NCBI GenBank assembly: GCA_903825285.1
Contig: CAIJZY010000038.1
Coordinates: forward strand, 1-64,000
From: an uncultured Opitutia bacterium
Lineage (GTDB): Bacteria > Verrucomicrobiota > Verrucomicrobiia > Opitutales > Opitutaceae
Direction: 5' to 3'
DNA length: 64,000 nucleotides
In this document: piece by piece, positions 1 to 64,000 of the stretch
Numbering within the stretch: position 1 is the first letter of the stretch
Layout: each line of letters begins with the position of its first letter
Translations under genes and position numbers: made by a program
The notes under the pieces: model-generated
Told to the model about the DNA's origin: nothing
What the model saw: only the letters and a program-made list of their open reading frames with translations
Databases searched by the model: none

Positions 1-342
1 CATGACCGGGTCATCCAGCTTTTGGTTGGAGCGCTCGCCGCGGAACACGGAGAACGTGCCCACGATCTTGTTGTCCGCCGTCGAGATCTTGGCGCCGAAC
101 TCGATGTTCTTGCCGGTCTCGTTCTTCAGGTTGGCGTACGCACCGCGGGCGACCTGGATGGCCTTGGCCTGCGCGATCGAGGTGACCAGCGTGCCGAGGT
201 AGGTGTAGGAACCCGTCTGCAGCGCCTCGGCATACGTCCGGCCCCACTGCCCCACGACGATGCGACCCACCCACTCCAGTGGATTTGGCGCTTCGCCAAT
301 TTTCTCCTGAGAAGTCTTTGGCTGATTTTTTGTGTTCGGCAT
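1..342 (-). pseudogene. TonB-dependent receptor fragment, partial at the window edge
   Basis: Read on the minus strand, the frame is open from about 423 to the first base. Residues encoded by roughly 1-170 look like strands of the outer-membrane beta-barrel of a TonB-dependent receptor, with the typical run NETGKNIEFGAKI followed by a VGTFSVFRGERSN-type strand. The first ATG of the frame is at 342, but the sequence before the barrel strands resembles no receptor plug or signal peptide. The piece therefore looks like a decayed or rearranged receptor, or the middle of a larger gene whose 5' part is lost. The gene continues outside the window, so its real length cannot be judged. The family call is from pattern recognition only. 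Confidence 0.4.
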
Positions 343-427
343 GCGGGGGGTGACACGCGCTCTCCGGAGGCTTACCAAATTGATGCGACCTGTGACGGCT
401 GCAAACGAGAGGAGGTTATTTTATCAT

Positions 428-443
428 TACCTAAATTTAGGTA
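428..443. promoter_or_regulatory. 16-bp perfect palindrome upstream of the mannosidase gene
   Basis: TACCTAAATTTAGGTA is its own reverse complement and lies in an AT-rich patch of the otherwise GC-rich 424-565 gap. It sits about 120 bp before the start of the GH38 gene, a good place for a dimeric repressor or activator. The cognate regulator is not identifiable here. The rest of the gap shows no gene. Confidence 0.4.
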
Positions 444-565
444 GCTGCGATTGCCTGCGCGCATCGCGCCGCCTCTTTCCACCGCGCACCAGATGATTGT
501 AGCCATGCCGACCGGCCGCGGGAAAACGAGCCTTCGCTCGCGCCAAACCCGGTTGCGGGAAACAA

Positions 566-3500
566 TTGCCCCGCTTCCGCCCTTCGCCGAGCATGACTGG
601 GATGTTGCCGACCAATCCCCTGCTCCAACTCACTCCCCTGCGCACGCAGCGCGGGGTCGCCCGCCTCGCTGAATTGATCTGGCACGATGCGCGCCCGCTG
701 CGCGTCGAGGCCACCGCGGCCCGGCCGGATCACCTGCCGCTCGCCGCCGCGCGCCGGCTCCCGCGCCGCGCCGTGCGCGTCGGCGAGAGCTGGGGCAAGC
801 TCTACGACCAGCGCTGGTGCCGCGTGGTGATTCCCGCGGGCACGCCCGGCCGCTGGCTGCGCTGGGATGAGCAGGGCGAGGCGACGCTGTTCGTGAACGG
901 CACACCCTTCTACGGCTTCGACGTCGCGCACCGCGCCTGCGAGCTGCCCGCCGGCGTGCGCGAGGTCTGGCTCGAATGCCTCTGCGTGCAGGCTGCCATC
1001 TGGCACCCGGACGCCAAGGGCCTCGGCGCCGAGGGCTGCGTGTTCCGCGGCGCGCACCTGCTCCGCCGCGACGACGAGGCCTGGGCCGCGTACCACGACC
1101 TCAACTGCCTTTATGAATGGATGATGGACCTGCGAACGCGGGAGTTTCCCGGCCAGCCACGTGAGCCGTTTAGTCAGACTTTGCAGCCGCCACTGACAGA
1201 CGCCTCGCCGCTGTTCCGCCGGCTCCTGCGCGGCGTCGACACGGCGCTCGACGCGTTCGACACCGCGGGCGTCGCCGCCCTGCGCCGCGCGCTCGCCGCG
1301 GTCTACCGCGAGCTCCGCGACGCGCGTCCGCTGAGCCGCGCCGCGCTCACCGGCCACTCACACCTCGACTTGGTCTGGCTCTGGACCGAGCAGGTCGGCG
1401 AGGGCAAGGCCGTCCACACCTTCGCCAACGTAAACCGGCTCATGGCGCTGTATCCGGAGTTCCGGTTCGCCTACTCCCAGCCCGCCAGCTACGAGGCCGT
1501 CGGCCGCCGCTCGCCCGAGCTGCACCGCGCGGTCAAAGCCCGCCTGCGCGCCGGCCAGTGGGAGGCGACCGGCGGGACCTACGTGGAAAGCGACTCCCAC
1601 GTGGCCTGCGGCGAGGGCCTCGCGCGGGCATTCACGCTCGGCCAGGATTCCTTTCGCCGCCTCACCGGCCAGCGCTCCCGCGTGCTCTGGCTGCCGGACC
1701 TCTTCGGTTTCAGCGCCTGCCTGCCGCAGCTCATGCAGCTCAGCGGCGTGGACTATTTCTTCACCACCAAGACGACCTGGAACACCGTCAACCGCTTCCC
1801 CCACTCCAGCTTCGTCTGGCGCGGGCCAGGCGGCCACGCCGTGGTCAGCCACGTGACCCAGGGCGTGCAGTTCAACAACACCGTCTCCGTCGAGCAGCTG
1901 CGCGCCGCCTCGCACCAGCACCAGCAGGGCGACCTGCACGACGAGTTCCTCATGCCGAACGGCTGGGGCGACGGCGGCGGCGGCCCGAGCGAGGACATGT
2001 GCGAGCGGGCCCGGCGCCTGTCCGGCCTGCGCGGATTGCCCAGCCTGAAGTGGGACCAGCCGGAGGCCTTCTTCGACCGGCTCGCGAAAAAGCGCCCGCA
2101 GCTGCCGGCGCTCGACGGTGAGATCTACCTCGAATACCACCGCGGCACGTTCACCACGCAGAGCCGCGTGAAGGCGCACTTCCGCGCCCTCGAGCGCGCC
2201 CTGCAGCTGCACGAGGCGGCGCTGGTCGCCACCCGCGGCGCGCCGGACGCCGGCCTCGCCCACGCCTGGCGGCGCATGGTGTTCGCCCAGTTCCACGACT
2301 ACATCCCGGGCAGCTCGATCCCCGAGGTTTACGCGCAGGGACTGCCCGAGCTCGCCGCCCTCGCCCGCACGCAGGCATCGGCCGCCGCCGCCGCCCTCGG
2401 CCGCGCCAAGGGCGACCGCTGCGTCTTCAACCCGCTGCCCCTCGCCCGCCGCTGCGTCGTCGGGGGCCGGCTGCTCGACCTGCCGCCCCTCGCCGGGGTG
2501 CGCGTCGCCGATGCCGCCGTCCGCGGCATCGCCCCCGTCACCATCCGCGGCCGCACGCTCGCAAACGGCCGCGTCGCCGCGCGCCTCGACGCCCGCGGCC
2601 GGCTCGCCGCGCTGAGCGTGGACGGCCGCAGCGTCGCCCTCGCCCCCGGCGCCGGCGAACTGGTGGTTTATCCGGAGCAGCCCGCAAACTTCGGCCCGTG
2701 GGACATTGACCGGCACTCGCTTTCGCTGGGCCGGCCAGCGCGCGGCCCGGCGCGGATCACCGCGGACCGTCACGGTCTGACCGTGACCCGCCGCGTCGGC
2801 GCAGGCAGCACCGCCGCCGTGCGCTACTGGCTCGAGCCCGGCGCGGGCGTGCTGCGCGTTACGGTGAAGCTGGACTGGCAGGAGCCCGACGTGCTGCTGA
2901 AGCTGCATTTCCCCACCACGTACCGCGGGCGCGAGGTGCGCTGCGGCACGCCGTTCGGCAGCGTGCTGCGCCCGCAGCTCGCCACCACCCGCGAGGCCGA
3001 GGCCATGTGGGAATGGCCGATGAGCCGCTGGGCCACCGTGAGCGACGAAGCCGAGCGCGAGGGCCTGTTCGTCGTCACCGAGGCGAAGTACGGCGTCGGC
3101 ATCCGGGACGGCAACCTCGGCGTCACCCTCCTGCGCACCCCGCGCCACGTCGGCTACGAGGAGCACGCCAAGGCCTACCCCGCGCACCTCAGCCGGCTCC
3201 CGGCGCCTGCCACCGTCCACACCGACCTCGGCCAGCACACCATCGAGCTCGCCGTCGGCCACTACGACGTCACCGCCCCGCGCGCCGCGCAGCCCGCGGC
3301 GCTGGCCGAGACCCTGTTCACGCCCGCCGTGCCGTACACCGGCCGGCCCGTGGCGGCCGCCTTTCTCGGGCTCACGGGCGGCGAAACCCTCCTGCCGCAC
3401 TGGGCGCAGCCGCAGGGCCGCGACCGCTGCGTGCTCCGTCTCCACGAGGTGGGCGGCCAGCGCGGCACCGCGCGGTTGCAGCTGGCCCCCGGCTGGTCCG

Positions 3501-3616
3501 CGCGCAAGACGGACCTGCTCGGCCGGCCGCTCGGCGGCCCGCTGCGCCAAGGCCGCCTGGTCTTCGCGCCCTACGAGATCGTCAGCCTGAGGCTCGAGCG
3601 CAGCTCGAGCCGTTGA
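566..3616 (+). CDS. GH38 family alpha-mannosidase
   Basis: This 1016-residue protein has the length and layout of bacterial GH38 alpha-mannosidases, which hydrolyse terminal alpha-mannosides with a zinc ion in the active site. The N-terminal 250 residues look like the beta-rich leader domain. The catalytic domain opens with GHSHLDLVWLW near residue 263, containing the zinc-binding His and Asp. WLPDLFGFSACLPQL near residue 375 should hold the nucleophile Asp. The C-terminal half is beta-rich, as in the family. No signal peptide is evident, so it probably acts in the cytoplasm on imported oligosaccharides. In-frame ATGs at 566, 593 and 602 are all possible starts, and none has a clear Shine-Dalgarno. 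It is convergent with the heparinase-like gene, and an inverted repeat fills the gap between them. Confidence 0.92.
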   Translation: MPRFRPSPSMTGMLPTNPLLQLTPLRTQRGVARLAELIWHDARPLRVEATAARPDHLPLAAARRLPRRAVRVGESWGKLYDQRWCRVVIPAGTPGRWLRWDEQGEATLFVNGTPFYGFDVAHRACELPAGVREVWLECLCVQAAIWHPDAKGLGAEGCVFRGAHLLRRDDEAWAAYHDLNCLYEWMMDLRTREFPGQPREPFSQTLQPPLTDASPLFRRLLRGVDTALDAFDTAGVAALRRALAAVYRELRDARPLSRAALTGHSHLDLVWLWTEQVGEGKAVHTFANVNRLMALYPEFRFAYSQPASYEAVGRRSPELHRAVKARLRAGQWEATGGTYVESDSHVACGEGLARAFTLGQDSFRRLTGQRSRVLWLPDLFGFSACLPQLMQLSGVDYFFTTKTTWNTVNRFPHSSFVWRGPGGHAVVSHVTQGVQFNNTVSVEQLRAASHQHQQGDLHDEFLMPNGWGDGGGGPSEDMCERARRLSGLRGLPSLKWDQPEAFFDRLAKKRPQLPALDGEIYLEYHRGTFTTQSRVKAHFRALERALQLHEAALVATRGAPDAGLAHAWRRMVFAQFHDYIPGSSIPEVYAQGLPELAALARTQASAAAAALGRAKGDRCVFNPLPLARRCVVGGRLLDLPPLAGVRVADAAVRGIAPVTIRGRTLANGRVAARLDARGRLAALSVDGRSVALAPGAGELVVYPEQPANFGPWDIDRHSLSLGRPARGPARITADRHGLTVTRRVGAGSTAAVRYWLEPGAGVLRVTVKLDWQEPDVLLKLHFPTTYRGREVRCGTPFGSVLRPQLATTREAEAMWEWPMSRWATVSDEAEREGLFVVTEAKYGVGIRDGNLGVTLLRTPRHVGYEEHAKAYPAHLSRLPAPATVHTDLGQHTIELAVGHYDVTAPRAAQPAALAETLFTPAVPYTGRPVAAAFLGLTGGETLLPHWAQPQGRDRCVLRLHEVGGQRGTARLQLAPGWSARKTDLLGRPLGGPLRQGRLVFAPYEIVSLRLERSSSR

Positions 3617-3690
3617 AAGTCGCGGGTTGAAAGTTGAAAGCCGGCGCGGGCCGGCCCGCTACTTTCAACTCGGTCCATTCAACTTTCAAC
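3612..3690. repeat. Intergenic inverted repeat, family A (GTTGAAAG type), copy 1
   Basis: The left arm at 3612-3640 repeats the unit GTTGAAAG, and the right arm at 3661-3690 carries its complement CTTTCAAC. Together they can form a long imperfect hairpin. It lies between two convergent genes and overlaps the stop codons of both. Copies of the same family occur near 41769 and 44883. It could act as a bidirectional terminator or be a REP-like dispersed element. Confidence 0.75.
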
Positions 3691-6061
3691 CGCCCCGCTT
3701 CGCGGGGCTCTTCAGTTCGAGCTGCACCTTGACCACGAGCCGGCCCGAGCGGCCGCGCTGCGTCAGGCTCAGCCGCGGCTGGGTTTCCGCATGCAGGTTC
3801 GCAAGGAGGTAGTGCTCCTTGCGCTCCTGCAGGACCTGCTTCCACACCGGCGCCTCGAGCGGCAGGAGGTCCAGCGCCGCCTCGACGCCCTCGGCCCAGG
3901 TGAGCGTGGCACGGCCGCGGCGGCCCTCGATCACGGCTTGGCGCCGGGAAGCATCGAGTGCGATCGGCAGCGCCGTGGTCCAATGGAAAGTCACGCCGTC
4001 CCCGTGCTCCAGCGCCCAGTCGTCGGTGATCGTCAGCTCGGCCGGCGTGGGCGAGTCCCAGGTCCGGTCCCAGCGCGCGAACCAGCCCTCCCAGCCCGCG
4101 GTCAGCGCCATGGTCGCGTGGAAGCGGGTCTCGTCGCCGCGGGCCTGCGGCGTGATGTCGGCCAGGATCGGGTTGGCCGGCTTCGGCCGCGCCTCGGTGC
4201 CGAGGGGCACGAGCATGTTGTGGCGCTGGCAGTGCTTGAGCAGGTCGGCGAGCGGGTTGCTGTAATCGCAGCTGCCGAAGTCGCGGGCGAAGCTGTCGCC
4301 GGCGAACTCGAGCACGAAGGAGCCCTTGTCCTCGTGCGTGTGCGAGGCGCCCGCCTGGTTGCCCATGAGGAAGAGCTTCACCCACTCGCCATCGAGGCGG
4401 CGGTGCGAGGCGAGCTGGCCGATCGCCGGCATGGTCACCAGCGGCCGGAAATCCGGGCCCGACTCGGGCACCTCGCGGAGAAGGTTCTGCGCCAGCAGGG
4501 TCAGCGGCTGCCCACCGCCGCGCGCGATCGATTTCCGGCAGACCGTCACCCAGTGCGAGTCGGGCATGAGCCAGGCGAGAAACGCCGCGCCCTCCTGCGG
4601 GATGTACTGCGCGTCACAGATCAGGATCATCTGAAACTCGTCCGCCGTGCTGACCAGCACCTCCGCCATCTGCGCGGTGGCCCGCATCGCGGCGGGGATC
4701 AGCTCGCGGGCGCCGCGGCCGCGGGCCCGGGCGTAGTAATAGCACGTCAGCATCGCCTGGCGGGCCGTGAACGTGAAGTACATCGGCCCCTCGGTGTAGC
4801 CGCCGTCGGGCAGGAGGATCTTGGCGAGATTGTCGTAGAGGTCGGCCAGCGCGAGGTCGGTGTACGGGGCGACGCGCGAGGGCTCCGGCTGCGGGTAGGG
4901 CGCCGACCGCCCGGGCATGGTGCGCTCGAGCACGAGGTACGCGTACATGCGGCCGGGCATGAACCACGCGGTCTGGTTGCACCAGAAGAGGTACTCCCAC
5001 CACCAGATGTTGTACGTGTTCGTGCCCTGCCCCTCCTCCGCGAGGCGGCGGAGGATCAGCTCGCGGCCGTAGTCGGTGAACCACTCGCCGCAGAGGTCGA
5101 GGATCAGCGCGCAGTCGTACATCACCAGGCTCGGCACGAACGCGCGGTGCTCCCACTTGCAGCCGGTCAGCCAGCTGAGGAACGACGGATCCCAGCGCGT
5201 GCTGTGGGCGAGGCAGATCGCGTACCGGGCGGCGAGGCGGCCGAGGCGCGCGTCCCGGAACAGCACCGACGCCTGCGCGGCATTCGCGCCATGGGTCAGC
5301 AGGTGCTTGCCGGTGTCGCGCTCGCGGCTGAACCGCGTGTCGTTCCAGAAATTCACGTAGTCCGACATCATCCGCTCCGGCACCAGGCGCCGGGCGTCCG
5401 CCGCCAGTGCCCAGAGCGGCGACGTCTCCGGCCCGCCCGCCGCCGCCAGCCGCGCGCGCGCGTCCGCCAGCTCCGCGCCCGTGAGGTGCAGCCCGTACGC
5501 CGGCTCGAACGCGGGCGCGAACTCCTCGGGCTGCAGGTAGTCCGCCCAGCGTTCGTCGAACCGCGCGAGCTGGCGCAGGTGCCGCGCGAGCTGCGCGCCG
5601 TGCTGCAGGCCGATCCAGTTGAACCAGCCGCAGGTCGCGCCGGGCGTCTGCCGCGGGTCCGCGTAGATCTCGATGGTCAGCGCGCGCAGGCGCCGCGCCC
5701 CGGCCAGCGGGAGCAGGAGCTCGCGCTTCTGGTGCGCGAACGGCGTGCTGCGCCACTCCCGCTCGCCGGCATCCGTCCCGGCCCGCAGCACCACCTCCGC
5801 CCCGGGCGGCGCCTGCACTGAGCACATCAGCGCGTCATAGTCGGCACAGTCCACGTCGCAGGCCCGGCTCAGCCGCAGCGCGGGGGCCGCGGGATCCGCC
5901 GGGGGCGCCTGCCAGTCGTACTGCACCCACGCCCAGCGCTGCGCCACCTGCAGGCCCGGCGCGCCGCCGGCGTGCACGGTCCACTGGGGCAGGCCGCTGA
6001 GCTGCTCGTCGAAGAACGCCTCGAAGATCGCCTCGGCCGAGTTGATGGGGGTGAGCTGCAT
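3686..6061 (-). CDS. Heparinase II/III-like protein (putative polysaccharide lyase)
   Basis: The protein has 791 residues if translation starts at the ATG at 6061. An upstream in-frame ATG at 6181 would overlap the divergent gene and add a non-conserved leader. The middle is rich in aromatic residues and looks like an alpha/alpha toroid, as in heparinase II/III and alginate-lyase families. The C-terminal third contains ASHTHEDKGSFVLEFAG, the His-x-Asp-x-Gly-Ser-Phe signature of the heparinase II/III beta-sandwich domain. These enzymes cleave uronic-acid-containing polysaccharides by beta-elimination. The substrate cannot be read from sequence, and some members are hydrolase-like or inactive. 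No signal peptide is seen. The neighbouring mannosidase and oxidoreductases suggest a role in the same glycan-degradation locus. Confidence 0.75.
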   Translation of the reverse strand: MQLTPINSAEAIFEAFFDEQLSGLPQWTVHAGGAPGLQVAQRWAWVQYDWQAPPADPAAPALRLSRACDVDCADYDALMCSVQAPPGAEVVLRAGTDAGEREWRSTPFAHQKRELLLPLAGARRLRALTIEIYADPRQTPGATCGWFNWIGLQHGAQLARHLRQLARFDERWADYLQPEEFAPAFEPAYGLHLTGAELADARARLAAAGGPETSPLWALAADARRLVPERMMSDYVNFWNDTRFSRERDTGKHLLTHGANAAQASVLFRDARLGRLAARYAICLAHSTRWDPSFLSWLTGCKWEHRAFVPSLVMYDCALILDLCGEWFTDYGRELILRRLAEEGQGTNTYNIWWWEYLFWCNQTAWFMPGRMYAYLVLERTMPGRSAPYPQPEPSRVAPYTDLALADLYDNLAKILLPDGGYTEGPMYFTFTARQAMLTCYYYARARGRGARELIPAAMRATAQMAEVLVSTADEFQMILICDAQYIPQEGAAFLAWLMPDSHWVTVCRKSIARGGGQPLTLLAQNLLREVPESGPDFRPLVTMPAIGQLASHRRLDGEWVKLFLMGNQAGASHTHEDKGSFVLEFAGDSFARDFGSCDYSNPLADLLKHCQRHNMLVPLGTEARPKPANPILADITPQARGDETRFHATMALTAGWEGWFARWDRTWDSPTPAELTITDDWALEHGDGVTFHWTTALPIALDASRRQAVIEGRRGRATLTWAEGVEAALDLLPLEAPVWKQVLQERKEHYLLANLHAETQPRLSLTQRGRSGRLVVKVQLELKSPAKRGG

Positions 6062-6167
6062 GCGGCCGGCAAAATTTTCATTTCTTTTCACTAGTGGCGA
6101 GAGGCTTTCTCGGCTGTAAGCTGGGGTACCCGCGGCCCCGCGGGCATTCCGCCCCGCCGCCTTTCCC
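6062..6167. promoter_or_regulatory. Divergent intergenic region with a GC hairpin
   Basis: This 106-bp gap separates the heparinase-like gene from the divergent oxidoreductase gene and must hold promoters for both. It has an AT-rich stretch (6070-6092) and a strong short inverted repeat, CCCGCGG at 6129-6135 with CCGCGGG at 6138-6144. No regulator-specific operator is recognised. Confidence 0.35.
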
Positions 6168-7241
6168 ATGGCCACCCCCACGATCCGCTACGGCATCATC
6201 GGTGCCGGAGTCATTGCCAACCTCATGGCCCGCGCCTTCACCGAGGGCCGCGGCGCCATCGCCACCGCCGTGGCCGACGTCAACCCGGAGGCCGCGCGGA
6301 AGCTCGCCGCCGCCGCCGGCGCGCCCCGGGTCTACGCCGACTACCGGGAACTGCTCGCCGACCCGGCGGTGGACGCCGTCTACCTCGCGACGCCGCCGTT
6401 CCTGCACCGGCCGATGACGCTCGACGCGCTCCGCGCCGGGAAACATGTCTGCTGCGAGAAGCCGTTCTTCCTCACGCAGGCCGAGGCGCGCGAGGTCCTC
6501 GCCGCCCAGCGCGCCGCGCCCCATCTCCGGGTCACGTGCTGCTCGTCGCGCTACCACGACTCCGGCACCGCGCGCCGCGCCCGCGCGGCCGTCGCCACCG
6601 GCGAGCTCGGCCGGCTCTACCGCGTGCACTACGAGCAGGTCACGCCCGCGGCGCGGCCCGGCGCGACGCTGCCGCCGTGGCGCAACGACCCCGCCAAGAA
6701 CGGCGGCGGCATCTCGTTCGACTGGGGCCCGTACGACCTCGACTGGCTGAGCTTCGTGCTGGGCGACCGCTTCCGGCCCCGCGTGGTGTTCGGCACGACG
6801 GGAAACTACTTCCCGCTGACGGCGGAGCGCGTGCCGCCCTGCCTGGATGTCGACGGCCGGCTCGCGGCGGAGGTCGTCTGCGACGACGGCCTGACGCTCC
6901 ACTGGGAGCGCCGTGCCGCCGAGCACGGCCCCGCCCGGCACAACATCGAGCTGCGCGGGACCCAGGCCGGCCTCGACCTCTGCTTCCTGCCGATGGGCGA
7001 GAACCAGGCGCTGCACCGCTACGCCTACGCCGGCGCCGCCGACTTGGCGGAGGAAAAGCTGCCTGACGCGCCGCCCGCCTGGGACGACACGCTCGTGTTC
7101 CCCCTCCGCGACCTCACCGCCGCCATCATCGAGAATCGCGCGCCCTCCAGCACCATCGAGCACAGCGTGCGCATCCATGGCCTGCTCGACGCCCTCCTCG
7201 CCTCCGCCCGCACCCAGCAGGCGGTGCGCATCACCGACTAA
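6168..7241 (+). CDS. Gfo/Idh/MocA family oxidoreductase
   Basis: This is a 357-residue NAD(P)-dependent dehydrogenase of the glucose-fructose oxidoreductase/inositol dehydrogenase/MocA superfamily. The N-terminal Rossmann fold begins with [10 protein letters not shown] near residues 8-17. The conserved CEKPF motif near residue 100 supplies the catalytic-site Lys. The C-terminal part is the usual alpha/beta substrate domain. The family oxidises or epimerises sugars, inositols or their derivatives, and some members are glycoside hydrolases (GH109). The next two genes encode a sugar-isomerase-like TIM barrel and an enolase-superfamily protein, a combination typical of catabolism of an unusual sugar or sugar acid. 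The specific substrate is unknown. Confidence 0.88.
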
Positions 7242-7244
7242 CAA

Positions 7245-7414
7245 GGAGGAAGCCCGTAGGGCAAAATTCGAAATTCGAGAAAATTACCCAAGCATCCAAT
7301 ATCCTAAACTCATAACGCCCACGATCCGCTGTCGCACCGGCTCAGAATTGATTCACATCATCTTTCGTCCGCCCGCTCCCTCGAATTTCGAATTTAGCCC
7401 TCCGGGCTTCCTCC
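7245..7414. repeat. MITE-like inverted-repeat element, family C (AAATTCGAAATTCGA type), copy 1
   Basis: A left arm of about 35 nt at 7245-7279 (GGAGGAAGCCCG then AAATTCGAAATTCGA) matches the reverse complement of a right arm at 7380-7414. The arms enclose about 100 bp of lower-GC DNA with no gene. The right arm ends 4 nt before the ATG of the next gene, and its CCTCC/GGAGG ends may affect translation. It fills most of the only sizeable gap in this operon. A shorter relative occurs at 43674-43739. Confidence 0.75.
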
Positions 7415-7418
7415 ACCG

Positions 7419-8315
7419 ATGCCTTTTCCCAATCCCCTCTACCTTTTCAACAACCACTTCACGGGTCACCGGCGCAATTATCCCTACCGCACGCGCCTCG
7501 CCATCGCCGCCGACCTGGGGTTCGACGGCTATGAGCTGCACCCGATCGAGCCGGAGGACGACCGGACGTGGGACGAGGCCGCCGCGGCCTTCCGCGCGAG
7601 CGGCCTGACCAACGCCGGCATGTACATTGTCGCGAAGGGCGCGACCGACGAGGAGTACCCGCGGATCGACGCCGAGATCGAGCGCGCGCGGCGCATGATC
7701 GCGCGGCTGCATGCCCTCGACCCGCGCGCGTTCGTGAACTTCACGGTGATGAGCAACCCCGCCGGCCGCAGCCCGGCCGACTACCGCGAGGCCGGCTCGG
7801 CCACCGCCGAGGCGCGCCACTGGGAGCGCACCGCGCGGATCGTCCGCGCCGTCGACGACGAGCTCACCGCCCGCGGGATGAGCGGCAACCTCTACAACCA
7901 CGTCTGGTTCATCATCGACACGCCGGCCGCCGAGCTGCGCGTGCTCCGCGACGCCGGCGCCCGCGTGATCCGCCCCGGCATTGCGCTTTTCCATGCCTTC
8001 TTCCACCTCGGCGTGCCCGACCTGCCCGCCGTGATGGCCGAGCCCGGCATGGAGCGGCTCGGCTACTTCGCCGTGCTCAACGGCTGGCCCAAGCCCGCCG
8101 AACCGTTCCGCACCCGCCCGCTCGACGACGGCAACATCGACGTCGCCGCCGCCCTCGGGCTGCTCTGGTCGCGCGGCTACCGCGGGCCGGTGGTCTCCCA
8201 GGCCTACGACCTCGGCGGCGACCCGTACGAGTCCGCCCGCCGCAGCCGCGACTACCTCCACGCCCTCCACGCGCGCTTCACCCGCAACCCGAGCCTCAAT
8301 CCCTTCCATCCCTAG
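7419..8315 (+). CDS. Sugar phosphate isomerase/epimerase-like TIM-barrel protein
   Basis: The 298-residue protein resembles the xylose-isomerase-like TIM-barrel superfamily (AP endonuclease 2 fold), which includes sugar isomerases, epimerases and inosose dehydratases. It opens with a typical first strand and helix, RTRLAIAADLGFDGYEL, with Glu and Asp residues at strand ends as expected for metal binding. The late segments GYFAVLNGW and GYRGPVVSQAYD also fit. It lies between an oxidoreductase and an enolase-superfamily gene on the same strand, so a step in catabolism of a sugar or sugar acid is likely. The reaction itself cannot be assigned. Confidence 0.72.
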   Translation: MPFPNPLYLFNNHFTGHRRNYPYRTRLAIAADLGFDGYELHPIEPEDDRTWDEAAAAFRASGLTNAGMYIVAKGATDEEYPRIDAEIERARRMIARLHALDPRAFVNFTVMSNPAGRSPADYREAGSATAEARHWERTARIVRAVDDELTARGMSGNLYNHVWFIIDTPAAELRVLRDAGARVIRPGIALFHAFFHLGVPDLPAVMAEPGMERLGYFAVLNGWPKPAEPFRTRPLDDGNIDVAAALGLLWSRGYRGPVVSQAYDLGGDPYESARRSRDYLHALHARFTRNPSLNPFHP

Positions 8316-8327
8316 CCCGCCGCGCCC

Positions 8328-9470
8328 ATGAGCCAGATCACCCAGGTCGAGATCGGCCGCTTCGACTATGCGGTCGCCGGGGAATTCAAGTTCTTCAAGC
8401 CCGGTCCCGACGGCCGCGTCACGCGCCCGACCGTGCTCGTGCGGCTGACCGACGACGCCGGCCGGCAGGGCTGGGGCCAGGCGGTCCCGGTGCCAACCTG
8501 GACCTACGAGACCGTCGAGTCCGTCCTCACCACGCTGCGGCACCACCTCGCGGAGCTGATGCTCGGCCGCGACCCGGCGGACTTCGCGGGCCTGCACGCG
8601 GCGATGAACGCCGCCATCCGCCCGGCCTTCTCCGTCGGCCAGCCGCTCTGCAAGGCCGCGCTCGACCTCGCCTGCCACGACCTCGCCGGCCGGCAGCGCG
8701 GCGTGCCCGCGTGGCAGCTGTTCCCGTCGCTCGGGCCGGTAGGGAGCCACCTCACGCTCAGCTGGACCGTCGCCTCGCCCAAGCTGGAAACGATTGAGCG
8801 CCAGCTCGCCGAGGGCCGCGCGCGCGGGTACCGCAACTTCAACATCAAGGTCGGCGCGCCGCAGTCCGCCGCCTACGACCTCGACCTCGCCCGGCGCGTC
8901 CGGGCCTTCGCGCCCGACGGCTTCCTCTGGGCCGACGCCAACACCGGCTACACGCCCGACGAGGCGCTGGCCATCGCGCCGCGGCTGCGCGACGCGGGCG
9001 TGGACGTGCTCGAGTCGCCCCTGCCCCCGACCCAGATCCGCGGCTACCAGGCGCTGAAGCGGCAGGCCGCGCTGCCGGTGCTGATGGACGAGGGCATCCT
9101 CTCGCCGGTCGAGTCCGCCGAGTTCATCGCGCTCGGCATGCTCGACGGCATCGCGCTCAAGCCCGCGCGCAATGCCGGCCTCTGGCCCTCGGTGCAGATC
9201 GTCAAGCAGCTCCACGAGCACGGCCTGCTCGCGCTCGGCTCCGGCCTGACCGATCCCGACCTCTCGCTGGCGGCGGCCGCCCAGCTCTACGCCTGGGGCG
9301 GGCTCGCCCGGCCCTGCGCCCTCAACGGTCCACAGTTCCTCGCCGACCGGCTGTCCGGCGAGACGCTCGTGCCCCGTGCCGACCAGCTCGCCATTCCCAC
9401 CGCCCCCGGCCTCGGCCTCACCCTCGATCCCCGCGCCGCCGTCGTTCTCGCGACCGTGGCCCGGAGCTAG
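8328..9470 (+). CDS. Enolase-superfamily protein (mandelate racemase/muconate-lactonizing type)
   Basis: This 380-residue protein has the N-terminal capping domain and C-terminal barrel of the mandelate racemase/muconate-lactonizing subgroup. Visible catalytic-site motifs are NIKVG (Lys on strand 2), WADANTGY (Asp metal ligand), LESPLP (Glu ligand) and LMDEGI (Asp). These enzymes remove the proton next to a carboxylate and then dehydrate, racemise or cycloisomerise the substrate. Acid-sugar dehydration is likely from the context, because a Gfo/Idh/MocA protein and an isomerase-like protein precede it at short spacing. The exact acid sugar cannot be named. Confidence 0.85.
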   Translation: MSQITQVEIGRFDYAVAGEFKFFKPGPDGRVTRPTVLVRLTDDAGRQGWGQAVPVPTWTYETVESVLTTLRHHLAELMLGRDPADFAGLHAAMNAAIRPAFSVGQPLCKAALDLACHDLAGRQRGVPAWQLFPSLGPVGSHLTLSWTVASPKLETIERQLAEGRARGYRNFNIKVGAPQSAAYDLDLARRVRAFAPDGFLWADANTGYTPDEALAIAPRLRDAGVDVLESPLPPTQIRGYQALKRQAALPVLMDEGILSPVESAEFIALGMLDGIALKPARNAGLWPSVQIVKQLHEHGLLALGSGLTDPDLSLAAAAQLYAWGGLARPCALNGPQFLADRLSGETLVPRADQLAIPTAPGLGLTLDPRAAVVLATVARS

Positions 9471-9494
9471 CGCCGTCCGCGGCGCCTCAAACCC

Positions 9495-12400
9495 ATGCTC
9501 CGCCCGCCCCGCCGCCTCGTGCTCGCCGCGAAATTCCTCGCGGGCCTGGTCGCGACCGCGGTCGGCCTCACCGCCCTGATGCTCGGCACGGCGGCGCTGT
9601 TCCGTCCCGACCTCTCGCGGCCGCCCCCGGTCCCGGCCCCCGCCGCCGCGGCCGCCGCCCGCGCGGCGCGCGAGCCCCGCCTCGATCCCGTCCACCCGAC
9701 GGTCATCTGGCGCGACGTGAACTATGCCGAGGGCGCCCGTGGCGCCTGGTGGCCGAAGGGCGAGTCGCCGCTGCTCGCCGACCTCGTGCACCAGGGCCGG
9801 CTCCCGCCCGTCGCCGAGCGCACCGGGCCGGAGCCGGTCGTGCTCGCCGGCGTGGATGGCGTCGGCCGCTACGGCGGCACTTGGTACCGGCTGGCCACCA
9901 ATCCCGAGGATCTCGAGGGCATCCTCCACACCCGGCTCTCCTACACCGCGCTCGTCCGCTGGTCGCCCGAGGGCTACCCGATCGTGCCGCACCTGGCGAA
10001 GTCGTGGACCGTGTCGCCCGACCAGCGCGTGTGGACGTTCACGCTGCGGCGGGGCCTGCGCTGGTCCGACGGCCACCCGTTCACCACCGACGACCTCATG
10101 TTCTGGTGGCGCTGGGAGGTGCAGTACTTCAAGGCCGGCTCCAGCTCCTCCGGCGGCTCCGACTACAGCTGGATGATGCACGCGGGGAAGCTCGGCGAGA
10201 TCGAGCAGGTGGACGCGCTGACGCTGCGGTTCAAGTTCCAGGACCCGAACGGGCTGTTCCTCGAGCGGCTGGCGGGGGCGGTGGACTGCTTCCGGCCGGC
10301 GCACTACCTGCGGCAGTTCCATCCGGCGCTGGGCGACCCGGCGGTGATCGCGGGGCTGATGCGCGCGATGAACCTCCCGAGCCCGCTGGCCGTGTACATC
10401 CGGATGAAGCACCGGCTGAACCCCGCGCATCCGCGCATGTGGCCGTGGGTCTACCGCGACTACCGCGCCTCGGCGCCGCAGACGCTCGTGCGCAACCCGT
10501 ACTACTACGCGGTCGACGCCGCCGGCAACCAGCTGCCCTACCTCGACCGCCTGGTGATTGACGTGCGCGAGAAGAGCCTGATCAGCGCCGCCGCCGCGGG
10601 CGGCGAGGTGTCGATGCAGGAGCGGCACATCGACTTCGAGGACTACACGCTCCTCGCCACCGAGGCCCCGCGGTCGGGCTACCATCTCCGGCACTGGTAC
10701 AGTGCCACCCGCACCATGGCGCAGATCAGCCCCAACCTGAACCGCGCCGTGGACCCCGCCCAGCCCGAGACCGCGTGGAAGCACCGCCTGCTCAACGAGC
10801 GCACGTTCCGGCAGGCGCTGTCGCTCGCCCTCGACCGGCAAGAGATCATTGACGCGGTTTACTACGGCGTGGGCGAGCCGGCGCAGAACTCGCCCGGACC
10901 CGACTCGCCCTACGGCGACGCGCGGCACTTCCACGCGTTCACCGCCCACGACCCGGCCCGGGCCAACGCGCTGCTCGACGCGCTCGGGCTGCAGCGCCGC
11001 GACGCCGAGGGCTACCGCACGTTTCCCGACGGCTCGCGCATGACGTGGTTCCTCAACCTGGCCACGAGCTTCCCGCCCGACACCGCGCAGCTGGTCGCCG
11101 ACCAGTGGGGCCGGGTCGGGCTCCGTGCGCTCGTCCAGACCCACGTCCGCACGCTCTGGCAGGTCGAGCAGGCCGCGCGGGAGCACGACTTCACGTTCTG
11201 GCCCGGCCTCGAGGAGTTCATGCCGATGCTCGACCCGCGCTACTACGTCGCCACCGGCGGCGCCTCCTACTTCGCCCCGATGTGGGGACGCTGGTATCTG
11301 CTCGGCGGCCTGCGCGGGCCGCCGACCTCGGTCATCCCCGGCCTCGAGGGCCCGCCGCCCGGCCACCCGGCGCGCCGCGCGATGGAGCTCTATGACCTCG
11401 CGCAGGTCGCCCCCACCGAGGCCGAGCGTCGCGCCCGCTTCCACGAGATCCTCGGGCTGGCGGCCGACAACACCTGGAGCATCAGCCTCGCCACGCCGCC
11501 GCCCGCCCTCGCGGTGGTGAAGGACGGGCTCCGGAACGTCCCGGTCCGCGGCATCGTCGGCTTCTACTACATGACCCCCGGCAACATGGGCATGGAGACC
11601 TTTTATTGGGACCACTCCAACGACCTGCCGGCCGTCGCGGCGCAGGTGCAGCAGTCACTGCTCCACGCCTCGGAGCTGCCGCGCGCCGCCGAGGGCCGGG
11701 CCCCGGCGGGATCCGGCCGGCTCGGCGGATTCCTGATCCTGGCCGCGCTGGTCGCGCTCGTCGGCCTCGGGCTCCGCTACCCGTTCGTCGGGCGGCGGCT
11801 CCTCACGCTCGGGCCCACCCTGCTCTGCATCTCCGTCATCGTCTTCACCATCGTCCGCCTGCCGCCCGGCGACTTTCTCACCTCGAAGACCGTGGAGATC
11901 GAGCTGAGCGGCGAGCCGAACGCCGAGGCCCAGCTGGCGAACCTGCGCGAGACCTTCCGCTTCGATGAGCCGGCGTGGCGGCAGTACGCGCACTGGATGG
12001 GCTTGCCGTGGTTCCTGACCTTCGACGCCAAGGACGCGGGACTGCTGCAGGGCAACCTCGGCCGCTCGATGGAGAGCAACCTCCCGGTGAACGAGATCCT
12101 CGGTGACCGGATCGTCCTGACGTTTGTCGTCTCGCTGCTGACGATCCTGTTCACCTGGGCGCTCGCGATCCCGATTGGCATCTACTCGGCGGTGCGGCCC
12201 TACACCGTCGGCGACTATGTGCTGACGCTGCTGGGCTTCCTCGGGATGTCCGTGCCGCCGTTCCTTTTCGCGCTCGTGCTGATGTACCTCAGCGGGGAGT
12301 ACTTCGGGATCAGCGTCTCGGGCCTGTTCAGCCTGCGCTACGCCGCCGAGCCGGCCTGGTCGTGGGGCAAGGTCGTGGACCTGCTGCAGCACGTGTGGGT

Positions 12401-12809
12401 CGCGGTGATCGTGCTCGGGCTGGGCAGCACCGCGGTGATGGTGCGGGTGATGCGGGCCAACCTGCTCGACGAGCTCAAGAAGCCCTACGTCGTCGCCGCG
12501 CGGGCCAAGGGCGTGCGTCCGCTCAAGCTCCTGCTCAAGTATCCCGTCCGCATCGCCCTCAACCCGTTCGTCTCCGGCCTCGCCGCCCTGTTCCCGCAGC
12601 TCATCTCCGGCGGCGCCATCGTCGCGCTCGTGCTCAGCCTGCCGACCGTCGGGCCGATGCTGCTGCTGGCGCTGCTGAACGAGGACACCTACTTCGCCGC
12701 GTCGATGCTGATGGTGCTGAGCGTGCTCGGCGCCGCCGGCACGCTGCTGAGCGACCTGCTGCTGCTCTGGCTCGACCCGCGGATCCGATTTGGCGGAGGC
12801 CACCGATGA
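9495..12809 (+). CDS. Fusion of family 5 solute-binding protein and DppB-like ABC permease
   Basis: The 1104-residue protein joins two parts of an ABC importer. After an N-terminal membrane segment or uncleaved signal (about residues 9-35), residues of roughly 110-690 match the family 5 extracellular solute-binding fold used for peptides, nickel or oligosaccharides. Landmarks are the LAKSWTVSPDQRVWTFTLR strand and FRQALSLALDRQEII. A linker and a membrane helix follow. From about residue 750 to the end is a DppB/OppB-type permease with RRLLTLGPTLLC at its first helix and the EAA-loop motif PYVVAARAKGV. Binding proteins and permeases are normally separate, so the fusion should tether the receptor to the translocator. 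The stop overlaps the next permease start (ATGA). No ATP-binding subunit is encoded in the window. Confidence 0.88.
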   Translation: MLRPPRRLVLAAKFLAGLVATAVGLTALMLGTAALFRPDLSRPPPVPAPAAAAAARAAREPRLDPVHPTVIWRDVNYAEGARGAWWPKGESPLLADLVHQGRLPPVAERTGPEPVVLAGVDGVGRYGGTWYRLATNPEDLEGILHTRLSYTALVRWSPEGYPIVPHLAKSWTVSPDQRVWTFTLRRGLRWSDGHPFTTDDLMFWWRWEVQYFKAGSSSSGGSDYSWMMHAGKLGEIEQVDALTLRFKFQDPNGLFLERLAGAVDCFRPAHYLRQFHPALGDPAVIAGLMRAMNLPSPLAVYIRMKHRLNPAHPRMWPWVYRDYRASAPQTLVRNPYYYAVDAAGNQLPYLDRLVIDVREKSLISAAAAGGEVSMQERHIDFEDYTLLATEAPRSGYHLRHWYSATRTMAQISPNLNRAVDPAQPETAWKHRLLNERTFRQALSLALDRQEIIDAVYYGVGEPAQNSPGPDSPYGDARHFHAFTAHDPARANALLDALGLQRRDAEGYRTFPDGSRMTWFLNLATSFPPDTAQLVADQWGRVGLRALVQTHVRTLWQVEQAAREHDFTFWPGLEEFMPMLDPRYYVATGGASYFAPMWGRWYLLGGLRGPPTSVIPGLEGPPPGHPARRAMELYDLAQVAPTEAERRARFHEILGLAADNTWSISLATPPPALAVVKDGLRNVPVRGIVGFYYMTPGNMGMETFYWDHSNDLPAVAAQVQQSLLHASELPRAAEGRAPAGSGRLGGFLILAALVALVGLGLRYPFVGRRLLTLGPTLLCISVIVFTIVRLPPGDFLTSKTVEIELSGEPNAEAQLANLRETFRFDEPAWRQYAHWMGLPWFLTFDAKDAGLLQGNLGRSMESNLPVNEILGDRIVLTFVVSLLTILFTWALAIPIGIYSAVRPYTVGDYVLTLLGFLGMSVPPFLFALVLMYLSGEYFGISVSGLFSLRYAAEPAWSWGKVVDLLQHVWVAVIVLGLGSTAVMVRVMRANLLDELKKPYVVAARAKGVRPLKLLLKYPVRIALNPFVSGLAALFPQLISGGAIVALVLSLPTVGPMLLLALLNEDTYFAASMLMVLSVLGAAGTLLSDLLLLWLDPRIRFGGGHR

Positions 12810-13924
12810 AGCCCGCCGCCCCGGAAGCCCTGCGCTCCCCCTGGGAGCTGACCGTTCGCCGGTTCGCCCGCCACCGGCTCGGCCTGGCGGCGTTCTTCGG
12901 GCTCATCGTGCTCTACCTGATGGCGCTGGGCTGCGAGTTCTTCGCCCCCGCCACGCGCGAGTGGCGCGACCTGCGCCATTCCTACTGCCCGCCGCAGCCG
13001 GTGCATTTCACGTGGGCCGACGGCCTGCACGTGTGCGCGCTGCGGCGGTTCGACGACCCCGTGACGTTCGCGCGCACCTACGTCGAGGATCGCGCCGTGA
13101 AGATCCCGCTCGGTTTCCTCGTCCGCGGCGAACCTGTCCGCGTCCTCGGCCTGGTCCCGACCGACCGCCACTTCTTCGGCGTGGACCGCGACCGGCTCGC
13201 CGCCCGGGGCCGCGCCGGCGACCCCGACGCGGTCTTCTACCTGCTGGGTGCCGACAAGTACGGCCACGACGCCGCGTCGCGGCTGATCTACGGCGCGCGC
13301 ATCAGCCTCTCCGTCGGCCTCATCTCCATCGTCATCACGTTCGTCCTCGGCGTGGTGCTCGGCGGCATCTCGGGCTATGTCGGCGGCGGCTGGGACAACC
13401 TCATCCAGCGGCTCATCGAGATCATCAACGCCCTGCCCTCGCTGCCGCTCTGGCTCGCGCTCGGCGCGATCTTCCCCGCCGAATGGTCGCCGCTCACTGT
13501 CTACTTCTGCGTGACCGTCGCGCTGAGCCTCATCAGCTGGACGGGCCTGGCGCGCGTGGTCCGCGGCAAGATCCTCGCGCTGCGCGAGGAGGACTACGCC
13601 GTCGCCGCCCGGCTGCTCGGCGCGTCGCACGCCCGGGTGCTGTTCCGCCACCTCGTGCCGGGCTTCACCAGCCACATCATCGTCACCCTCACGCTCGGCG
13701 TGCCGGGCATGATCCTTGGCGAGACCGTCCTCAGCTTCCTCGGCCTTGGCCTGCGGCCGCCGATCGTGAGCTGGGGCGTGATGCTCCAGGACTGCCAGAA
13801 CCTCCAGACCGTCAGTCACTATCCCTGGCTGCTGTCGCCCGTGCTGTTCATCGTGCTCACGATCCTGGCCTTCAACTTCGCCGGCGACGCCCTGCGCGAC
13901 GCCGCGGATCCCTACGGCGGTTAG
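12806..13924 (+). CDS. DppC/OppC-like ABC transporter permease
   Basis: This 372-residue inner-membrane permease pairs with the fused binding-protein/permease upstream. The two genes overlap by four bases, implying translational coupling. After the first membrane helix (about residues 27-47) comes an unusually long periplasmic insert of roughly 90 residues. The segment LLGADKYGHDAASRLIYGARISL then leads into the permease core. The EAA loop reads LREEDYAVAARLLGAS. OppC-type proteins form half of the channel for peptides or other family 5 ligands. The carbohydrate genes around it suggest an oligosaccharide ligand, which is an inference. Confidence 0.9.
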   Translation: MKPAAPEALRSPWELTVRRFARHRLGLAAFFGLIVLYLMALGCEFFAPATREWRDLRHSYCPPQPVHFTWADGLHVCALRRFDDPVTFARTYVEDRAVKIPLGFLVRGEPVRVLGLVPTDRHFFGVDRDRLAARGRAGDPDAVFYLLGADKYGHDAASRLIYGARISLSVGLISIVITFVLGVVLGGISGYVGGGWDNLIQRLIEIINALPSLPLWLALGAIFPAEWSPLTVYFCVTVALSLISWTGLARVVRGKILALREEDYAVAARLLGASHARVLFRHLVPGFTSHIIVTLTLGVPGMILGETVLSFLGLGLRPPIVSWGVMLQDCQNLQTVSHYPWLLSPVLFIVLTILAFNFAGDALRDAADPYGG

Positions 13925-13949
13925 CGCGGGGTCCGAAAACCCCGGGCAT

Positions 13950-14064
13950 TTTCACCACGAAGGGCACCCTCCTTCGCCAAGGCTACGAAGGGCCGGCGAA
14001 GCCCGCGAAGGCCAGGCTTCTGACGGCTTGGGCTTCGTGTGCTACGTGCCCTTCGTGGTGAAAA
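13950..14064. repeat. Intergenic inverted repeat, family B (TTCACCACGAAGGGCAC type), copy 1
   Basis: The left arm at 13950-13967 is TTTCACCACGAAGGGCAC and the right arm at 14046-14064 is its complement. About 80 bp between them is rich in CGAAGG/CCTTCG repeats and can form inner hairpins. It separates the convergent permease and alpha-galactosidase genes. Further copies lie at 39595 and 42371. Confidence 0.8.
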
Positions 14065-14082
14065 TAACCGGCAGGGTCCAAC

Positions 14083-16530
14083 TCAGAACCGGGCCGACCA
14101 GGTGGTGCGGTCCGACGTGGCCGTCACGGGCAGCCGGTGCACGGCGCCGCCGGGCAGGCCGGCGATCACGATGCTGCCGCGCTCGCCTTTTGGCCGGAGC
14201 AGCGTGCCTGAGAGGGTGCGGGTGCGCGGGTTCCAGCGGACCTTGGACAACTCCCGCCCGCCGCTCTGGTGGAAGGTCGTGCCGACGGGCCAGGGGTGCC
14301 GGCGCGGGCGGCGCAGCACGAGGAGCTTCACGGCCGGGCCATGGAAGCCGAGGTCGAGCCAGCCGGGTCCAGATTCCTGGATCGGGTGCGAGAAATCGCC
14401 GGGATGCCGGTACGCGTCCGGCGGCGGCGCGGCGCGGGGAATCTCGCCGAGGAACTGCCCCGACCAGAACTCGTAGGCCCAGAATTTCTCGCCGGCAGGC
14501 AGGCCGAGCCGCGTGAGCTCCACCTGGAAGCGCCGCGCCAGGCTCACGCCGGAGCCGGGCTCGCGCGCGGGGTCGGTCCAGTTGAACAGCGCCACCAGCG
14601 TCCACTCGCCCCAGTCGGCGCGCACGGGCAGCGTCCACACGCACGCCCCCTCCGGCTCGCGCTCCGCGGGCGCCTCCTGCGCGCGCAGCTTCGCCGCCGC
14701 GGGATCCCGGCGTTCCTTCGCCTTGATCAGCGAGAGGTACGGCAGCGTGCCGGTCCGGACGGGATGAAACAGGTCCACCGGCGTCGCCGGCGTGTCGTTC
14801 GGCGGCAGCGTCGCGAGCAGCACGCTCCAGCGGTCCTCCGGGAGCGTCGTCAGGTCGTCGCCGAGATCCACGTGCCCCGCGCCCATGAAGGTCGCCGTCG
14901 CGCGCACCCGCGCCTCCTCCAGCGTGCCGGGCAGACCGACCACGAGGCACGAGGGCTGCAGCAGCGCCCAGCGCTGCTTGAAGAGGTGGCAGGCGTAGCT
15001 CGTGTAGACCTCGCGCAGGTGCCGCCAGCCGAGTCCGGTGTTGCCCGTGTCCATGACGGTGTAGCAGAGCCCGGCCACGCCGGCGCCGGCGTAGTCGGTG
15101 CCTGCACAGTCGAGGAGCAGCGCGGGCTCGCCCGTGGAGTTCATCGCCTCCTGCCCGATGCGGAACGCGGTGCGCACCGCCTCGCGCGCCCGCGGGTTGA
15201 CCAGCCGCGGGTCGTGGCGGTGGCGGAGCTGCTCGCCGGCGACGACGCCCGCGAAGTCCCACTTGATGTAGCGCACGCCCTGGCGCGCCAGCGCGGCGAA
15301 GTTGCGCCGCAGCCAGTCCTGCGCCCCGGGATGCGAGACATCGAGCGCGTAGATCGGGCAGAACGGCTCCCAGAACCAGTGGTAGTTCACCACCGGCTTT
15401 CCGGCGGCGTCGCACAGCAGCCACTCGGGATGCTCCCGCGCGACCGGGTGGGTGGCGGCGACGCACAGCACGCCGACCCACAGGCCGAGCTCGAACCGCT
15501 CCTCGCGCAGCGCGCGGCTCAGCCAGCCGATGCCGCGGGCGAAGCGCTCGTTGGGCTCGAAGCCCGTGGGCAGGTTGCCCTCCTCCCAGCCGAGGTCGGC
15601 CTGGATGTATTTCAAACCGAGCTGGTCCAGCCCGCGCGCCCGCGCCGCGCGCGCCGTGGCGACCATGCGGTCCGCGCTCACCGCCAGGCGGTACGGGTAC
15701 CAGCTGCACCAGTTGGCGAGCGGCCCCGGCGGATTCGGAAAGCGGTTGCGGCGTTTGATGCGGTCGCCGTGCTCGCCCAGCAGCGCCACCGGGTCGGCGC
15801 CGGACGCGACCACGAAGTCGCCCAGCGCGAGCGTCTCGCCCGGCGCGAGGGGATAATCCCCGCCGTCGAACCGGATCGTAAACTGCCGAAATGGGGGCAC
15901 GCGCACCGGGCCCGTCGCCGCCGCACCGGCGGCGACCGCGCGACCGTCCACGTTGTCCTGGCCCGTCGCCACGCGTCCGGCCGAGGTTGTCATGCGGCCC
16001 GACAACTCGGGCATCCAGCGATCCACCGTCTCAAACCCGAGCAGCAGGCCGCAGCGCCGCGCCGGATCGTAGAACACCGTGTGCGTCTGGCTCAGGAAGC
16101 CGCCGGTCGTGCCGTCGATCGCCTTGAGCCCGTCGCTGCCCGTGAGCATCTGCCGCGGGGTGCGCACGCGGCCGAGGTTGGCGCTCTGCTCGAGGATGCG
16201 GACCTCCGCCGGCGCGCGGCCCAGCCCCACGCGGCCAGTCGTGAACAGCGTCACGTCGTTCACCGGCACGGGCTGGGTGGAGAGGTTGCGCAGGGTGCTT
16301 GTGACCCGCACGCGGCCCGCCGCCTCCCGGGCGAAGGACTGGACCAGTTCCACGCCGGCGCCGCGCCAGGCGAGCGTGCGGCTTCGGCCTGCGCTGCTGC
16401 CGCCGGCGGCGCGCAGCCGCGCCGGGCGGCCGGCCAGCTTCAGCGCGGGTGCGCCGGGGCCGAGCACGAAGGGACCGGCCGCGAGGGTGACGCGGCCGGC
16501 GCGGAGGACCAGGCGGACCGGGGCCTTCAC
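14083..16530 (-). CDS. GH36-like alpha-galactosidase
   Basis: This is an 815-residue clan GH-D glycosidase. The start is a GTG at 16530 that overlaps the stop of the upstream oxidoreductase gene (GTGA), and no better ATG lies in the open frame. The N-terminal 300 residues form a beta-sandwich, followed by the catalytic barrel. YIKWDFAG near residue 425 carries the presumed nucleophile Asp, and LLLDCAGTDYAG follows later on the barrel. QADLGWEEGNLP marks an early barrel strand. The protein should remove alpha-galactosyl residues from oligosaccharides. No signal peptide is visible, so a cytoplasmic role is likely. It is the last gene of a GH27-oxidoreductase-GH36 operon. Confidence 0.82.
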   Translation of the reverse strand: MKAPVRLVLRAGRVTLAAGPFVLGPGAPALKLAGRPARLRAAGGSSAGRSRTLAWRGAGVELVQSFAREAAGRVRVTSTLRNLSTQPVPVNDVTLFTTGRVGLGRAPAEVRILEQSANLGRVRTPRQMLTGSDGLKAIDGTTGGFLSQTHTVFYDPARRCGLLLGFETVDRWMPELSGRMTTSAGRVATGQDNVDGRAVAAGAAATGPVRVPPFRQFTIRFDGGDYPLAPGETLALGDFVVASGADPVALLGEHGDRIKRRNRFPNPPGPLANWCSWYPYRLAVSADRMVATARAARARGLDQLGLKYIQADLGWEEGNLPTGFEPNERFARGIGWLSRALREERFELGLWVGVLCVAATHPVAREHPEWLLCDAAGKPVVNYHWFWEPFCPIYALDVSHPGAQDWLRRNFAALARQGVRYIKWDFAGVVAGEQLRHRHDPRLVNPRAREAVRTAFRIGQEAMNSTGEPALLLDCAGTDYAGAGVAGLCYTVMDTGNTGLGWRHLREVYTSYACHLFKQRWALLQPSCLVVGLPGTLEEARVRATATFMGAGHVDLGDDLTTLPEDRWSVLLATLPPNDTPATPVDLFHPVRTGTLPYLSLIKAKERRDPAAAKLRAQEAPAEREPEGACVWTLPVRADWGEWTLVALFNWTDPAREPGSGVSLARRFQVELTRLGLPAGEKFWAYEFWSGQFLGEIPRAAPPPDAYRHPGDFSHPIQESGPGWLDLGFHGPAVKLLVLRRPRRHPWPVGTTFHQSGGRELSKVRWNPRTRTLSGTLLRPKGERGSIVIAGLPGGAVHRLPVTATSDRTTWSARF

Positions 16531-17435
16531 AGCTTCACTTCCTTGCCGCCGTGCGCGCTGCTCTCGTTCGCCGCCTCGATGAAGCGGATGATCTCGATCG
16601 TCTCCTCCGGGTCGATCGGCGTGGCGCCGCCCTGGAAGAAGGCGAGGAAGGCCTCGGTGAGGCTGGCGTAGAACGGCTTGACCTGGGTCTGGATGTTGAC
16701 GGGCACCGAGTTCTTCTCGAAGTGCACAATGCCGTGCATCTCGTAGTTGCCGGTGCGGGTCCCGCGCACGGTGCCGATGCGGCCGTCGGCCCATACGCCG
16801 GTGGCGAGGTCGTGGTTTGCGTTGGAGACGCAGCGCACGCTGCGGCAGCCGCGGCCCATCGTGGTGTAGAGCATCTCGACGGCGTGGATGCCGTACCAGA
16901 AGAGCCCGGGGTTGGTTTTCTCGTGCGCCGCGGCGCCGCAGAAGTCGGCGCCGACCACCTGCGCCTTCGTCGCGGGCGTCACCACCTTCACCAGCGCCTC
17001 GGTGAAGCGCAGGGAGGACGACGAGAACAGCCGCACGCCGTGCTTCTGCGCGGTGGCGAACATCTGGCGCGCGTCGGCCGTGCTGACGGCGAAGGGCTTG
17101 TCCATGAACACGGGCTTGCCGAAGGGCGCGATGCGCGCGAACTGGCCCGGGTGCGTCCGGCCGTCGAGCGAGGTCAGCAGGATCGCGTCGCACGCCTGGG
17201 CCACGGCCTCGGGGCTGTCGACGATCGTGACGCCAAACTTGTCGCGCAGCTCGGCGGTGTAGCCCGGGACGCGGCTGATGCTCGACTCGATGTCGGGCGA
17301 GCCGCCCGGCCACGCCACGGTCACCCGCGCCCCTTTCAGCGCCTGCTTGGAGGCGGGATTATTGAACGTGTCGCTGAAGACGAGCACGTGCGACGTGTCG
17401 AGGCCGATGATGCCGAGTTTCAGGGGAGTATTCAT
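16527..17435 (-). CDS. Gfo/Idh/MocA family oxidoreductase
   Basis: This 302-residue protein starts with LKLGIIGLDTSH, a variant of the Rossmann dinucleotide loop, and has the MDKPFA motif with the conserved Lys near residue 99. It is coupled to both neighbours: its ATG overlaps the stop of the GH27 gene, and its stop overlaps the GTG of the GH36 gene. This tight arrangement implies equal expression of two alpha-galactosidase-like enzymes and one NAD(P)-dependent sugar oxidoreductase. It may process the released sugar or act as an NAD-dependent glycosidase. The glycine-rich loop is less canonical than in the gene at 6168. Confidence 0.82.
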   Translation of the reverse strand: MNTPLKLGIIGLDTSHVLVFSDTFNNPASKQALKGARVTVAWPGGSPDIESSISRVPGYTAELRDKFGVTIVDSPEAVAQACDAILLTSLDGRTHPGQFARIAPFGKPVFMDKPFAVSTADARQMFATAQKHGVRLFSSSSLRFTEALVKVVTPATKAQVVGADFCGAAAHEKTNPGLFWYGIHAVEMLYTTMGRGCRSVRCVSNANHDLATGVWADGRIGTVRGTRTGNYEMHGIVHFEKNSVPVNIQTQVKPFYASLTEAFLAFFQGGATPIDPEETIEIIRFIEAANESSAHGGKEVKL

Positions 17436-19456
17436 GGGGGAAAGGGGTCGAGGCGCAGGAATTCCACGCCGTGGCGGGGCACAGCGCCAGACCAATTCCG
17501 GCGTCCCGGGTCGACGGTCCCGCGCCAGAGGTCGTGCGCCCGCCAGTCGCCCGCGAGCCCGAGGTCGTCCCAGCGGAGTTCCACCGCCGCCGGCTCCTCG
17601 TCGCGATTGAACAGCCCGACCGCCACGGCACCGCCGGCCAGCGGCCGGACCCAGGCCTCGAGCGTGGGGCTGAGCACGACGCGGCGGGCGGGCCGGCCGA
17701 GTGGATCCTGGTCCACCGCGATCGCGTCGTCGTTCGTCAGCAGCGCGCGCGTGAACCCGTCGAGCTCCGCCGGGTCGCCCGCGAGCAGCAGGGGCGAGCC
17801 GCGCAGGCACCAGAGCGCGAACTGGGTTCTTTGCTCGTCCGGCGTCAGGCGCACGTCGTGGAGCTTCCGGTCCCACCCGATGCGCCCGAGCATCAGTTGG
17901 TCGAGGTCGTTCCACCGGCCGGGACCGGCGCCGCGGTCGCGCTCCTCGCCGAAAAATCCCGCGGCGGAGATCGCGCCCCAGGTATCCACGAGGTCCTCCG
18001 CCACCCGCCAGGTCTGGCCGCCCACCTCGGCGCCCCACTCCCAGACGCCCGCCCGGCCGTACTGGCAGAGGTTGAACACGAGGTCGCGCGGCTGCGCCCG
18101 CAGCGCCGCGCCCATGCGCGCGTACGGCCGCCGCCAGTCGGCGCGCTCCAGCCCGTCGGTCTCGAGCGAGTAGGAACACCAGTCGTATTTCAGGTAGTCG
18201 AAGCCCCAGGCCGCGAACTGCGCCGCGTCCTCCGCCTCGTGGCCGAAGCTGCCCGTGCAGCCGCCGCAGGTGAGCACGCCGGGCGAGCTGTAGATGCCGG
18301 CGCGGAACCCGCGCGCGTGCAGCCAGGCCGTGAGCCCGGCCATGTCGGGAAACCGCGGGTTGGGCTGGATCCGGCCCTGCGCGTCGCGAGCCGGTCCCAG
18401 CAGCGCGGGGTCGGCGATCGCCGCCTTGTAATATCCCGCCGGTCGGCCCAGCCGCTCGCGCGCCGCCAGCTCCAGCCGGCGCGGGTCGTCCGCCGCCGGC
18501 CGCGTCATCCAGAAATCGTCGATGTTCACCTGCGTCCAGCCGTGGTCCGCCAAGCCGTCGCGCCCGAGCGCCTCGGCGGCGGCGCGCACCCATGCGTCCG
18601 ACACGCGGCCCGACATGCAGTACCACGAGCACCAGCCCATCGGCGGCGTCCGCGCGATCATCTCTCCCACCACGAGCAGAAATTCCTGCTCCGCGCGGCC
18701 CGCCGGCGAAACCGCGGCGAAGCGCAGGCGGTAGTCGCCGGGCGCGGACGGCGCATGGCCGGCGATCACGCGCGTCGCGGGATCGAACCCCAGCCCCGGC
18801 GGCAGCCCGGCCACCGTCACGGCGAGGGGACCGGCGCCGGTCACGCCGACGCGCCACAGCCAGGGCCGGCCCGGCCGCACGCCGGCGACAATGGTCGCGG
18901 CAAAGCGCGGCGGCCCGGCTGGGGTCAAGGCTGCCGCGGGGGCCGCCCCCGGCGCCGGGGCGACGGCCGCGGGCGGCGCGCCGGTGTGCGTGATGACCGG
19001 CTCGATCCAGTCGGCGGGCGCATACGGCTCGCCGCGCACGTCGGCCACGAGCGCCAGGCGCTGGATGCCGGCCAGCGGCACGTCGAGCGGCACCGCCGGT
19101 CCGCCGCGCTGCTGCCAGGGTCCGCGGTACAGCACGCGGCCGTCGCCGACGATGAGGAAGCGGATGGTGGCAAGCTCGCCCGCCGTGTCGTCCACGCCGG
19201 TTCGCGCCTGCACGCGCGTCGCGCGGCCGCCGAGCGCGAGTTCCAGGCGGCTGCCGCCGGCGGTGCCAAAGCCGCGGGCAAAGGTGACCCGGCCCACGCG
19301 GAGCGGACCGCCGCCCGCCGCGGTGTCCGCCGCCGGCACCGCCCAGGTCGCCTGCAGGGTCTCGCGCAGGTTCAGCGTCGCGACGGCCGTCTCCTTCCCG
19401 GACAGGGGCGCGGCCGCCCAGAGCAGGGCGCCGAGGAGGGTGATCCGCCGCTTCAC
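17432..19456 (-). CDS. Secreted GH27-like alpha-galactosidase with NPCBM-type N-terminal domain
   Basis: This is a 674-residue exported glycosidase. It starts with a GTG at 19456 and a signal peptide (MKRRITLLGALLWAAAPLSG). An N-terminal beta-domain of about 130 residues resembles the NPCBM carbohydrate-binding module. A short Ig-like segment with GLPPGLGFDPATRVIAG follows, and then the GH27 barrel. TPPMGWCSWYCMSG opens the barrel, LKYDWCSY near residue 425 holds the nucleophile Asp, and RWNDLDQLMLG near residue 517 holds the acid/base Asp. It probably releases alpha-galactose from plant or algal polymers outside the cytoplasm. It is the first gene of a three-gene operon with overlapping starts and stops. 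Confidence 0.9.
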   Translation of the reverse strand: MKRRITLLGALLWAAAPLSGKETAVATLNLRETLQATWAVPAADTAAGGGPLRVGRVTFARGFGTAGGSRLELALGGRATRVQARTGVDDTAGELATIRFLIVGDGRVLYRGPWQQRGGPAVPLDVPLAGIQRLALVADVRGEPYAPADWIEPVITHTGAPPAAVAPAPGAAPAAALTPAGPPRFAATIVAGVRPGRPWLWRVGVTGAGPLAVTVAGLPPGLGFDPATRVIAGHAPSAPGDYRLRFAAVSPAGRAEQEFLLVVGEMIARTPPMGWCSWYCMSGRVSDAWVRAAAEALGRDGLADHGWTQVNIDDFWMTRPAADDPRRLELAARERLGRPAGYYKAAIADPALLGPARDAQGRIQPNPRFPDMAGLTAWLHARGFRAGIYSSPGVLTCGGCTGSFGHEAEDAAQFAAWGFDYLKYDWCSYSLETDGLERADWRRPYARMGAALRAQPRDLVFNLCQYGRAGVWEWGAEVGGQTWRVAEDLVDTWGAISAAGFFGEERDRGAGPGRWNDLDQLMLGRIGWDRKLHDVRLTPDEQRTQFALWCLRGSPLLLAGDPAELDGFTRALLTNDDAIAVDQDPLGRPARRVVLSPTLEAWVRPLAGGAVAVGLFNRDEEPAAVELRWDDLGLAGDWRAHDLWRGTVDPGRRNWSGAVPRHGVEFLRLDPFPP

Positions 19457-19540
19457 GCGGCCATGATCGCGCGGCGCGGCGGGTCAGGCCAGCGCAGACT
19501 GCGGGGGCCGCTGTATGTTCAGCCCGGCTGCGCCGTGCTT

Positions 19541-19595
19541 GTAGCGCGGGCCCGGAGCCGGCAACTTCGGGGCGGCAGGCGCCGGCCTGCGCTAC
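19541..19595. repeat. Intergenic inverted repeat, family E (GTAGCGC type)
   Basis: GTAGCGCGGGCCCGGAGCCGG at its left end (19541) pairs imperfectly with GCCGGCCTGCGCTAC at 19581-19595. The right arm stops only three bases before the ATG of the asparaginase gene. It lies between two divergent genes and so within a promoter/leader region, not a terminator position. Confidence 0.6.
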
Positions 19596-19598
19596 CCC

Positions 19599-20609
19599 AT
19601 GGCTACCCCCGCTTCCAGCCCGACCCCGCCCCGCATCCGCCTGCTGGCCACCGGCGGGACCATCGCCGGCGCCCAGACCGTCGGCGGGCGCGGCTACCAG
19701 GCCGGGGCGCTCTCGATCGAGGCGCTCATCGGCGCCGTGCCGCAGCTCGCGGCGATCGCGCGGCTCGAGGTCGAGCAGGTCGCGGCGATCGGGAGCCAGG
19801 ACATGGACGAGGCGGTGTGGCTGAAGCTCGCGGCGCGCGCGCGGGCCGCGCTCGCCGAGCCGGAGCTCGCCGGCGTCGTGATCACGCATGGCACCGACAC
19901 GATGGAGGAGACCGGCTATTTCCTGAACCTGGTCGTGCCGAGCGCGAAGCCGATCGTGCTGGTCGGCGCCATGCGCCCCGCGACCGAGATCAGCGCGGAC
20001 GGCCCGATGAACCTCTACAACGCCGTCGCGGTCGCGGCGCACCCCGAGGCCGCCGGCCGCGGCGTGCTGGTGGTGGCGAACGACGAGATCCATTTTGCGC
20101 GCGAGGTGGCGAAGACGAACACGACCCAGGTCGGCACGTTCAAGGCCACGCACCGCGGCCTCGCCGGGCTGGTGCACGCGGGCCGGCTGCACCTCTACGC
20201 GCCGCCCGTGCGCCGCCACACGGCCGGCAGCGAGTTCGCCGTGCTGCCCGTGACGGCGCTGCCGCGGGTGGACATCGTCTACGCCTACGCCGGCATGGGC
20301 CGCGAGCTGATCGACGCCGCGGTGCGCGCCGGGGCGAAGGGCCTGGTCGTGGCCGGCGTCGGCGACGGCAACCTCAACGCCGCCGCGCTCGCCGCCTGCG
20401 CCGCGGCGGCCCGCGCCGGCGTCGCCATCGTGCGCAGCTCGCGCACCGGCGGCGGCGTGGTCGAGCGCAACCTCGAGGTGCCCGACGACGAGCTGGGCTT
20501 CATCGCGGCCGACGAGCTCAACCCCCAGAAGGCGCGCGTGCTGCTGATGCTCGGCCTCACGCGCACCGCCGACCCCGCCGCGCTGCAGGCGCTGTTCTTC
20601 GCCTACTAG
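19599..20609 (+). CDS. L-asparaginase (asparaginase/glutaminase family)
   Basis: This 336-residue protein has the standard length for L-asparaginase and both conserved Thr motifs. TGGTIAG near residues 19-25 carries the nucleophilic Thr, and HGTDTMEET near residue 98 carries the second Thr and the Asp of the catalytic set. It hydrolyses asparagine to aspartate and ammonia. No signal peptide is seen, so it is probably a cytoplasmic enzyme. The neighbours give no pathway, and the gene is divergent from the GH27 operon. An inverted repeat ends three bases before its ATG. Confidence 0.9.
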   Translation: MATPASSPTPPRIRLLATGGTIAGAQTVGGRGYQAGALSIEALIGAVPQLAAIARLEVEQVAAIGSQDMDEAVWLKLAARARAALAEPELAGVVITHGTDTMEETGYFLNLVVPSAKPIVLVGAMRPATEISADGPMNLYNAVAVAAHPEAAGRGVLVVANDEIHFAREVAKTNTTQVGTFKATHRGLAGLVHAGRLHLYAPPVRRHTAGSEFAVLPVTALPRVDIVYAYAGMGRELIDAAVRAGAKGLVVAGVGDGNLNAAALAACAAAARAGVAIVRSSRTGGGVVERNLEVPDDELGFIAADELNPQKARVLLMLGLTRTADPAALQALFFAY

Positions 20610-20845
20610 GCCGGGCTCGCCTCCGGGTGGACGGACCGCTTATGGCGCCGATTCAGCGGCGTACTGTTCCGATTTATTACACGCGGATGAATTGAATCAC
20701 CTCCTTCCGGACAAATGCTTCAGTCATGAAGCTAGCGTCTGAAAACCAGGCCGCCGGAAGGTTCGGGGTTGATGGCACCCGAGGCCCTGGATTTCGCCCC
20801 GAAAGTGGAATGACGCGCCCAATCCGGGAGCGGCTCGACGCCTAG
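20610..20845. other. Gap without a recognised gene
   Basis: I find no convincing coding frame, RNA gene or repeat in this 236-bp stretch. It includes an AT-richer section around 20660-20720 that could hold the promoter for the following membrane-protein genes. Confidence 0.4.
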
Positions 20846-21361
20846 ATGTCCGCGGACTCAGAGCCCGCTGGCAACCCAGCCGACTCCGTCACCCACCCCG
20901 GCTTCCGCTGGGAGAGGGCGCGGCGGATATTTCGCGCCGCCTTCAAGCTGCCGGCGGATCGCGGCCCGGGGCGGCCTTACGGCTCCGATCCTCTGTTCCA
21001 GTTTGGCCAGCACTGCATGGCGTTCTATCTGGGCTGCGCCGGCTGCCTGCTCCTGCGGGAGCAGTTTCATTTCTCCGCCGTGATCAGTTCCGCCGTGATC
21101 GGCCTCGCGGGAACGTTCATCCCGTTTCCCGACAGCCATGAGCCGCTGAGCATGCAGGCGATCGTCTACGCCGGCAGCTTTGCGGGCATGTGCTCCCCGT
21201 TGCTGCTGGCCAGCCAGCCTGTGATCCTCTTCGCGTCGGCCTGCGGGGCGCTGAGCTATCTTTTCCTGCGGCCCCGTTTCCTCGGCTTCGGCGGCAAACT
21301 CGGCGCCAGCGCCTTCGTGGTGTCGCTGGTCCTCCTGCTCCTGTTCGCCCTGCTGCGATGA
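20846..21361 (+). CDS. Small membrane protein of unknown function (first of a related pair)
   Basis: The 171-residue product has an Arg-rich N-terminal cytoplasmic stretch, followed by about four hydrophobic segments between residues 58 and 171. Motifs shared in order with the next protein are GSFAGMCSP (there GASFVGMSD) and GGKLGASAF (there GGSLGASAF). The two genes overlap by ATGA, so the proteins probably form one complex. I do not recognise the family, and no catalytic residues are apparent. A transporter or channel made of two half-subunits is one possible reading. Confidence 0.65.
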   Translation: MSADSEPAGNPADSVTHPGFRWERARRIFRAAFKLPADRGPGRPYGSDPLFQFGQHCMAFYLGCAGCLLLREQFHFSAVISSAVIGLAGTFIPFPDSHEPLSMQAIVYAGSFAGMCSPLLLASQPVILFASACGALSYLFLRPRFLGFGGKLGASAFVVSLVLLLLFALLR

Positions 21362-21741
21362 ACTCCCTGCTCATCATCGGCGCGTCCCTGCTGGGCGCGC
21401 ACGCCACGTTCCGGCTGGCCCATCGGACCCGCCTCGGCGCGATCCGCGCTTCGACCCTCGCCAGCCTCCTGTTCGTCGCCCTCACGACGCCCCTCGGCTG
21501 GCTGCTGGTGCCGAAGCTGCAGGCGGCGTTTTTCGGGGCGAGCTTCGTGGGCATGAGCGATGCGAAGCGGCTCTCGCACCGGCACGTGCTCCTCGCCGCG
21601 CTCATCTTCAGCGCCTTCTTCTTCGGGCTTTCCTTTCTGCCCATCAGCCTGGGCGGCAGCCTGGGCGCCTCGGCGTTCCTGTCCTGCATTCTGACCTACA
21701 CGGTGTCCGCTCGACTCGACCGCGCCACGGCGCGGGCCTAA
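21358..21741 (+). CDS. Small membrane protein of unknown function (second of a related pair)
   Basis: This is a 127-residue integral membrane protein with about four helices. Its ATG at 21358 overlaps the stop of the preceding gene. It shares the spaced motifs GASFVGMSD and GGSLGASAF with its neighbour, suggesting ancient duplication. Between the helices is a charged loop, SDAKRLSHRH. It is followed by the TRIC-type channel gene on the same strand. Function unknown. Confidence 0.65.
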   Translation: MNSLLIIGASLLGAHATFRLAHRTRLGAIRASTLASLLFVALTTPLGWLLVPKLQAAFFGASFVGMSDAKRLSHRHVLLAALIFSAFFFGLSFLPISLGGSLGASAFLSCILTYTVSARLDRATARA

Positions 21742-21820
21742 GGCGGGCAGGAGGGTCGGACGCGGATTGAAATCAGCGGGGACCCGGGATTGTGTCTCGG
21801 GCACGACGACCCGTCGTCTC

Positions 21821-22471
21821 ATGTCCGCCAGCGAATTCCATCTTCCAGCCGTGTTTGACCTTGGGGCCACGTTTGCCTTCGGGCTGACGGGCGCGCTCGC
21901 GGCCATTCGCCGTCGCTACGACATCGTGGGGGTCTTCTTCCTGGCACTCGCCTGCGGCCTGGGCGGGGCGCTGATCCGCGACGCGGTGTTCATCAAGCAG
22001 GCCGGCCCCATCCCGCTGCTCGCGGATCCCCGCTACATTGAGGTCGTGGCCGGGGCGACGCTGTTCGGCGCCATCTTCGGCGGGAGGGTGAAGCATTTCC
22101 ACCGGCTGATCGCGATTCTCGATGCCCTGGGCCTCGGCGCCTACGCGGCCTTCGGCACCCAGAAGGCCCTGAACGCGGATCTCGCGGTGCCCGCCGCGAT
22201 CCTGGTCGGCGTCATCAACGCCACCGGCGGGGGACTGCTGCGCGACATCCTCACCCGCGAGGAGCCCCTCGTCTTCAAGCCGGGCCAGTTTTATGTCCTG
22301 ACCGCCTTCGGCGGGTCCGTGGCGTTCGTGTTCCTCTCGGTCCAAACGGGCCTGTCGGCGACCAACGCCGCGCTGGCGGCCATCGTGATCACCTTCGTCT
22401 TCCGCCTGCTCGCGATCGCGTTCAACTGGCGGACAACGCCGGTGAGCGGGACGGATCTGCCCATCCCGTAG
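21821..22471 (+). CDS. TRIC/UPF0126 family membrane protein (putative cation channel or small-solute transporter)
   Basis: This is a 216-residue integral membrane protein when started at the ATG at 21821. An upstream ATG at 21767 would add an unlikely 18-residue leader. The family has two homologous triple-helix repeats, each with a glycine-rich loop, visible here as GLGGALIRDAVF and ATGGGLLRDILTREEP. Bacterial members include YicG-like proteins, related to trimeric intracellular cation channels, and some have been linked to glycine transport. It follows the membrane-protein pair on the same strand. Confidence 0.85.
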   Translation: MSASEFHLPAVFDLGATFAFGLTGALAAIRRRYDIVGVFFLALACGLGGALIRDAVFIKQAGPIPLLADPRYIEVVAGATLFGAIFGGRVKHFHRLIAILDALGLGAYAAFGTQKALNADLAVPAAILVGVINATGGGLLRDILTREEPLVFKPGQFYVLTAFGGSVAFVFLSVQTGLSATNAALAAIVITFVFRLLAIAFNWRTTPVSGTDLPIP

Positions 22472-22537
22472 CCCGGCCAGCGCGCGCTTGCCACCGGCGT
22501 CGCGTCGCGTATGGTGCGCGCGTTACCCCACCCCGCC

Positions 22538-22873
22538 ATGCGCATTCCCTCCAAGTCTGACGAGGCCGAAGGCGGCCAGCGCGAGATCCCCGCCGAAGTC
22601 AGGGTGTGGCTCGACAAGGGCTGGACGGTCATCCCGACGGAGCGCCGCGGTTTCGTGCTCTCCGGCCAGAAGTCGATGCGCGGGCTCGGCAAGGCCGGCC
22701 TCGCGATCGGCATTCTGCTGCTGTTCTCCTTTCTCTCGCCCTACCGCCTGCCCGGTGTGCTCGGGATCATCCTGATCGTCGTCTCGATCCTCGACTTCAG
22801 GTTCAACACCAAGCCCCCGACCAAGTTCTTCCCGGCCGAGGGCGAGCAGACGCGCGTGATGGATCGCAGCTAG
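22538..22873 (+). CDS. Hypothetical membrane protein
   Basis: The ATG at 22538 gives 111 residues; an earlier in-frame ATG at 22511 is possible. After a charged N-terminal half (EIPAEVRVWLDKGWTVIPTE), two hydrophobic helices lie around residues 57-90 (AGLAIGILLLFSFL and LGIILIVVSIL). The tail is polar. I do not recognise a family. It is convergent with the DUF885 gene about 20 bp away. Confidence 0.6.
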   Translation: MRIPSKSDEAEGGQREIPAEVRVWLDKGWTVIPTERRGFVLSGQKSMRGLGKAGLAIGILLLFSFLSPYRLPGVLGIILIVVSILDFRFNTKPPTKFFPAEGEQTRVMDRS

Positions 22874-22892
22874 CGCGCGGCGCGGGCCGCGG

Positions 22893-24629
22893 CTACAGCC
22901 CCATCTCCTGCCGCACGAATTTCACCGGCGGGCTGCCGAAGGACAGGACGGTGTCGTGGTAGCGCTTGAGCGTGAATGCGGGGCCCCACTTCGCCTCGGC
23001 GGCGGCGCGCAGGTCGTCGTGCTCGGTCGTGCCGACAAAGTAGGTTGAGAGCTGCGTGGAGGTCAGCAGCGCGCGCTTCCACTTGCCCACGGCCTCGCCC
23101 TCCTCCTGGAAGCCCTGCTGCATCATGAGCGCCAGGGCCTGCTCCCGGGTCATGTCGCCCATGTGGATCCGCTGGTCGAGGATGGCGTTGATGATCGCGC
23201 GCAGGCGCATCTTGAGCTGCTGCATCCGCACCTCCGGTCCGCCGAAGCCGGCCTCGGCCATCACGCGCTCGGTGTAGACGGCCCAGCCCTCGACAAAGCT
23301 GCCGCTGGAGAACAGCGCGCGGACCAGCGTGGGGGCCTGGAACTGGTTCGCATGGGCGAGCTGCAGGTAGTGGCCCGGCATCGCCTCGTGCACCGTGAGG
23401 TCGTTCAGCATGTAGAAATTGTACTCGCGGAAGAACGAGCGCTTGCGGGCCTCCGTCCAGTCGGTCGGCGTCGGCGCGATGGCGTAGAACGTCTCGACCT
23501 GCGGCTCGAGCGCGCCGGGCGGCTGGCAGTAGGCGACCGAGTTGCCCCAGTTGAACTCCGGCGCGACGATCACCCGCACCGGCGTGGCGGGCACGGTCAT
23601 GAGGTCGTGGCTCCGCACGAAGTCCGTGGCGGCCTGCAGCGTCGCCTTCGCCTCGGCCACGATGGTCTGGTCGGTCAGGCTCCGCTCGGCGAGCTGGTCG
23701 AGCACCGCCCGGATGACCTTCGGCCGGTCCGCGAGCGTGGCGGCGTCGGCGCCCGGGTGGCGCGCCAGGTACAGCGGCCGGGCCGTGGCGTACATCTGCT
23801 CCGTCGTCCGGGCCAGCTCCGCCTGGGCGCGCCGCAGGATCTCCTCGGGGCTCAGGTCCGAGCTGAGCGCGAACTTCAGCTTCTGCCGGAAAAGCTTCTC
23901 GCCGAGCCGGAAGCTGCCCGTCGAGCGCGGCAGCAGGTCCGTCTTCAGCCACTGCTGGTAGGCGGTCAGCGCCGCGAGGGCCTTGGCCTGCGCCGGGGCC
24001 ACCTCCGCGCGGAGCGCGGGCACCTGCTGCAGGAGCGGCTCGAGGTCGTGCCGGATGAGGTTGATCGCGCCGCCGGTCTGGTCGATTGCGGTCTCGGTGA
24101 GGATGCGCGCGGGATTCTGCAGGTTGGCCTGGGCCTGCGCGACCACGGCGGGGATCCGGTCCAGCCGCTGCGCCAGCGTGTGCAGCCGCGCCTCGGCCGG
24201 CGCGAAGTCGCGCGCGGTGAGGAAATAGAGGGCGTCGGCAAAGCTCCCGTTGTAGCTGCGCGGGTCGTTCTCGTAGGGCCGCAGCTGCTCGAGCGTGAAC
24301 AGCTCGTACTGGATGCTCTGGCGCAGGATCTGCACGTCGACGCGGTTCGGCCCGGTCAGCGCCGCGGCGTCGATCCGGTCCAGCGCGGCGAGGGACTTCC
24401 GCGCGTGGTCGGCCTCCGCCTGCCGGCCCGCCGGGCTGTAGTCGTGGAGCTGGCCGTCAAAGCGGTGGTCGCCCAGCTCGGTGGCCTCCTCGGGGTTCAG
24501 CCGCAGGTAGGACTCGAGGTAGTCGTGGGCCGCGCCCTGGAAGGCCGCGTCTGCGGTCGTGCCGGCGGCCAGCGGGGCGCGCACCGTCAGGAGCCCGACC
24601 ATCGCCAGGCTGAGGGGTAGGAATTTCAT
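22893..24629 (-). CDS. DUF885 family putative metallopeptidase, exported
   Basis: This is a 578-residue protein with a signal peptide when started at the ATG at 24629 (MKFLPLSLAMVGLL). An ATG further upstream would place the signal inside the protein. DUF885 proteins are related to M3-like zinc peptidases. The HEAMPGH motif near residue 412 fits the family zinc site (HExxxGH), and FVEGWAVYTE contributes the downstream ligand region. It is probably periplasmic or surface-associated, and its substrate peptides are unknown. It stands alone between a convergent membrane gene and the SRPBCC/ArsR operon. Confidence 0.85.
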   Translation of the reverse strand: MKFLPLSLAMVGLLTVRAPLAAGTTADAAFQGAAHDYLESYLRLNPEEATELGDHRFDGQLHDYSPAGRQAEADHARKSLAALDRIDAAALTGPNRVDVQILRQSIQYELFTLEQLRPYENDPRSYNGSFADALYFLTARDFAPAEARLHTLAQRLDRIPAVVAQAQANLQNPARILTETAIDQTGGAINLIRHDLEPLLQQVPALRAEVAPAQAKALAALTAYQQWLKTDLLPRSTGSFRLGEKLFRQKLKFALSSDLSPEEILRRAQAELARTTEQMYATARPLYLARHPGADAATLADRPKVIRAVLDQLAERSLTDQTIVAEAKATLQAATDFVRSHDLMTVPATPVRVIVAPEFNWGNSVAYCQPPGALEPQVETFYAIAPTPTDWTEARKRSFFREYNFYMLNDLTVHEAMPGHYLQLAHANQFQAPTLVRALFSSGSFVEGWAVYTERVMAEAGFGGPEVRMQQLKMRLRAIINAILDQRIHMGDMTREQALALMMQQGFQEEGEAVGKWKRALLTSTQLSTYFVGTTEHDDLRAAAEAKWGPAFTLKRYHDTVLSFGSPPVKFVRQEMGL

Positions 24630-24752
24630 GGCCGGGAAGTTGGGGCCGAATCCGGCCCCGCGCAAACCGCCATTTGCGCCGGCGCCAGGGCTCATTCCGC
24701 CGGCCCAGCCATGGCCGGCTGCCGCCGCCCTGTTCTCAACTACCGGAGAGGC

Positions 24753-25307
24753 TCAGGAGGATTGCGCGGCCACCCGCAGCTTTTCGTAATCGGCCCTGAG
24801 CTTTGCGTGGACCGGCCAGAACGGCGGCGGCGGGGCGCCCTCGAGCAGGGCGACGAGGTGCGTGAGATGCGTGTGCCAGCCGGCGCCGAACTCGGCCATG
24901 GATGGCACGTCTTCGCCGCGCGCGCGGTGCGTGAGGACCAGGAGCACGTTCTTGCCCTGCGGGGTCAGCTCGAACGTCGCCTCGGAGTCGCCGGTGCTGC
25001 CAAACGTGAAGGCCAGCAGCCGCGGCGGCTCGCAGCGCGTGACCACCCCGTCCATGTGGTGCCCGGGATGGTGATGATGCTTGTGCTCCTCCGGCGGTGT
25101 CTCGCCGGGTGCGAGTTCCTGGTGGTGGAAATGGAGCGTGAGCTTGCCGCCCGGACGCAGCTCCATCGGCCCGCCGGCAAACCAGGGGCGGCGCTTTTCC
25201 GGATCGGTGAGGTATTCCCATACGCGCTCGATGGGGCCGGGCAGCGTGCGCACGAGGCGCACCTCCGCCGGCCCGGTGAACTGGCCGGGTTGTTCGTTGG
25301 CTTTCAT
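24753..25307 (-). CDS. SRPBCC/AHSA1-like domain protein
   Basis: This 184-residue protein belongs to the START-like SRPBCC fold, AHSA1/CalC subgroup. It has the characteristic opening LVRTLPGPIERVWEYLTDP and the strand PWFAGGPMELRPGG. An unusual His-rich loop, EEHKHHHHPGHH, interrupts the fold near residue 75 and could bind metal. Proteins of this type are often encoded directly after an ArsR-type regulator, as here, where its start overlaps the regulator's stop. The ligand is unknown. Confidence 0.82.
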   Translation of the reverse strand: MKANEQPGQFTGPAEVRLVRTLPGPIERVWEYLTDPEKRRPWFAGGPMELRPGGKLTLHFHHQELAPGETPPEEHKHHHHPGHHMDGVVTRCEPPRLLAFTFGSTGDSEATFELTPQGKNVLLVLTHRARGEDVPSMAEFGAGWHTHLTHLVALLEGAPPPPFWPVHAKLRADYEKLRVAAQSS

Positions 25308-25645
25308 GAGAGGGATTTTTTCCTTCGCTTCCGGGCGGGCGCCGCGTCCTCCGCCCGCAGTTCCCGTTCCAGGGCGTCCAGCCGGCGCGACCAGACCGAC
25401 CGCGTCTTTTCCAGCCAGTCCTCCAGGTCCCCGAAGCCCGCGGGATTGAGGGCCTGCACGCGGGACTGGCCCTCGGCGCGGACGGTCACGAGCCCGGCCT
25501 CGCGCAGCACCTTCAGGTGCTGGGAGATGGCCGGGGCGCTCACGTCGAATTCGCGGACGAGCTCGCCCGCGGTCCGCTCGCGCACGGCGAGCAGTTCGAC
25601 GATCCGCCGGCGCGTCGGGTCGGCGATGGCGAGGAGGCTTTGCAT
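25304..25645 (-). CDS. ArsR-family winged-helix transcriptional regulator
   Basis: This 113-residue regulator has the ArsR winged-helix core: DPTRRRIVELL, then the recognition helix SAPAISQHLKVLREAGLV and the wing VRAEGQSRVQAL. No Cys-based metal site (CVC type) is present, so it belongs to the metal-independent group that usually precedes SRPBCC genes. It probably represses its own operon through the AT-rich palindrome just upstream. The C-terminus is strongly basic. Confidence 0.88.
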   Translation of the reverse strand: MQSLLAIADPTRRRIVELLAVRERTAGELVREFDVSAPAISQHLKVLREAGLVTVRAEGQSRVQALNPAGFGDLEDWLEKTRSVWSRRLDALERELRAEDAAPARKRRKKSLS

Positions 25646-25684
25646 GCCCCTATATTTAAGTGTTAACTTAATTAAGCAAAACTA
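25646..25684 (-). promoter_or_regulatory. AT-rich promoter/operator of the ArsR-SRPBCC operon
   Basis: Immediately before the regulator ATG is a TTAAGTGTTAACTTAATTAA stretch with ACTTAA/TTAAGT half-sites in dyad arrangement. Operators of this type are common upstream of ArsR/SRPBCC operons, and the location fits autorepression. The AT richness contrasts with the surrounding sequence. Confidence 0.55.
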
Positions 25685-25720
25685 AATTACCCCACCACCC
25701 ATCTGCCTGGACCTCGGCCA

Positions 25721-25762
25721 ACAAGAAACCCGCGCCGGCCCCAACCTGGGGCGCGACGCGGG
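25721..25762 (-). terminator. Rho-independent terminator after the STN-domain gene
   Basis: On the minus strand a GC-rich stem forms from 25748-25762 and 25729-25742 with a five-base loop, followed by a TTTCTT tract. It lies about 50 bp beyond the stop of the STN-domain gene and would end the sigma-FecR-STN transcript. Confidence 0.7.
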
Positions 25763-25815
25763 CGGTTGAGCGGCTCGGTAACCGGCGAAGCACCGGCCGT
25801 CCCGCGGAGCGGGCC

Positions 25816-27327
25816 CTATGATTTCTTCACATTCACGCCATGGCCCGGCTTTGTTTTGGAGTTCTTGTCTGAGGTGCCGGTGTCACCGGTGAGATAGCTC
25901 ATGATGTCATTCTTGTGCCGGTCGACGCCCGCACGGAACTCATTGAGTTTGGCTTCGGCGACAGCCTTCGTGCTGTAGATATCGTTGTCCTCGTTTTTTC
26001 CCGTGGGAGTCTTGGCCCAGAAGAACGTGCGCACGTACTGGTCTGCGCCCTCGGCGGACACGATCTCAAATTTGCACTGGCCGCGGACGGCCGAGCCCTT
26101 GGTGACGTAGCGGAGATTGACCACTTGATAGAATCCGCCGCCGACATCGTCCGGGCACTTCAGCTGCACGGCATACTTTCCCGCAACCGTCTGGGAGACA
26201 TGGTACTTCTCCTCGACGGAGGTCTTGACCCGCTTCGAGTAGAGGTACTCCGCGTCCACGTGGGCACTGGTGGTCAGCGTCTTGTAGCTGACCCCCACCT
26301 TGATGTCCGCGCCCTCGAAGGTATCCACAGAGCGGCTGGTGAGCTTCTCGTAGTCCGTCGTCGTGGAAATGCTGTAGGACCACTTGGTGGTCTGGCCGTG
26401 ATCGATTTCCTTGCGCATGGGCATGCCGCACAGCTCCCATTTTCCATTCTCCACCGTGGCCACGGTCGTGGCCGGCGTGTTGTCCTGCGTGTAGGTCAGG
26501 CCTTCTTTATCGGCCAGCCAGCAATTGAGGTAGAACGTCGTCATGGCGTTGGGGTCGTCCCAAGCGGCGCCTTCCATGGCCACCTTGATCCAGCCGATGT
26601 TCAGGCCGGCCCGCTTGCCCGAGCCATCGCTGATGACCTTGATCTTCTCGAACGGAAACCCGACGTCCTCCATCGTGACATAATATTGCGTCGCCTTGCC
26701 CACCGGGATGTGGTCGCCCTTGTTCAACGGGAGGGCGGGCACCTCGTCCTCCGACGCCCCGGAGTTGTAGGGCCCCCAGAAGGTCAGCACGGGCTGCATG
26801 GGCTTCTCGCCGGCGTTCAGCGCGAGGCGGGAGCCCGTGACCGTGATCTTGTCCATGCGGACAAGGATGGTGTCTTGTTTAGTGGTCTCTTCCGGGCGGA
26901 CGCTCTTTGTCGACTGCGCCGCCCAATGGGCGTTTGGGCTCGGGGCCCTCTTCACCGCCAACGCCCCGGTCTTCTGGTCCTGGGTGATCGCGAGGCCCGT
27001 GTTGGCCAGCAAGGCCCGGATGGCTTCGTGCGTGGTGAACTCCCCCTGCACGGCCTGGGTTCGGACGCCCTCCACCATGTCCGATGAAAAAACGATCTCG
27101 GTCTTCGCCTGCGCGGCAAACTGCTTCAGGGTCTGCGTGGCGTCGCCTGCCGGGAGGTTGAAGGCGTGCTTCTCCTCGGCGGCGTGCAGCGGAACCGTCA
27201 GCGCGGCGACCAGCAGGCTGCCCACGAGGAATCGAACGAGTGCCGTGGCAAAGCGGCGCTCAAGGGCGCTGCGCGTCGAGGGGGGGGTGGTATGGTAGAT
27301 CAAGGATGGGCGGAGTTCAGCATCCAA
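25816..27327 (-). CDS. Exported STN-domain protein with unknown beta-rich C-terminal region
   Basis: The product has 503 residues from a TTG at 27327; no ATG lies before the signal sequence. A signal/anchor (about residues 30-49) leads to a secretin/TonB short N-terminal (STN) domain at about 54-128, with FNLPAGDATQTLKQFAAQAK and IRALLANTGLAI. STN domains normally receive signals in TonB receptors that control FecR and an ECF sigma factor, and exactly those two genes precede this one. Here, however, the remaining 350 residues have no plug or barrel. They are rich in Ser/Thr and alternating hydrophobic residues (IKVGVSYKTLTTSAH, YHVSQTVAGKYAVQL) and match no family I recognise. A beta-sheet pore-forming or sensor fold is one guess. 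A terminator follows. Confidence 0.7.
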   Translation of the reverse strand: MDAELRPSLIYHTTPPSTRSALERRFATALVRFLVGSLLVAALTVPLHAAEEKHAFNLPAGDATQTLKQFAAQAKTEIVFSSDMVEGVRTQAVQGEFTTHEAIRALLANTGLAITQDQKTGALAVKRAPSPNAHWAAQSTKSVRPEETTKQDTILVRMDKITVTGSRLALNAGEKPMQPVLTFWGPYNSGASEDEVPALPLNKGDHIPVGKATQYYVTMEDVGFPFEKIKVISDGSGKRAGLNIGWIKVAMEGAAWDDPNAMTTFYLNCWLADKEGLTYTQDNTPATTVATVENGKWELCGMPMRKEIDHGQTTKWSYSISTTTDYEKLTSRSVDTFEGADIKVGVSYKTLTTSAHVDAEYLYSKRVKTSVEEKYHVSQTVAGKYAVQLKCPDDVGGGFYQVVNLRYVTKGSAVRGQCKFEIVSAEGADQYVRTFFWAKTPTGKNEDNDIYSTKAVAEAKLNEFRAGVDRHKNDIMSYLTGDTGTSDKNSKTKPGHGVNVKKS

Positions 27328-27334
27328 GAACCGC

Positions 27335-27360
27335 CAACCCGGCCCACCCGCTAAAAGAAT
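27335..27360 (-). promoter_or_regulatory. Motif shared with the sigma gene, upstream of the STN gene
   Basis: Read on the minus strand this contains ATTCTTTTAG followed by a G-rich stretch. The same 26-bp block with about 20 identities occurs at 29078-29103 upstream of, or at the start of, the sigma gene. It may be part of a promoter or leader recognised by the operon's own regulatory system. Confidence 0.35.
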
Positions 27361-27409
27361 CTCTGCCCGGAGATCTTTATGTCACAGCCGACCCAATGGT
27401 CCCGCCGAC

Positions 27410-28486
27410 CTAGTTTGCCTTGAACAGCACGATCTCGGTCTCGCTGCGCCACTCGGCGCGCACGCCGAAGTCGGATTCCATCAGGCGCACAAACCCCTCC
27501 ACGTTGTCGGAGCGGAAGGAGGCACTTAGCCGCAGTTTTCCCAGCTCGGAATCGGCAATGACCAGGCGCACGGAATTGTGGCGGTTGAAATCCTTCACGA
27601 TGTCGCTCAGCGGCACATTTGTGAAATCGAGTAACTGGGGCTGCCAGGCCAGGCGCTGTTGAATCTCCTCGTTGTCCAGCGAGGCCACTTTCGGCGGCGG
27701 TGCCGTCGGCACCAGCGAGACGACGGTGTGCTGGCCGGCCTGCAAGTAGGTACTGTCGGCGGGCCGGGCCGCCGCCGGAAAATTCGTGGCCGCCGAGACG
27801 GTACTCGCCAGCGTGGAAGGCGGCACGACACGAACCTTGCCTTCCGTGACCAGGACTTCCACCGCCTGGTCATTGAGCCGGACATTGAAGACGGTGCCCA
27901 CCGCACGCACCTCGACCCCGGACGCGCTGACGATGAAGGGTCGGGCCGGGTTCTTCGCGACCGTGAAACTGGCCTCGCCGCGGGTCAGGAGCACCCGGCG
28001 CTCGCCGGCCGCGAATTGCACCGTGAGGGAAGCCCCGCGGTTCAGCGCCACCGTCGAGCCGTCCTCCAGGACCCGCCGCTCGATGGGTGCGGCCAGCGCA
28101 TAGGACGGGGCCGGCTCGGGCTCGTGCGCCCGGGGCCATGAAGCCCACACGCCAAAGCCGATCGCGGCCGCCGCCCCGAGGGCGAGGGGCAGAAAACGCA
28201 GGACGCGGGAACGGACGGGACGGGCCCAGGCGCTATGGCCCGGAGCCAGCAGGTCGGGATCCGGCCGCGCCTGGACGGACTCCTGCAATCCCGCCAGCCG
28301 GTCTAGCTCTTCCCAGCCCCAGCGGTGCAGCGCGATCGCCTCACCATGCCGTGAGTCGGCGGCCAGCCACTGCGAGTACTCGTCCTGCTCGGCGGCTGTG
28401 AGGCCGCGGTCGAGCCGCAGCAGCCATTCCGCGGCGGCCGCGGCGATCGGATCGCTCTCCGGATGTTGGCGGGGCGATGGCTTCAT
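27410..28486 (-). CDS. FecR-family anti-sigma regulator
   Basis: This 358-residue protein starts at the ATG at 28486, which overlaps the sigma-factor stop (ATGA). Its N-terminal cytoplasmic anti-sigma region has the DUF4880-like AEWLLRLDRGLTAAEQ and LAADSRHGEAI. A single membrane helix (FLPLALGAAAAIGFGVWAS, about residues 90-110) follows, then the periplasmic FecR domain (DGSTVALNRGASLTVQF and EVRAVGTVFNVRL). The C-terminus resembles a DUF4974/STN-like domain that contacts partner STN domains. It should hold the ECF sigma inactive until signalled from outside, here presumably by the STN-domain protein encoded next. Confidence 0.9.
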   Translation of the reverse strand: MKPSPRQHPESDPIAAAAAEWLLRLDRGLTAAEQDEYSQWLAADSRHGEAIALHRWGWEELDRLAGLQESVQARPDPDLLAPGHSAWARPVRSRVLRFLPLALGAAAAIGFGVWASWPRAHEPEPAPSYALAAPIERRVLEDGSTVALNRGASLTVQFAAGERRVLLTRGEASFTVAKNPARPFIVSASGVEVRAVGTVFNVRLNDQAVEVLVTEGKVRVVPPSTLASTVSAATNFPAAARPADSTYLQAGQHTVVSLVPTAPPPKVASLDNEEIQQRLAWQPQLLDFTNVPLSDIVKDFNRHNSVRLVIADSELGKLRLSASFRSDNVEGFVRLMESDFGVRAEWRSETEIVLFKAN

Positions 28487-29118
28487 GGCGTGGAACCCGG
28501 CCCGTAGCCGTGGCGGCGAAAAAACTCGATGCACTTGCGCAGGCCGATGCCGCCCTGCACCTCGACCGTGTGAACGGAGATGCCGAGGCGGGCCGCGACC
28601 TCGTTCTGGGACAGGCCGTAGATCTTCCGCAGGGTGATGATCTGGCGGCAGCGTTCGGGCAGGGACTGGATGGCTTCGATCAAGTGTTTAAAGTCCTCCT
28701 GGTGCGTGAGGGCATCCAGCACACCCGGGGTATCATCCATGACACCCAGCGGGTCGAATTCTGCTAAGCCCGCCGGGCGCTCGTAACGCAAGTGTCGCAA
28801 TTGATTCAGTGCGAGGTTGCGGGACGCGACGAAGAGGAACGCCTTGGGATTGGCGACCGGCCCGGACTCGTACGCCTTTACCAGGCGGCTGAAGGCTTCC
28901 TGGATGATGTCGTCGAAGTCCCCGAGCGAGGGAAAGCGGGCATTGAGCCAAGCCCGGAGCTTGGGCTCATGCGGCAGGGCCTCATCGACAAACCAACGGG
29001 CCTGATCTGGATCTTGTGGGGGCAATGGAAACGGCGTCCGGCCTCCGGGCAGGTAGCCGGCATGTTCGTAGACACCCCACCCCGCCAAACCAACTAAAAG
29101 AATTACGGGAAACCGCAC
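28483..29118 (-). CDS. ECF RNA polymerase sigma factor (FecI-like)
   Basis: Up to 211 residues. Region 2 is clear in HEPKLRAWLNARFPSLGDFDD through NPKAFLFVASRNLALNQLR, and region 4 in LPERCRQIITLRKIYGLSQNEVAARLGIS. The frame is open from a GTG at 29118, but the first 35 residues are hydrophobic, are not sigma-like and overlap a motif repeated upstream of the STN gene. The true start is probably further in. It heads the sigma-FecR-STN operon, an arrangement used for signal-responsive surface systems. Target promoters are unknown. Confidence 0.88.
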   Translation of the reverse strand: MRFPVILLVGLAGWGVYEHAGYLPGGRTPFPLPPQDPDQARWFVDEALPHEPKLRAWLNARFPSLGDFDDIIQEAFSRLVKAYESGPVANPKAFLFVASRNLALNQLRHLRYERPAGLAEFDPLGVMDDTPGVLDALTHQEDFKHLIEAIQSLPERCRQIITLRKIYGLSQNEVAARLGISVHTVEVQGGIGLRKCIEFFRRHGYGPGSTP

Positions 29119-29124
29119 GTTTCC
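29078..29124 (-). promoter_or_regulatory. Putative promoter/leader of the sigma operon
   Basis: 29078-29103 matches the 26-bp motif before the STN gene. Directly beside it, GGAAAC at 29108-29113 and GTTTCC at 29119-29124 form an inverted repeat with a 5-bp spacer. These could be a promoter and operator of the operon. Upstream of them, up to the island end at 29398, I see no gene. Confidence 0.35.
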
Positions 29125-29397
29125 GGGGTTGCCGCCGGCCCTGTGTCGATGGAACGAGAAAATGCCGCAACGGGAACCACAAGTTGACCGCCAACTGTGG
29201 CCAGCGCACCCGCCAACACTCTGTAGGTGTAGCTAGAAAGTCCTAGTTGGTTTGAAATTCTACGACCCCTTTCTCCAATCTACTACGAAAGAGGAAGCAG
29301 TAGTTGTCCACTCCCTGAAAGGAAGCTGTAGCTGTCCCAAACGGCCATCTAATGGTTCCATCGACACCTTGGCGAATGAAAGTCTGTGCGGAAAGAA

Positions 29398-29443
29398 TGG
29401 GCCGACTGGGATTCGAACCCAGACTCAAAGGATTATGAGTCCT
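29398..29443 (-). other. attL: displaced 3' fragment of the tRNA gene
   Basis: These 46 bp duplicate the region from the anticodon arm to the discriminator base of the intact tRNA at 34509-34584. They represent the original chromosomal 3' end, cut off when the island inserted. The flanking chromosome here does not encode CCA, and the 5' half of the tRNA is absent, so it is not a functional gene. Confidence 0.88.
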
Positions 29444-29519
29444 TCTTCTGCCAGTTTTCAGGAATTGTCGAGCGTTGCAACGAGTCGCCAATATCGCATA
29501 GCTTCGTAGGTAATAAGCC

Positions 29520-30938
29520 ATGAATAAGCCTAAGGAAGAACAACAGGCCGCAGCGGAACACATCCCAGATAAACGTCAAGACAACGACAAGACACCGAGA
29601 CGTATCAGAGTCCGAAGTGGTGAAGGAACGGTGGCGTACTGGAAAGCCAAGCTGTTCCGAAACACCTACCGTGACCGTGGAGGAAGAACTGTCGAAATTC
29701 CCGAGTATTACGCCCGTATGCGCCACGATGGGGTGACGAAAAGAGTAAGGCTGGGCAGTTCAGACAAAGATAAGGCCGCAGAGCTGGCCTTGGCGCTTTC
29801 AGGGCGACTCTCAACCGAAGGCTGGCGCGCGGTTGCCGTTGGCCAAGCAAGGCTGCCCGCTTCCCCTACAATCGATGAATTTTGCACGGCCTATGCCAGG
29901 GCCACAGAAAGCATGCGAAAGCCCCCTAGGCCCATCAGCGTGGCCAATTACGTCCGCTCCCTGAAGCAGCTTTGCGCTTTAGCGGGTGTTCGCCAAATTA
30001 GAGAGCTGAACAAGGCTGCCATAGGGCGGGCCGGGGACGAATACCGCTTAATGGGCCGTAAGGACCGAAGGAAAGGCAGCGCCATAACAAACACTTGGGC
30101 GAAAGTCTTGAGAAACGCTGCGGCCTGTTTTTCTGCAAATGCACGTGAGATTATGGAGCGCAACGGACTCAAACTTGAAAACCCGTTCGATGGAATAGAG
30201 CGCTCCCAAGAGATTCGTCGATTTGAACCTTTGAGCAACGAGGTCATCCATCGCCTCATGAAAGATTTTCCCCTCCTATTGAGTGGCGATGCCAACGCCA
30301 ATGACCCGGCAAGTGATCCGGCCTCTCATCGATTTAAGGAGGACCATGGTCGGAGGCCCCAGTGGCGAGATTTCGACTATAGACAGCCTCAGCGCGACGC
30401 TTACGTCGCATTCCTGTTGGCCTTCTTTCTGGGACTTCGGGCAAACGAAATAGATAAAGCACGATGGAATTGGATCGGCAGAACCAGAGATGGTGATTTT
30501 CGGCTTAGTGTTCCCGACGAAGAAGGCAGTTTCAGGCCTAAAGGCGGGGAGGGCAGGATAATTCCTATCCAAAAAGAGTTGGTCACGGCTCTCTTCGGGG
30601 CGCGATCCGGAGTTTCGCGCTACATGATTGGCGGCCCGGAGATAGCGGAAGAAGACGTGCCAAGCAAAAAAGCCCAAGGACTAACCTACCGAAACCCTGG
30701 CACGTTTCGAAAAATTAATCTTTGGCTAAGGGAGCGTGGCGTTGAAAGCGGTAAGGCCCGCGGCCATCCATTGCACACCCTCCGCAAGCAATTCGGCAGT
30801 ATGGTAGCAACTGAACACGGCTTATTCCAGACACAGCACGTTCTTGGGCATAAATCTCCATTAGTTACGTCAAAGTACTACGCTACACCAACTGCGACCC
30901 TCAAACTAACCCACTTCACAACCCTGGGTGACGCATGA
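29520..30938 (+). CDS. Tyrosine-type site-specific recombinase (island integrase)
   Basis: This is a 472-residue integrase of the tyrosine recombinase superfamily. The N-terminal third should bind arm-type sites, and an SAM-like core-binding domain follows (PTIDEFCTAYARA to ENPFDGIE). The catalytic domain shows Arg in LAFFLGLRANEID, the HTLRKQFGS box with His and Arg, HVLGHKSPLVTSKYY with the second His and the nucleophilic Tyr, and a Lys region near GGEGRIIPIQK. It sits next to attL, as integrases usually do. It should catalyse insertion at and excision from the tRNA gene. Its stop overlaps the start of the next gene, implying joint translation. Confidence 0.93.
   Translation: MNKPKEEQQAAAEHIPDKRQDNDKTPRRIRVRSGEGTVAYWKAKLFRNTYRDRGGRTVEIPEYYARMRHDGVTKRVRLGSSDKDKAAELALALSGRLSTEGWRAVAVGQARLPASPTIDEFCTAYARATESMRKPPRPISVANYVRSLKQLCALAGVRQIRELNKAAIGRAGDEYRLMGRKDRRKGSAITNTWAKVLRNAAACFSANAREIMERNGLKLENPFDGIERSQEIRRFEPLSNEVIHRLMKDFPLLLSGDANANDPASDPASHRFKEDHGRRPQWRDFDYRQPQRDAYVAFLLAFFLGLRANEIDKARWNWIGRTRDGDFRLSVPDEEGSFRPKGGEGRIIPIQKELVTALFGARSGVSRYMIGGPEIAEEDVPSKKAQGLTYRNPGTFRKINLWLRERGVESGKARGHPLHTLRKQFGSMVATEHGLFQTQHVLGHKSPLVTSKYYATPTATLKLTHFTTLGDA
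29573..29593 (+). repeat. Candidate integrase arm-type site, left copy
   Basis: This 21-bp sequence beginning ACGTCAAG and ending ACGACAAGAC recurs in the same orientation with 19 of 21 identities at 34441-34461, close to the other end of the island. It lies inside the start of the integrase gene. Matched repeats near both attachment cores are what arm-binding sites of tyrosine recombinases look like. Confidence 0.5.
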
Positions 30939-31729
30939 AACTGCAGAAACGAAAATTGATATCCGTACCTCGCCGAGAGATGGATAGTTGCCGAAGAATT
31001 CTTTCCGGCCTTGGGGAAAAAGCCACCGCTGGCTCGAAACTTGCCGCTGAAGAGTTGATTACCTTTGGCATATTGACGACCACATGGATCGAGCGGACAC
31101 ACGATGCTCAAGAGCCGCTAATCCGGGAAATTGCCGTTCAGCACCCAAGGTTTCCGATGTTATACTCTTGGAGGAAGGACGAGAACAGGGCGAGGATCGC
31201 GAAAACAAGAGCACTTCCCCTTAACGAGGCGATTCCATTTACAACAATGGGGAACCGACGTATCGATGAGCCATTTCAGGCTATAGTGTCGCTGCTCTAT
31301 CCACGGCTAGAAGCTATGCGACATGACTTGCAACCAGTTCGTGGCCTGAAAAAGGGCGATCCACGTTTCAAGATAAGGAATCTGATGCCCCTTTCAATTG
31401 CTAGCGCACCAGAATGGGCGCGTGCCTTTGCCGACCTGCACGTTGGGTTTGATAACAATAATCCGATCGAGAAAAACGACGTGTTTTATCGGTTAGCGTC
31501 GCCAGAACGTGAACAAAGAACTCGGCAGCAACGAGCCCGCCAAAGGATGAACAATAATTATCCCGTCGCTCAGTTGAAAAAGCTAGACCCAGTTGCGGCG
31601 ACCAAAAGGCAATCGTGGGATAAGAGGATCAAGGCAATGGGTGTAACGCGGACTTCGTATCGTAACAGACTCGCGGAAGCCTTGACGCGGCGGTTAAGAC
31701 GCATGCTAAGGCGCCAGGCCATAAATTAA
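30935..31729 (+). CDS. Unknown basic protein translationally coupled to the integrase
   Basis: This 264-residue protein is not recognised. Its ATG overlaps the integrase stop codon. The last 80 residues are strongly basic (REQRTRQQRARQRMNNN and RRLRRMLRRQ), suggesting nucleic-acid binding. The middle contains FTTMGNRRIDEPFQAIVSLL and a DLHVGFDNNNPI segment. Coupling to the integrase suggests a role in recombination or control of excision, but this rests on position only. Confidence 0.65.
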   Translation: MKLQKRKLISVPRREMDSCRRILSGLGEKATAGSKLAAEELITFGILTTTWIERTHDAQEPLIREIAVQHPRFPMLYSWRKDENRARIAKTRALPLNEAIPFTTMGNRRIDEPFQAIVSLLYPRLEAMRHDLQPVRGLKKGDPRFKIRNLMPLSIASAPEWARAFADLHVGFDNNNPIEKNDVFYRLASPEREQRTRQQRARQRMNNNYPVAQLKKLDPVAATKRQSWDKRIKAMGVTRTSYRNRLAEALTRRLRRMLRRQAIN

Positions 31730-31901
31730 CCTGCCAGTAAGCCACTAGCTGAGGTACACGGCGGTGATGTACCGGCGAAACCACGCGCTTCAATTGTGCC
31801 TCGCGGCCAATAACACCACTATTGCTACAACAAGAATGGTGTCGTGGTGGCATCGAGATTTTCCCGCGCTTAGGCCAAAGTCGTGCTTGTTCGATCAAAC
31901 T

Positions 31902-32105
31902 ATGAACCCACAAACACACTACATATCAGCAAAACAGCTCCACCAGCGGTGGGGCTTTCACCCGGAGTCAATCCGGCGAATTGTCCGAGAGGGACGCCTG
32001 CCAGCTATCAGAATCGGCAAACGGCTCCGCCTATCACTGGCCGACATAGAAGCGTACGAGCAAAAGAACCGCGTCTCTCGCGCCTCGAAGGAGTATCTAT
32101 CATGA
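31902..32105 (+). CDS. Excisionase-like helix-turn-helix protein
   Basis: This is a 67-residue protein from the ATG at 31902. The frame extends upstream to an ATG at 31764, but that leader is unlike the family. The core YISAKQLHQRWGFHPESIRR followed by EGRLPAIRIGKRLRLSLADI is the MerR-like HTH_17 fold of excisionases and small phage regulators. It may act as recombination directionality factor for the integrase. Its stop overlaps the start of the next gene. Confidence 0.78.
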   Translation: MNPQTHYISAKQLHQRWGFHPESIRRIVREGRLPAIRIGKRLRLSLADIEAYEQKNRVSRASKEYLS

Positions 32106-32527
32106 ACTTGTCACCTGATTTTACCCGCGATGCTGCATTTACGCTGTTCAAGAAGGACCTCGGGCACGATGCAGCGCTAGAGTTCATCTTTAATCTGTGC
32201 GCGAAGTGCCAGCTCTCTCGAACGACAAAACTATACCTTCCTGACGACTACCTAAGGGTAATCATGGGGCTCCCCGAGGATATGAGTCCCGGGGTGGTAA
32301 AGGAGGTATTAAAGCATCGTGGTATGGTGCAAGAAGTCCCCAACGAGCCCGACACCTACCAAATCGACGTCTTCATTGAGCAGAACGGTGGTTTGCTTGG
32401 CGCCTGGAAAGGAGGTCGAGAAGGAGGCCGCCCAAAACGCCAGATCCTTTCTGAACGGTCATTCCCGTCCATTAACAGGGCCCAACCGCCAGGTGAACAG
32501 CTCGATGATGACGTGCCCTTCAATTAG
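32102..32527 (+). CDS. Unknown island protein with SSB-like acidic C-terminal tail
   Basis: This is a 141-residue protein. The ATG at 32102 is preceded by GAAGGAG and overlaps the stop of the excisionase-like gene. The first 100 residues are mixed helical/strand with a possible winged-helix look (SRTTKLYLPDDYLRVIMGL, GVVKEVLKHRGMVQEV). A glycine/arginine linker (GGREGGRPKRQ) leads to an acidic end, DDDVPFN. That end closely resembles the DDDIPF tip with which single-stranded DNA-binding proteins recruit partners. The fold itself is not a recognisable OB domain. Confidence 0.6.
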   Translation: MNLSPDFTRDAAFTLFKKDLGHDAALEFIFNLCAKCQLSRTTKLYLPDDYLRVIMGLPEDMSPGVVKEVLKHRGMVQEVPNEPDTYQIDVFIEQNGGLLGAWKGGREGGRPKRQILSERSFPSINRAQPPGEQLDDDVPFN

Positions 32528-32619
32528 GGGATTACTAACCTCAATAAAACAATACAACCATACAGTACCAACAGAATAGACCTATTGAACTATAGTAAGA
32601 GAAATAACCGGCAGCTTAC

Positions 32620-32647
32620 CCTAGGGTTATCTATTGGTAACCCTAGG
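32620..32647. terminator. Hairpin between convergent island genes
   Basis: CCTAGGGTTA at 32620-32629 and TAACCCTAGG at 32638-32647 are perfect complements with an 8-base loop. The element lies in the noncoding gap 32528-32718 between the end of the rightward operon and the end of the leftward XRE gene. That suits a two-way terminator, although no strong T tract follows. Confidence 0.45.
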
Positions 32648-32718
32648 ATAACCCGCCTATTCATTGAAGTTGGCAGGTGTAATTCGTACTATCGGTTAGC
32701 TTGAACTACTCGTTGGTG

Positions 32719-32949
32719 CTACAGTCCCGCTTTTTCAATGATAGCTGATGCTCTCACTTTGAGAACGACGTCGATTTTCTGGATGGTAAGCAGCGATATG
32801 TTCTCTTCTCCACGTTCGACTTCACCCATGTAGGTCCGATTTATCTCTGCCCTCAAGGCAAGTTGTTCTTGAGAGATCCCCTGTTGTTTTCGTGTCCGTC
32901 GCAAGAACTCCCCAAAGCGAGTAAGATCTAGGTTCTTCTTCGACGACAT
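32719..32949 (-). CDS. XRE-family helix-turn-helix regulator
   Basis: This is a 76-residue Cro/C1-type repressor. It has FGEFLRRTRKQQGISQEQLA, then EINRTYMGEVERGEENIS, the standard helix-turn-helix and following helix, with nothing beyond the DNA-binding domain. It is divergent from the membrane-protein gene and convergent with the excisionase operon, and probably controls genes of the island. Confidence 0.88.
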   Translation of the reverse strand: MSSKKNLDLTRFGEFLRRTRKQQGISQEQLALRAEINRTYMGEVERGEENISLLTIQKIDVVLKVRASAIIEKAGL

Positions 32950-33035
32950 TGCGCCTTAAGCCTAACAATATGCCGTATTTGACACCACCGCTTATACCAG
33001 TCATCTGAGATGTAATTTGTTTTTCTGGAGCCAGG

Positions 33036-33902
33036 ATGAAGCCCTTTATCACCGTATCTATTCTTACTGTGGGCATCATTGCTGCCCTCTATTGCCTAGG
33101 TGAGGTGATAACCGAGCCCCGTTGGGGGGATGACCCAGATACGATCGCCTACCTTAATCTCGTCGCTTACCCGTATTCTCCAGACCAACGCCCAGCGCCA
33201 AGATGGGAAGAGTTGTCTGTACCTGATCGAACTGCGCTATGGTACAACGAAGCCCGAAAGATGGTAATCTGGCAGAGGCAATTGGCGGCCATTGATGACA
33301 CCGCAAAGCATTACGGAAATCGTGCGATCGCTAGAGCGCGGGTCTTCCTGCATTTTCATTATAACTACGGCACATACCTTAACTCATCCGGTAAAAACAT
33401 GGTTGTTTCCGAGACGGAATGGCTGGCGCGAGACACTACGGCCAAGAGGCCCTTTGTCGTCTATTCTGAGAGCAATCAAACACTGCTAGAAGGCGCGGAA
33501 GTTATCGCGTGTTTCATTGCCGCAGTACTTGCTGCTTGGTTGGCCTTGATGCTCGGCTATTGGCTAATTCGGCTAGCAACACATCTTAAAGTGAATCAAG
33601 CCTGCATCATCACTCGATGCCTAGTTGCTGGTCTTTTGATCCTGAGCACAGCGAGAGACCCATACTCACTTACAGCGATTTCTAGGTGCCTTATGCTGCT
33701 CGCTTGCTGTGTAGGTCTTTATCTTAACCGCCAACAATGGTGGCCATCATTTGTACCTGTGTATGTTGTGATTGGCCTTACTTTTAATCCGCTCATAACC
33801 TTCCACCTTGATCGTACCTCCTGGTACAACCTAGATGTGGCGGCTGTCATTCTGTTGCTCGCTACATTGCCATTCAGACCTAAACGTCAAGCAACTGAGT
33901 AG
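33036..33902 (+). CDS. Island membrane protein of unknown function
   Basis: This 288-residue protein has an N-terminal signal or membrane helix (SILTVGIIAALYCLGEV). An external segment of about 125 residues follows, then a helix around residues 150-178 and three or four more helices to the end. The last 90 residues, with FNPLITFHLDRTSWYNLDVAAVIL, resemble the small DUF6804-type membrane family (inferred by eye). GGAGCCAGG precedes the start. It is the only obvious cargo gene of the island and is divergent from the XRE regulator. No enzymatic motif is visible. Confidence 0.6.
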   Translation: MKPFITVSILTVGIIAALYCLGEVITEPRWGDDPDTIAYLNLVAYPYSPDQRPAPRWEELSVPDRTALWYNEARKMVIWQRQLAAIDDTAKHYGNRAIARARVFLHFHYNYGTYLNSSGKNMVVSETEWLARDTTAKRPFVVYSESNQTLLEGAEVIACFIAAVLAAWLALMLGYWLIRLATHLKVNQACIITRCLVAGLLILSTARDPYSLTAISRCLMLLACCVGLYLNRQQWWPSFVPVYVVIGLTFNPLITFHLDRTSWYNLDVAAVILLLATLPFRPKRQATE

Positions 33903-34508
33903 AACCCTGCTCGTCTGAGGACATATCGCCCTTCCCTGCGGAGGCAGCAATTCATCGGATGCGTGAGTACCGGGAATCCGGTAGTTGTCAGGCTGGTAAA
34001 TTAGTTTCTCGGAATACCCACTGACACTGTGTCTAAGCTTGTCGTTTCAAAGAGCGCTCGGCTATCACCCACGCGCCCTTCCGCCTTAGCAGGAGATACA
34101 GGCAGATCGAATCCCCGAAGTAGCTTTGTGGTCGATAATGTTTCCTGTGGGTCTGATGACTCAAGGGGGTGTTTTTGGGATAGGCCCTCGTGTGAGAAGG
34201 CCACTCCGAGGGGTGGTGGGGCCTACCCTAACGGCGAACAAAGGCACTTGTTCTCACTTTGCTCCGCCTTGTTGAGAAACTTTTTGGAGATACTTTGCTA
34301 TTCGGTAGAACTAGTTTCAGTCCAATTTGGCAACGAGACTGCCATAGGATAGTGTCCGTATCCTGGGCCAATTCCGTTTAACTAATTTCAGTTGATATCC
34401 TCGTCTCTAAGGCGTGCTGAGGGAGTTTTTACCCCATAATACGTCAAGAATACGACAAGACGGACTTATTCAACCGAATTGATAAATACATAAATAACTG
34501 ATTATAAA
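33903..34508. other. 606-bp gap inside the island: hairpin and att-arm region
   Basis: No convincing gene is seen. TACCGG at 33968-33973 and CCGGTA at 33978-33983 form a small hairpin after the membrane-protein gene. A weak frame (34029-34352, plus strand, 107 codons) has no recognisable domain or ribosome site. The last 120 bp are AT-rich and contain the right copy of the 21-bp repeat, as expected for an attachment-site arm. Confidence 0.5.
34441..34461 (+). repeat. Candidate integrase arm-type site, right copy
   Basis: This is the partner of the 21-bp repeat at 29573-29593, in the same orientation with two mismatches, and lies 50 bp inside attR. It can also be read as two adjacent 11-bp units, AATACGTCAAG and AATACGACAAG (34438-34459). 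Confidence 0.5.
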
Positions 34509-34584
34509 TGGTGGGCCGACTGGGATTCGAACCCAGACTCAAAGGATTATGAGTCCTCTGCTTTAACCGTTAAGCTATCGGCCC
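34509..34584 (-). tRNA. tRNA with CAT anticodon (Ile2 or elongator Met)
   Basis: The minus strand folds into a full cloverleaf. The acceptor stem GGGCCGA pairs with TCGGCCC, followed by a D arm, an anticodon stem GAGGA/TCCTT with loop CTCATAA, a T arm CTGGG/CCCAG with TTCGAAT, discriminator A and an encoded CCA. A CAT anticodon fits elongator Met or the lysidine-modified Ile2 tRNA. The short D loop and overall likeness to ileX-type sequences favour Ile2, but this is not certain. Its 3' part is the island attachment site (attR 34512-34557). Confidence 0.92.
34512..34557 (-). other. attR: island attachment core within the tRNA
   Basis: This is the 46-bp direct repeat identical to 29398-29443. 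It covers the tRNA from the anticodon arm to the discriminator base. The island supplied this copy, which restored a complete tRNA, and the adjacent island bases supply the CCA end. Confidence 0.88.
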
Positions 34585-34650
34585 GGGAGGTTCGCGACGT
34601 TGTCGCGGACCGCGGGGAAAGTGACAAGGGGCAAGTGGGCCACCCACTTG

Positions 34651-36066
34651 TCACCCACCTATCGCCACGGTCTCCAGCCCGCTCAAGTCGAGGCCGGGCA
34701 CGCAGCCGAAGGGCGCGCGCAGCACCGAGCCGAGCGCAATGCGGCCGTCGCGCACGTCGAGCCGCGGCCAGCCGGCCGGACTGCGGGTGAAGAGGTCGCC
34801 GTGGTGCGCCAGCATGTGTTGCTGGATCACCGCGGGAAACTGGGAGAGACCCGCGAAATAATGGTGGCCGTTGCGCTCGACGCTCGTCACGCCGAGCACC
34901 GCCTGCATCGCGAGATCCTGCAGCAGCGCCACCGGGCCGACGTTCGTCAGGTCCTCGCCGCTGAGCAGCGCGGGCCGGCCCGCCGCGCGGAGCTGCGCGA
35001 GCAGGCACGCGTGCGCCACGCCCTTGAAGATGCCCTTGCAGTTCTTGTGGCTCGTCCCGGCGTAGCCCAGCGCCAGCGCCCGCGGCAGGCTGCCGAGTTC
35101 GGCGTCCGACTCATCAATGATGATCGGCGGCCGGTCCGCCCACCCCGCCCAGTCCGCCTCCGCGGCCAGCGCCACGTCGCGGTGGAGCGGTTGCTCGATG
35201 AAGAGGAGCCGCGGCCAGAACTCGCGCAGCGCCGGCTCCGCCAGCAGCGCGCGCATCTGCGCCGCGAAGGCGGCGGGGTCGCGGAAGCTCTCGTTGCCGT
35301 CGAGCGAGAACGCGTAGTTCGGCCCGCACTCGCGCGCCAGCACAGCCGCGATCTGCTGCAGCCGGCCGCGGGCCCGGGCCACGTCGGCGTCGATCTTGAT
35401 CTTGAAGTGGAGCAGTCCGTAGAAGCGGATGCAGGCGGCGAGCGACTGCGGCAGGCCGTCGTCCACGCGGTCGGCGGGCGTGATGTCGGCCTCCTCGATC
35501 GGGTCGAGCAGCCCGACGGTGTGGCGCGCGAACACCGTCGCCGGCGGCTCCGCCGGGAGCCAGTCGCGCGGGGCCGAGCCCGCCAGCGGCGCATGCAGCG
35601 CGCCGAGGTCGACGCCGAGGAGGTTGGCCTGCAGTGCGGCGGCCACGGTCGTGCCGTGCGCCCGGCAGCAGGCGTCCACCAGCGCGCGCTCGACGAGCGA
35701 GGTGCCGAAATGCGCGAGCAGCGGCGGGATCCGCTCCACCCGGCCCCAGGCGCCCTGCGCCGCGTACAGCTCCTGCCAGAACTGGAACGGGGTCGCGGTC
35801 CGCAGCGCCTGCGCGCGCGCCACCGCGGAGCGGATCACCCGCAGCATCTCCTCGATCTCGTCCCCCAGCGCGCGGGCCGGGTCCTTGGTGAACCACTTCG
35901 GCGGCAGGTGGTCCGCCGCCACGCCGGTCCAGGCCTGCCCGTCGATGGTGAAGGTCAGCCGCATAATCACGTGCGGCACCTCCGTCATCGTCACGATGCC
36001 GTAGCGGAACGGCATGCGGGCCCGGAGCGGGCAGCGGAAGAGCTCGGCGGCGGCGAGGGTGATCAT
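34651..36066 (-). CDS. Long enolase-superfamily protein (mandelate racemase-like)
   Basis: The 471-residue protein carries the barrel motifs FKIKI (Lys-x-Lys on strand 2), SLDGNE (Asp ligand), FIEQPL (Glu ligand) and IIDESD. TSHKNCKGIFK follows where the general-base Lys region lies. It is about 80-100 residues longer than typical mandelate-racemase relatives, with inserts in the capping domain. Acid-sugar or related carboxylate chemistry is likely, but the substrate cannot be told. It ends 66 bp from the tRNA. The upstream gene is a secreted TonB-C repeat protein, which gives no functional clue. Confidence 0.78.
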   Translation of the reverse strand: MITLAAAELFRCPLRARMPFRYGIVTMTEVPHVIMRLTFTIDGQAWTGVAADHLPPKWFTKDPARALGDEIEEMLRVIRSAVARAQALRTATPFQFWQELYAAQGAWGRVERIPPLLAHFGTSLVERALVDACCRAHGTTVAAALQANLLGVDLGALHAPLAGSAPRDWLPAEPPATVFARHTVGLLDPIEEADITPADRVDDGLPQSLAACIRFYGLLHFKIKIDADVARARGRLQQIAAVLARECGPNYAFSLDGNESFRDPAAFAAQMRALLAEPALREFWPRLLFIEQPLHRDVALAAEADWAGWADRPPIIIDESDAELGSLPRALALGYAGTSHKNCKGIFKGVAHACLLAQLRAAGRPALLSGEDLTNVGPVALLQDLAMQAVLGVTSVERNGHHYFAGLSQFPAVIQQHMLAHHGDLFTRSPAGWPRLDVRDGRIALGSVLRAPFGCVPGLDLSGLETVAIGG

Positions 36067-36075
36067 GAGAGCGGA

Positions 36076-37761
36076 TCAGTGCGACTTGGCGGGTGGTGGC
36101 GCGGCCGGGCCCGTAAAGGAGAAAGGCACGCGGATGCGGGTGACCACCGACTTGCCGGCGCTCTTCGGCGGGTCGAAGCGCCACACGGCGACCGCCTGGA
36201 CCGCGGCCCAGCCGAAGGCCGGGTCGCTGGCGGACACCACGCGGGGCAGCCGCGCGCGGCCGTCCTCGTCGACGAGGAACTCCACCACCGCGTCGCCCGC
36301 CGCGATCTTGCCGGCGAGCGCGAGGGGGAACCGCGGCGGCCGGCGGGAGATCGGGTGCAGCCGGGCGTCGAGCTTGGCGGCGCTGACGATGCGCTCGGGA
36401 TGTTTCCGCTCAAGGGCGAGCAGGTTTCGGTCCTCCCGCGTGATGACGCCGTCATGGTCGTAGGCGCTGTAGGGTTGCTCGAAGGCATACACGGTCCGCG
36501 TCGGACGTCCGCCGCGCAGGGCCGGCTCGAACTCGAAGCACTCGATGGCGGCCTGCAGCGCCGCGCCGAACTCGGGCCGGTCCGCGGCATCGACCGCGGA
36601 GAAGATGATATGCCCGTCGGTATCGATGAGAAAATGCACCCGGGCCTTGCCGTCGATGCCGTCGCGCAGCAGCGCATAGGGATAGATGGGCCGCACGGTG
36701 CCGCGCGGCTTTGGCGGCACGTCGTAGCGAAACTCCGGCGGCAGGCTGGCGCTGTTGCCCTTGTGCTCGACCTCGATGCCGCTATCCCCGCCCTCGATGT
36801 GATTGCGCATCTCAAAGTGAATCTCCACGTGCATGCGGGTGTTGACCGGCACGTCGCCCCTGCGCCCCGGCTCATACTCCGACTGGCGCACGGCCTCGAG
36901 CGCCGCCTCGTCGAACGAGGGATTCAGCGAGCGCGCGACGTACGCGTCGATCACGCGACCCTCGCGGTCCACGACGAAGTCCACCAGCACGTCGCCGCGC
37001 AGGCCGCTGGTACGCATCCCCGCCGGATATTCAGCATGGGGCTGGTGCATGAGGTGCGGCGGGACGACCTCGCCTTTCTGCGCCGCCTCATCGTACGGAC
37101 CGGTCAGGATGATGGGCACACGCAGCTCGGCCGCCACCGGCCGACCGTCCCGGCGCGCCGGGGCAAAGCGCCAGCTGCGCACCGCCTCCTCCAAGTGCGC
37201 CGCGAGCTCCGGCGGGGCGTCCTTTAATCCGACGAGGCCGCCCGCGGCATCCAGTTGCACGGTTGCCCAGACCACCTCCGGAGCCATGGCGTGGCGACCG
37301 GCGGCAGAGTGCGGGATAATCACCGGTTCCGCCGCCAGCAGCCGCGGGGCCGCTTCCGCGCGGTTCACCGCCGCACCGGCCGGGTTGAAGATGACGACGA
37401 AGCGCGTGAGCGTGTTGACGGCGCGGCCCGCGCGGCGGCCCGGCTGGTGTTTCCAAAAGCGCATGACGTCCTCCACCGCGCGCTCGTAGGCGGGCAGCGT
37501 CGCGAGCACTCGCTGGCTGAGCTGGTTGCCCTCAGCGCCAACAAACAGGTCCACCACGGCATAGCCCGGATCCGGCGCATGGCGCAGGTCGTCGGGAAAA
37601 TCGGGACGCAGCGGGTGATTCTCGACCGGCAGCTGGTCCGGCGCATCCTGGGTATCCAGCCATTCCAGCGGGGTGACGGTAACATCCTGCGCGGCAAGCC
37701 GCGGGATGGCGAATCCTGACGCGGCGAGCACGAGCGCGGCCATCAAGGTTTTGGAGTGCAC
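36076..37761 (-). CDS. Secreted protein of five tandem TonB-C-like repeats
   Basis: This is a 561-residue protein starting at a GTG (37761) or the ATG at 37743, with a signal peptide ending near LAAQD. It consists of about five repeats of roughly 95 residues. Each has a strand like VLVDFVVDREGRVIDAYV and ends in a WRFxPA/FEFEPA box plus a basic strand, the TonB C-terminal fold. Good copies begin near residues 30, 140, 235, 340 and 450. Unlike TonB it lacks an N-terminal membrane anchor and a Pro-rich linker, so a role in energising receptors is doubtful. Binding TonB boxes or peptidoglycan in the periplasm is possible. Confidence 0.7.
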   Translation of the reverse strand: MHSKTLMAALVLAASGFAIPRLAAQDVTVTPLEWLDTQDAPDQLPVENHPLRPDFPDDLRHAPDPGYAVVDLFVGAEGNQLSQRVLATLPAYERAVEDVMRFWKHQPGRRAGRAVNTLTRFVVIFNPAGAAVNRAEAAPRLLAAEPVIIPHSAAGRHAMAPEVVWATVQLDAAGGLVGLKDAPPELAAHLEEAVRSWRFAPARRDGRPVAAELRVPIILTGPYDEAAQKGEVVPPHLMHQPHAEYPAGMRTSGLRGDVLVDFVVDREGRVIDAYVARSLNPSFDEAALEAVRQSEYEPGRRGDVPVNTRMHVEIHFEMRNHIEGGDSGIEVEHKGNSASLPPEFRYDVPPKPRGTVRPIYPYALLRDGIDGKARVHFLIDTDGHIIFSAVDAADRPEFGAALQAAIECFEFEPALRGGRPTRTVYAFEQPYSAYDHDGVITREDRNLLALERKHPERIVSAAKLDARLHPISRRPPRFPLALAGKIAAGDAVVEFLVDEDGRARLPRVVSASDPAFGWAAVQAVAVWRFDPPKSAGKSVVTRIRVPFSFTGPAAPPPAKSH

Positions 37762-37817
37762 GGTTAAAAGCAGTGAAACAGCCCGCGACGCGGGTCAATG
37801 ACGCGTCGCCGCCCGCC

Positions 37818-38774
37818 CTACTGCGCCGCGCAGACCTCGTCGAACAGGTCCGCCGGCAGCGGGCCGGCCTGCCAGGCCGCCCACGCATCATGGAGCTCGG
37901 CGGGCGAGCGCGCGCCGATGACCACGCGGTCGATCTCCTCGAGGCTGAAGCAGAACCGGTGGGCGAGCACCGGGAGCGGCAGTCCGCGGCGCTCCGCCAG
38001 CACCCACAGCCGCCGGGCCCGCGCGACCGGGGCCGGCCACACCCAGGGCGGGGGCGCGCGCAGGAATTCCTCGTGACGAGAGCCCAGCAGGCCCATGTGC
38101 AGCGGGCTCGCGCCGTAGGTCGCCACCCCGGCGCGGCGCAGGCGCGGCAGTTCATCCACCAGCCCGTCAAAGATGCAGGCGTCGAGCCGGCGGAACAGCA
38201 TCGCGACGTCAAAGCCGCCGTCCTCCAGGTAACCGTCCCACCCCGGGCCGTCGCCGCCGCCGAGGCCCAGCCGCCGGGCGAACCCGTCCGCCTGCATCTG
38301 CCGCAGCACGGCGGCCACGCGCGGGCGCTCCGCCGGCGGCACCTCCTCCGGCTCGTGCAGGAAGAGCAGGTCCACCGCCGGCAGCCCGAGCGTGTCGAGG
38401 CTGCGGGCGAGGCTGTCGCGCATGCCTTGGGTCGAATACTCGTAGTTGCCATCGAGGCCGTCGTGGCCCGCGAGCCGGCCGACCTTCGTGCTCACCACCG
38501 GGCGCAGTCCGCGCCACGCGCGCAGCGCCTCGCCCAGCAGCGCCTCCGCGGTGCCGTAGGCCGGGGCGGCGTCGAACGCCGCGACCCCGAGCTCGAACGC
38601 CCGTGCGAGCGTCTCGCGCGCGAGGCCCGGGTCCACCGGGCCCCAGGCGCCGCCAATGCCGGCGAGGCCGAAGGCCACGCGCGTGTCGCCCAGCCCGAGC
38701 CGCGCCAGGGCGGCGGCGGGCGCGGGGGCGTTCCGCCGCGTGGGCCGCGGCGCCGGCTGCGTCGGGGCCGTCAT
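37818..38774 (-). CDS. Aldo/keto reductase family oxidoreductase
   Basis: This 318-residue NADPH-dependent aldo/keto reductase starts one base after the stop of the SDR gene, so the two are co-transcribed. It has the barrel hallmarks GVAAFDAAPAYGTAE (Asp and Tyr of the active site), VVSTKVGRL (Lys) and late GARSPAEL (cofactor phosphate region). It resembles the D-threo-aldose or L-fucose dehydrogenase subgroup. With the SDR gene it probably oxidises or reduces a sugar or aldehyde intermediate. Confidence 0.85.
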   Translation of the reverse strand: MTAPTQPAPRPTRRNAPAPAAALARLGLGDTRVAFGLAGIGGAWGPVDPGLARETLARAFELGVAAFDAAPAYGTAEALLGEALRAWRGLRPVVSTKVGRLAGHDGLDGNYEYSTQGMRDSLARSLDTLGLPAVDLLFLHEPEEVPPAERPRVAAVLRQMQADGFARRLGLGGGDGPGWDGYLEDGGFDVAMLFRRLDACIFDGLVDELPRLRRAGVATYGASPLHMGLLGSRHEEFLRAPPPWVWPAPVARARRLWVLAERRGLPLPVLAHRFCFSLEEIDRVVIGARSPAELHDAWAAWQAGPLPADLFDEVCAAQ

Positions 38775-38775
38775 G

Positions 38776-39531
38776 TCACTTGCCCACGCTCCACCCGCCG
38801 TCGGCCATCAACGCCGCGCCGGTGACCAGCGCCGCCTCGTCGCTGGCGAGGTAATGCGCGGCGGCGGCGATCTCCTCGGGCCGGCCCATGCGGCCGATCA
38901 GCTGCGTGGCACTCATGTCGCGGTAAGCCTGGGCCGGGTCGGGGTATTCCTTCAGCCGCGCCTGCACGAAGGGGGTCTCGACGCGGCCGGGACAGATGCA
39001 GTTGAAGCGGACGCCGTCGGCCGAGTGGTCGAGGGCGAGCTGCTTGGTCATGCCCACCACGGCGAACTTGGTCGTCACGTACGCGAACCGGTCGCGGACC
39101 GCGATGATGCCGCCGATCGAGGCCAGGTTGATCACGCAGCCGCGCCGCCGCGCGAGCATGGCGGGGAGGCAGGCGCGGGTGACGTTGAAGACGCCGCGGA
39201 CGTTGACGCGGTAGAGCCGGTCGAGGTCGATGCCGGCGGTCTGGAGGATGGTGCCCACGTGGCCGATGCCGGCGTTGTTCACGAGGAGGTCGAGCGGGCC
39301 GACCCGCGCGGCGAGGGCCGCCACGGCCGCCTCGTCGCCGACGTCGAGGGGGGAGAACTCCGCGCGGCCGCCGGCGGCGGTGATGAGGGCGACGGTCTCG
39401 CGCCCGCCGGCTTCCGCGATGTCCGCGACCTGCACCTGCGCCCCCGCCTGCGCAAAGCGCTCCGCGATCGCGCGGCCGATGCCGGAACCGGCGCCCGTGA
39501 CGAGCGCCACCTTGCCCGTGAGGTCAAACAT
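38776..39531 (-). CDS. Short-chain dehydrogenase/reductase (SDR)
   Basis: The product has 251 residues from the ATG at 39531. Sequence upstream of that point is the intergenic repeat, not coding. Classical SDR motifs are TGAGSGIG (cofactor loop), LLVNNAGIG, INLASIGG (catalytic Ser region) and YVTTK (Tyr-x-x-x-Lys). The product closely resembles sugar or alcohol dehydrogenases such as L-fucose dehydrogenase. It forms a two-gene operon with the aldo/keto reductase and is divergent from an enolase-superfamily gene, together suggesting an acid-sugar catabolic set. Confidence 0.9.
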   Translation of the reverse strand: MFDLTGKVALVTGAGSGIGRAIAERFAQAGAQVQVADIAEAGGRETVALITAAGGRAEFSPLDVGDEAAVAALAARVGPLDLLVNNAGIGHVGTILQTAGIDLDRLYRVNVRGVFNVTRACLPAMLARRRGCVINLASIGGIIAVRDRFAYVTTKFAVVGMTKQLALDHSADGVRFNCICPGRVETPFVQARLKEYPDPAQAYRDMSATQLIGRMGRPEEIAAAAHYLASDEAALVTGAALMADGGWSVGK

Positions 39532-39594
39532 GCGCCGAGCGTGGGCGGGAACCGTTTTGACGACGAGTGCGAATTCGCGGTCGCGGCGGGTGGA

Positions 39595-39658
39595 TTCACC
39601 ACGAAGGGCACGAAGCTCAATCGGCAGGCATTCTGGAGCTTCGTGCCCTTCGCGGTGA
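39595..39658. repeat. Intergenic inverted repeat, family B, copy 2
   Basis: TTCACCACGAAGGGCACGAA and onward (39595-39618) pairs with its near-perfect complement at 39636-39658 around a 17-base loop. This is the most compact copy of the family. It lies in the 200-bp gap between divergent SDR and enolase-superfamily genes, where it cannot simply be a terminator. Confidence 0.82.
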
Positions 39659-39734
39659 TCATTCCCGCGCATTGGGGCTTCACCCGGGACCGGATGGGGG
39701 CTACCTGTGGCTGGTCGCCCCGCGCCCCCGCCCC

Positions 39735-40808
39735 ATGAAGATCATCGCCGTCCACGCATACACCGTCCGCACCAAAACCAAGCACATGTTCATCTGGCGG
39801 AAGGGCCTGATCGGCAGCGATCCGGTCACCGAGCAGACCTGGCTGCGGCTCGTGACCGACGAGGGCCTCGAGGGCTGGGGCCGCGCGCCGCGCGGCGCAA
39901 TCGCGCTCGACCTCGTCGCACGCCGGCTCAAGCCGTGGCTGCTCGGCAAGGATCCGCTGATGAAGGAGGTCCTGTGGCACGAGCTGTGGGAGATCGACCG
40001 CATCGAGGAGATCCCGCTGTACCTGATGGGGCTCGTGGACTCGGCGCTCTGGGACCTGACCGGCAAGGCCGCCAACCTGCCCGTCTACCAGCTGCTCGGC
40101 GGCTACCGCCACCAGATCGAGGCGTACGCGAGCACCGTCACCTACCCGACGACGAAGGAGTATCTCGATGTCGCCGACCAGTGCCTCGCCCGCGGCTTCC
40201 GCGCGATCAAGCTCCACGCGTGGGGCGACGCGCGCAAGGACGCCGCGCTGTGCCGCGCGCTGCGGAAGCACGTGGGCCCGGACATCGCGCTGATGTACGA
40301 CGGCTCGGCGGGCTTCGACCCCTACGAGTCGCTCTACCTCGGCCGGGCGCTCGAGGACGCGGAGTACCTCTGGTACGAGGAGCCGATGCGCGAGTTCAGC
40401 ATCAACGCCTACCGCCGCCTGTGCGAGCAGCTCGACATCCCGGTGCTGGCGGCGGAGACGTCCGACGGCTGCCACTACAACGTGGCGGACTTCATCGCCC
40501 AGGGCGCGGCGGACATGGTGCGCACGAGCTACCACTACAAGGGCGGCATCACCGGCGGGATGCGCGTGGCGCACCTCGCGGACTCCTTCCAGCTCAGCGC
40601 CGAGGTGCACGGCATGGGCGTGGAGAACCTCCATCTCTGCCTCGCGATCCGGAACAACCATTACTACGAGACGCTGGTGATGGGAAATCCCGTGGTCTTT
40701 GAATCCTGCATCGATCCCCATGGCTGCGTCCACGCCCCCGCCGGGCCCGGCCTCGGATTCGATGTCAACCTGAAGGCGCTCGCCAAGAGCGCCGTCGCCC
40801 AGCTGTGA
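39735..40808 (+). CDS. Enolase-superfamily protein with Lys-x-His motif
   Basis: This is a 357-residue mandelate-racemase-subgroup protein from the ATG at 39735. The strand-2 motif reads AIKLHAWG (Lys-x-His) where most relatives have Lys-x-Lys. MYDGSAGF and LWYEEPM supply Asp and Glu ligands, and AAETSDG and SAEVHGMG follow. Substitutions at the second position distinguish dehydratase subfamilies, so the reaction may differ from that of the protein at 8328. It is divergent from the SDR-AKR operon. The substrate is probably an acid sugar. Confidence 0.85.
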   Translation: MKIIAVHAYTVRTKTKHMFIWRKGLIGSDPVTEQTWLRLVTDEGLEGWGRAPRGAIALDLVARRLKPWLLGKDPLMKEVLWHELWEIDRIEEIPLYLMGLVDSALWDLTGKAANLPVYQLLGGYRHQIEAYASTVTYPTTKEYLDVADQCLARGFRAIKLHAWGDARKDAALCRALRKHVGPDIALMYDGSAGFDPYESLYLGRALEDAEYLWYEEPMREFSINAYRRLCEQLDIPVLAAETSDGCHYNVADFIAQGAADMVRTSYHYKGGITGGMRVAHLADSFQLSAEVHGMGVENLHLCLAIRNNHYYETLVMGNPVVFESCIDPHGCVHAPAGPGLGFDVNLKALAKSAVAQL

Positions 40809-40815
40809 GCCGCCC

Positions 40816-41751
40816 ATGAAAAAACTCCTCCTCCTCGCCGCCGGCCTGGCCGCCGCCACCGGCCTCCGCGCCTTCGCCCCTCACCCCTCGGTGCTCACCG
40901 TCAAGTACGGCGACCAGATGCTGCCCGTCGTGCGCGTCGTCGGCACCGACCCGGTCGTGCTGGTGGACGGCCAGGAAAAGCGCATTCGCACCGCCCCGAC
41001 CTATTTGATCCAGGCGGTCGCGGGTTTTGGGGATAACTTCGTGCAGGTGCGGCGCGCCTCGCTCGGCGGCATGGAGCTGAAGGTGGTGGCCAGCCAGTCG
41101 GACGCCGCCGAGGGCCCAGCCGCCTCGATGGGCCCGCGCTTCGGCACGGCGTACTTTGAGGCCGCCCTGTCCGCAAAGCAGGCCATCGCGCACGGCTTCG
41201 TGGCGATTGTGGTTTTCTCGCCGCACAACCTCTCCGGTGACGCCTCCCAGTTTAACCGCTCCGAGATCATCGTCCATGAACTGCCCCCGCTGCCGGCCGG
41301 GCAGGACGTGGTGGTGAAGATTTCGGCCCCGATTCCGGAGGGCCAGCCGAACCAGCAGTACTTCTTTCAGGTCTTCGACGACGGCGGCCGCGAGGTGCTG
41401 AGCAGCAAGATGGATTCCGCCTGGCAATATTACACGATGCGCGACCGCGTGCAGCTGGCCGGCGTGATCGGGCGCTACCTGGAGAAATTCGCGGGCCAGA
41501 ACCACGCCGCGGTGCCGGTGCCGGATACGTTGGCGCGGCCGGTGTTCACCGGCCCGGCCCCGGTGGGCCAGGCGACGGCCATGCTCTCGGTCTCGGCCGA
41601 GGGTCAGGTGACCGAGGTGATCGTGCGCGGGGTGGCGGATCCCGCCGCGCGCAAAAGCATCATCGATGCGCTCGGCGGCTGGCTGTTCCTCCCGCAGCTC
41701 AAGGCCGGCGTGCCCGTCCCCACGAAGATCCAGGTGCCACTGCAGTTCTAG
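40816..41751 (+). CDS. Exported protein with C-terminal TonB-C-like domain
   Basis: This 311-residue protein has a clear signal peptide (MKKLLLLAAGLAAATGLRAF). The middle 200 residues are a beta-rich domain of unknown family. The last 75 residues (ATAMLSVSAEGQVTEVIV and WLFLPQLKAGVPV) resemble the same TonB-C fold found five times in the protein at 36076. It begins eight bases after the enolase-superfamily gene and may be co-transcribed with it. No membrane anchor is seen, so it is probably periplasmic. Confidence 0.6.
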   Translation: MKKLLLLAAGLAAATGLRAFAPHPSVLTVKYGDQMLPVVRVVGTDPVVLVDGQEKRIRTAPTYLIQAVAGFGDNFVQVRRASLGGMELKVVASQSDAAEGPAASMGPRFGTAYFEAALSAKQAIAHGFVAIVVFSPHNLSGDASQFNRSEIIVHELPPLPAGQDVVVKISAPIPEGQPNQQYFFQVFDDGGREVLSSKMDSAWQYYTMRDRVQLAGVIGRYLEKFAGQNHAAVPVPDTLARPVFTGPAPVGQATAMLSVSAEGQVTEVIVRGVADPAARKSIIDALGGWLFLPQLKAGVPVPTKIQVPLQF

Positions 41752-41768
41752 GCGCGCGTCCGCGCGCC

Positions 41769-41879
41769 GTTGAAAGTTGGGGGTTGAAAGCTGAAAGCCG
41801 GAGGGCCACGACCTCCGTCTCGGTTCCCCTCCCGCATCCCGGCCCGCGTCCTTCAACTTTCACCCTTCAACCTTCAACC
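41769..41879. repeat. Intergenic inverted repeat, family A, copy 2
   Basis: GTTGAAAGTT-type units at 41769-41798 pair with CCTTCAACTTTC-type units at 41850-41879, with about 50 bp between. The right arm ends at the base immediately before the ATG of the DUF962 gene, so the repeat replaces the normal ribosome-binding region. Confidence 0.78.
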
Positions 41880-42356
41880 ATGCCCCGCAAGACCGCCGAC
41901 CAGTGGTTCGCCGAGTACGGCGAGAGCCACCAGCACCACGCCAACGAGCTGATCCACTGGATCTGCGTGCCGGTGATCTTTTTCTGCGTGCTCGGCTTCG
42001 TGTGGGCGATCCCGGTGCCGGACGCGATGGAGGCGAGCCTGCCGTGGTTCAACTGGTCGCTGGTGGCGATCGCGCTGGCGTCCGCGTTCTACCTGCGCCT
42101 GTCGTGGCGGCTCGCGATGGGCCTGCTCGCGTACATGGCGGTGTGCCACGCCGTGCTGCTGCAGCTCGACTTCTTTGCGCCCTGGCCGGTGTGGGCGATC
42201 TGCCTCGGGCTGTTTGTCGCCGCGTGGATCGGCCAATTCATCGGCCACGCGCTCGAGGGCAAGAAACCCTCGTTCCTCAAGGACGTGGTCTTCCTCCTGG
42301 TCGGCCCCGCGTGGCTCCTCAGCCGCGCTTACCGGAAAATCGGCCTGCAGTATTGA
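41880..42356 (+). CDS. DUF962/Mpo1-like membrane protein
   Basis: This is a 158-residue membrane protein from the ATG at 41880. The conserved N-terminal WFAEYGESHQHHANELIHWI carries the His and Asn residues typical of the family. GQFIGHALEGKKPS forms the second motif, between about four helices. The yeast relative Mpo1 is an iron-dependent dioxygenase in 2-hydroxy fatty acid alpha-oxidation; bacterial members are uncharacterised. The start codon abuts a repeat arm and lacks a recognisable Shine-Dalgarno. Confidence 0.85.
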   Translation: MPRKTADQWFAEYGESHQHHANELIHWICVPVIFFCVLGFVWAIPVPDAMEASLPWFNWSLVAIALASAFYLRLSWRLAMGLLAYMAVCHAVLLQLDFFAPWPVWAICLGLFVAAWIGQFIGHALEGKKPSFLKDVVFLLVGPAWLLSRAYRKIGLQY

Positions 42357-42370
42357 GTCGATCCGGGGTG

Positions 42371-42524
42371 TTCACCACGAAGGGCACGAAGCCTAGTCCT
42401 CAAAGACTGGCCGGGCATTGCGTTCTTCGCGCTAAAACAGGATTGGGCTGCGATCCGTTTTACCGCCAAGACCGCGAAGAACGCGAAGGGTCGCAAGCTT
42501 CGTGAGCTTCGTGCCCTTCGTGGT
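42371..42524. repeat. Composite nested inverted repeat, family B, copy 3
   Basis: Outer arms TTCACCACGAAGGGCACGAA (42371 onward) and CTTCGTGCCCTTCGTGGT (42507-42524) enclose a second inverted pair. That pair is GCGTTCTTCGCGC near 42420 and GCGAAGAACGCG near 42475. Two palindromes are thus nested between the convergent DUF962 and SGNH hydrolase genes, and no gene lies in this gap. Confidence 0.8.
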
Positions 42525-42539
42525 CATCAACACCGCCGC

Positions 42540-43652
42540 TCACTCGATCACGCCAATAAGGGCGATCGCGGTGCGGGAGCCGCGGCCGGCGCTGCCCGGG
42601 CCGGGCAGCGTCACGATCTCGCAGCGGTGCGGGCCGGGCGGCAGGTCCTCCGTCAGGACCAGCGAGCGGAGCCAGCCCAGGTTGTCCGCCCAGGCCGGGC
42701 AGTCGCGGACGGACTCCTGCCAGGCGCCGTCGTCGAAGCGGTAGCGGATCTCGCCCGAGTGCTTGCCGAAGTCGAACGCGAGCACGAGCCCGCGGCCGGC
42801 GAAGGCCACACGCAGCCCGGCGCCGGTCGCCGTGGAGTGCAGCACCTGCGTGGCGCCGGGACAGGTCGTCCAGCGCCGCACCGTCCATGGCCCGGTGCGG
42901 TCGGGCGCGTCGAGCGGCACGTGCCGCACGCGCTCCCAGGCCCCGGGCGTGAGCGGCGCCGGCAGTGCGGGCGCCGACGCGGCCGCCCCCGTGGACGGCA
43001 CGAGCGCCTCCGCGAGGAACGTGCTCACGCTCTGCGCGTAGCTGAGGCTGCCGCGCGGTCCCGGGTGAATGGCGTCGGGCAGCCAGTCCTCCCAGCGGAG
43101 GAGCCCGCGCTGCACCTCGCGCAGCGCATGCAGGCCCATCCACACCGAGCTAAGCTGGTAGTGCTCCGCGAGCCGCTCATAGTCGGCGATGGTCACTGGC
43201 ACGCGGCCGGCGAAGGTGTCGGCCTGCAGGTCGGGGGCGTGGGTGTAGGCCAGCACCACGTCGCAGCCGGCGCGGCGCAGCTGGCGCAGCACGCCCTCGC
43301 GGGCGCGGGCGCGCAGGCCGGGCTCGGTGCCGAAGTCGTTCACGGCGTACTCCACGAACACCAGGTCGCAGCCGCGGTCGATGATCTCCCCCTGCGCGCG
43401 GATGGCCGCGAGCTCGCTGCCGGTCGCGCCGATCGCGGCGTTCTCCACGGCAATGCGCACGCCGGGACAGGCGTCCACCAGCCATGCGACCAGCGCGTCG
43501 GACCAGGAGGTGCCGCCGGGCGCGGTGATGGAGCCGCCGAGGAACCCGACGGTAAGCCGGCCGCGGGCGACCGCGGCGTGGGTGCGGGTCAGCGGAGCGC
43601 GGCGGCGGATGACGGGGCCAAGGGCATCGAGCGGGGACAGGAGGGAGGACAT
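42540..43652 (-). CDS. SGNH/GDSL-type hydrolase
   Basis: The 370-residue protein has an N-terminal SGNH hydrolase domain: VGFLGGSITAPGG (nucleophile Ser block), VEYAVNDFGTEP (Asn block) and LPDAIHPGPRG (Asp-x-x-His block). The last 130 residues form a beta-rich accessory domain. Such enzymes deacetylate or de-esterify carbohydrates and other substrates. No signal peptide is seen. It is downstream of, and on the same strand as, four URO-D-family genes and may be read with them, which would link ester or methyl-ester substrates to that system. The link is inference. Confidence 0.82.
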   Translation of the reverse strand: MSSLLSPLDALGPVIRRRAPLTRTHAAVARGRLTVGFLGGSITAPGGTSWSDALVAWLVDACPGVRIAVENAAIGATGSELAAIRAQGEIIDRGCDLVFVEYAVNDFGTEPGLRARAREGVLRQLRRAGCDVVLAYTHAPDLQADTFAGRVPVTIADYERLAEHYQLSSVWMGLHALREVQRGLLRWEDWLPDAIHPGPRGSLSYAQSVSTFLAEALVPSTGAAASAPALPAPLTPGAWERVRHVPLDAPDRTGPWTVRRWTTCPGATQVLHSTATGAGLRVAFAGRGLVLAFDFGKHSGEIRYRFDDGAWQESVRDCPAWADNLGWLRSLVLTEDLPPGPHRCEIVTLPGPGSAGRGSRTAIALIGVIE

Positions 43653-43673
43653 GGGTGAGAAAATCCTAGGGTC

Positions 43674-43739
43674 AAAATTCGCAATTCGCGGGAAAGGTGA
43701 AATTAAAAGCGCGGTCCCCTCGGATTTCGAATTTTCTCC
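43674..43739. repeat. Intergenic inverted repeat, family C, copy 2
   Basis: AAAATTCGCAATTCGCGG at 43674-43691 pairs imperfectly with the complement near 43718-43739 (GATTTCGAATTTTC). It lies between two minus-strand genes, about 20 bp before the ATG of the SGNH hydrolase gene. The arm sequence matches the outer arms of the element at 7245-7414. Confidence 0.65.
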
Positions 43740-43754
43740 GGCGGAATTTATCCC

Positions 43755-44873
43755 TCACATCGCCATGCGCGCCCAGCCCAGGCGGTTGGCGTCGAGCGGG
43801 GGCAGGCCGAGGATCTCGCGGCCGAGGGCGACGTAGTAGCGGTAGTTCTCGATCGGGGTGCCGTTGGGGATGCGGTGGTCGAGGCCGAAGGCGCAGCCGC
43901 CCGCGCGCAGCGACGGGTCGAGCTTGTACTCCAGCTCGCGCCGGATCGCGGCGCTGTCCTGCCGCAGCACGTGCTTGTCGAGGCCGCCGCGCATCGCGAG
44001 CCGCTTCCCGTAGGTCCGGCGCAGCTCCACGATGTCCATGCCCGCGGCCGGCTCCATCGGGTAGATGCTGGTGAGCCCGCAGTCGAGGAGCGCGGGCACG
44101 ACGGGGTTGATGTTGCCGTCGGTGTCCTGCTCGAAGATGCGCGCGCCGCGCGACGACATCAGGTCCCAGACCTTCCGGTAATAGGGCTGGAAGTACTCGC
44201 GGATCTGCACGGGGCCGACCATGGGGCCTGATTTCCCGGCGAAGTCCTCGTGCACCATCAGCTGGTCGATGTGCAGCTTCTCGCTCAGCGGCTCGAGCAC
44301 GCGCATCGTGGTGTCGGTGATGGTCGCAACGATGTCGGCCATCAGCTCGGGCTGCTCGTAGTAGGCGAGGCAGGCGATCTCCTCGCCCATGAGGTCGCGC
44401 GGCGTGTCGAACGCGCCGGGCATGTGCGCGACGATCAGGCTGCCCGCGGCCTGCGCCTTGCGGGCGGCCTCGACCTCGTCCCACTTGATGCGGTCGGGCG
44501 AGTAGGTGAAGAACGGTTTCACGCGCAGCCAGTCGTCCATGGTCTGCACCGGGAAGTTCTGCGGCAGCGGGATCGTCGCCGTCTTTTTCAGCAGCAGCAT
44601 CTCACGGCCGAGGCAGTCGCGCTCACGGCGGAGGTCGGGCGTGTCCTCAAGCAGCACCGGCGGCGGGCCCTGGATGTGGGTGTAGCCGCCGCAGAAGGCG
44701 TACGGCACGAAGTCCCAGTCAAAGGCGCTCATGTTGATCTCCGCCTCCGCGGCGCCCTGGGCGCGCCATTCCGCATCGAGCCCGACAAGCGGCCCGAAGA
44801 GTTCGGTGAACATCGGCCGCGGGGCGTGGCCGAAGGTCATCAGGTCGAGGTACTGTTCACGGTTCCAGCGCAT
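43755..44873 (-). CDS. URO-D-superfamily protein (putative corrinoid methyltransferase), paralogue 1
   Basis: This 372-residue protein has the uroporphyrinogen decarboxylase/MtaA fold, starting at ATG 44873 (MRWNREQYLDLM). The barrel shows the family run DLMGEEIACLAYYEQPELM. At the metal-site strand it reads FEQDTDGNINP, where MtaA has His-x-Cys-Gly. It closes with GLDHRIPNGTPIENYRYY. It lacks the decarboxylase active-site pattern and is not the haem enzyme. In this locus it may act on a methylated substrate or on a corrinoid partner. Last URO-D gene of a leftward group of four. Confidence 0.85.
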   Translation of the reverse strand: MRWNREQYLDLMTFGHAPRPMFTELFGPLVGLDAEWRAQGAAEAEINMSAFDWDFVPYAFCGGYTHIQGPPPVLLEDTPDLRRERDCLGREMLLLKKTATIPLPQNFPVQTMDDWLRVKPFFTYSPDRIKWDEVEAARKAQAAGSLIVAHMPGAFDTPRDLMGEEIACLAYYEQPELMADIVATITDTTMRVLEPLSEKLHIDQLMVHEDFAGKSGPMVGPVQIREYFQPYYRKVWDLMSSRGARIFEQDTDGNINPVVPALLDCGLTSIYPMEPAAGMDIVELRRTYGKRLAMRGGLDKHVLRQDSAAIRRELEYKLDPSLRAGGCAFGLDHRIPNGTPIENYRYYVALGREILGLPPLDANRLGWARMAM

Positions 44874-44882
44874 GTTCTTGGG

Positions 44883-45000
44883 GGTTGAAAGGGGCGGGTT
44901 GAAAGTTGCAGGGGACGTCAGCAGCCGGACGAAAGGGAGGTGGAGGAAAAGTGTGCGAGGGCGCGGCCTTTCAACTTTCAACACTCGGCTTTCAACTCTC
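44883..45000. repeat. Intergenic inverted repeat, family A, copy 3
   Basis: GGTTGAAAGGGGCGGGTTGA at the left (44883-44908) pairs with CTTTCAACTTTCAACACTCG and following bases at 44968-45000. It lies between two leftward URO-D genes, overlaps the stop of the upstream one and ends about 10 bp before the ATG of the downstream one. Confidence 0.75.
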
Positions 45001-46047
45001 CAAGCGCTCCCGGTGCGCCTGGAGATACGAGCGGTATTGCTCGAGGATGGGGGCGGGAATGTTGGCGGGGAGGTGGTTGCCGGTGGCGAGGATCACGCCG
45101 CGGCACTTGCGCGCCAGGGCGAGGGAGCGGTCGAGCGAGGCGCGCACCGTGTCCCAGGTGCCGAAGGTGAGGTCGCGGCAGTCCACGGCGCTGCCCACCA
45201 GCGCGGTGGTCTGGCCGAACTTCTCCACCATCTCGCCGAATTCCATCACCGGCTCGAAGATCAGCCCGTCGGCGCCCGCGGCCACGATGTCGGCCGCGAA
45301 CTCGCGGAAGTCGCCGTCGGAGCAGAACAGCACCTTCTTGCCCGCGCGCTTGAGCGGCTTCCACAGCTCGGCGTAGCGGGGGATGATCACGGAGCGGTAG
45401 ATCTCGGGCCGCATGAACGCGCCCGCGGTCCACACGAAGTCGTCGTGCTGGATGATCGCCTCGGCGCTGGTCTGCGCCCAGGCATCCATGTGAAACTTGG
45501 TGCGCCGGTAGAAGCTGTCGAAGACGCGCTCCATCTTGTCCCGGTCCGCCGCCGCCTCGAGCAGCATGTCCCAGCCGAAGGCCTGGATCGCGCCCGACAC
45601 GATCGTCTTGTAGTAGCCGCCGGTGCAGAGCTGGTCCGGGAAGTCGCGGCGCTTCTGCGCCACCCACGCCTCGTAAGCCGCCACCTGCTCCGCCATCGTG
45701 GGCAGGCCGTACTCCGTCACGGCATCGAAGGCCCAGACCTCCTCCGGTGTCTCAAACGGGCAGTGCTGCGGCTTGCGCAGGTCGCTGCCGTCGGACGCAT
45801 ACTCGGCGTGCCCCATGTCGGTGCAGCGGCCGAACCGGGACCAGTCGCCGCGCAGGCCGTCCTCGACGGTCCAGAGCATATCGAGCCCCCAGTGCGCGTA
45901 GAGCGAGCGCACCGACGCCTGCGTGTCGGGCACCGGGCCGACGGCCCGGTGCAGTCCGGCCTGGTGGTACTCCAGGCTGTATTCCGTGCGGGCAAAGCGC
46001 GACACGGGTTTCAGGGCGATCGTGTCGAGGGCAAGTTGGCGGCTCAT
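44992..46047 (-). CDS. URO-D-superfamily protein, paralogue 2
   Basis: This 351-residue member of the URO-D/MtaA superfamily is divergent from its neighbours in the N-terminal third (FARTEYSLEYHQAG). The barrel has the family segment PEIYRSVIIPRYAELWKPLK. The metal-site strand reads VLFCSDGDFREF, with Cys-x-Asp-Gly. The end shows GVILATGNHLPANIP, where others have an SxDH motif. The substrate is unknown. Confidence 0.82.
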   Translation of the reverse strand: MSRQLALDTIALKPVSRFARTEYSLEYHQAGLHRAVGPVPDTQASVRSLYAHWGLDMLWTVEDGLRGDWSRFGRCTDMGHAEYASDGSDLRKPQHCPFETPEEVWAFDAVTEYGLPTMAEQVAAYEAWVAQKRRDFPDQLCTGGYYKTIVSGAIQAFGWDMLLEAAADRDKMERVFDSFYRRTKFHMDAWAQTSAEAIIQHDDFVWTAGAFMRPEIYRSVIIPRYAELWKPLKRAGKKVLFCSDGDFREFAADIVAAGADGLIFEPVMEFGEMVEKFGQTTALVGSAVDCRDLTFGTWDTVRASLDRSLALARKCRGVILATGNHLPANIPAPILEQYRSYLQAHRERLES

Positions 46048-46070
46048 GGAGAAGGGGGTGGTTGACCGCT

Positions 46071-46143
46071 CATTCGCGCTAATTTCCGCTGATCGAGAGA
46101 CGGCGGGTTGGGGAAATCAGCGAGGAATGGCGTGCATTCGTGG
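46071..46143. repeat. Intergenic inverted repeat, family D
   Basis: CATTCGCGCTAATTTCCGCT at 46071 onward pairs imperfectly with ATCAGCGAGGAATGGCGTGC at 46116 onward. It occupies the gap between two leftward URO-D genes and touches the stop codon of the upstream one. Confidence 0.55.
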
Positions 46144-47271
46144 TTAAAAAGCCTCGCCGCGGAGGAGTTGGTGCTTGCGGTGCATGTAGTGCTCGAAGTT
46201 CGCGAGCGAGACGTCCGGCGGGACAAGGTGGTCCACGGAGGGGATGAAGCCGCCGTCGGCGATGAGCGGCTGGAGCGTGCGCAGGTGCGCGTCGATCGCG
46301 GCGAGATCCTTCGCCAGCTCGCGCTTGTCTACCCCGCCCCACAGCCGCAGGTCGCGGCCGAATTTCTTGCGGATGTCGAGCGGGTCCATGTCGGACGCGC
46401 GCTCGAGGGGCCAGATGGCGTCCACGCCGGCCTCCATGAACGGCTTGATCACGAGCTCGCAGTTGCCGTCGGTGTCGATGATGACCCAGCGGACGCCCGC
46501 GGACTTGAGGTAGGCGATGAGGCGCTTCAGCTGCGGGAAGATGAACGTGCGGTAGGTCTCGGGGCTCAGCAGCGGGCCGTTCTTCATGCTGAGGTCCTCG
46601 TTGATGAAGACGTAGTCGGGCTTCACGCCGGCCTCCAGGATCGGCCGCACGGCCTCGATGGTGAAGTCGGTGATGAACTCCATCATCTCGTGCATCATCG
46701 CCGGCTCGTCGTACCAGGCGTAGCTGAGGTTCTCGGTGCCCATCCACTCGCGGGCCCGCCAGTAGTAGCCGAGGATGGAGCAGTTCCGGCCGAGGATGAG
46801 CGGGTGCTGGCGGCGGGCCCAGCCGGGCAGCAGGAACTCCCGCCAGTGCAGCGGGTGGCGCACCGGGCACGACGGCCGGAAGCGGTGCTTCAGCTCCTGA
46901 AAGTCCGCCGGGGTCGTCACCGGGAAGCTGATGTACTCGTCCATGCTCATGCGCATGCCCTCGGCGGTGCCGGTGATGAGCGCCTTGGTGGTGACGCCAT
47001 TGGCGCCCCGGATGACCTCGATCTCGCCCTCGCGGCTGAGGACCTTCACCTCGAAGGGCGGGACCATGTCCGTGCGCACGTCGATGTACTCGCGCGGGTC
47101 GAGGTCCCAGCGCGGCTCACCGGTGAACCAGTCCCAGTGCAGGTCGTCGGCCGGGAGGCCCTCCGCGCGCCAGCGCTGCTTGGTCTGGACCCAGACGCCG
47201 ACCTCGTGGTTCGGCACCCGGTCGCCGGGCTGGTAGTTCATGCAGGCGTGGAAGCGATCGAGCGGGGTCAT
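46144..47271 (-). CDS. URO-D-superfamily protein, paralogue 3
   Basis: This 375-residue protein starts at ATG 47271 with MTPLDRFHACMNYQPGDRVP, the standard opening of the superfamily (xxRFxAxxxxxPxDRxP). It has SPETYRTFIFPQLKRLIAYL and a metal-site strand reading WVIIDTDGNCEL (Asp-x-Asp-Gly). It ends with GGFIPSVDHLVPPDVS. It is close in type to paralogue 9. The gene lies between URO-D paralogues on the same strand and is probably co-transcribed with them. Confidence 0.87.
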   Translation of the reverse strand: MTPLDRFHACMNYQPGDRVPNHEVGVWVQTKQRWRAEGLPADDLHWDWFTGEPRWDLDPREYIDVRTDMVPPFEVKVLSREGEIEVIRGANGVTTKALITGTAEGMRMSMDEYISFPVTTPADFQELKHRFRPSCPVRHPLHWREFLLPGWARRQHPLILGRNCSILGYYWRAREWMGTENLSYAWYDEPAMMHEMMEFITDFTIEAVRPILEAGVKPDYVFINEDLSMKNGPLLSPETYRTFIFPQLKRLIAYLKSAGVRWVIIDTDGNCELVIKPFMEAGVDAIWPLERASDMDPLDIRKKFGRDLRLWGGVDKRELAKDLAAIDAHLRTLQPLIADGGFIPSVDHLVPPDVSLANFEHYMHRKHQLLRGEAF

Positions 47272-47315
47272 GGGAAGGTTGGGCAGAGGGGACAAGGGAG
47301 CGGGAGCAGGGATAG

Positions 47316-48479
47316 TTAGTAGGTGCAACGCTTGGCCTCGTCGGCAAAGGCGTGGAGGAGCTCGGGCTTGGCCTCGAAGAAGTGGTCCGAGGGACTGAGG
47401 ATGAAGCCGCCGCCGGCCCCGGCCTCGCGGAAGCAGCGGCGGACCTCCGCCCGGGTCTCCTCGGGCGTGGCGGTGGTGAAGAAGCGGTTCTGGTCGAAGC
47501 CGCCGATGAAGCAGACCTTGTCGCCGATGCGGCGCTTGGCCTCGGCCAGGTTCATGTCGCCGCCCATCGCGGGGGGCGTGAAGGTCTCGAGCGCGTTCGA
47601 GCCCAGCCCGACGAGCCGCTCGAGGATGGGCATCATGCCGCCGCAGGTGTGGTAGACCACGCGCTGGCCGGCGGCGCGGGCGTGGGCGATGACCTCGCGG
47701 TCATAGGGCGCGACGAACTCGTCGAAGACCTTCGGCGAGATCACGGTCGAGGAGGCGTCGCCGCCGCCGTGCTCGATCAGGTCGTAGCGCGCGCCCTTCA
47801 TCGAGTCGGCGAAGCGCACCTTGCGGTCGCGCAGGATGCCGAGGAAGGCGTGGACCCACTGCGGGTCGTCGAAGGTCGCGAGGATCATCTCCTCGACGCC
47901 GTAGAGCACGCAGGCGTCCTGCCAGCAGCCGGGCTGCCCGTAGAGCTCGAAGCAATTGATGTTGCCGCGGATCAGGGTGGTGTCGCCGTACCGGTCGGCC
48001 AGTTGGTTGATCGGGCCCGGGTCGCAGAGCGGCTGGGGCGCGAACTCGGCGATGAGGTCGATGTCGGACTTCTCCTTGAGCAGCCGCTCGGAGACCCAGG
48101 CGGTGTACTCGTTGCTCTGGAGCTCGATCGTGAGGGTCTTGCGCGGCGTGATGATGCGGTGGCGCGTGGTGGCGTACTCGCGGCCGGGGACGTCCTCGTG
48201 CTCGAAGCGCCACTGGTCCGAGGCAATCCGCGGGGCCTCAAGGAAGCCCGGCTGGTGGCCCGGCTCGAAGTAGGCGCCGGTGGCGGTGTCCGGCCGGTGG
48301 GCCTGGACCCAGCAGATCGGGTCGAGCCCGAAGGTGGCGAAGAACTCGTCGTCCGTCTTCCCCGGGAGGTATTTGTTCAGGTAATAACGCATCAGGTGAT
48401 GCGTCGTGGCCGGCAGGTGGTCCGTCGGGCGGCGGTCGAGCGCCGCCACGAGGCGTTGCTTGGGGGACATGGGTTTCAT
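47316..48479 (-). CDS. URO-D-superfamily protein, paralogue 4
   Basis: This 387-residue protein starts at ATG 48479 or 48470 and heads the leftward group of four. It opens with SPKQRLVAALDRRPTDHLPA. The metal-site strand reads VVYHTCGGMMPI, keeping the His-x-Cys-Gly pair of zinc-dependent methyltransferases such as MtaA. At the third-ligand position it has FILSPSDHF instead of Cys. It could bind metal with two or three ligands. It is divergent from the MtaA-like gene at 48551 across a short 71-bp promoter gap. Confidence 0.88.
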   Translation of the reverse strand: MKPMSPKQRLVAALDRRPTDHLPATTHHLMRYYLNKYLPGKTDDEFFATFGLDPICWVQAHRPDTATGAYFEPGHQPGFLEAPRIASDQWRFEHEDVPGREYATTRHRIITPRKTLTIELQSNEYTAWVSERLLKEKSDIDLIAEFAPQPLCDPGPINQLADRYGDTTLIRGNINCFELYGQPGCWQDACVLYGVEEMILATFDDPQWVHAFLGILRDRKVRFADSMKGARYDLIEHGGGDASSTVISPKVFDEFVAPYDREVIAHARAAGQRVVYHTCGGMMPILERLVGLGSNALETFTPPAMGGDMNLAEAKRRIGDKVCFIGGFDQNRFFTTATPEETRAEVRRCFREAGAGGGFILSPSDHFFEAKPELLHAFADEAKRCTY

Positions 48480-48550
48480 GGACAAAAAATGCGCAGCGAA
48501 GGCCGCAGCGCGGGATTGATTTTGACGGCGGCGCCCAGCATCACGCTGGG

Positions 48551-49576
48551 ATGACTTCGATCGAACGAGTGCGCCGCACGCTCCGCGGCGAATCCGTGGA
48601 CCGCCTGCCGGCGCAGCCGATGGCGATGATGTTTTCCGCGCGGCACGCGGGCATCCCGTTCATCGACTACACCAAGGACGGGCGGAAGATGGCCGAGGCG
48701 CAGCTCAAGCTGGTCGAGGACTTCGGGCTCGACTGCCTGCTCACCTGCTCCGACCCGGCGCGCGAGGTCATCGACATCGCCGGCGAGGGCAGCGTGGACT
48801 GGTTCACCGACCAGGGGCCGGCGATCAACGAGGAGCGCGCGGCGCTGGCGGACAAGCTGCGGCTGCGGGCCTTCCAGGTGCCCGACCCGCTCGGCGGCGG
48901 CCGCATGCACGACCGGGTGAAGAGCATCGAGCTGATGCGCCGCACCGCCGGACCGGGCATGTCCATCGTCGGCTGGATCGAGGGCCCGCTCGCGCTCGCG
49001 GCCGAGCTGCGCGGGCTGAACACCATCATGCTGGACTTCGGCGACGACCCGCAGTTCGCGCACGACCTGCTGGCCTTCACCGCCGACGTGGCCATCGCCT
49101 ACGCCCCGGCGCAGATCGCGGCGGGCGCGGACACCATCGGCATGAGCGACGCGGCCGCGGGCCTGATCGGCCCGACGCTGTACGAGGAGTTCCTCTGGCC
49201 GCAGCAGAAGCGGGTGCTGGAGACGATCCGCCGGAACCATCCCGACGTGCTGCTGCGCCAGCACATGTGCGGGCGCATCGACCGCCTTTATCCGAAGATG
49301 GCGCAGCTGCCGGTGGACATCTACGAGATTGACTTCCCCGCCAACCTGGCGCTCGCGCGGGCCCAGCTCGGGCCCACCCGCACGCTGGCCGGCAACGTCT
49401 CGACCATCACCGACCTCCTCGAGGGCACGCCGGAGCGCGTCTACGAGGCCTGCCGGCGCTGCCACGAGACCAGCGGCAAGTATTTCATCGTGGGCGCGGG
49501 CTGCGAGATCTCGCCCCTCACCCCGCCGGAGAACGTCCGCGCGATGGTCGCCTACGCCCGGGAGCACCAGCCGTGA
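48551..49576 (+). CDS. MtaA-like methylcobamide methyltransferase, URO-D superfamily, paralogue 5
   Basis: This 341-residue protein is the one here that most resembles MtaA/MtbA methylcobamide:thiol methyltransferases. It opens with SIERVRRTLRGESVDRLPA. Only this paralogue shows all three presumed zinc ligands: His and Cys in LRQHMCGRID and a late Cys in VGAGCEI. MtaA-type enzymes bind a thiol through zinc and transfer methyl from a corrinoid protein. Bacteria here would use another thiol than coenzyme M, and the homocysteine methyltransferase encoded nearby makes the natural acceptor uncertain. It is transcribed alone, divergent from both flanking operons' directions. Confidence 0.88.
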   Translation: MTSIERVRRTLRGESVDRLPAQPMAMMFSARHAGIPFIDYTKDGRKMAEAQLKLVEDFGLDCLLTCSDPAREVIDIAGEGSVDWFTDQGPAINEERAALADKLRLRAFQVPDPLGGGRMHDRVKSIELMRRTAGPGMSIVGWIEGPLALAAELRGLNTIMLDFGDDPQFAHDLLAFTADVAIAYAPAQIAAGADTIGMSDAAAGLIGPTLYEEFLWPQQKRVLETIRRNHPDVLLRQHMCGRIDRLYPKMAQLPVDIYEIDFPANLALARAQLGPTRTLAGNVSTITDLLEGTPERVYEACRRCHETSGKYFIVGAGCEISPLTPPENVRAMVAYAREHQP

Positions 49577-49641
49577 CGGCGGCGCGGGCGGCGACCCCGC
49601 CCTGCAATCGGACAAACTGGTGACCGGGTCGCGCATGGCGT

Positions 49642-50913
49642 TTATCGGCGGGCCTCGACGAGGCCCTGGGCCATGGCGGCCCATTCCTGGAGGTGCTGGG
49701 GGCGGCGGGCGATGGTGGAGATGTCCTTGAGGACGATCTCGACGTGGCCCCCGCGGGTGCAGTCGAGCATGCGCTCGAGCTCGGCGCGCGCCTTGGGCAC
49801 GTCCCAGGTGTCGGTGGCGAAGACCGCGGGGTTGGGCTTGTAGCTAAAGACGTAGTCGCCCCGCACGGCGGCGGCGGCGCGCTCGACGCGGATGCGGTAG
49901 TTCATCGAGACCTTCCGGACGTTGGGGATGCGCCGGATGATCTCCATCTTGGTGTCGAGGACCTCGCAACAGCCGTAGGCGATCAGCCCCCAGCGCTGGA
50001 GCCACGGGCGGTCGTGCCGCAGCGCGAACTCCCAGTGCATGTCGGGCGAGACCTCGGTGAAGATCTGCGCGTTGGAGCAGCCCCAGAGGTGCTCGGGCCG
50101 CGGATGCGCGGGGTTGAACCCGGCGCGCGGCAGCGACGTGGTGTAGCCGTAGGCGCCGGCGCCGATGCGGCAGTTGTTCTGGTTGTCGGCCAGGAGGTTC
50201 AGCGCGACGAGCTGGTCGAGCTCCTTCAGGTAGCAGTGCACGATGCGCTCGACGGCGGCGTTGATCACCTCGGGCTGCTCGATCAGGTCGGTCAGCGCCT
50301 CCTGCACGCCGTACCACATCACGAGGTTGTCCCACGGCGTGTACCAGTAGTTGTTCAGCCCGCGCTCGCGCACCGGCATCAGGTCGCCGAAGGCCGACCG
50401 CATCGCCTCCAGCCGCGCGGCGGTGTCGGCGCGGTCCACCGTCACCACCGGCTCCTTGATCTTGGGCAGGTCCGCCAGCGAGGAGATCTGCGGCTCGAAG
50501 TGCTGCGAGGAAATGCCGCCGTTGGTGATGTTGAGCAGCTCGCCCTGGCGGACGAGGCCGAAGCTCGTGCTGCGCCACGCGATCGGGCACGGCACATGGT
50601 CGTCAAAGATCATGTCGCCCGGGAAGTGCCGCCAGGCGTAGAGCTGGCGGCGGAGGTCGTTCTCGAGGTTGCGGGCCCAGGTGGCGGTGCAGCGGGGGAC
50701 GAGCTCGGGCACGTCGGCGCTGAATTCGTGCCACGGCACCTCGGTGATCCAGATCATCGGCCGCACGCTGCGGAGGTCGTTCATCGCCTCCCACAGCCGG
50801 GCCTTCTCGCGGTGCACCGGCAGGGCGGCGATCGCGGCGTACTGCCCGACCAGGCCGCGCAGGACCTCGCGGTCGGCGGGGCTCAGCGCGACCGGCTCGG
50901 CGGTGGCGCTCAT
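49642..50913 (-). CDS. Divergent URO-D-like protein, paralogue 6
   Basis: This 423-residue protein starts at ATG 50913, overlapping the stop of the preceding gene. It is the most diverged of the group, with a long N-terminal region (REKARLWEAMNDLRSVRPMI) and a metal-site strand apparently replaced by LIAYGCCEVLDTK. The barrel order and the end (GHVEIVLKDISTI) still fit the superfamily. Proteins of this type are often encoded beside corrinoid proteins and RACo, as here. It is the last gene of the DUF1638-RACo-URO-D-URO-D operon. Confidence 0.78.
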   Translation of the reverse strand: MSATAEPVALSPADREVLRGLVGQYAAIAALPVHREKARLWEAMNDLRSVRPMIWITEVPWHEFSADVPELVPRCTATWARNLENDLRRQLYAWRHFPGDMIFDDHVPCPIAWRSTSFGLVRQGELLNITNGGISSQHFEPQISSLADLPKIKEPVVTVDRADTAARLEAMRSAFGDLMPVRERGLNNYWYTPWDNLVMWYGVQEALTDLIEQPEVINAAVERIVHCYLKELDQLVALNLLADNQNNCRIGAGAYGYTTSLPRAGFNPAHPRPEHLWGCSNAQIFTEVSPDMHWEFALRHDRPWLQRWGLIAYGCCEVLDTKMEIIRRIPNVRKVSMNYRIRVERAAAAVRGDYVFSYKPNPAVFATDTWDVPKARAELERMLDCTRGGHVEIVLKDISTIARRPQHLQEWAAMAQGLVEARR

Positions 50914-51944
50914 GCGCGGCCTCCCCGCCCGGGCTGCGTGAGCCGGTCCCAGGTGGCGTAGACCGAGTGGACGTTCTCCGGGCGGGCGGCGGCGCCGAAC
51001 TCGCACTGGGCGATGCAGCCGCCGTTCTTCCAGAGGTGGCGGTGGACGTCGCCGACGGCGCGCGCGATGTCGGCCGGGGTGCCCGCGGGCAGGAGATGCT
51101 GGCGGTCGATCTCGCCCCAGAAGGTGATCTTCCCCGCGAAGGCCGCGAGCGACTCGATGCCCATGCAGAAGAGCTGGGAGTTCACCGCGTCCACGCCCAC
51201 CTCGATGAGGTCGGGGTAGATGGCGGTGATGTGCCCGTCGGAGTGCATGAAGAGCTTCTTGCCGTGGGCGTGGGCGATCTGGGCGTAGTCGCGGTACATC
51301 GGCTTGAACAGCTCGCGCCAGAGCCGCGGCGCGATGAGCAGCGCGCGCTGCGAGCCCCAGTCGTCCATGAACCGGAGCGTGTCCACGTCGGTGCGCGCCC
51401 ACGCCTCCAGCAGCTCGCAGTAGAACGCGTGCATCTCGCGCATGAACGCGAGCAGCTCGGCCGGCGGGTCGGCGAGGTCGAGGTAGAGGTTCTCCGAGCC
51501 CCGGATGAACTGGAGCTGCTCGAACGGCCGCGGGCAGGGCGCGGCGAAGGTGTAGCGGTCGGTGGCGGCGCAGTCGCGGTTGATCGCGTCGCGGTCGAGC
51601 GTGAGCCACTCGCGGGGCACGTGGACGCGCGCGCGGTCGGCCACCCAGTCGCGCACGGGCGGGTTCTTCACCTCGCCGATGACGCCGCGCTGGATGTTGA
51701 TGAAGGTGCAGCCCCACTCGTCGGTGAACTCGCCGACGACGTGCGGCGCGCCCTGGGTCGGGGCGATGGCCGACTCGTGGCCGGAAATGAAGGCGAAGTC
51801 CGTGGGAAACTCGCGCTCGATCTCCTTGAGCTCCGCCGGGTACGACTCGGCCGCGATGGGGAGAACCCAAAGGTCGCGGGCCGCGCGGGGCGGTCCGGCG
51901 AATTCGAGGGTGCGTTGCACGATTTCTCGAGGGGTGGCGCTCAT
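50910..51944 (-). CDS. URO-D-superfamily protein, paralogue 7
   Basis: This 344-residue protein has the segment APRLWRELFKPMYRDYAQIA and a metal-site strand KLFMHSDGHITAI (His-x-Asp-Gly). In place of a final Cys it has KNGGCIAQCEFG, which does contain Cys residues near the third-ligand position. It lies downstream of the corrinoid-activating protein gene with a 42-bp gap, and its stop overlaps the next start. A methyltransferase role with the corrinoid protein at 54529 is likely. Confidence 0.87.
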   Translation of the reverse strand: MSATPREIVQRTLEFAGPPRAARDLWVLPIAAESYPAELKEIEREFPTDFAFISGHESAIAPTQGAPHVVGEFTDEWGCTFINIQRGVIGEVKNPPVRDWVADRARVHVPREWLTLDRDAINRDCAATDRYTFAAPCPRPFEQLQFIRGSENLYLDLADPPAELLAFMREMHAFYCELLEAWARTDVDTLRFMDDWGSQRALLIAPRLWRELFKPMYRDYAQIAHAHGKKLFMHSDGHITAIYPDLIEVGVDAVNSQLFCMGIESLAAFAGKITFWGEIDRQHLLPAGTPADIARAVGDVHRHLWKNGGCIAQCEFGAAARPENVHSVYATWDRLTQPGRGGRA

Positions 51945-51986
51945 GGTGAAGGGGGGCCGGGCTCAGCCGGCGGGAAAAAGGGAGGG

Positions 51987-53678
51987 TCAGGGCAGCATCA
52001 GCTGGTCAATGTAGGCGTCCTCGAAGCCGGGCTGGAGGTTGAGCTCGATCGACTCCATCCGCGCGCACGCCGCCTGCATCTCCGCGAGGAGGCTGCGGTC
52101 GTTGAGCGCGAGGAAGGCGCCGCCAAGGGAGGTGTTGCCCACGACCTGGATCTGCTCCGGGGCGAACCCGGGCAGCAGGCCGCAGCCGATGGCGTGATCA
52201 AGCGAGAGGTGGAGGCCGAAGCCGCCGGCGAGGTAGAGGGTCTTGACGTCGCGGGGGGCGGCGCCGATCAGCCCGAGCAGGGTCTGGATGCCGGCCGCGA
52301 TGGCGGCCTTGGCCTGCAGCAGCCGCGCGACGTCCACCTCGGAGATCCAGATCGGGCCGTTGGCGCCGCGGGGGTGAAGCTGAAGCTTGCGGCCGTACTC
52401 GTCGGCCTGGACCGCGGCGCCGGCGCGGGCCACGAAGGCCTCCTCCAGACGGCCGTTGCCCTGCACGATGCCGCGGCGCCGGCCCTCCCACAGGAAGTCC
52501 ACGTAGGCCGAGCCGCAGATGCCGATGGGCCTGGTGCCGCCGCCGATGATGCCGAGCTCGGCGACGTAGGGGTCGGCCTGCAGCGCGATGCGCTCGATCG
52601 CGCCCTTCACGCCGCGCGTGCCGCTGGTGAGCCCCGCGCCCTCGAAGGCCGGGCCGGCGGCGGTGGCGCAGCCGACCAGCCGGTCGCCGACCTTGGCGAT
52701 GATCTCGCCGTTGGTGCCCACGTCCACGAGCAGGACCGGGCCGTCATCGTACATCATGCCGGTGGCGACGAGGCCCGCCGCGAGGTCGGCGCCGACGTAG
52801 GCGGCGGGACCGGGCAGCAGGTGGACCAGGGTGCCGGCGCCGCCGAAGGCGAGGCCCAGCGCCGCGGGCGCGTAGGTGCGGTGCTCGAGGAAGACCGGCT
52901 GGAACGGGTGCACGCCCAGCGGGCTCGGGTCCACGCCCGCGAGCAGGTGCTGCATGGTGGTGTTGGCGGCGACGGTCATGACGCCGACGTCCGCCGGGGT
53001 GATCCCCGCCTCGGCGCACGCCTCGGCGAGCAGGGGCTGGATGGTCTCGACGGTCACGGCGTGCTGGAGCTGCTTCACGCCGGCGGGATTCTGGTAGCAG
53101 AGCTGGATGCGCGTGAGCACGTCCTCGCCTTGGCGGATCTGGGCGTTGAAGGCGGAGGCCTCGCCAAGGACCCTGCCGGTGGCGAGGTCGCAGAGCAGCA
53201 GGGCGACGGTGGTCGTGCCGATGTCCACCGCGGCGCCGATGCGCGCCTGGGGGTCGAGCGGATCGTGGGCCCAGGGCACGTTGACCTTGAACTCGGCGAC
53301 GACGGCCGGCTCGTGCCGCAGGAGCGAGCGGGCGGGCACGGTCAGCGTGGCGTCGGTGCCCTCGATCAGCTGGAGCTGGCAGGACCGCAGGCGGTCGCCG
53401 GGCCCGGCCTCGATGATGGCGCCGTCGGACGGGCGGCGGAGCCGGCCCGCGCGGAGCCCGATCTCGCAGCCGCCGCAGAGGCCGCGGCCCGCGCAGCGGG
53501 TGTTGAGCGGATGACCGCGGTGCGCGAGCAGCTCGGAGAGCGGCAGGCGGAGGTCGCCGGCGTTCAGGCCGATCTCCGTGCGGCCGTCGGGCGTTTCAAG
53601 GTGCAGGTGGGTTTTGATGGGAGGGGGTCTCCGGTTCGGCCCGGATGATGGCATCGTCCGCGGTGAGGCGGATGACAT
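51987..53678 (-). CDS. RACo-type corrinoid protein reductive activator (DUF4445/ASKHA)
   Basis: This 563-residue protein restores oxidised cobalt(II) corrinoid proteins to the active cobalt(I) state, using ATP and electrons. The N-terminal plant-type [2Fe-2S] ferredoxin domain has Cys at about residues 62, 68, 71 and 100 (RCAGRGLCGGC). A linker follows, then the actin-like ATPase with VDIGTTTVALLLCD near 151 and LLVDVGTNGEI. The conserved C-terminal part ends in GFGLHLSLDHAIGCGLLPG. Starts at 53678 or 53654 both overlap the end of the DUF1638 gene. Its presence strongly implies that methyltransferases in this locus use a corrinoid cofactor. Confidence 0.93.
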   Translation of the reverse strand: MSSASPRTMPSSGPNRRPPPIKTHLHLETPDGRTEIGLNAGDLRLPLSELLAHRGHPLNTRCAGRGLCGGCEIGLRAGRLRRPSDGAIIEAGPGDRLRSCQLQLIEGTDATLTVPARSLLRHEPAVVAEFKVNVPWAHDPLDPQARIGAAVDIGTTTVALLLCDLATGRVLGEASAFNAQIRQGEDVLTRIQLCYQNPAGVKQLQHAVTVETIQPLLAEACAEAGITPADVGVMTVAANTTMQHLLAGVDPSPLGVHPFQPVFLEHRTYAPAALGLAFGGAGTLVHLLPGPAAYVGADLAAGLVATGMMYDDGPVLLVDVGTNGEIIAKVGDRLVGCATAAGPAFEGAGLTSGTRGVKGAIERIALQADPYVAELGIIGGGTRPIGICGSAYVDFLWEGRRRGIVQGNGRLEEAFVARAGAAVQADEYGRKLQLHPRGANGPIWISEVDVARLLQAKAAIAAGIQTLLGLIGAAPRDVKTLYLAGGFGLHLSLDHAIGCGLLPGFAPEQIQVVGNTSLGGAFLALNDRSLLAEMQAACARMESIELNLQPGFEDAYIDQLMLP

Positions 53679-54354
53679 GCCGGGGGGGCACTAGCAGATA
53701 GCGTTTTTCGTCCCACTCGCCATGGAGCAGGTCGCGCAGCAGGGAGGGATCGCCGGGCACCTCGGTGACCGACCACCCGAGGCAGTCGGCGCAGCGGCGG
53801 GTGTAGGCGAGGTCCGCCGCGGGGTCGCCGAGTCCCAGCCCCACATAGGCGGCGTACTGGTAGTGGGCGAAGCCGGCGCGGTCCATCTCGAGCAGGTAGT
53901 CGACGTCGTCCTCGCCGAATTTCTCGGTGTACTCGCGGCGCAGGCGCGCCTCGCGGTCGGGGCCCGGCAGGGCGCGGCCGCGGATCCAGCCGGGCTGGTA
54001 CCAACAGGTTCCGGGATGCTGGCGCTGGTGCTCGGCGTAGCGGTTCTTGTCGCCCAGGAACAGCGTGACGCAGTCGTGGGCACGGGCGATCACCAGCGGG
54101 CAGCGGTCATGGCGGAGGTCCTCGACGCCACGGCCGCACAGCCCGTAGACCAGCACGATCGCCTCGACCGCGGGGTTGGCCTCGGCCTGGTCGACAGCCA
54201 CCTGCAGCTCCCGCCGCATCTTGACAGGATCATCGTGCAGCCCCTGCGGCAGGAAGACCATTTCCCGGATCTGCGGTCGTCCCGCGGCAAAATGCCGCAC
54301 CTCGGGTTCGATAACCCCGCACGCAATCACCGCGATGATGGACGAATTGGACAT
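53596..54354 (-). CDS. DUF1638 family protein
   Basis: This 252-residue protein has the DUF1638 pattern: an N-terminal IAVIACGVIEPEV, then VLVYGLCGRGVEDL, VIARAHDCVTLFLGDK and HPGTCWYQPGW, with conserved Cys and His residues. The function is unproven. The family is regularly encoded with corrinoid proteins, RACo and URO-D-type methyltransferases, as here, where it starts the operon and overlaps RACo by more than 50 bases. The Cys-rich motifs could bind a metal or a corrinoid ligand. It is divergent from the corrinoid-protein operon. Confidence 0.85.
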   Translation of the reverse strand: MSNSSIIAVIACGVIEPEVRHFAAGRPQIREMVFLPQGLHDDPVKMRRELQVAVDQAEANPAVEAIVLVYGLCGRGVEDLRHDRCPLVIARAHDCVTLFLGDKNRYAEHQRQHPGTCWYQPGWIRGRALPGPDREARLRREYTEKFGEDDVDYLLEMDRAGFAHYQYAAYVGLGLGDPAADLAYTRRCADCLGWSVTEVPGDPSLLRDLLHGEWDEKRYLLVPPRHVIRLTADDAIIRAEPETPSHQNPPAP

Positions 54355-54528
54355 TTTAAGGGCAAAGTCCTAAGCTGCGAATAATGCCTGTTTAAGACTG
54401 TAAACTCCCGTCCACAGGCCCTGACAACGAGTGCCGCATGCATTTTTTGGGAATACTTATGTTCACCCCGGGAGAATTCACCCTGTTCGCATTTACTTCA
54501 TGGCCAACGACGCCCTAGAAGGAATGTC
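54355..54528. promoter_or_regulatory. Divergent promoter region of the two corrinoid operons
   Basis: This 174-bp gap must hold promoters for both the DUF1638-RACo operon and the corrinoid-protein operon. Two direct copies of TTCACCC at 54462-54468 and 54477-54483 are 15 bp apart and could bind a regulator. AGAAGGA precedes the corrinoid-protein ATG as a good ribosome site. I found no cobalamin-riboswitch core here. Confidence 0.45.
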
Positions 54529-55167
54529 ATGCCCCTCCTCACTGATTTGACTGCTGCCGTGGCTGCCGGAAAACGGACGGACACTGTGCGGCTCACCCAG
54601 GAACTCCTCGCGGCCGGAACCGGCCCGCAGGCCATTGTCGAGCAGGGCCTCGTGCCCGGCATGGCAATCGTCGGCGACCAGTTCAAGCGCAACGAGATCT
54701 TCGTGCCCGAGATGCTGGTGGCGGCGCGCGCGATGAAGGAGGCGTTGAAGCTGCTGGAGCCGATGCTCGCCAGCGCGGGCATCAAGCCGAAGTACACCGC
54801 CATCATCGGCACCGTGCAGGGCGACCTTCACGACATCGGCAAGAACCTCATTTCCATGATGTGGCGCGGGGCGAACTTCGCGGTCATTGACCTGGGCACC
54901 AATGTGCCGCCGGAGAAGTACCTCGCGGCCGCGCAGGAGCACAAGGCCCACCTCGTCGGCCTCTCGGCCCTGCTCACCACCACGATGCCCGCGATGAAGG
55001 AGACAGTCCGCGCCCTCAAGGCGGCCGGCCTGCCCAACACGCGCATCATGATCGGCGGCGCCCCCATCACGCAGGCTTTTGCGACCGACATCGGGGCCGA
55101 CGGCTATGCCGCCGACGCCGGTACGGCCGTGGACGTGGCCAAGCAACTCGTGGCGTCGCTGGCCTGA
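54529..55167 (+). CDS. Corrinoid-binding methyl-carrier protein (MtaC/MtbC-like)
   Basis: This 212-residue protein has the two-domain layout of methanol and methylamine corrinoid proteins: a four-helix cap (about residues 1-85, GLVPGMAIVGDQFKRNEIFV) and a Rossmann B12-binding domain. GDLHDIGKN at residues 98-106 holds the DxHxxG motif, whose His101 should coordinate cobalt from below. Downstream motifs are VGLSALLTTTM and MIGGAPI. It should carry the methyl group between a substrate-specific methyltransferase and an acceptor enzyme. It is the first gene of a seven-gene rightward operon and the only corrinoid protein seen, so several URO-D proteins may share it. Confidence 0.93.
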   Translation: MPLLTDLTAAVAAGKRTDTVRLTQELLAAGTGPQAIVEQGLVPGMAIVGDQFKRNEIFVPEMLVAARAMKEALKLLEPMLASAGIKPKYTAIIGTVQGDLHDIGKNLISMMWRGANFAVIDLGTNVPPEKYLAAAQEHKAHLVGLSALLTTTMPAMKETVRALKAAGLPNTRIMIGGAPITQAFATDIGADGYAADAGTAVDVAKQLVASLA

Positions 55168-55200
55168 CCGGCCTCGACCCCGGTTCCGAGGGGACCGGCC

Positions 55201-56286
55201 ATGAGCACCACATCCATGACGGGATGCGAGCGCGTGAACCGCATGTTCGCGCGCCAGGATCAGGACCGCATCCCGCGGCAGGACACCTTCTGGCCCGAGA
55301 CCATCACCCGCTGGCAGCGCGAGGGGCTGCAGTGGGACCACCACGACGCCCTGCGGTTGCTCGAGGCGGACTTCGCTGGGCTCTGCTGGTCCTGGCCGCC
55401 GGTCTTCCCGGGCCAGCGGGAGCTCCTGCGGGAGGACGCGGAAACCGAGACGGTCCGCGACGCCTGGGGCGGCATCGTGCGCACCTGGAAGGGCCGCTCG
55501 GGCACGCCCGAGCACGTCGGCTTCGGCTGCGACAGCCGCGCCATCTGGGAAAAGACCTACCGGCCCGCGATGCTGGCGGCCCCCAACCAGGTGGACGTCC
55601 AGATGGCCGCCGTGCGCTATGCCGACGCGCGGAAGCTGGGCCAGTGGACCCACCTCTCCGGCGTCGAGGGCTTCGAGGCCCTGCGCAAGATTCTCGGCGA
55701 CGAGACCTGCCTCATGGCGATGGTGGACGACCCGGAGTGGATCCGGGATGTCGTCGCCGTGCACACCGAGGTGGTGCTGCGCTCGTGGCAGTCCGTACTC
55801 GACCAGGGCGTGAAGCCCGACGGGCTCTGGATCTACGGCGACATGGCGTTCAACCACGCCACCATGTGCTCGCCCGCGATGTACCGCGAGCTGGTCTGGC
55901 CGTTCCACAAGCAGATGGCCGACTGGGCCCACGAGCGCGGGATGAAGGTGATCTACCACACCGACGGCCGCGTGAGCGGCGTGCTCGACCTCTACATCCA
56001 GGCCGGCTTCGACTGCCTCCAGCCCATCGAGGCGAAGGCCGGCATGGACATCCGCCAGTTCGCGCCGACCCACGGCGACCGCCTCGCGATGATCGGCAAC
56101 ATCGACGTCATGAAGATGGCGACGAACGACCTGGGCCTCATCGAGGAGGAGATCCGCACCAAGTTCGCCGCCGGCATGGCGACCCGCGGCTACGCCTACC
56201 ACTCCGACCACTCCGTGCCCCCGCAGGTGAGCTGGGACACCTACAAGGCCATCATCGGGATGGTGGAGCGCTACGGCTACTACTGA
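55201..56286 (+). CDS. URO-D-superfamily protein, paralogue 8
   Basis: This 361-residue protein has the superfamily segments SPAMYRELVWPFHKQMADWA and VIYHTDGRVSGVL (metal-site strand, His-x-Asp-Gly), and ends in AYHSDHSVPPQVSW. It follows the corrinoid-protein gene by 33 bp, the usual place for the substrate-specific methyltransferase partner. That makes it a good candidate for the enzyme loading methyl groups onto the corrinoid. The substrate is unknown. Confidence 0.88.
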   Translation: MSTTSMTGCERVNRMFARQDQDRIPRQDTFWPETITRWQREGLQWDHHDALRLLEADFAGLCWSWPPVFPGQRELLREDAETETVRDAWGGIVRTWKGRSGTPEHVGFGCDSRAIWEKTYRPAMLAAPNQVDVQMAAVRYADARKLGQWTHLSGVEGFEALRKILGDETCLMAMVDDPEWIRDVVAVHTEVVLRSWQSVLDQGVKPDGLWIYGDMAFNHATMCSPAMYRELVWPFHKQMADWAHERGMKVIYHTDGRVSGVLDLYIQAGFDCLQPIEAKAGMDIRQFAPTHGDRLAMIGNIDVMKMATNDLGLIEEEIRTKFAAGMATRGYAYHSDHSVPPQVSWDTYKAIIGMVERYGYY

Positions 56287-56295
56287 CCCTTCCGC

Positions 56296-57426
56296 ATGAA
56301 TCCGTCCCCGATCAAACCCTTCCTCCCGAAATGGCGCGGCCCGATGACCGACCGCGAGCGGTTCCGCCGCCAGATGCACCACCAGCCGGTGGACCGGTGC
56401 TTCAACATGGAGTTCGGGTACTGGGACGACAACTTCAAGCTCTGGCCGATGTTCCGCGACCACGGCATCACGAGCAACGAGGCCGCGGACATCTTCCTGA
56501 ACTTCGACCGCACCGGGACCGTCTGGTCGCCCTGGATGCACCCGGTGTTCCCCTACGACGAGATCTCGCGCACGGCCAACAGCCGCATCATGCGCAACGG
56601 CGACGGGCTGATCGCCGAGGTGCCGCTCGACGGCCATGACACCATCCCCCACTTCCTCGAGGCCACGGTCAAGACGCCCGACGACTGGGCGAAGGTGAAG
56701 GCCGAGCGCTTCGACCGGAAGCATCCCGACCGCAAGCTCGACCTCGCCGCCATCCGGCGCGACCACCCAGCCGACCGCGACTACCCGCTCGGCATCTGGG
56801 CCGGCTCGATGATCGGCAAGGTGCGCGACATGCTCACCGTCGAGGGCCTCGCCTACGCCGTCTACGACTATCCCGAGATGGTCGAGGACATCGTCGAGAC
56901 CTCCTGCCTGCTCGTCGAGGACACGCTCGACCAGGTGCTGCCCCACATCCAGTTCGACTATGCGGCGGGCTGGGAGGACATCTGCTACAAGAGCGGGCCG
57001 CTCGTCTCGGTCAGCTTCTTCCGCGACATCGTCGTCCCGCGCTACCAGCGCATCAGCAAGAAGCTCCGCGCGCACGGCATCGACATCTGGTGGATCGACT
57101 GCGACGGCGACGTGCGCCCGCTGATCCCGCACTTCCTCGCCGGCGGCGTGAACACGATGTTCCCCTGGGAGGTCAACGGCTCGGGCCACCCGGGCGAGTC
57201 GCTCGACAAGTGGGGTCCCGAGCTCCGCATCATGGGCGGCATGGACAAGATGGTCCTCGGCCGCAACCGCGCGGAGATCCGCCAGTGGCTCGAGTCGCTC
57301 GTGCCGTACGTCGCGAAGGGCGGCTTCATCCCGTTCTGCGACCACCGCTGCCCGCCCAACGTGAACCCCGACGACTACCTCTACTACCTCAAGCTGAAGG
57401 AGGACCTGCTCGGGCTGAAGTCCTGA
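56296..57426 (+). CDS. URO-D-superfamily protein, paralogue 9
   Basis: This 376-residue protein opens with MTDRERFRRQMHHQPVDRCF after a short leader. The metal-site strand reads IWWIDCDGDVRPL (Asp-x-Asp-Gly), like paralogue 3, followed by GGVNTMFPWEVNGS. The end is GGFIPFCDHRCPPNVN, which carries two Cys near the third-ligand position. It begins nine bases after the previous gene and is clearly operonic. Its role, as methyl-donor or acceptor enzyme, is not known. Confidence 0.87.
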   Translation: MNPSPIKPFLPKWRGPMTDRERFRRQMHHQPVDRCFNMEFGYWDDNFKLWPMFRDHGITSNEAADIFLNFDRTGTVWSPWMHPVFPYDEISRTANSRIMRNGDGLIAEVPLDGHDTIPHFLEATVKTPDDWAKVKAERFDRKHPDRKLDLAAIRRDHPADRDYPLGIWAGSMIGKVRDMLTVEGLAYAVYDYPEMVEDIVETSCLLVEDTLDQVLPHIQFDYAAGWEDICYKSGPLVSVSFFRDIVVPRYQRISKKLRAHGIDIWWIDCDGDVRPLIPHFLAGGVNTMFPWEVNGSGHPGESLDKWGPELRIMGGMDKMVLGRNRAEIRQWLESLVPYVAKGGFIPFCDHRCPPNVNPDDYLYYLKLKEDLLGLKS

Positions 57427-57439
57427 GCGGTCGCCACCC

Positions 57440-58699
57440 ATGACCTCCCGCGAAAAAGTCCAGCGGGCCCTCGCCCACCAATCCGGCCCCGTGCCGGTGG
57501 ATTTCGGCAGCACCGGCCTCACCGGCCTGCATGTGAGCTGCGTCGCGGCGCTGCGCGAGCACTACGGGCTGCCGGCGCACCCGGTGAAGGTCTGGGAGCC
57601 GTTCCAGATGCTCGGCGAGGTGGAGGACGACCTGGCCCGCGTGCTCGGGTCGGACTGCGTCGGCGCCTTCGGCCGCGGGACGATGTTCGGCTTCGCCAAC
57701 GAGGGCTGGCATGAGTGGCGCACGCCGTGGGGCCAGCTGGTGCTCGTGCCCGCGGGCTTCCGGCCGCGCGAGGAGAAGTCCGGCGACGTCTACCTCTACC
57801 CCGAGGGCGACCGCACGGTGCCGGCCAGCGGCCACATGCCCGCCAGCGGGTACTTCTTCGACGCCATCGTGCGCCAGGAGCCGATCGACGACGACCACCT
57901 GAACCCGGCCGACAACTGGGAGGAGTTCACGCCGCTCAGCGCGGCCGACCTCGAGCACTGGCGGCACGAGTTCTCCCGCGTCGGCCACGAGACGCGCGCG
58001 GTCGTCAGCGGCATCGGCGGCACCGGCTTCGGCGACATCGCGCTCGTGCCGGCCGCGTTCCTCAAGCACCCGAAGGGCATCCGCGACGTCGGCGAGTGGT
58101 ACATCTCGCTCGTGGAGCGCCGGGAGTATGTGCACCAGATCTTCGCCTACCAGTGCGACGTGGCGCTGCGGAACCTCGCGACCTTCGCGGAGCTCGCCGG
58201 CGACAAGGTGGATGTGATCACGATCTGCGGCACCGACTTCGGGACGCAGCAGTCGCAGTTCTGCTCGCCGGCGACGTTCGACGAGCTCTACGCCCCGTAC
58301 TACCGCCGGGTGAACGACTGGGTGCACCGGCACACGCGGTGGAAGACCTTCAAGCACTCGTGCGGCGCGGTCCGCCCGCTGATCGACCGGTTCATCGACG
58401 TCGGCTTCGACATCCTCAACCCCGTGCAGTGCTCCGCCAAGGACATGGACCCGGTGCGGCTGAAAGCCGACTTCGGCGACCGCATCATCTTCTGGGGCGG
58501 CGGCGTGGACACGCAGCGCACCCTGCCCTTCGGCACGCCGAAGGAGGTCCGCGCCGAGGTCACCGCGCGCCTGCGCGCGTTCTCCCCGCACGGCGGCTTC
58601 GTGTTCAACACGATCCACAACATCCAGGCGCGCACCCCCGTGGCCAACATCATCGCGATGGTGGACGCCATCCAGGACTTCAACGGCCGCAGCGCCTGA
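57440..58699 (+). CDS. URO-D-superfamily protein, paralogue 10
   Basis: This is a 419-residue member with SREKVQRALAHQSGPVPVDF at the start and an insertion around residues 95-170. The metal-site strand TFKHSCGAVRPLIDRF keeps His-x-Cys-Gly, and NPVQCSAKDMDP follows. The end reads GGFVFNTIHNIQ, the superfamily form with His but no Cys. This type is common among uncharacterised URO-D methyltransferase-like proteins. It is co-transcribed with the corrinoid protein. Confidence 0.88.
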   Translation: MTSREKVQRALAHQSGPVPVDFGSTGLTGLHVSCVAALREHYGLPAHPVKVWEPFQMLGEVEDDLARVLGSDCVGAFGRGTMFGFANEGWHEWRTPWGQLVLVPAGFRPREEKSGDVYLYPEGDRTVPASGHMPASGYFFDAIVRQEPIDDDHLNPADNWEEFTPLSAADLEHWRHEFSRVGHETRAVVSGIGGTGFGDIALVPAAFLKHPKGIRDVGEWYISLVERREYVHQIFAYQCDVALRNLATFAELAGDKVDVITICGTDFGTQQSQFCSPATFDELYAPYYRRVNDWVHRHTRWKTFKHSCGAVRPLIDRFIDVGFDILNPVQCSAKDMDPVRLKADFGDRIIFWGGGVDTQRTLPFGTPKEVRAEVTARLRAFSPHGGFVFNTIHNIQARTPVANIIAMVDAIQDFNGRSA

Positions 58700-58706
58700 G
58701 CCTCCC

Positions 58707-59792
58707 ATGAATCCCCGCAACCACTACTTCAGCTACGCCGCCGCCAGCGCCCGGTACGAGGCCTGGTGGCAGGGCGGCCGCCTCGACCGGCCGCCGGTCA
58801 CGCTCTACGTGGAGAACCGGGGTTCGCCGCGCGCGCCGCGCTCCAACCACGCCACCCTCCGCGAGCGCTGGCTCGACGTCGGCTTCCAGGTGGAGTCCGC
58901 CCTCGCCGGCCTCGAGACCAGCGTGTGCCTCGGCGACAGCGTGCCGTGCTGGATGCCCAACGTCGGGCCGGACCTGACCTCCACGCTCTTCGGCGCCGAG
59001 CTGATCTTCGGCGAGAACACCAGCTGGTGCCAGCACACGCTCCACTCGACGGAGGACCTGGAGCGCTTCATCGCGACGCCGCCGGACTTCGACAACGTCT
59101 ACTGGCAGACGCTCGACGCGATGATCTCGCTCGCGTCCGACCGGTTCGCCGGGCGCTTCTACGTGTCCGTGCCCGACCTGCACGGCAGCTTCGACATGCT
59201 CGCGGGCCTGCGCGGGCCGGAGAACCTCTGCCTCGACATCATGGACGCGCCCGACCTGGTGCGGCGCGCCAGCCTGCACGCGGCCCGCGCCTACGTGGAG
59301 GCCTACCGCCGGTTCTACCAGCGGCTGACCGCGCTCGGCCAGCCGAGCACGACGTGGTGCTCCTACCTGCACGACGGCCCCGCCTACATCCCGAGCTGCG
59401 ACTTCTGGTGCCTGGTCTCGAAGGAGGTCGGCGTGGACCTGATCCAGCCGAGCATCGAGTTCGAGATGGCTCCGCTCGAGCGCACGATCTTCCACCTCGA
59501 CGGCCCGCAGGCGCTGCAGCACCTCGACACCATGCTGGCGCTGCCGCGGCTCAACGCCGTGCAGTGGGTCTACGGCGCCGGCCACGACAACGCGACGCGC
59601 TGGCTCGACGTCTACCGCCGCTGCCGCCAGGCGGGCAAGGCCGTCCAGATTCTGGCGGAGGACGGCGCCGACGCGCTCCGCGTCCTGCGCGAGCTCGGCC
59701 CCGACGGGCTCTGGCTCACCATCTGCACCCCGTTCCGCAACGCCGACCGCGCTGTCGAGTTCCTGGACGAGGTGCACCGGCTCTCCGCGTGA
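58707..59792 (+). CDS. URO-D-like protein, paralogue 11
   Basis: This is a 361-residue, more distant member. The N-terminal SYAAASARYEAWWQGGRLDR replaces the usual opening. GENLCLDIMDAP-type and TWCSYLHDGPAYIPSCDFW segments fit the barrel, and the metal-site strand may be TIFHLDGPQALQHL (His-x-Asp-Gly). It resembles the group of URO-D-like proteins found with corrinoid proteins in Lentisphaerae and Verrucomicrobia (by recollection, not search). Its stop overlaps the GTG of the next gene. Confidence 0.75.
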   Translation: MNPRNHYFSYAAASARYEAWWQGGRLDRPPVTLYVENRGSPRAPRSNHATLRERWLDVGFQVESALAGLETSVCLGDSVPCWMPNVGPDLTSTLFGAELIFGENTSWCQHTLHSTEDLERFIATPPDFDNVYWQTLDAMISLASDRFAGRFYVSVPDLHGSFDMLAGLRGPENLCLDIMDAPDLVRRASLHAARAYVEAYRRFYQRLTALGQPSTTWCSYLHDGPAYIPSCDFWCLVSKEVGVDLIQPSIEFEMAPLERTIFHLDGPQALQHLDTMLALPRLNAVQWVYGAGHDNATRWLDVYRRCRQAGKAVQILAEDGADALRVLRELGPDGLWLTICTPFRNADRAVEFLDEVHRLSA

Positions 59793-60685
59793 ACCCCCGC
59801 GTCGCCCGCTTCCGCGAAGCCCTCGCCCGCCGGCCGATCCTCGGCGACGGCGCCACCGGCACGCAGCTGCAGCTTCTCGGCCTCGCCCCCGGCGCGGGCG
59901 GCGAGCTCTGGAACGTGGACCGGCCCGACCAGGTGCGGGCGGTGCACCGCGCCTACCGGGACGCCGGCTGCGATCTGCTGACGACCAACACCTTTGGCGG
60001 CACCTCCTACGTGCTCGCCGGCCACGGCGCCGCGCACCGGGTGCACGAGCTCAACGTTGCCGGCGCGCGACTGGCCCGCGAGCTGGCCGGCGACCGTGCG
60101 TGGGTGCTCGGGGACATCGGCCCCTTCGGCGGCATGCTCGAACCCCTCGGCGACGTCACCGAGGATGAGGTCACCCTCGCCTTCCGTGCCCAGGCCGCAG
60201 CCCTGCTCGAGGGCGGCGCCGATATTATCCTGATCGAGACCATGTCCGATCCCGCCGAGGCGGCGCTCGCGGTCCGCGCGGCCAAGGCGGCCGGCGCCGA
60301 GTGCGTGATCGCCACCTACAGCTTCCAGCAGTCCGCCGCCGGCCACCGCACGATGATGGGCACCACCCCGGCGGCCGCGCTCGCCGCGGTGATCGCGGCC
60401 GGCGCCGACGTGGTCGGGGCCAACTGCGGCACGGAGCTTTCCCTCAACGACTATGTGAAGCTAACCGCCGAACTCGTCACGGCCGCCGCGGGCCGGCCCG
60501 TGATCGTCCAGCCCAACGCCGGCTCGCCGCGCCTCGTGGATGGGGCCATCTCCTACGACGAGTCCGCCGCGCAGTTTGCCGCCGCGGCCCCGCGCTTCCT
60601 CGCCGCCGGCGCGCGGATCGTGGGCGGCTGCTGCGGCAGCACGCCGGCGCACCTCGCGGCCATGGCCGCGCACTTCCCCAAATGA
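59789..60685 (+). CDS. Stand-alone homocysteine S-methyltransferase domain protein
   Basis: This 298-residue protein starts at a GTG overlapping the previous stop. It is a complete homocysteine methyltransferase barrel, as found in the first domain of MetH and in betaine- or S-methylmethionine-homocysteine methyltransferases. It opens with ILGDGATGTQLQ. The zinc ligands are Cys in VGANCGTE and the pair in IVGGCCGST near residue 280. It should transfer a methyl group to homocysteine to make methionine. Lying in an operon with a free corrinoid protein, it could take methyl from that protein, mimicking the MetH domains as separate subunits. Confidence 0.9.
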   Translation: MNPRVARFREALARRPILGDGATGTQLQLLGLAPGAGGELWNVDRPDQVRAVHRAYRDAGCDLLTTNTFGGTSYVLAGHGAAHRVHELNVAGARLARELAGDRAWVLGDIGPFGGMLEPLGDVTEDEVTLAFRAQAAALLEGGADIILIETMSDPAEAALAVRAAKAAGAECVIATYSFQQSAAGHRTMMGTTPAAALAAVIAAGADVVGANCGTELSLNDYVKLTAELVTAAAGRPVIVQPNAGSPRLVDGAISYDESAAQFAAAAPRFLAAGARIVGGCCGSTPAHLAAMAAHFPK

Positions 60686-61779
60686 ACGCCCGTGAGAATT
60701 TCCACGCCATGATGTCCGGGGGCCGCCCCGGGTGGATGCCCCTGAATGTGCCGGTCACGCCCCCCGTCGCCGACGAGATCGAGGCGCGCACCGGCGTGCG
60801 CAACGCGGAGCTGGCGTTCGAGACGGACTTCGGGTTCGAGTGGGTCGGCTACAACGAGGACCCGCAGCGGTGGCGCGACGCGCTGGCCGATGTCGCCGGC
60901 TACGTGCTGCCGGCCAAGGCCGAGATCGGGCCGTTCTGCATCGCCCACATCGAGCCGCCCAAGGGCACCGTCGGCAAGGCCTACCACTTCCGCACCATGC
61001 TGCACCCGCTGGAGAAGATCACCAGCGTCGCGCAGCTGGAAAAGCTGCCCTGGCCCGACACCTCCGACCCGGCGCACTACGCCGCCGTCCAGGCGCGGAT
61101 GCAGCAGGTCCACACGCGCGGCAAGGTCGCGTTTGCCGGCATGGAGTGCACCACCTTCGAGGTGTCGTGGTACGCCCGCGGCATGGACAACCTCTTCCAG
61201 GACCTCGCCGAGGGCAACGGCGTCGCCGACTGGCTGCTCGACTGGTTCACGGAGCGCTCATGCCACGTCGGCCGGGCCTTCGCCCGCGCGGGCGTCGACA
61301 TCATCGGGCTCGGCGACGACGTCGGCATGCAGACCGGCATGCTGCTCTCCGTGCCGATGTGGCGGCAGCACCTCAAGCCGCGCCTCGCCAAGGTCATCGC
61401 CGCGATCCGCGAGGCCTCCGGCGGCCGCAAGGTCTGGGTGCACTACCATTCCGACGGCGACATCCTCCCAATCGTGCCGGAGCTGATCGAGGTCGGCGTC
61501 GACATCCTCAACCCGGTCCAGCCGGAGTGCATGGACGCCGCCCTGCTGACCCGCCGCCACGCCAAGGCGCTCGGGCTGAGCGGCATGGTCGGCACGCAGA
61601 CGACGATGCCGTTCGGCACGCCGGACGACGTCCGCCGCCGCGTGCGCGAGATCGCCGCGCTGCACCGCGACCATGGCGCGCGGGTCATGATCGCCCCCAC
61701 CCACGTGCTCGAGCCCGACGTGCCCTTCGCGAACCTCCTCGCCCTGGTCGAGGAGGCGAAAGCCCTCCGCTTCGACTGA
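60682..61779 (+). CDS. URO-D-superfamily protein, paralogue 12
   Basis: This 365-residue protein starts at ATG 60682, overlapping the stop of the homocysteine methyltransferase gene. It opens with ARENFHAMMSGGRPGWMPL. The metal-site strand VWVHYHSDGDILPIV has His-x-Asp-Gly preceded by another His. NPVQPECMDAA follows, and the end is RVMIAPTHVLEPDVP. It is the final gene of the corrinoid operon and converges on cbiB. Confidence 0.87.
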   Translation: MNARENFHAMMSGGRPGWMPLNVPVTPPVADEIEARTGVRNAELAFETDFGFEWVGYNEDPQRWRDALADVAGYVLPAKAEIGPFCIAHIEPPKGTVGKAYHFRTMLHPLEKITSVAQLEKLPWPDTSDPAHYAAVQARMQQVHTRGKVAFAGMECTTFEVSWYARGMDNLFQDLAEGNGVADWLLDWFTERSCHVGRAFARAGVDIIGLGDDVGMQTGMLLSVPMWRQHLKPRLAKVIAAIREASGGRKVWVHYHSDGDILPIVPELIEVGVDILNPVQPECMDAALLTRRHAKALGLSGMVGTQTTMPFGTPDDVRRRVREIAALHRDHGARVMIAPTHVLEPDVPFANLLALVEEAKALRFD

Positions 61780-61794
61780 GCGGCGGATGCGCCT

Positions 61795-62796
61795 TCAGCG
61801 GCGGGCCATCAGCCAGCCGAGCAGGAGCGTGAGGAGCGTCGCGAGAATGAGCAGGCGGTAGCAGCGCCGCAGGTCGGCCGGCCCGGCACCCGGCGGATCC
61901 TCCGCCTCGCCCACCCATACGTCGCAGACCAGCGTCCCGTGCTTGTGGATCGGGCCGATGAGCCGCAGGCCCAGCGCGCCGGCCATCGTGGCCTCGGGCC
62001 AGCCGCTGTTCGGCCCGGGCAGCAGCGCGTGGAACCGGCGCCCCACCCGCCAGGCCTTGCCGCCGTGGAAACCGGGCAGCACCCAGGCGAAGCCGGTGAG
62101 CACGAGAAAACTCCAGCGGGCGACGGGATAGTTGCACACGTCGTCGAGCCGCGCCCCGCACCAGCCGAAGCGCAGGTAGCGGTCGCTCTTGTAGCCGACC
62201 ATGCTGTCCATCGTGCTGATGATCTTGTAGAGCACCGCCCCGAGCGGGCCGAACGCCAGCGCGAACACCAGCGGGGAAAGGACGCCGTCCACGAGGTTCT
62301 CGCTGAGGCTCTCCACCGCGCCGCGCCCGCAGGCGGCGAAATCCATCTGGTCCGTGTCGCGGCCGACGAGCATCCCGATGCCGCGCCGGGCGGCGCCGAC
62401 GTCACCCCGCTCGATCGCGCGCGCGATCCGCTCGCCGTGGGCGATCAGGTCCCGCAGGGCGAAGCACGCCCACAGGATCACGCCCGCCATGACATCCAAA
62501 GCCACCGGATGGATTGCGCGGGCCGCGACCAGGAGGGTGAAGCACACCGGCAGCACCGTCGCGGACAGGAGAATGAAGAGCAGGATGCCGCCGCCGTAGC
62601 CGTTGAGGCCGAGCTTGAACAAGCCCCGCTCGATCGCGGCCAGCCAGCGGCCCAGCAGGCGGACCGGGTGGAGGGCGAACACCGGGTCGCCCACCAGCGC
62701 GTCGAACAGGAGGCCGATCGCCGCCCACAGGACAAAGCGCGGCGCGGCGATGCCGACGAGGTCGGCCCAGGTGGCGGCAATCAGCGAGGTCGGCAC
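61795..62796 (-). CDS. cbiB: Adenosylcobinamide-phosphate synthase CbiB/CobD
   Basis: This 333-residue inner-membrane protein starts at a GTG. It attaches aminopropanol phosphate to adenosylcobyric acid in cobalamin assembly. Family hallmarks are FDALVGDPVFALHPVRLLGR near the N-terminus, LVGRDTDQMD, AVESLSENLVDGVLSPL and TMDSMVGYKSDRYLRFG. About four to five hydrophobic segments are seen. It lies just after cbiZ on the minus strand and converges on the methyltransferase operon, consistent with supplying corrinoid to that system. Confidence 0.93.
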   Translation of the reverse strand: MPTSLIAATWADLVGIAAPRFVLWAAIGLLFDALVGDPVFALHPVRLLGRWLAAIERGLFKLGLNGYGGGILLFILLSATVLPVCFTLLVAARAIHPVALDVMAGVILWACFALRDLIAHGERIARAIERGDVGAARRGIGMLVGRDTDQMDFAACGRGAVESLSENLVDGVLSPLVFALAFGPLGAVLYKIISTMDSMVGYKSDRYLRFGWCGARLDDVCNYPVARWSFLVLTGFAWVLPGFHGGKAWRVGRRFHALLPGPNSGWPEATMAGALGLRLIGPIHKHGTLVCDVWVGEAEDPPGAGPADLRRCYRLLILATLLTLLLGWLMARR

Positions 62797-62815
62797 GGCG
62801 GTGCGGGAAGCCCCG

Positions 62816-64000
62816 TCAGGCAGTCCACTTCGCCCGCCAGCCGAGGGCGACGGCCCGGTTGGCCGCGGCCATGGTCGCGGTCATCAGGGCCGCCGGCGTC
62901 AGCTCGGGGCCGACCGGGAAATGCGGCACGAGCTCGCGGCGGAACGCCAGGAAATCCTCCGGTTTCGCCGCCAGCCCCGCCGCCATCAGGGCGGCCTGGT
63001 TGAGCAGCGCCTCGCCCGCCGAGGCGGGGCCGATCGTCCCGGCGAGCACGCGGTCCAGCACCGCGGCCAGCGCGTAGCCGGCGGCGGCGAGCTGGGGCTC
63101 GTAGAGGACCGGGTTCCAGTTGGCCTGCATGAGCTGGAACTCGCGCTCGGCCAGCAGGCCCTTCTGCGCGGCCTTGAAATTCTCCTCGGTCAGGCCGAAT
63201 CGGCCGAGGGCGTGCACGAGGGAGCGGGTGTAGCTGGGCTCGAGGCCGTTCTGCCAGCGCAGCGCCTCGAGGGTGGCCTCGCGCACCGCGCGGCCGATGA
63301 GCTCGCCGGCCTTGGTGTGCTTGCCGGTCCAGCTCCGGAGCGGGCCGCCGGACTGCGGCGCGGCGATCGCGTACTGGTCGGTGCCGGTGCCCGTGGCGGG
63401 ACGCGGCGAGCGGCGGCTGCCGATGGCGAGCTCGAGCAGGGCGGCGGTCTTGGCCTCGGTCATCGTCACGACCGCGCGCGCGAGCGCGGCGTCGCTGAGC
63501 GGGGAGGACAGCAGCAGCAGCGTGTTGATGGTGCCACCGGTGGTGCCCGGCGCGTGGGTGTCGGCGGCCGGCCCCGTCCGCTCCCAGGCGCCGTCGCGCT
63601 CGTCATACTCGGCGGCGTCGCCGGCGCTGCCCGCGTTGCCCGATACGCCGGCGGTCACGATCGCCGTGACGGCCAGGTCGGCCCAGCGGTGGGTGACGAT
63701 CCCGAGGTACTGCATGGCGGCGGCCGTGCCCGCGACCGCGGTGCGCGCCGGGTCCAAACCGAGCTCCGCGCAGACATGGCGGTGATAGCCGTCCTGGCCC
63801 ATCCCCACGATCAGCTCAAACCGCTCCTGGTGCTTCACCGGCTCGCAGCTCTGGTGGTTGACCAGGTGGGTGAGGTCGAGGCGCTGGCCACCGTTGACGT
63901 GACAGGTGCTGAGCACCTTCGCGGGGGCGCGCAACTCCGCGATCACGTGGCGGCCCCGGCGGCGCACCTCGACGAAGGGGGAGGAATAAACCGGGAGGTC
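62816..64000 (-). CDS. cbiZ: Adenosylcobinamide amidohydrolase CbiZ, 5' end outside the window
   Basis: At least 394 residues are encoded, and the frame stays open to the last base (DLPVYSSPFVEVRRRGRHV), so the true start lies outside. The family signature is clear: LSTCHVNGGQR, GTAAAMQYLGIV, TGGTINTLLLLS and TMTEAKTAALLEL. CbiZ removes the nucleotide loop of scavenged corrinoids so they can be rebuilt with the preferred lower ligand. The C-terminal 170 residues are helical and extend beyond the usual CbiZ core. It is paired with cbiB and probably part of a larger cobalamin salvage cluster. Confidence 0.9.
   Translation of the reverse strand, partial: DLPVYSSPFVEVRRRGRHVIAELRAPAKVLSTCHVNGGQRLDLTHLVNHQSCEPVKHQERFELIVGMGQDGYHRHVCAELGLDPARTAVAGTAAAMQYLGIVTHRWADLAVTAIVTAGVSGNAGSAGDAAEYDERDGAWERTGPAADTHAPGTTGGTINTLLLLSSPLSDAALARAVVTMTEAKTAALLELAIGSRRSPRPATGTGTDQYAIAAPQSGGPLRSWTGKHTKAGELIGRAVREATLEALRWQNGLEPSYTRSLVHALGRFGLTEENFKAAQKGLLAEREFQLMQANWNPVLYEPQLAAAGYALAAVLDRVLAGTIGPASAGEALLNQAALMAAGLAAKPEDFLAFRRELVPHFPVGPELTPAALMTATMAAANRAVALGWRAKWTA

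Follow-up and report, generated by a model that had tools for sequence, protein, structure and literature searches.

What do twelve mutually diverged genes of the URO-D superfamily do beside a single gene for a corrinoid carrier? The question is raised by a contig of an uncultured Opitutia bacterium (Verrucomicrobiota, Opitutaceae), of which the first 64,000 nt were analysed (CAIJZY010000038.1, positions 1-64,000, forward strand; the whole stretch is called the window here). Positions 43755-61779 hold twelve URO-D-superfamily genes, paralogues A to L, around a single corrinoid carrier, with a reductive activator (RACo), a DUF1638 protein and a homocysteine methyltransferase (HCY). The original prediction had named all of these parts and read them as a multi-substrate demethylation system; every part was recovered by Pfam, by sequence profiles and, for K, by a structural model. 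Judged from its gene context, the array is well supported as a putative corrinoid demethylation system with multiple substrates. The demethylation part of the prediction is supported by the carrier, the activator, a methyltransferase II (MT-II), a folate arm, genes for B12 uptake and the conserved proximity of the array to the carrier in a group of relatives, while the assignment of substrates is tentative.

Organisation of the array

Paralogues A (43755-44888), B (44992-46047), C (46144-47328) and D (47316-48485) lie on the minus strand and are followed on the plus strand by E (48551-49576), whose frame is the plus-strand one and not the minus-strand open reading frame at the same place. The minus strand then carries F (49642-50913), G (50910-51944), RACo (51987-53678) and the DUF1638 protein (53596-54354; Pfam E 2e-36). 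An intergenic region (54355-54528), which showed short conserved blocks in an alignment of 12 stretches, separates the DUF1638 gene from the divergently oriented carrier (54529-55167). Downstream of the carrier, and also on the plus strand, are H (55201-56286), I (56296-57426), J (57440-58699), K (58707-59792), the homocysteine S-methyltransferase (59789-60685; PF02574, inside the open reading frame 58766-60685) and L (60682-61779). The array ends at 61779, as predicted, and two genes of B12 salvage occupy 61795-63967 on the minus strand: CbiB, an adenosylcobinamide-phosphate synthase (61795-62796; Pfam and NCBIfam), and CbiZ, an adenosylcobinamide amidohydrolase (62816-63967; Pfam). Scans of the window and of the loci L124, L119 and L120 gave no cobalamin riboswitch at the Rfam gathering score.

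The carrier has the Pfam domains B12-binding and B12-binding_2 and resembles MtgC and MtbC, scoring 193.5 bits with the MtgC model against a cut-off of 370. It is the one free carrier in the genome, the second PF02607 match being part of a 914-aa MetH-like frame. RACo, with the Pfam domains RACo_C_ter and Raco_middle, is the only PF14574 match in the genome and scores 333 bits with the AcsV model (cut-off 800) and E 7e-81 with PDB 3zyy. One carrier and one RACo among twelve enzymes may be likened to a plug-board, putatively for the removal of methyl groups from many natural compounds.

Twelve diverged members of one superfamily

Nine of the twelve proteins (A, B, C, D, E, G, H, J and L) reach the Pfam cut-off for URO-D. 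Paralogue I stays under it with 18.8-19.2 bits but reaches 279 bits when a local profile in which its own relatives are represented is used. The divergent K and the very divergent F have no Pfam match; a profile from which F- and K-like sequences had been left out nevertheless gave 23.7 bits for F and 25.1 bits for K, against at most 5.9 bits for control proteins of the window. AlphaFold2 models of J and K have the URO-D fold, with Z scores of about 20-21 between K and both HemE and MtaA. For F, which hhalign placed with a probability of 34.5%, the profile is the one line of evidence and membership is the weaker case. Pairwise identity among the twelve is 11-32%; on this ground, and because each gene has separate orthologues, a recent tandem duplication was rejected.

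Placement relative to characterised methyltransferases was made with NCBIfam models and PDB matches, by which E (Pfam 206 bits) is the sole array member that is clearly MtaA/CmuA-like. It shares the fold and the zinc-site letters of the methylcobamide:CoM methyltransferase MtaA (4AY7) but scores 152 bits with the mtaA_cmuA model, below the subfamily cut-off of 235, and the other members reach at most about 65 bits with models of the MtaA/MtbA type. The O-demethylase component CdmB gave weak matches with the array profiles (13 and 44 bits), and the structural matches listed for the J and K models do not include its structure (9rui).

The array holds at least five kinds of active-site letters. 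Asp-x-Asp ... His occurs in A, C and I, Cys-x-Asp in B, His-x-Cys ... His in D and J, His-x-Asp in G and His-x-Asp ... His in H and L. His-Cys-Cys is found in one of the twelve, E, where H238, C240 and C318 are invariant across its orthologues. By these letters E is predicted to carry a thiol-methyltransferase site, from which the others deviate in the manner of O-demethylases. F and K are devoid of the usual letters, so that the chemistry of both may differ. According to a study on type 1 mlp clusters, site letters differ by substrate (PMC10418091), and by this rule the variety within the array is what would be expected of enzymes with different substrates.

Conservation of the array in relatives

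The genes, their homologies, their order and their conservation are matters of observation. With orthologues accepted at 60% identity or more, each of the twelve proteins has orthologues in relatives that are 65-94% identical, including 13 for F. Twelve of 80 carrier loci of relatives hold at least nine of the twelve orthologues, and all twelve are present as whole frames in five. Gene order and strands in these 12 large arrays are the same as in the window, and RACo and the carrier are present in every one. The array is old, since so many of its genes are kept in the window's order in these loci, and it is not a chance assembly, because genes so unlike each other nonetheless have their orthologues in the same order and on the same strands. 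In three relatives compared (L031, L032 and L038, the L031 stretch being without paralogue A), dN/dS was about 0.12-0.39. The neighbourhood comparison that the original prediction had proposed as a check places array and carrier together in a group of relatives. Of the two refuting outcomes named in the original prediction, membership of all twelve in clades with known non-corrinoid roles and a lack of expression or of co-occurrence with corrinoid proteins in relatives, neither emerged.

Outside this group the association is looser. Related carriers stand without any of the twelve orthologues in 47 of the 80 loci and without any URO-D gene within the fetched stretch in 22, many of the 80 loci ending at contig ends; this implies that the carrier also works without the enzymes of the array. 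The commonest of the twelve in carrier loci is J (29/80), followed by C (25/80).

Two further components are less constant in the large arrays. The HCY gene is present in eight of the 12 and not found in the fetched stretch of L035, L040, L042 and L043, while the DUF1638 gene is whole in eight, reduced to a 23-residue match in one and not found in three. In those large arrays that have HCY, its place is always between K and L; an apparent shift of its position between relatives was rejected as an artefact of ordering the genes by where long frames begin.

A tree was built from part of the data, namely array-group orthologues of six chosen loci (at least 250 residues) and other URO-D rows of the loci. 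Eleven groups are represented by at least two rows, and ten of these each form a single starred clade, while group A also includes a dispersed copy; K is represented by one row, so its clade status is not covered, and many long branches make the deep joins unsure.

Folate arm and genomic context

Past the end of the window, the same contig carries genes for MT-II (methyl-THF:corrinoid methyltransferase), MTHFR, formate-THF ligase (FTHFS), a HcyMT-MTHFR fusion and B12 uptake, with the B12 salvage and import genes located between the array and the folate arm. MT-II lies 18 kb from the carrier (C38:73425-74294) and scores 110 bits with PRK07535 (cut-off 259), E 2e-14 with PDB 2yci and E 1.5e-13 with 4o0q. 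Taking this second PF00809 match for FolP, which would leave the genome without a stand-alone MT-II, was rejected, the protein being MT-II-like. Among 15 relatives, MT-II is on the carrier's contig in nine, at a gap of about 6-24 kb and with only 34-37% identity in two of these; it is on another contig in five, in two of them beside a second carrier, and was not found in one. MT-II, MTHFR and FTHFS together form a putative route from a methyl donor to methyl-THF and on to formate or methionine.

Genome-wide, Pfam gives 30 URO-D matches; 10 of them are array members and one is HemE-like, F and K not being counted. The unusual feature is the ratio of these 30 matches to one free carrier. The original prediction had contrasted the array with known systems that usually have one or two methyltransferases per carrier; this needs qualifying, as type 1 mlp clusters mostly have two or three, according to the study mentioned above (PMC10418091), but the ratio in this genome is unusual all the same.

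Relation to known systems and alternative explanations

The closest counterparts are the three-component O-demethylases of acetogens and related organisms, namely Odm, Vdm, Mtv and the CdmBCA system of Acetobacterium dehalogenans, a species said to have 26 methyltransferase systems (PMC13222342). Common to both are a URO-D-fold methyltransferase I, a free corrinoid protein, a pterin-binding MT-II, an ATP-driven activator and, by prediction here, transfer of the methyl group to THF, and the corresponding genes (several for methyltransferase I, MT-II nearby, a reductive activator) are present here. The differences are the twelve methyltransferase I genes for one carrier, the added homocysteine methyltransferase and DUF1638 protein, and the host, a Verrucomicrobiota genome with haem-copper oxidases (three matches). 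To our knowledge, all described O-demethylase systems are from anaerobes, and the oxidases count against the demethylation reading.

A different use of the same parts is known from Phaeobacter and Ruegeria, where a free carrier, a RamA-like activator, DUF1638 and PF02574 and PF00809 proteins form a split B12-dependent methionine synthase. Separate proteins of all five kinds (PF02574, PF00809, B12-binding, RamA-like, DUF1638) are also present here, and the core could accordingly be such an enzyme, with the URO-D proteins as extra, non-catabolic methyl donors. Reportedly, P. inhibens needs parts of these kinds to make methionine (PMC5764234), and one carrier of R. pomeroyi serves both methionine synthesis and catabolic betaine demethylation (PMC12478193). 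An HCY relative in 35 of the 80 carrier loci favours methionine supply, as does L057, which has the carrier, RACo, DUF1638 and HCY but no URO-D gene in the fetched stretch. We nevertheless consider this unlikely. Other genes of this organism are also candidates for methionine synthase, namely the HcyMT-MTHFR fusion and a PF02574 protein (C9:39987-40907) that adjoins the 914-aa frame with PF00809 and PF02607; FTHFS and MTHFR beside MT-II and 30 URO-D matches are more than methionine synthesis would need; and four of the 12 large arrays are without HCY in the fetched stretch. The methyl donor enzyme of the Phaeobacter/Ruegeria module is described as a pfam06253 protein where here there is a URO-D array.

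That most of the URO-D proteins are independent of corrinoids, being other TIM-barrel enzymes such as decarboxylases or lyases that are merely near the carrier, would fit the divergence of F and K and their lack of site letters, and also the position of the non-array URO-D genes, none of which has a free carrier on its contig or stretch, the genome having only one. These dispersed genes could be served in trans by the single carrier gene, and the tight clustering of the array with carrier and RACo, which is conserved in relatives, makes such independence quite improbable. Type 1 mlp clusters likewise combine several URO-D proteins with a single carrier and a single activator, and the MtaA-like E with its His-Cys-Cys site fits a methyl-selenium or methyl-sulfur system of that kind. 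According to the same study (PMC10418091), these clusters are defined by, among others, at least two Mlps more than 25% identical to a characterised SCMT, are co-directional, have no THF methylase within 20 kb and come from obligate anaerobes; their Mlps almost always have His-Cys-Cys. The array departs from criterion 4, no THF methylase within 20 kb, by the position of its MT-II, and from criterion 2, one direction without divergent genes, by RACo on the minus and the carrier on the plus strand, with array genes on both. His-Cys-Cys, all but invariable there though no formal criterion, is absent from 11 of the 12 array proteins, and the genome encodes haem-copper oxidases. An mlp-type function is therefore highly improbable. 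We regard as likely a hub-and-spoke, folate-linked corrinoid demethylation system that would act mostly on O-methyl compounds.

Substrates

The substrates are probably O-methyl compounds and possibly include methylated deoxysugars. O-methylation is generally considered to protect sugars and other biomolecules against degradation. Methanol as the main substrate is disfavoured by the genome having no match to MtaB (PF12176), even though the carrier stands beside MtaB (methanol) genes in the relatives L079 and L092.

The best substrate clue lies outside the array, in a RhaT-UroD-RhaM-UroD run on contig C32 that includes two dispersed paralogues. Of 30 loci with the rhamnose mutarotase gene (RhaM), 8 had a URO-D gene next to it, whereas none of 30 loci with a different mutarotase did; this comparison was post hoc, being run after RhaM had been noticed. 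The RhaM set consisted of the 30 best loci from 75 matching genomes (141 searched), and the control set of 30 loci from 27 matching genomes (29 searched). The eight positive loci include that of the genome itself; six have the same one or two orthologues in common and the other two come from one genus. RhaM occurs in three of the 80 carrier loci (L079, L092 and L104), which taken alone is near chance expectation. No substrate hint came from the neighbours (up to five proteins each) of dispersed URO-D genes at L120, L123, L128, L131, L135, L136 and L137. The sugar idea of the original prediction, which was drawn from surrounding carbohydrate genes, has indirect support, mainly from the two paralogues beside rhamnose transport and mutarotase genes.

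O-methylated sugars are possibly among the substrates, and this is the weakest inference of the proposed system; the literature searched gave no instance of a Co(I) carrier cleaving aliphatic methyl ethers on sugars. Only tentatively can B12-dependent, oxygen-independent O-demethylation of methylated deoxysugars (O-methyl-rhamnose, O-methyl-fucose) be proposed for Opitutaceae-like Verrucomicrobiota, with the array and the dispersed paralogues feeding one carrier, so that a substrate would be gained with each added methyltransferase gene.

A model of the system and its implications

In the hub-and-spoke system proposed here, each of the twelve URO-D proteins would be a methyltransferase I that demethylates a substrate of its own, in most cases an O-methyl compound, and hands the methyl group to the one shared MtgC-like carrier. 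RACo, with DUF1638 in many relatives, would hold the cobalt in its reduced state. The MT-II outside the window would shift the methyl group to tetrahydrofolate, from where MTHFR and formate-THF ligase could turn methyl-THF into formate and ATP, and homocysteine methyltransferases would send part of the methyl to methionine. The cofactor would be provided by the B12 uptake and salvage genes. For this model we infer the direction of flow, the methyltransferase activity of each enzyme and the oxygen nature of the substrates.

With its twelve defined proteins and a single carrier and activator, the array lends itself to direct screening of substrates in vitro. If sugars are indeed among the substrates, their aliphatic methyl ethers would be an additional substrate class for a cobalt(I) carrier. 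If the model is true, the organism would have an oxygenase-free route to methylated carbon, yielding formate, ATP and methionine, and if at least twelve enzymes can pass methyl groups to the same carrier, the substrate range would be widened by additions of single genes.

Composition and fold of the array

From the parts that are present and from their conservation, the array and its conserved neighbours are likely to form a corrinoid demethylation hub. The twelve URO-D-superfamily genes, called A to L in map order (43755-61779), lie on the minus strand for A-D, the plus strand for E, the minus strand for F-G and the plus strand for H-K and L. Amid them stand the reductive activator RACo and DUF1638 (both minus) and the carrier, a free MtgC/MtbC-like corrinoid protein (plus), with the gene for a homocysteine methyltransferase (HCY, PF02574) located between K and L. 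The Pfam URO-D cut-off was passed by nine of the twelve proteins, I scored under it, and F and K had no match in the Pfam search. An independent URO-D profile of 232 related sequences, with F- or K-like ones left out, gave 25.1 bits for K and 23.7 bits for F, control proteins of the window reaching at most 5.9. For J, the AlphaFold2 model (mean pLDDT 80) matched HemE and MtaA structures at Z 21-23; the model of K (mean pLDDT 85) did so at Z about 20-21. F is the least certain member of the array. Upstream of the carrier (54355-54528), the short conserved blocks ATTTACTT and TTGG.AATA..T.TGT were found in 12 aligned stretches and are possibly promoter or regulator sites.

At the positions aligned to H238, C240 and C318 of E, the site letters are His-Cys-Cys in E, His-Cys-His in D and J, His-Asp-His in H and L, His-Asp in G, Asp-Asp-His in A, C and I, and Cys-Asp in B, with letters unlike these in F and K; many are invariant across orthologues. 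An excerpt of PMC10418091 links His-Cys-Cys to sulfur or selenium, and sites with carboxylates or other substitutes to oxygen. Because CdmB and one O-demethylase do not need zinc, according to an excerpt of PMC13222342, the site letters are a hint to substrate type and not a proof.

Conservation in relatives

Conservation was read from 80 loci, many of them cut, that ranked best among 455 having a related carrier. At least one URO-D gene lay within the fetched stretch at 58 of these 80, none of the twelve orthologues was seen at 47, at least nine were present at 12, and all twelve, by whole frames, at five. In a tblastn map, gene order and strands match the window in every one of the 12 large arrays, and A, partly cut, is visible in more of these 12. 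RACo and the carrier are present in all 12, HCY and a whole DUF1638 in eight each; one locus (L035) has two I genes, and another (L042) has A twice and neither G nor L. No whole DUF1638 gene stands between RACo and carrier in the syntenic arrays L037, L042, L044 and L047, L037 having just a 23-residue match there; the protein may thus not be needed, or its gene may lie elsewhere.

The commonest orthologue is J (29/80), followed by C (25/80), and in several smaller clusters the carrier and J persist, in many cases accompanied by C, RACo or HCY. Estimates of dN/dS from three relatives are 0.12-0.39 for the array genes. In a tree whose deep branches are unsure, 10 of the 11 groups represented by at least two rows each formed a single starred clade, and the A group took in a dispersed paralogue of the source genome. 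Arrays of other composition were also seen, with the carrier followed by eight URO-D frames in a Verrucomicrobiia MAG (L091) and by three in a Fimbriimonadaceae locus (L103).

One carrier and the folate arm

The source genome (3.74 Mb, completeness about 96%) has 30 Pfam URO-D matches, ten in the array (F and K being missed) and 20 elsewhere, the best-scoring of the latter being HemE-like. It has one RACo and two PF02607 matches, one of these inside a 914-aa MetH-like frame on contig C9. In 15 relatives chosen from named loci, URO-D matches number 5 to 46 per genome, and 11 have a single free carrier at E <= 1e-20; a second, partial copy is present in G003, and one or two additional carriers in each of G013, G014 and G015 at that threshold.

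Beyond the window (C38:64001-84000), the first genes code for BtuR, a BtuFCD-like transporter and a TonB receptor. The minus strand next carries a fusion of homocysteine methyltransferase and MTHFR, formate-THF ligase, a PF00809 protein of 289 aa akin to methyl-THF:corrinoid methyltransferases (MT-II; PDB relatives 2yci and 4o0q) and an MTHFR with a DUF5981 tail. An AraC-type regulator comes last. The stretch could encode a path for methyl groups from the carrier to methyl-THF and formate. MT-II and the carrier share a contig, about 6-24 kb apart, in nine of the 15 relatives (seven orthologues, 85-90% identical, and two relatives, 34-37% identical). They are on separate contigs in five, two of which (G014 and G015) have MT-II next to a second carrier; MT-II was not found in the remaining one searched.

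The nearest named relatives of the carrier, among the best 80 loci, are uncultured Verrucomicrobia/Opitutae/Opitutaceae MAGs (identity up to 94%). Because the genome has three haem-copper oxidase matches, the organism is probably not a strict anaerobe. Within the window, G+C drops from about 70% to about 50% at 28000-34600, beside a tRNA-Met gene (34509-34584), possibly marking an inserted island, and one protein (36079-37743) has three TonB C-terminal domain matches.

Comparison with known systems

In its types of component (carrier, activator, DUF1638, PF02574 and PF00809) the core agrees with the split methionine synthase that an excerpt of PMC5764234 describes for Phaeobacter. In Ruegeria, one carrier has been shown to be common to catabolism and methionine, but the donor enzyme is a pfam06253 protein (PMC12478193, in excerpt), whereas the donor side in the window consists of URO-D proteins and resembles O-demethylases. 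Type 1 mlp clusters are formally defined by, among other things, a common gene direction and the absence of a THF methylase within 20 kb; the cluster departs from both, and from their usual site. Among the matches listed in the open literature on URO-D, corrinoids, sugars and Verrucomicrobia, there was no account of this system. MtaB, the methanol:corrinoid methyltransferase, adjoins or lies near a carrier homologue in other Verrucomicrobiota (L079:10637-12016, L092:11678-13057) and had no match in the source genome search.

Substrate hints

Other genes of the window code for a GH38 protein, a heparinase-like protein, an alpha-galactosidase (Melibiase_2), mandelate-racemase-fold enzymes and Gfo/Idh/MocA oxidoreductases. 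On contig C32 (L122:9989-13938), RhaT, URO-D, RhaM and URO-D genes are consecutive on the same strand, and orthologues of these URO-D genes neighbour RhaM in relatives. RhaM is present at three of the 80 carrier loci (L079, L092, L104), adjoined by a URO-D gene in L079. Less than 10 kb from its carrier, L104 has RhaM together with a sodium symporter, an alpha-L-fucosidase and a URO-D gene orthologous to the second one of C32, and a formyl-transferase/ACT protein is also nearby. In a post hoc test on partly orthologous loci, URO-D genes stood within 1.5 kb of RhaM at 8/30 loci versus 0/30 for aldose epimerase (Fisher p 0.0046).

Dispersed URO-D genes also neighbour a sugar-type ABC transporter (L125), a Gfo/Idh/MocA protein (L132) and a putative glycoside hydrolase (L130); the neighbours of seven others gave no substrate hint. 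A single 1104-aa frame (9495-12809) fuses a solute-binding protein (SBP_bac_5) to a permease domain, and a similar 774-aa SBP_bac_1-permease fusion lies near a URO-D gene (L125:13621-15942). Another dispersed URO-D gene (L134:6504-10665) adjoins an AraC-type regulator with a PocR domain, a kind of domain connected with B12-related regulation, and a protein whose GH127 match scored below the cut-off. The substrate hints bear on the dispersed paralogues rather more than on the array itself, and methylated sugars are a plausible, if tentative, reading of the system.
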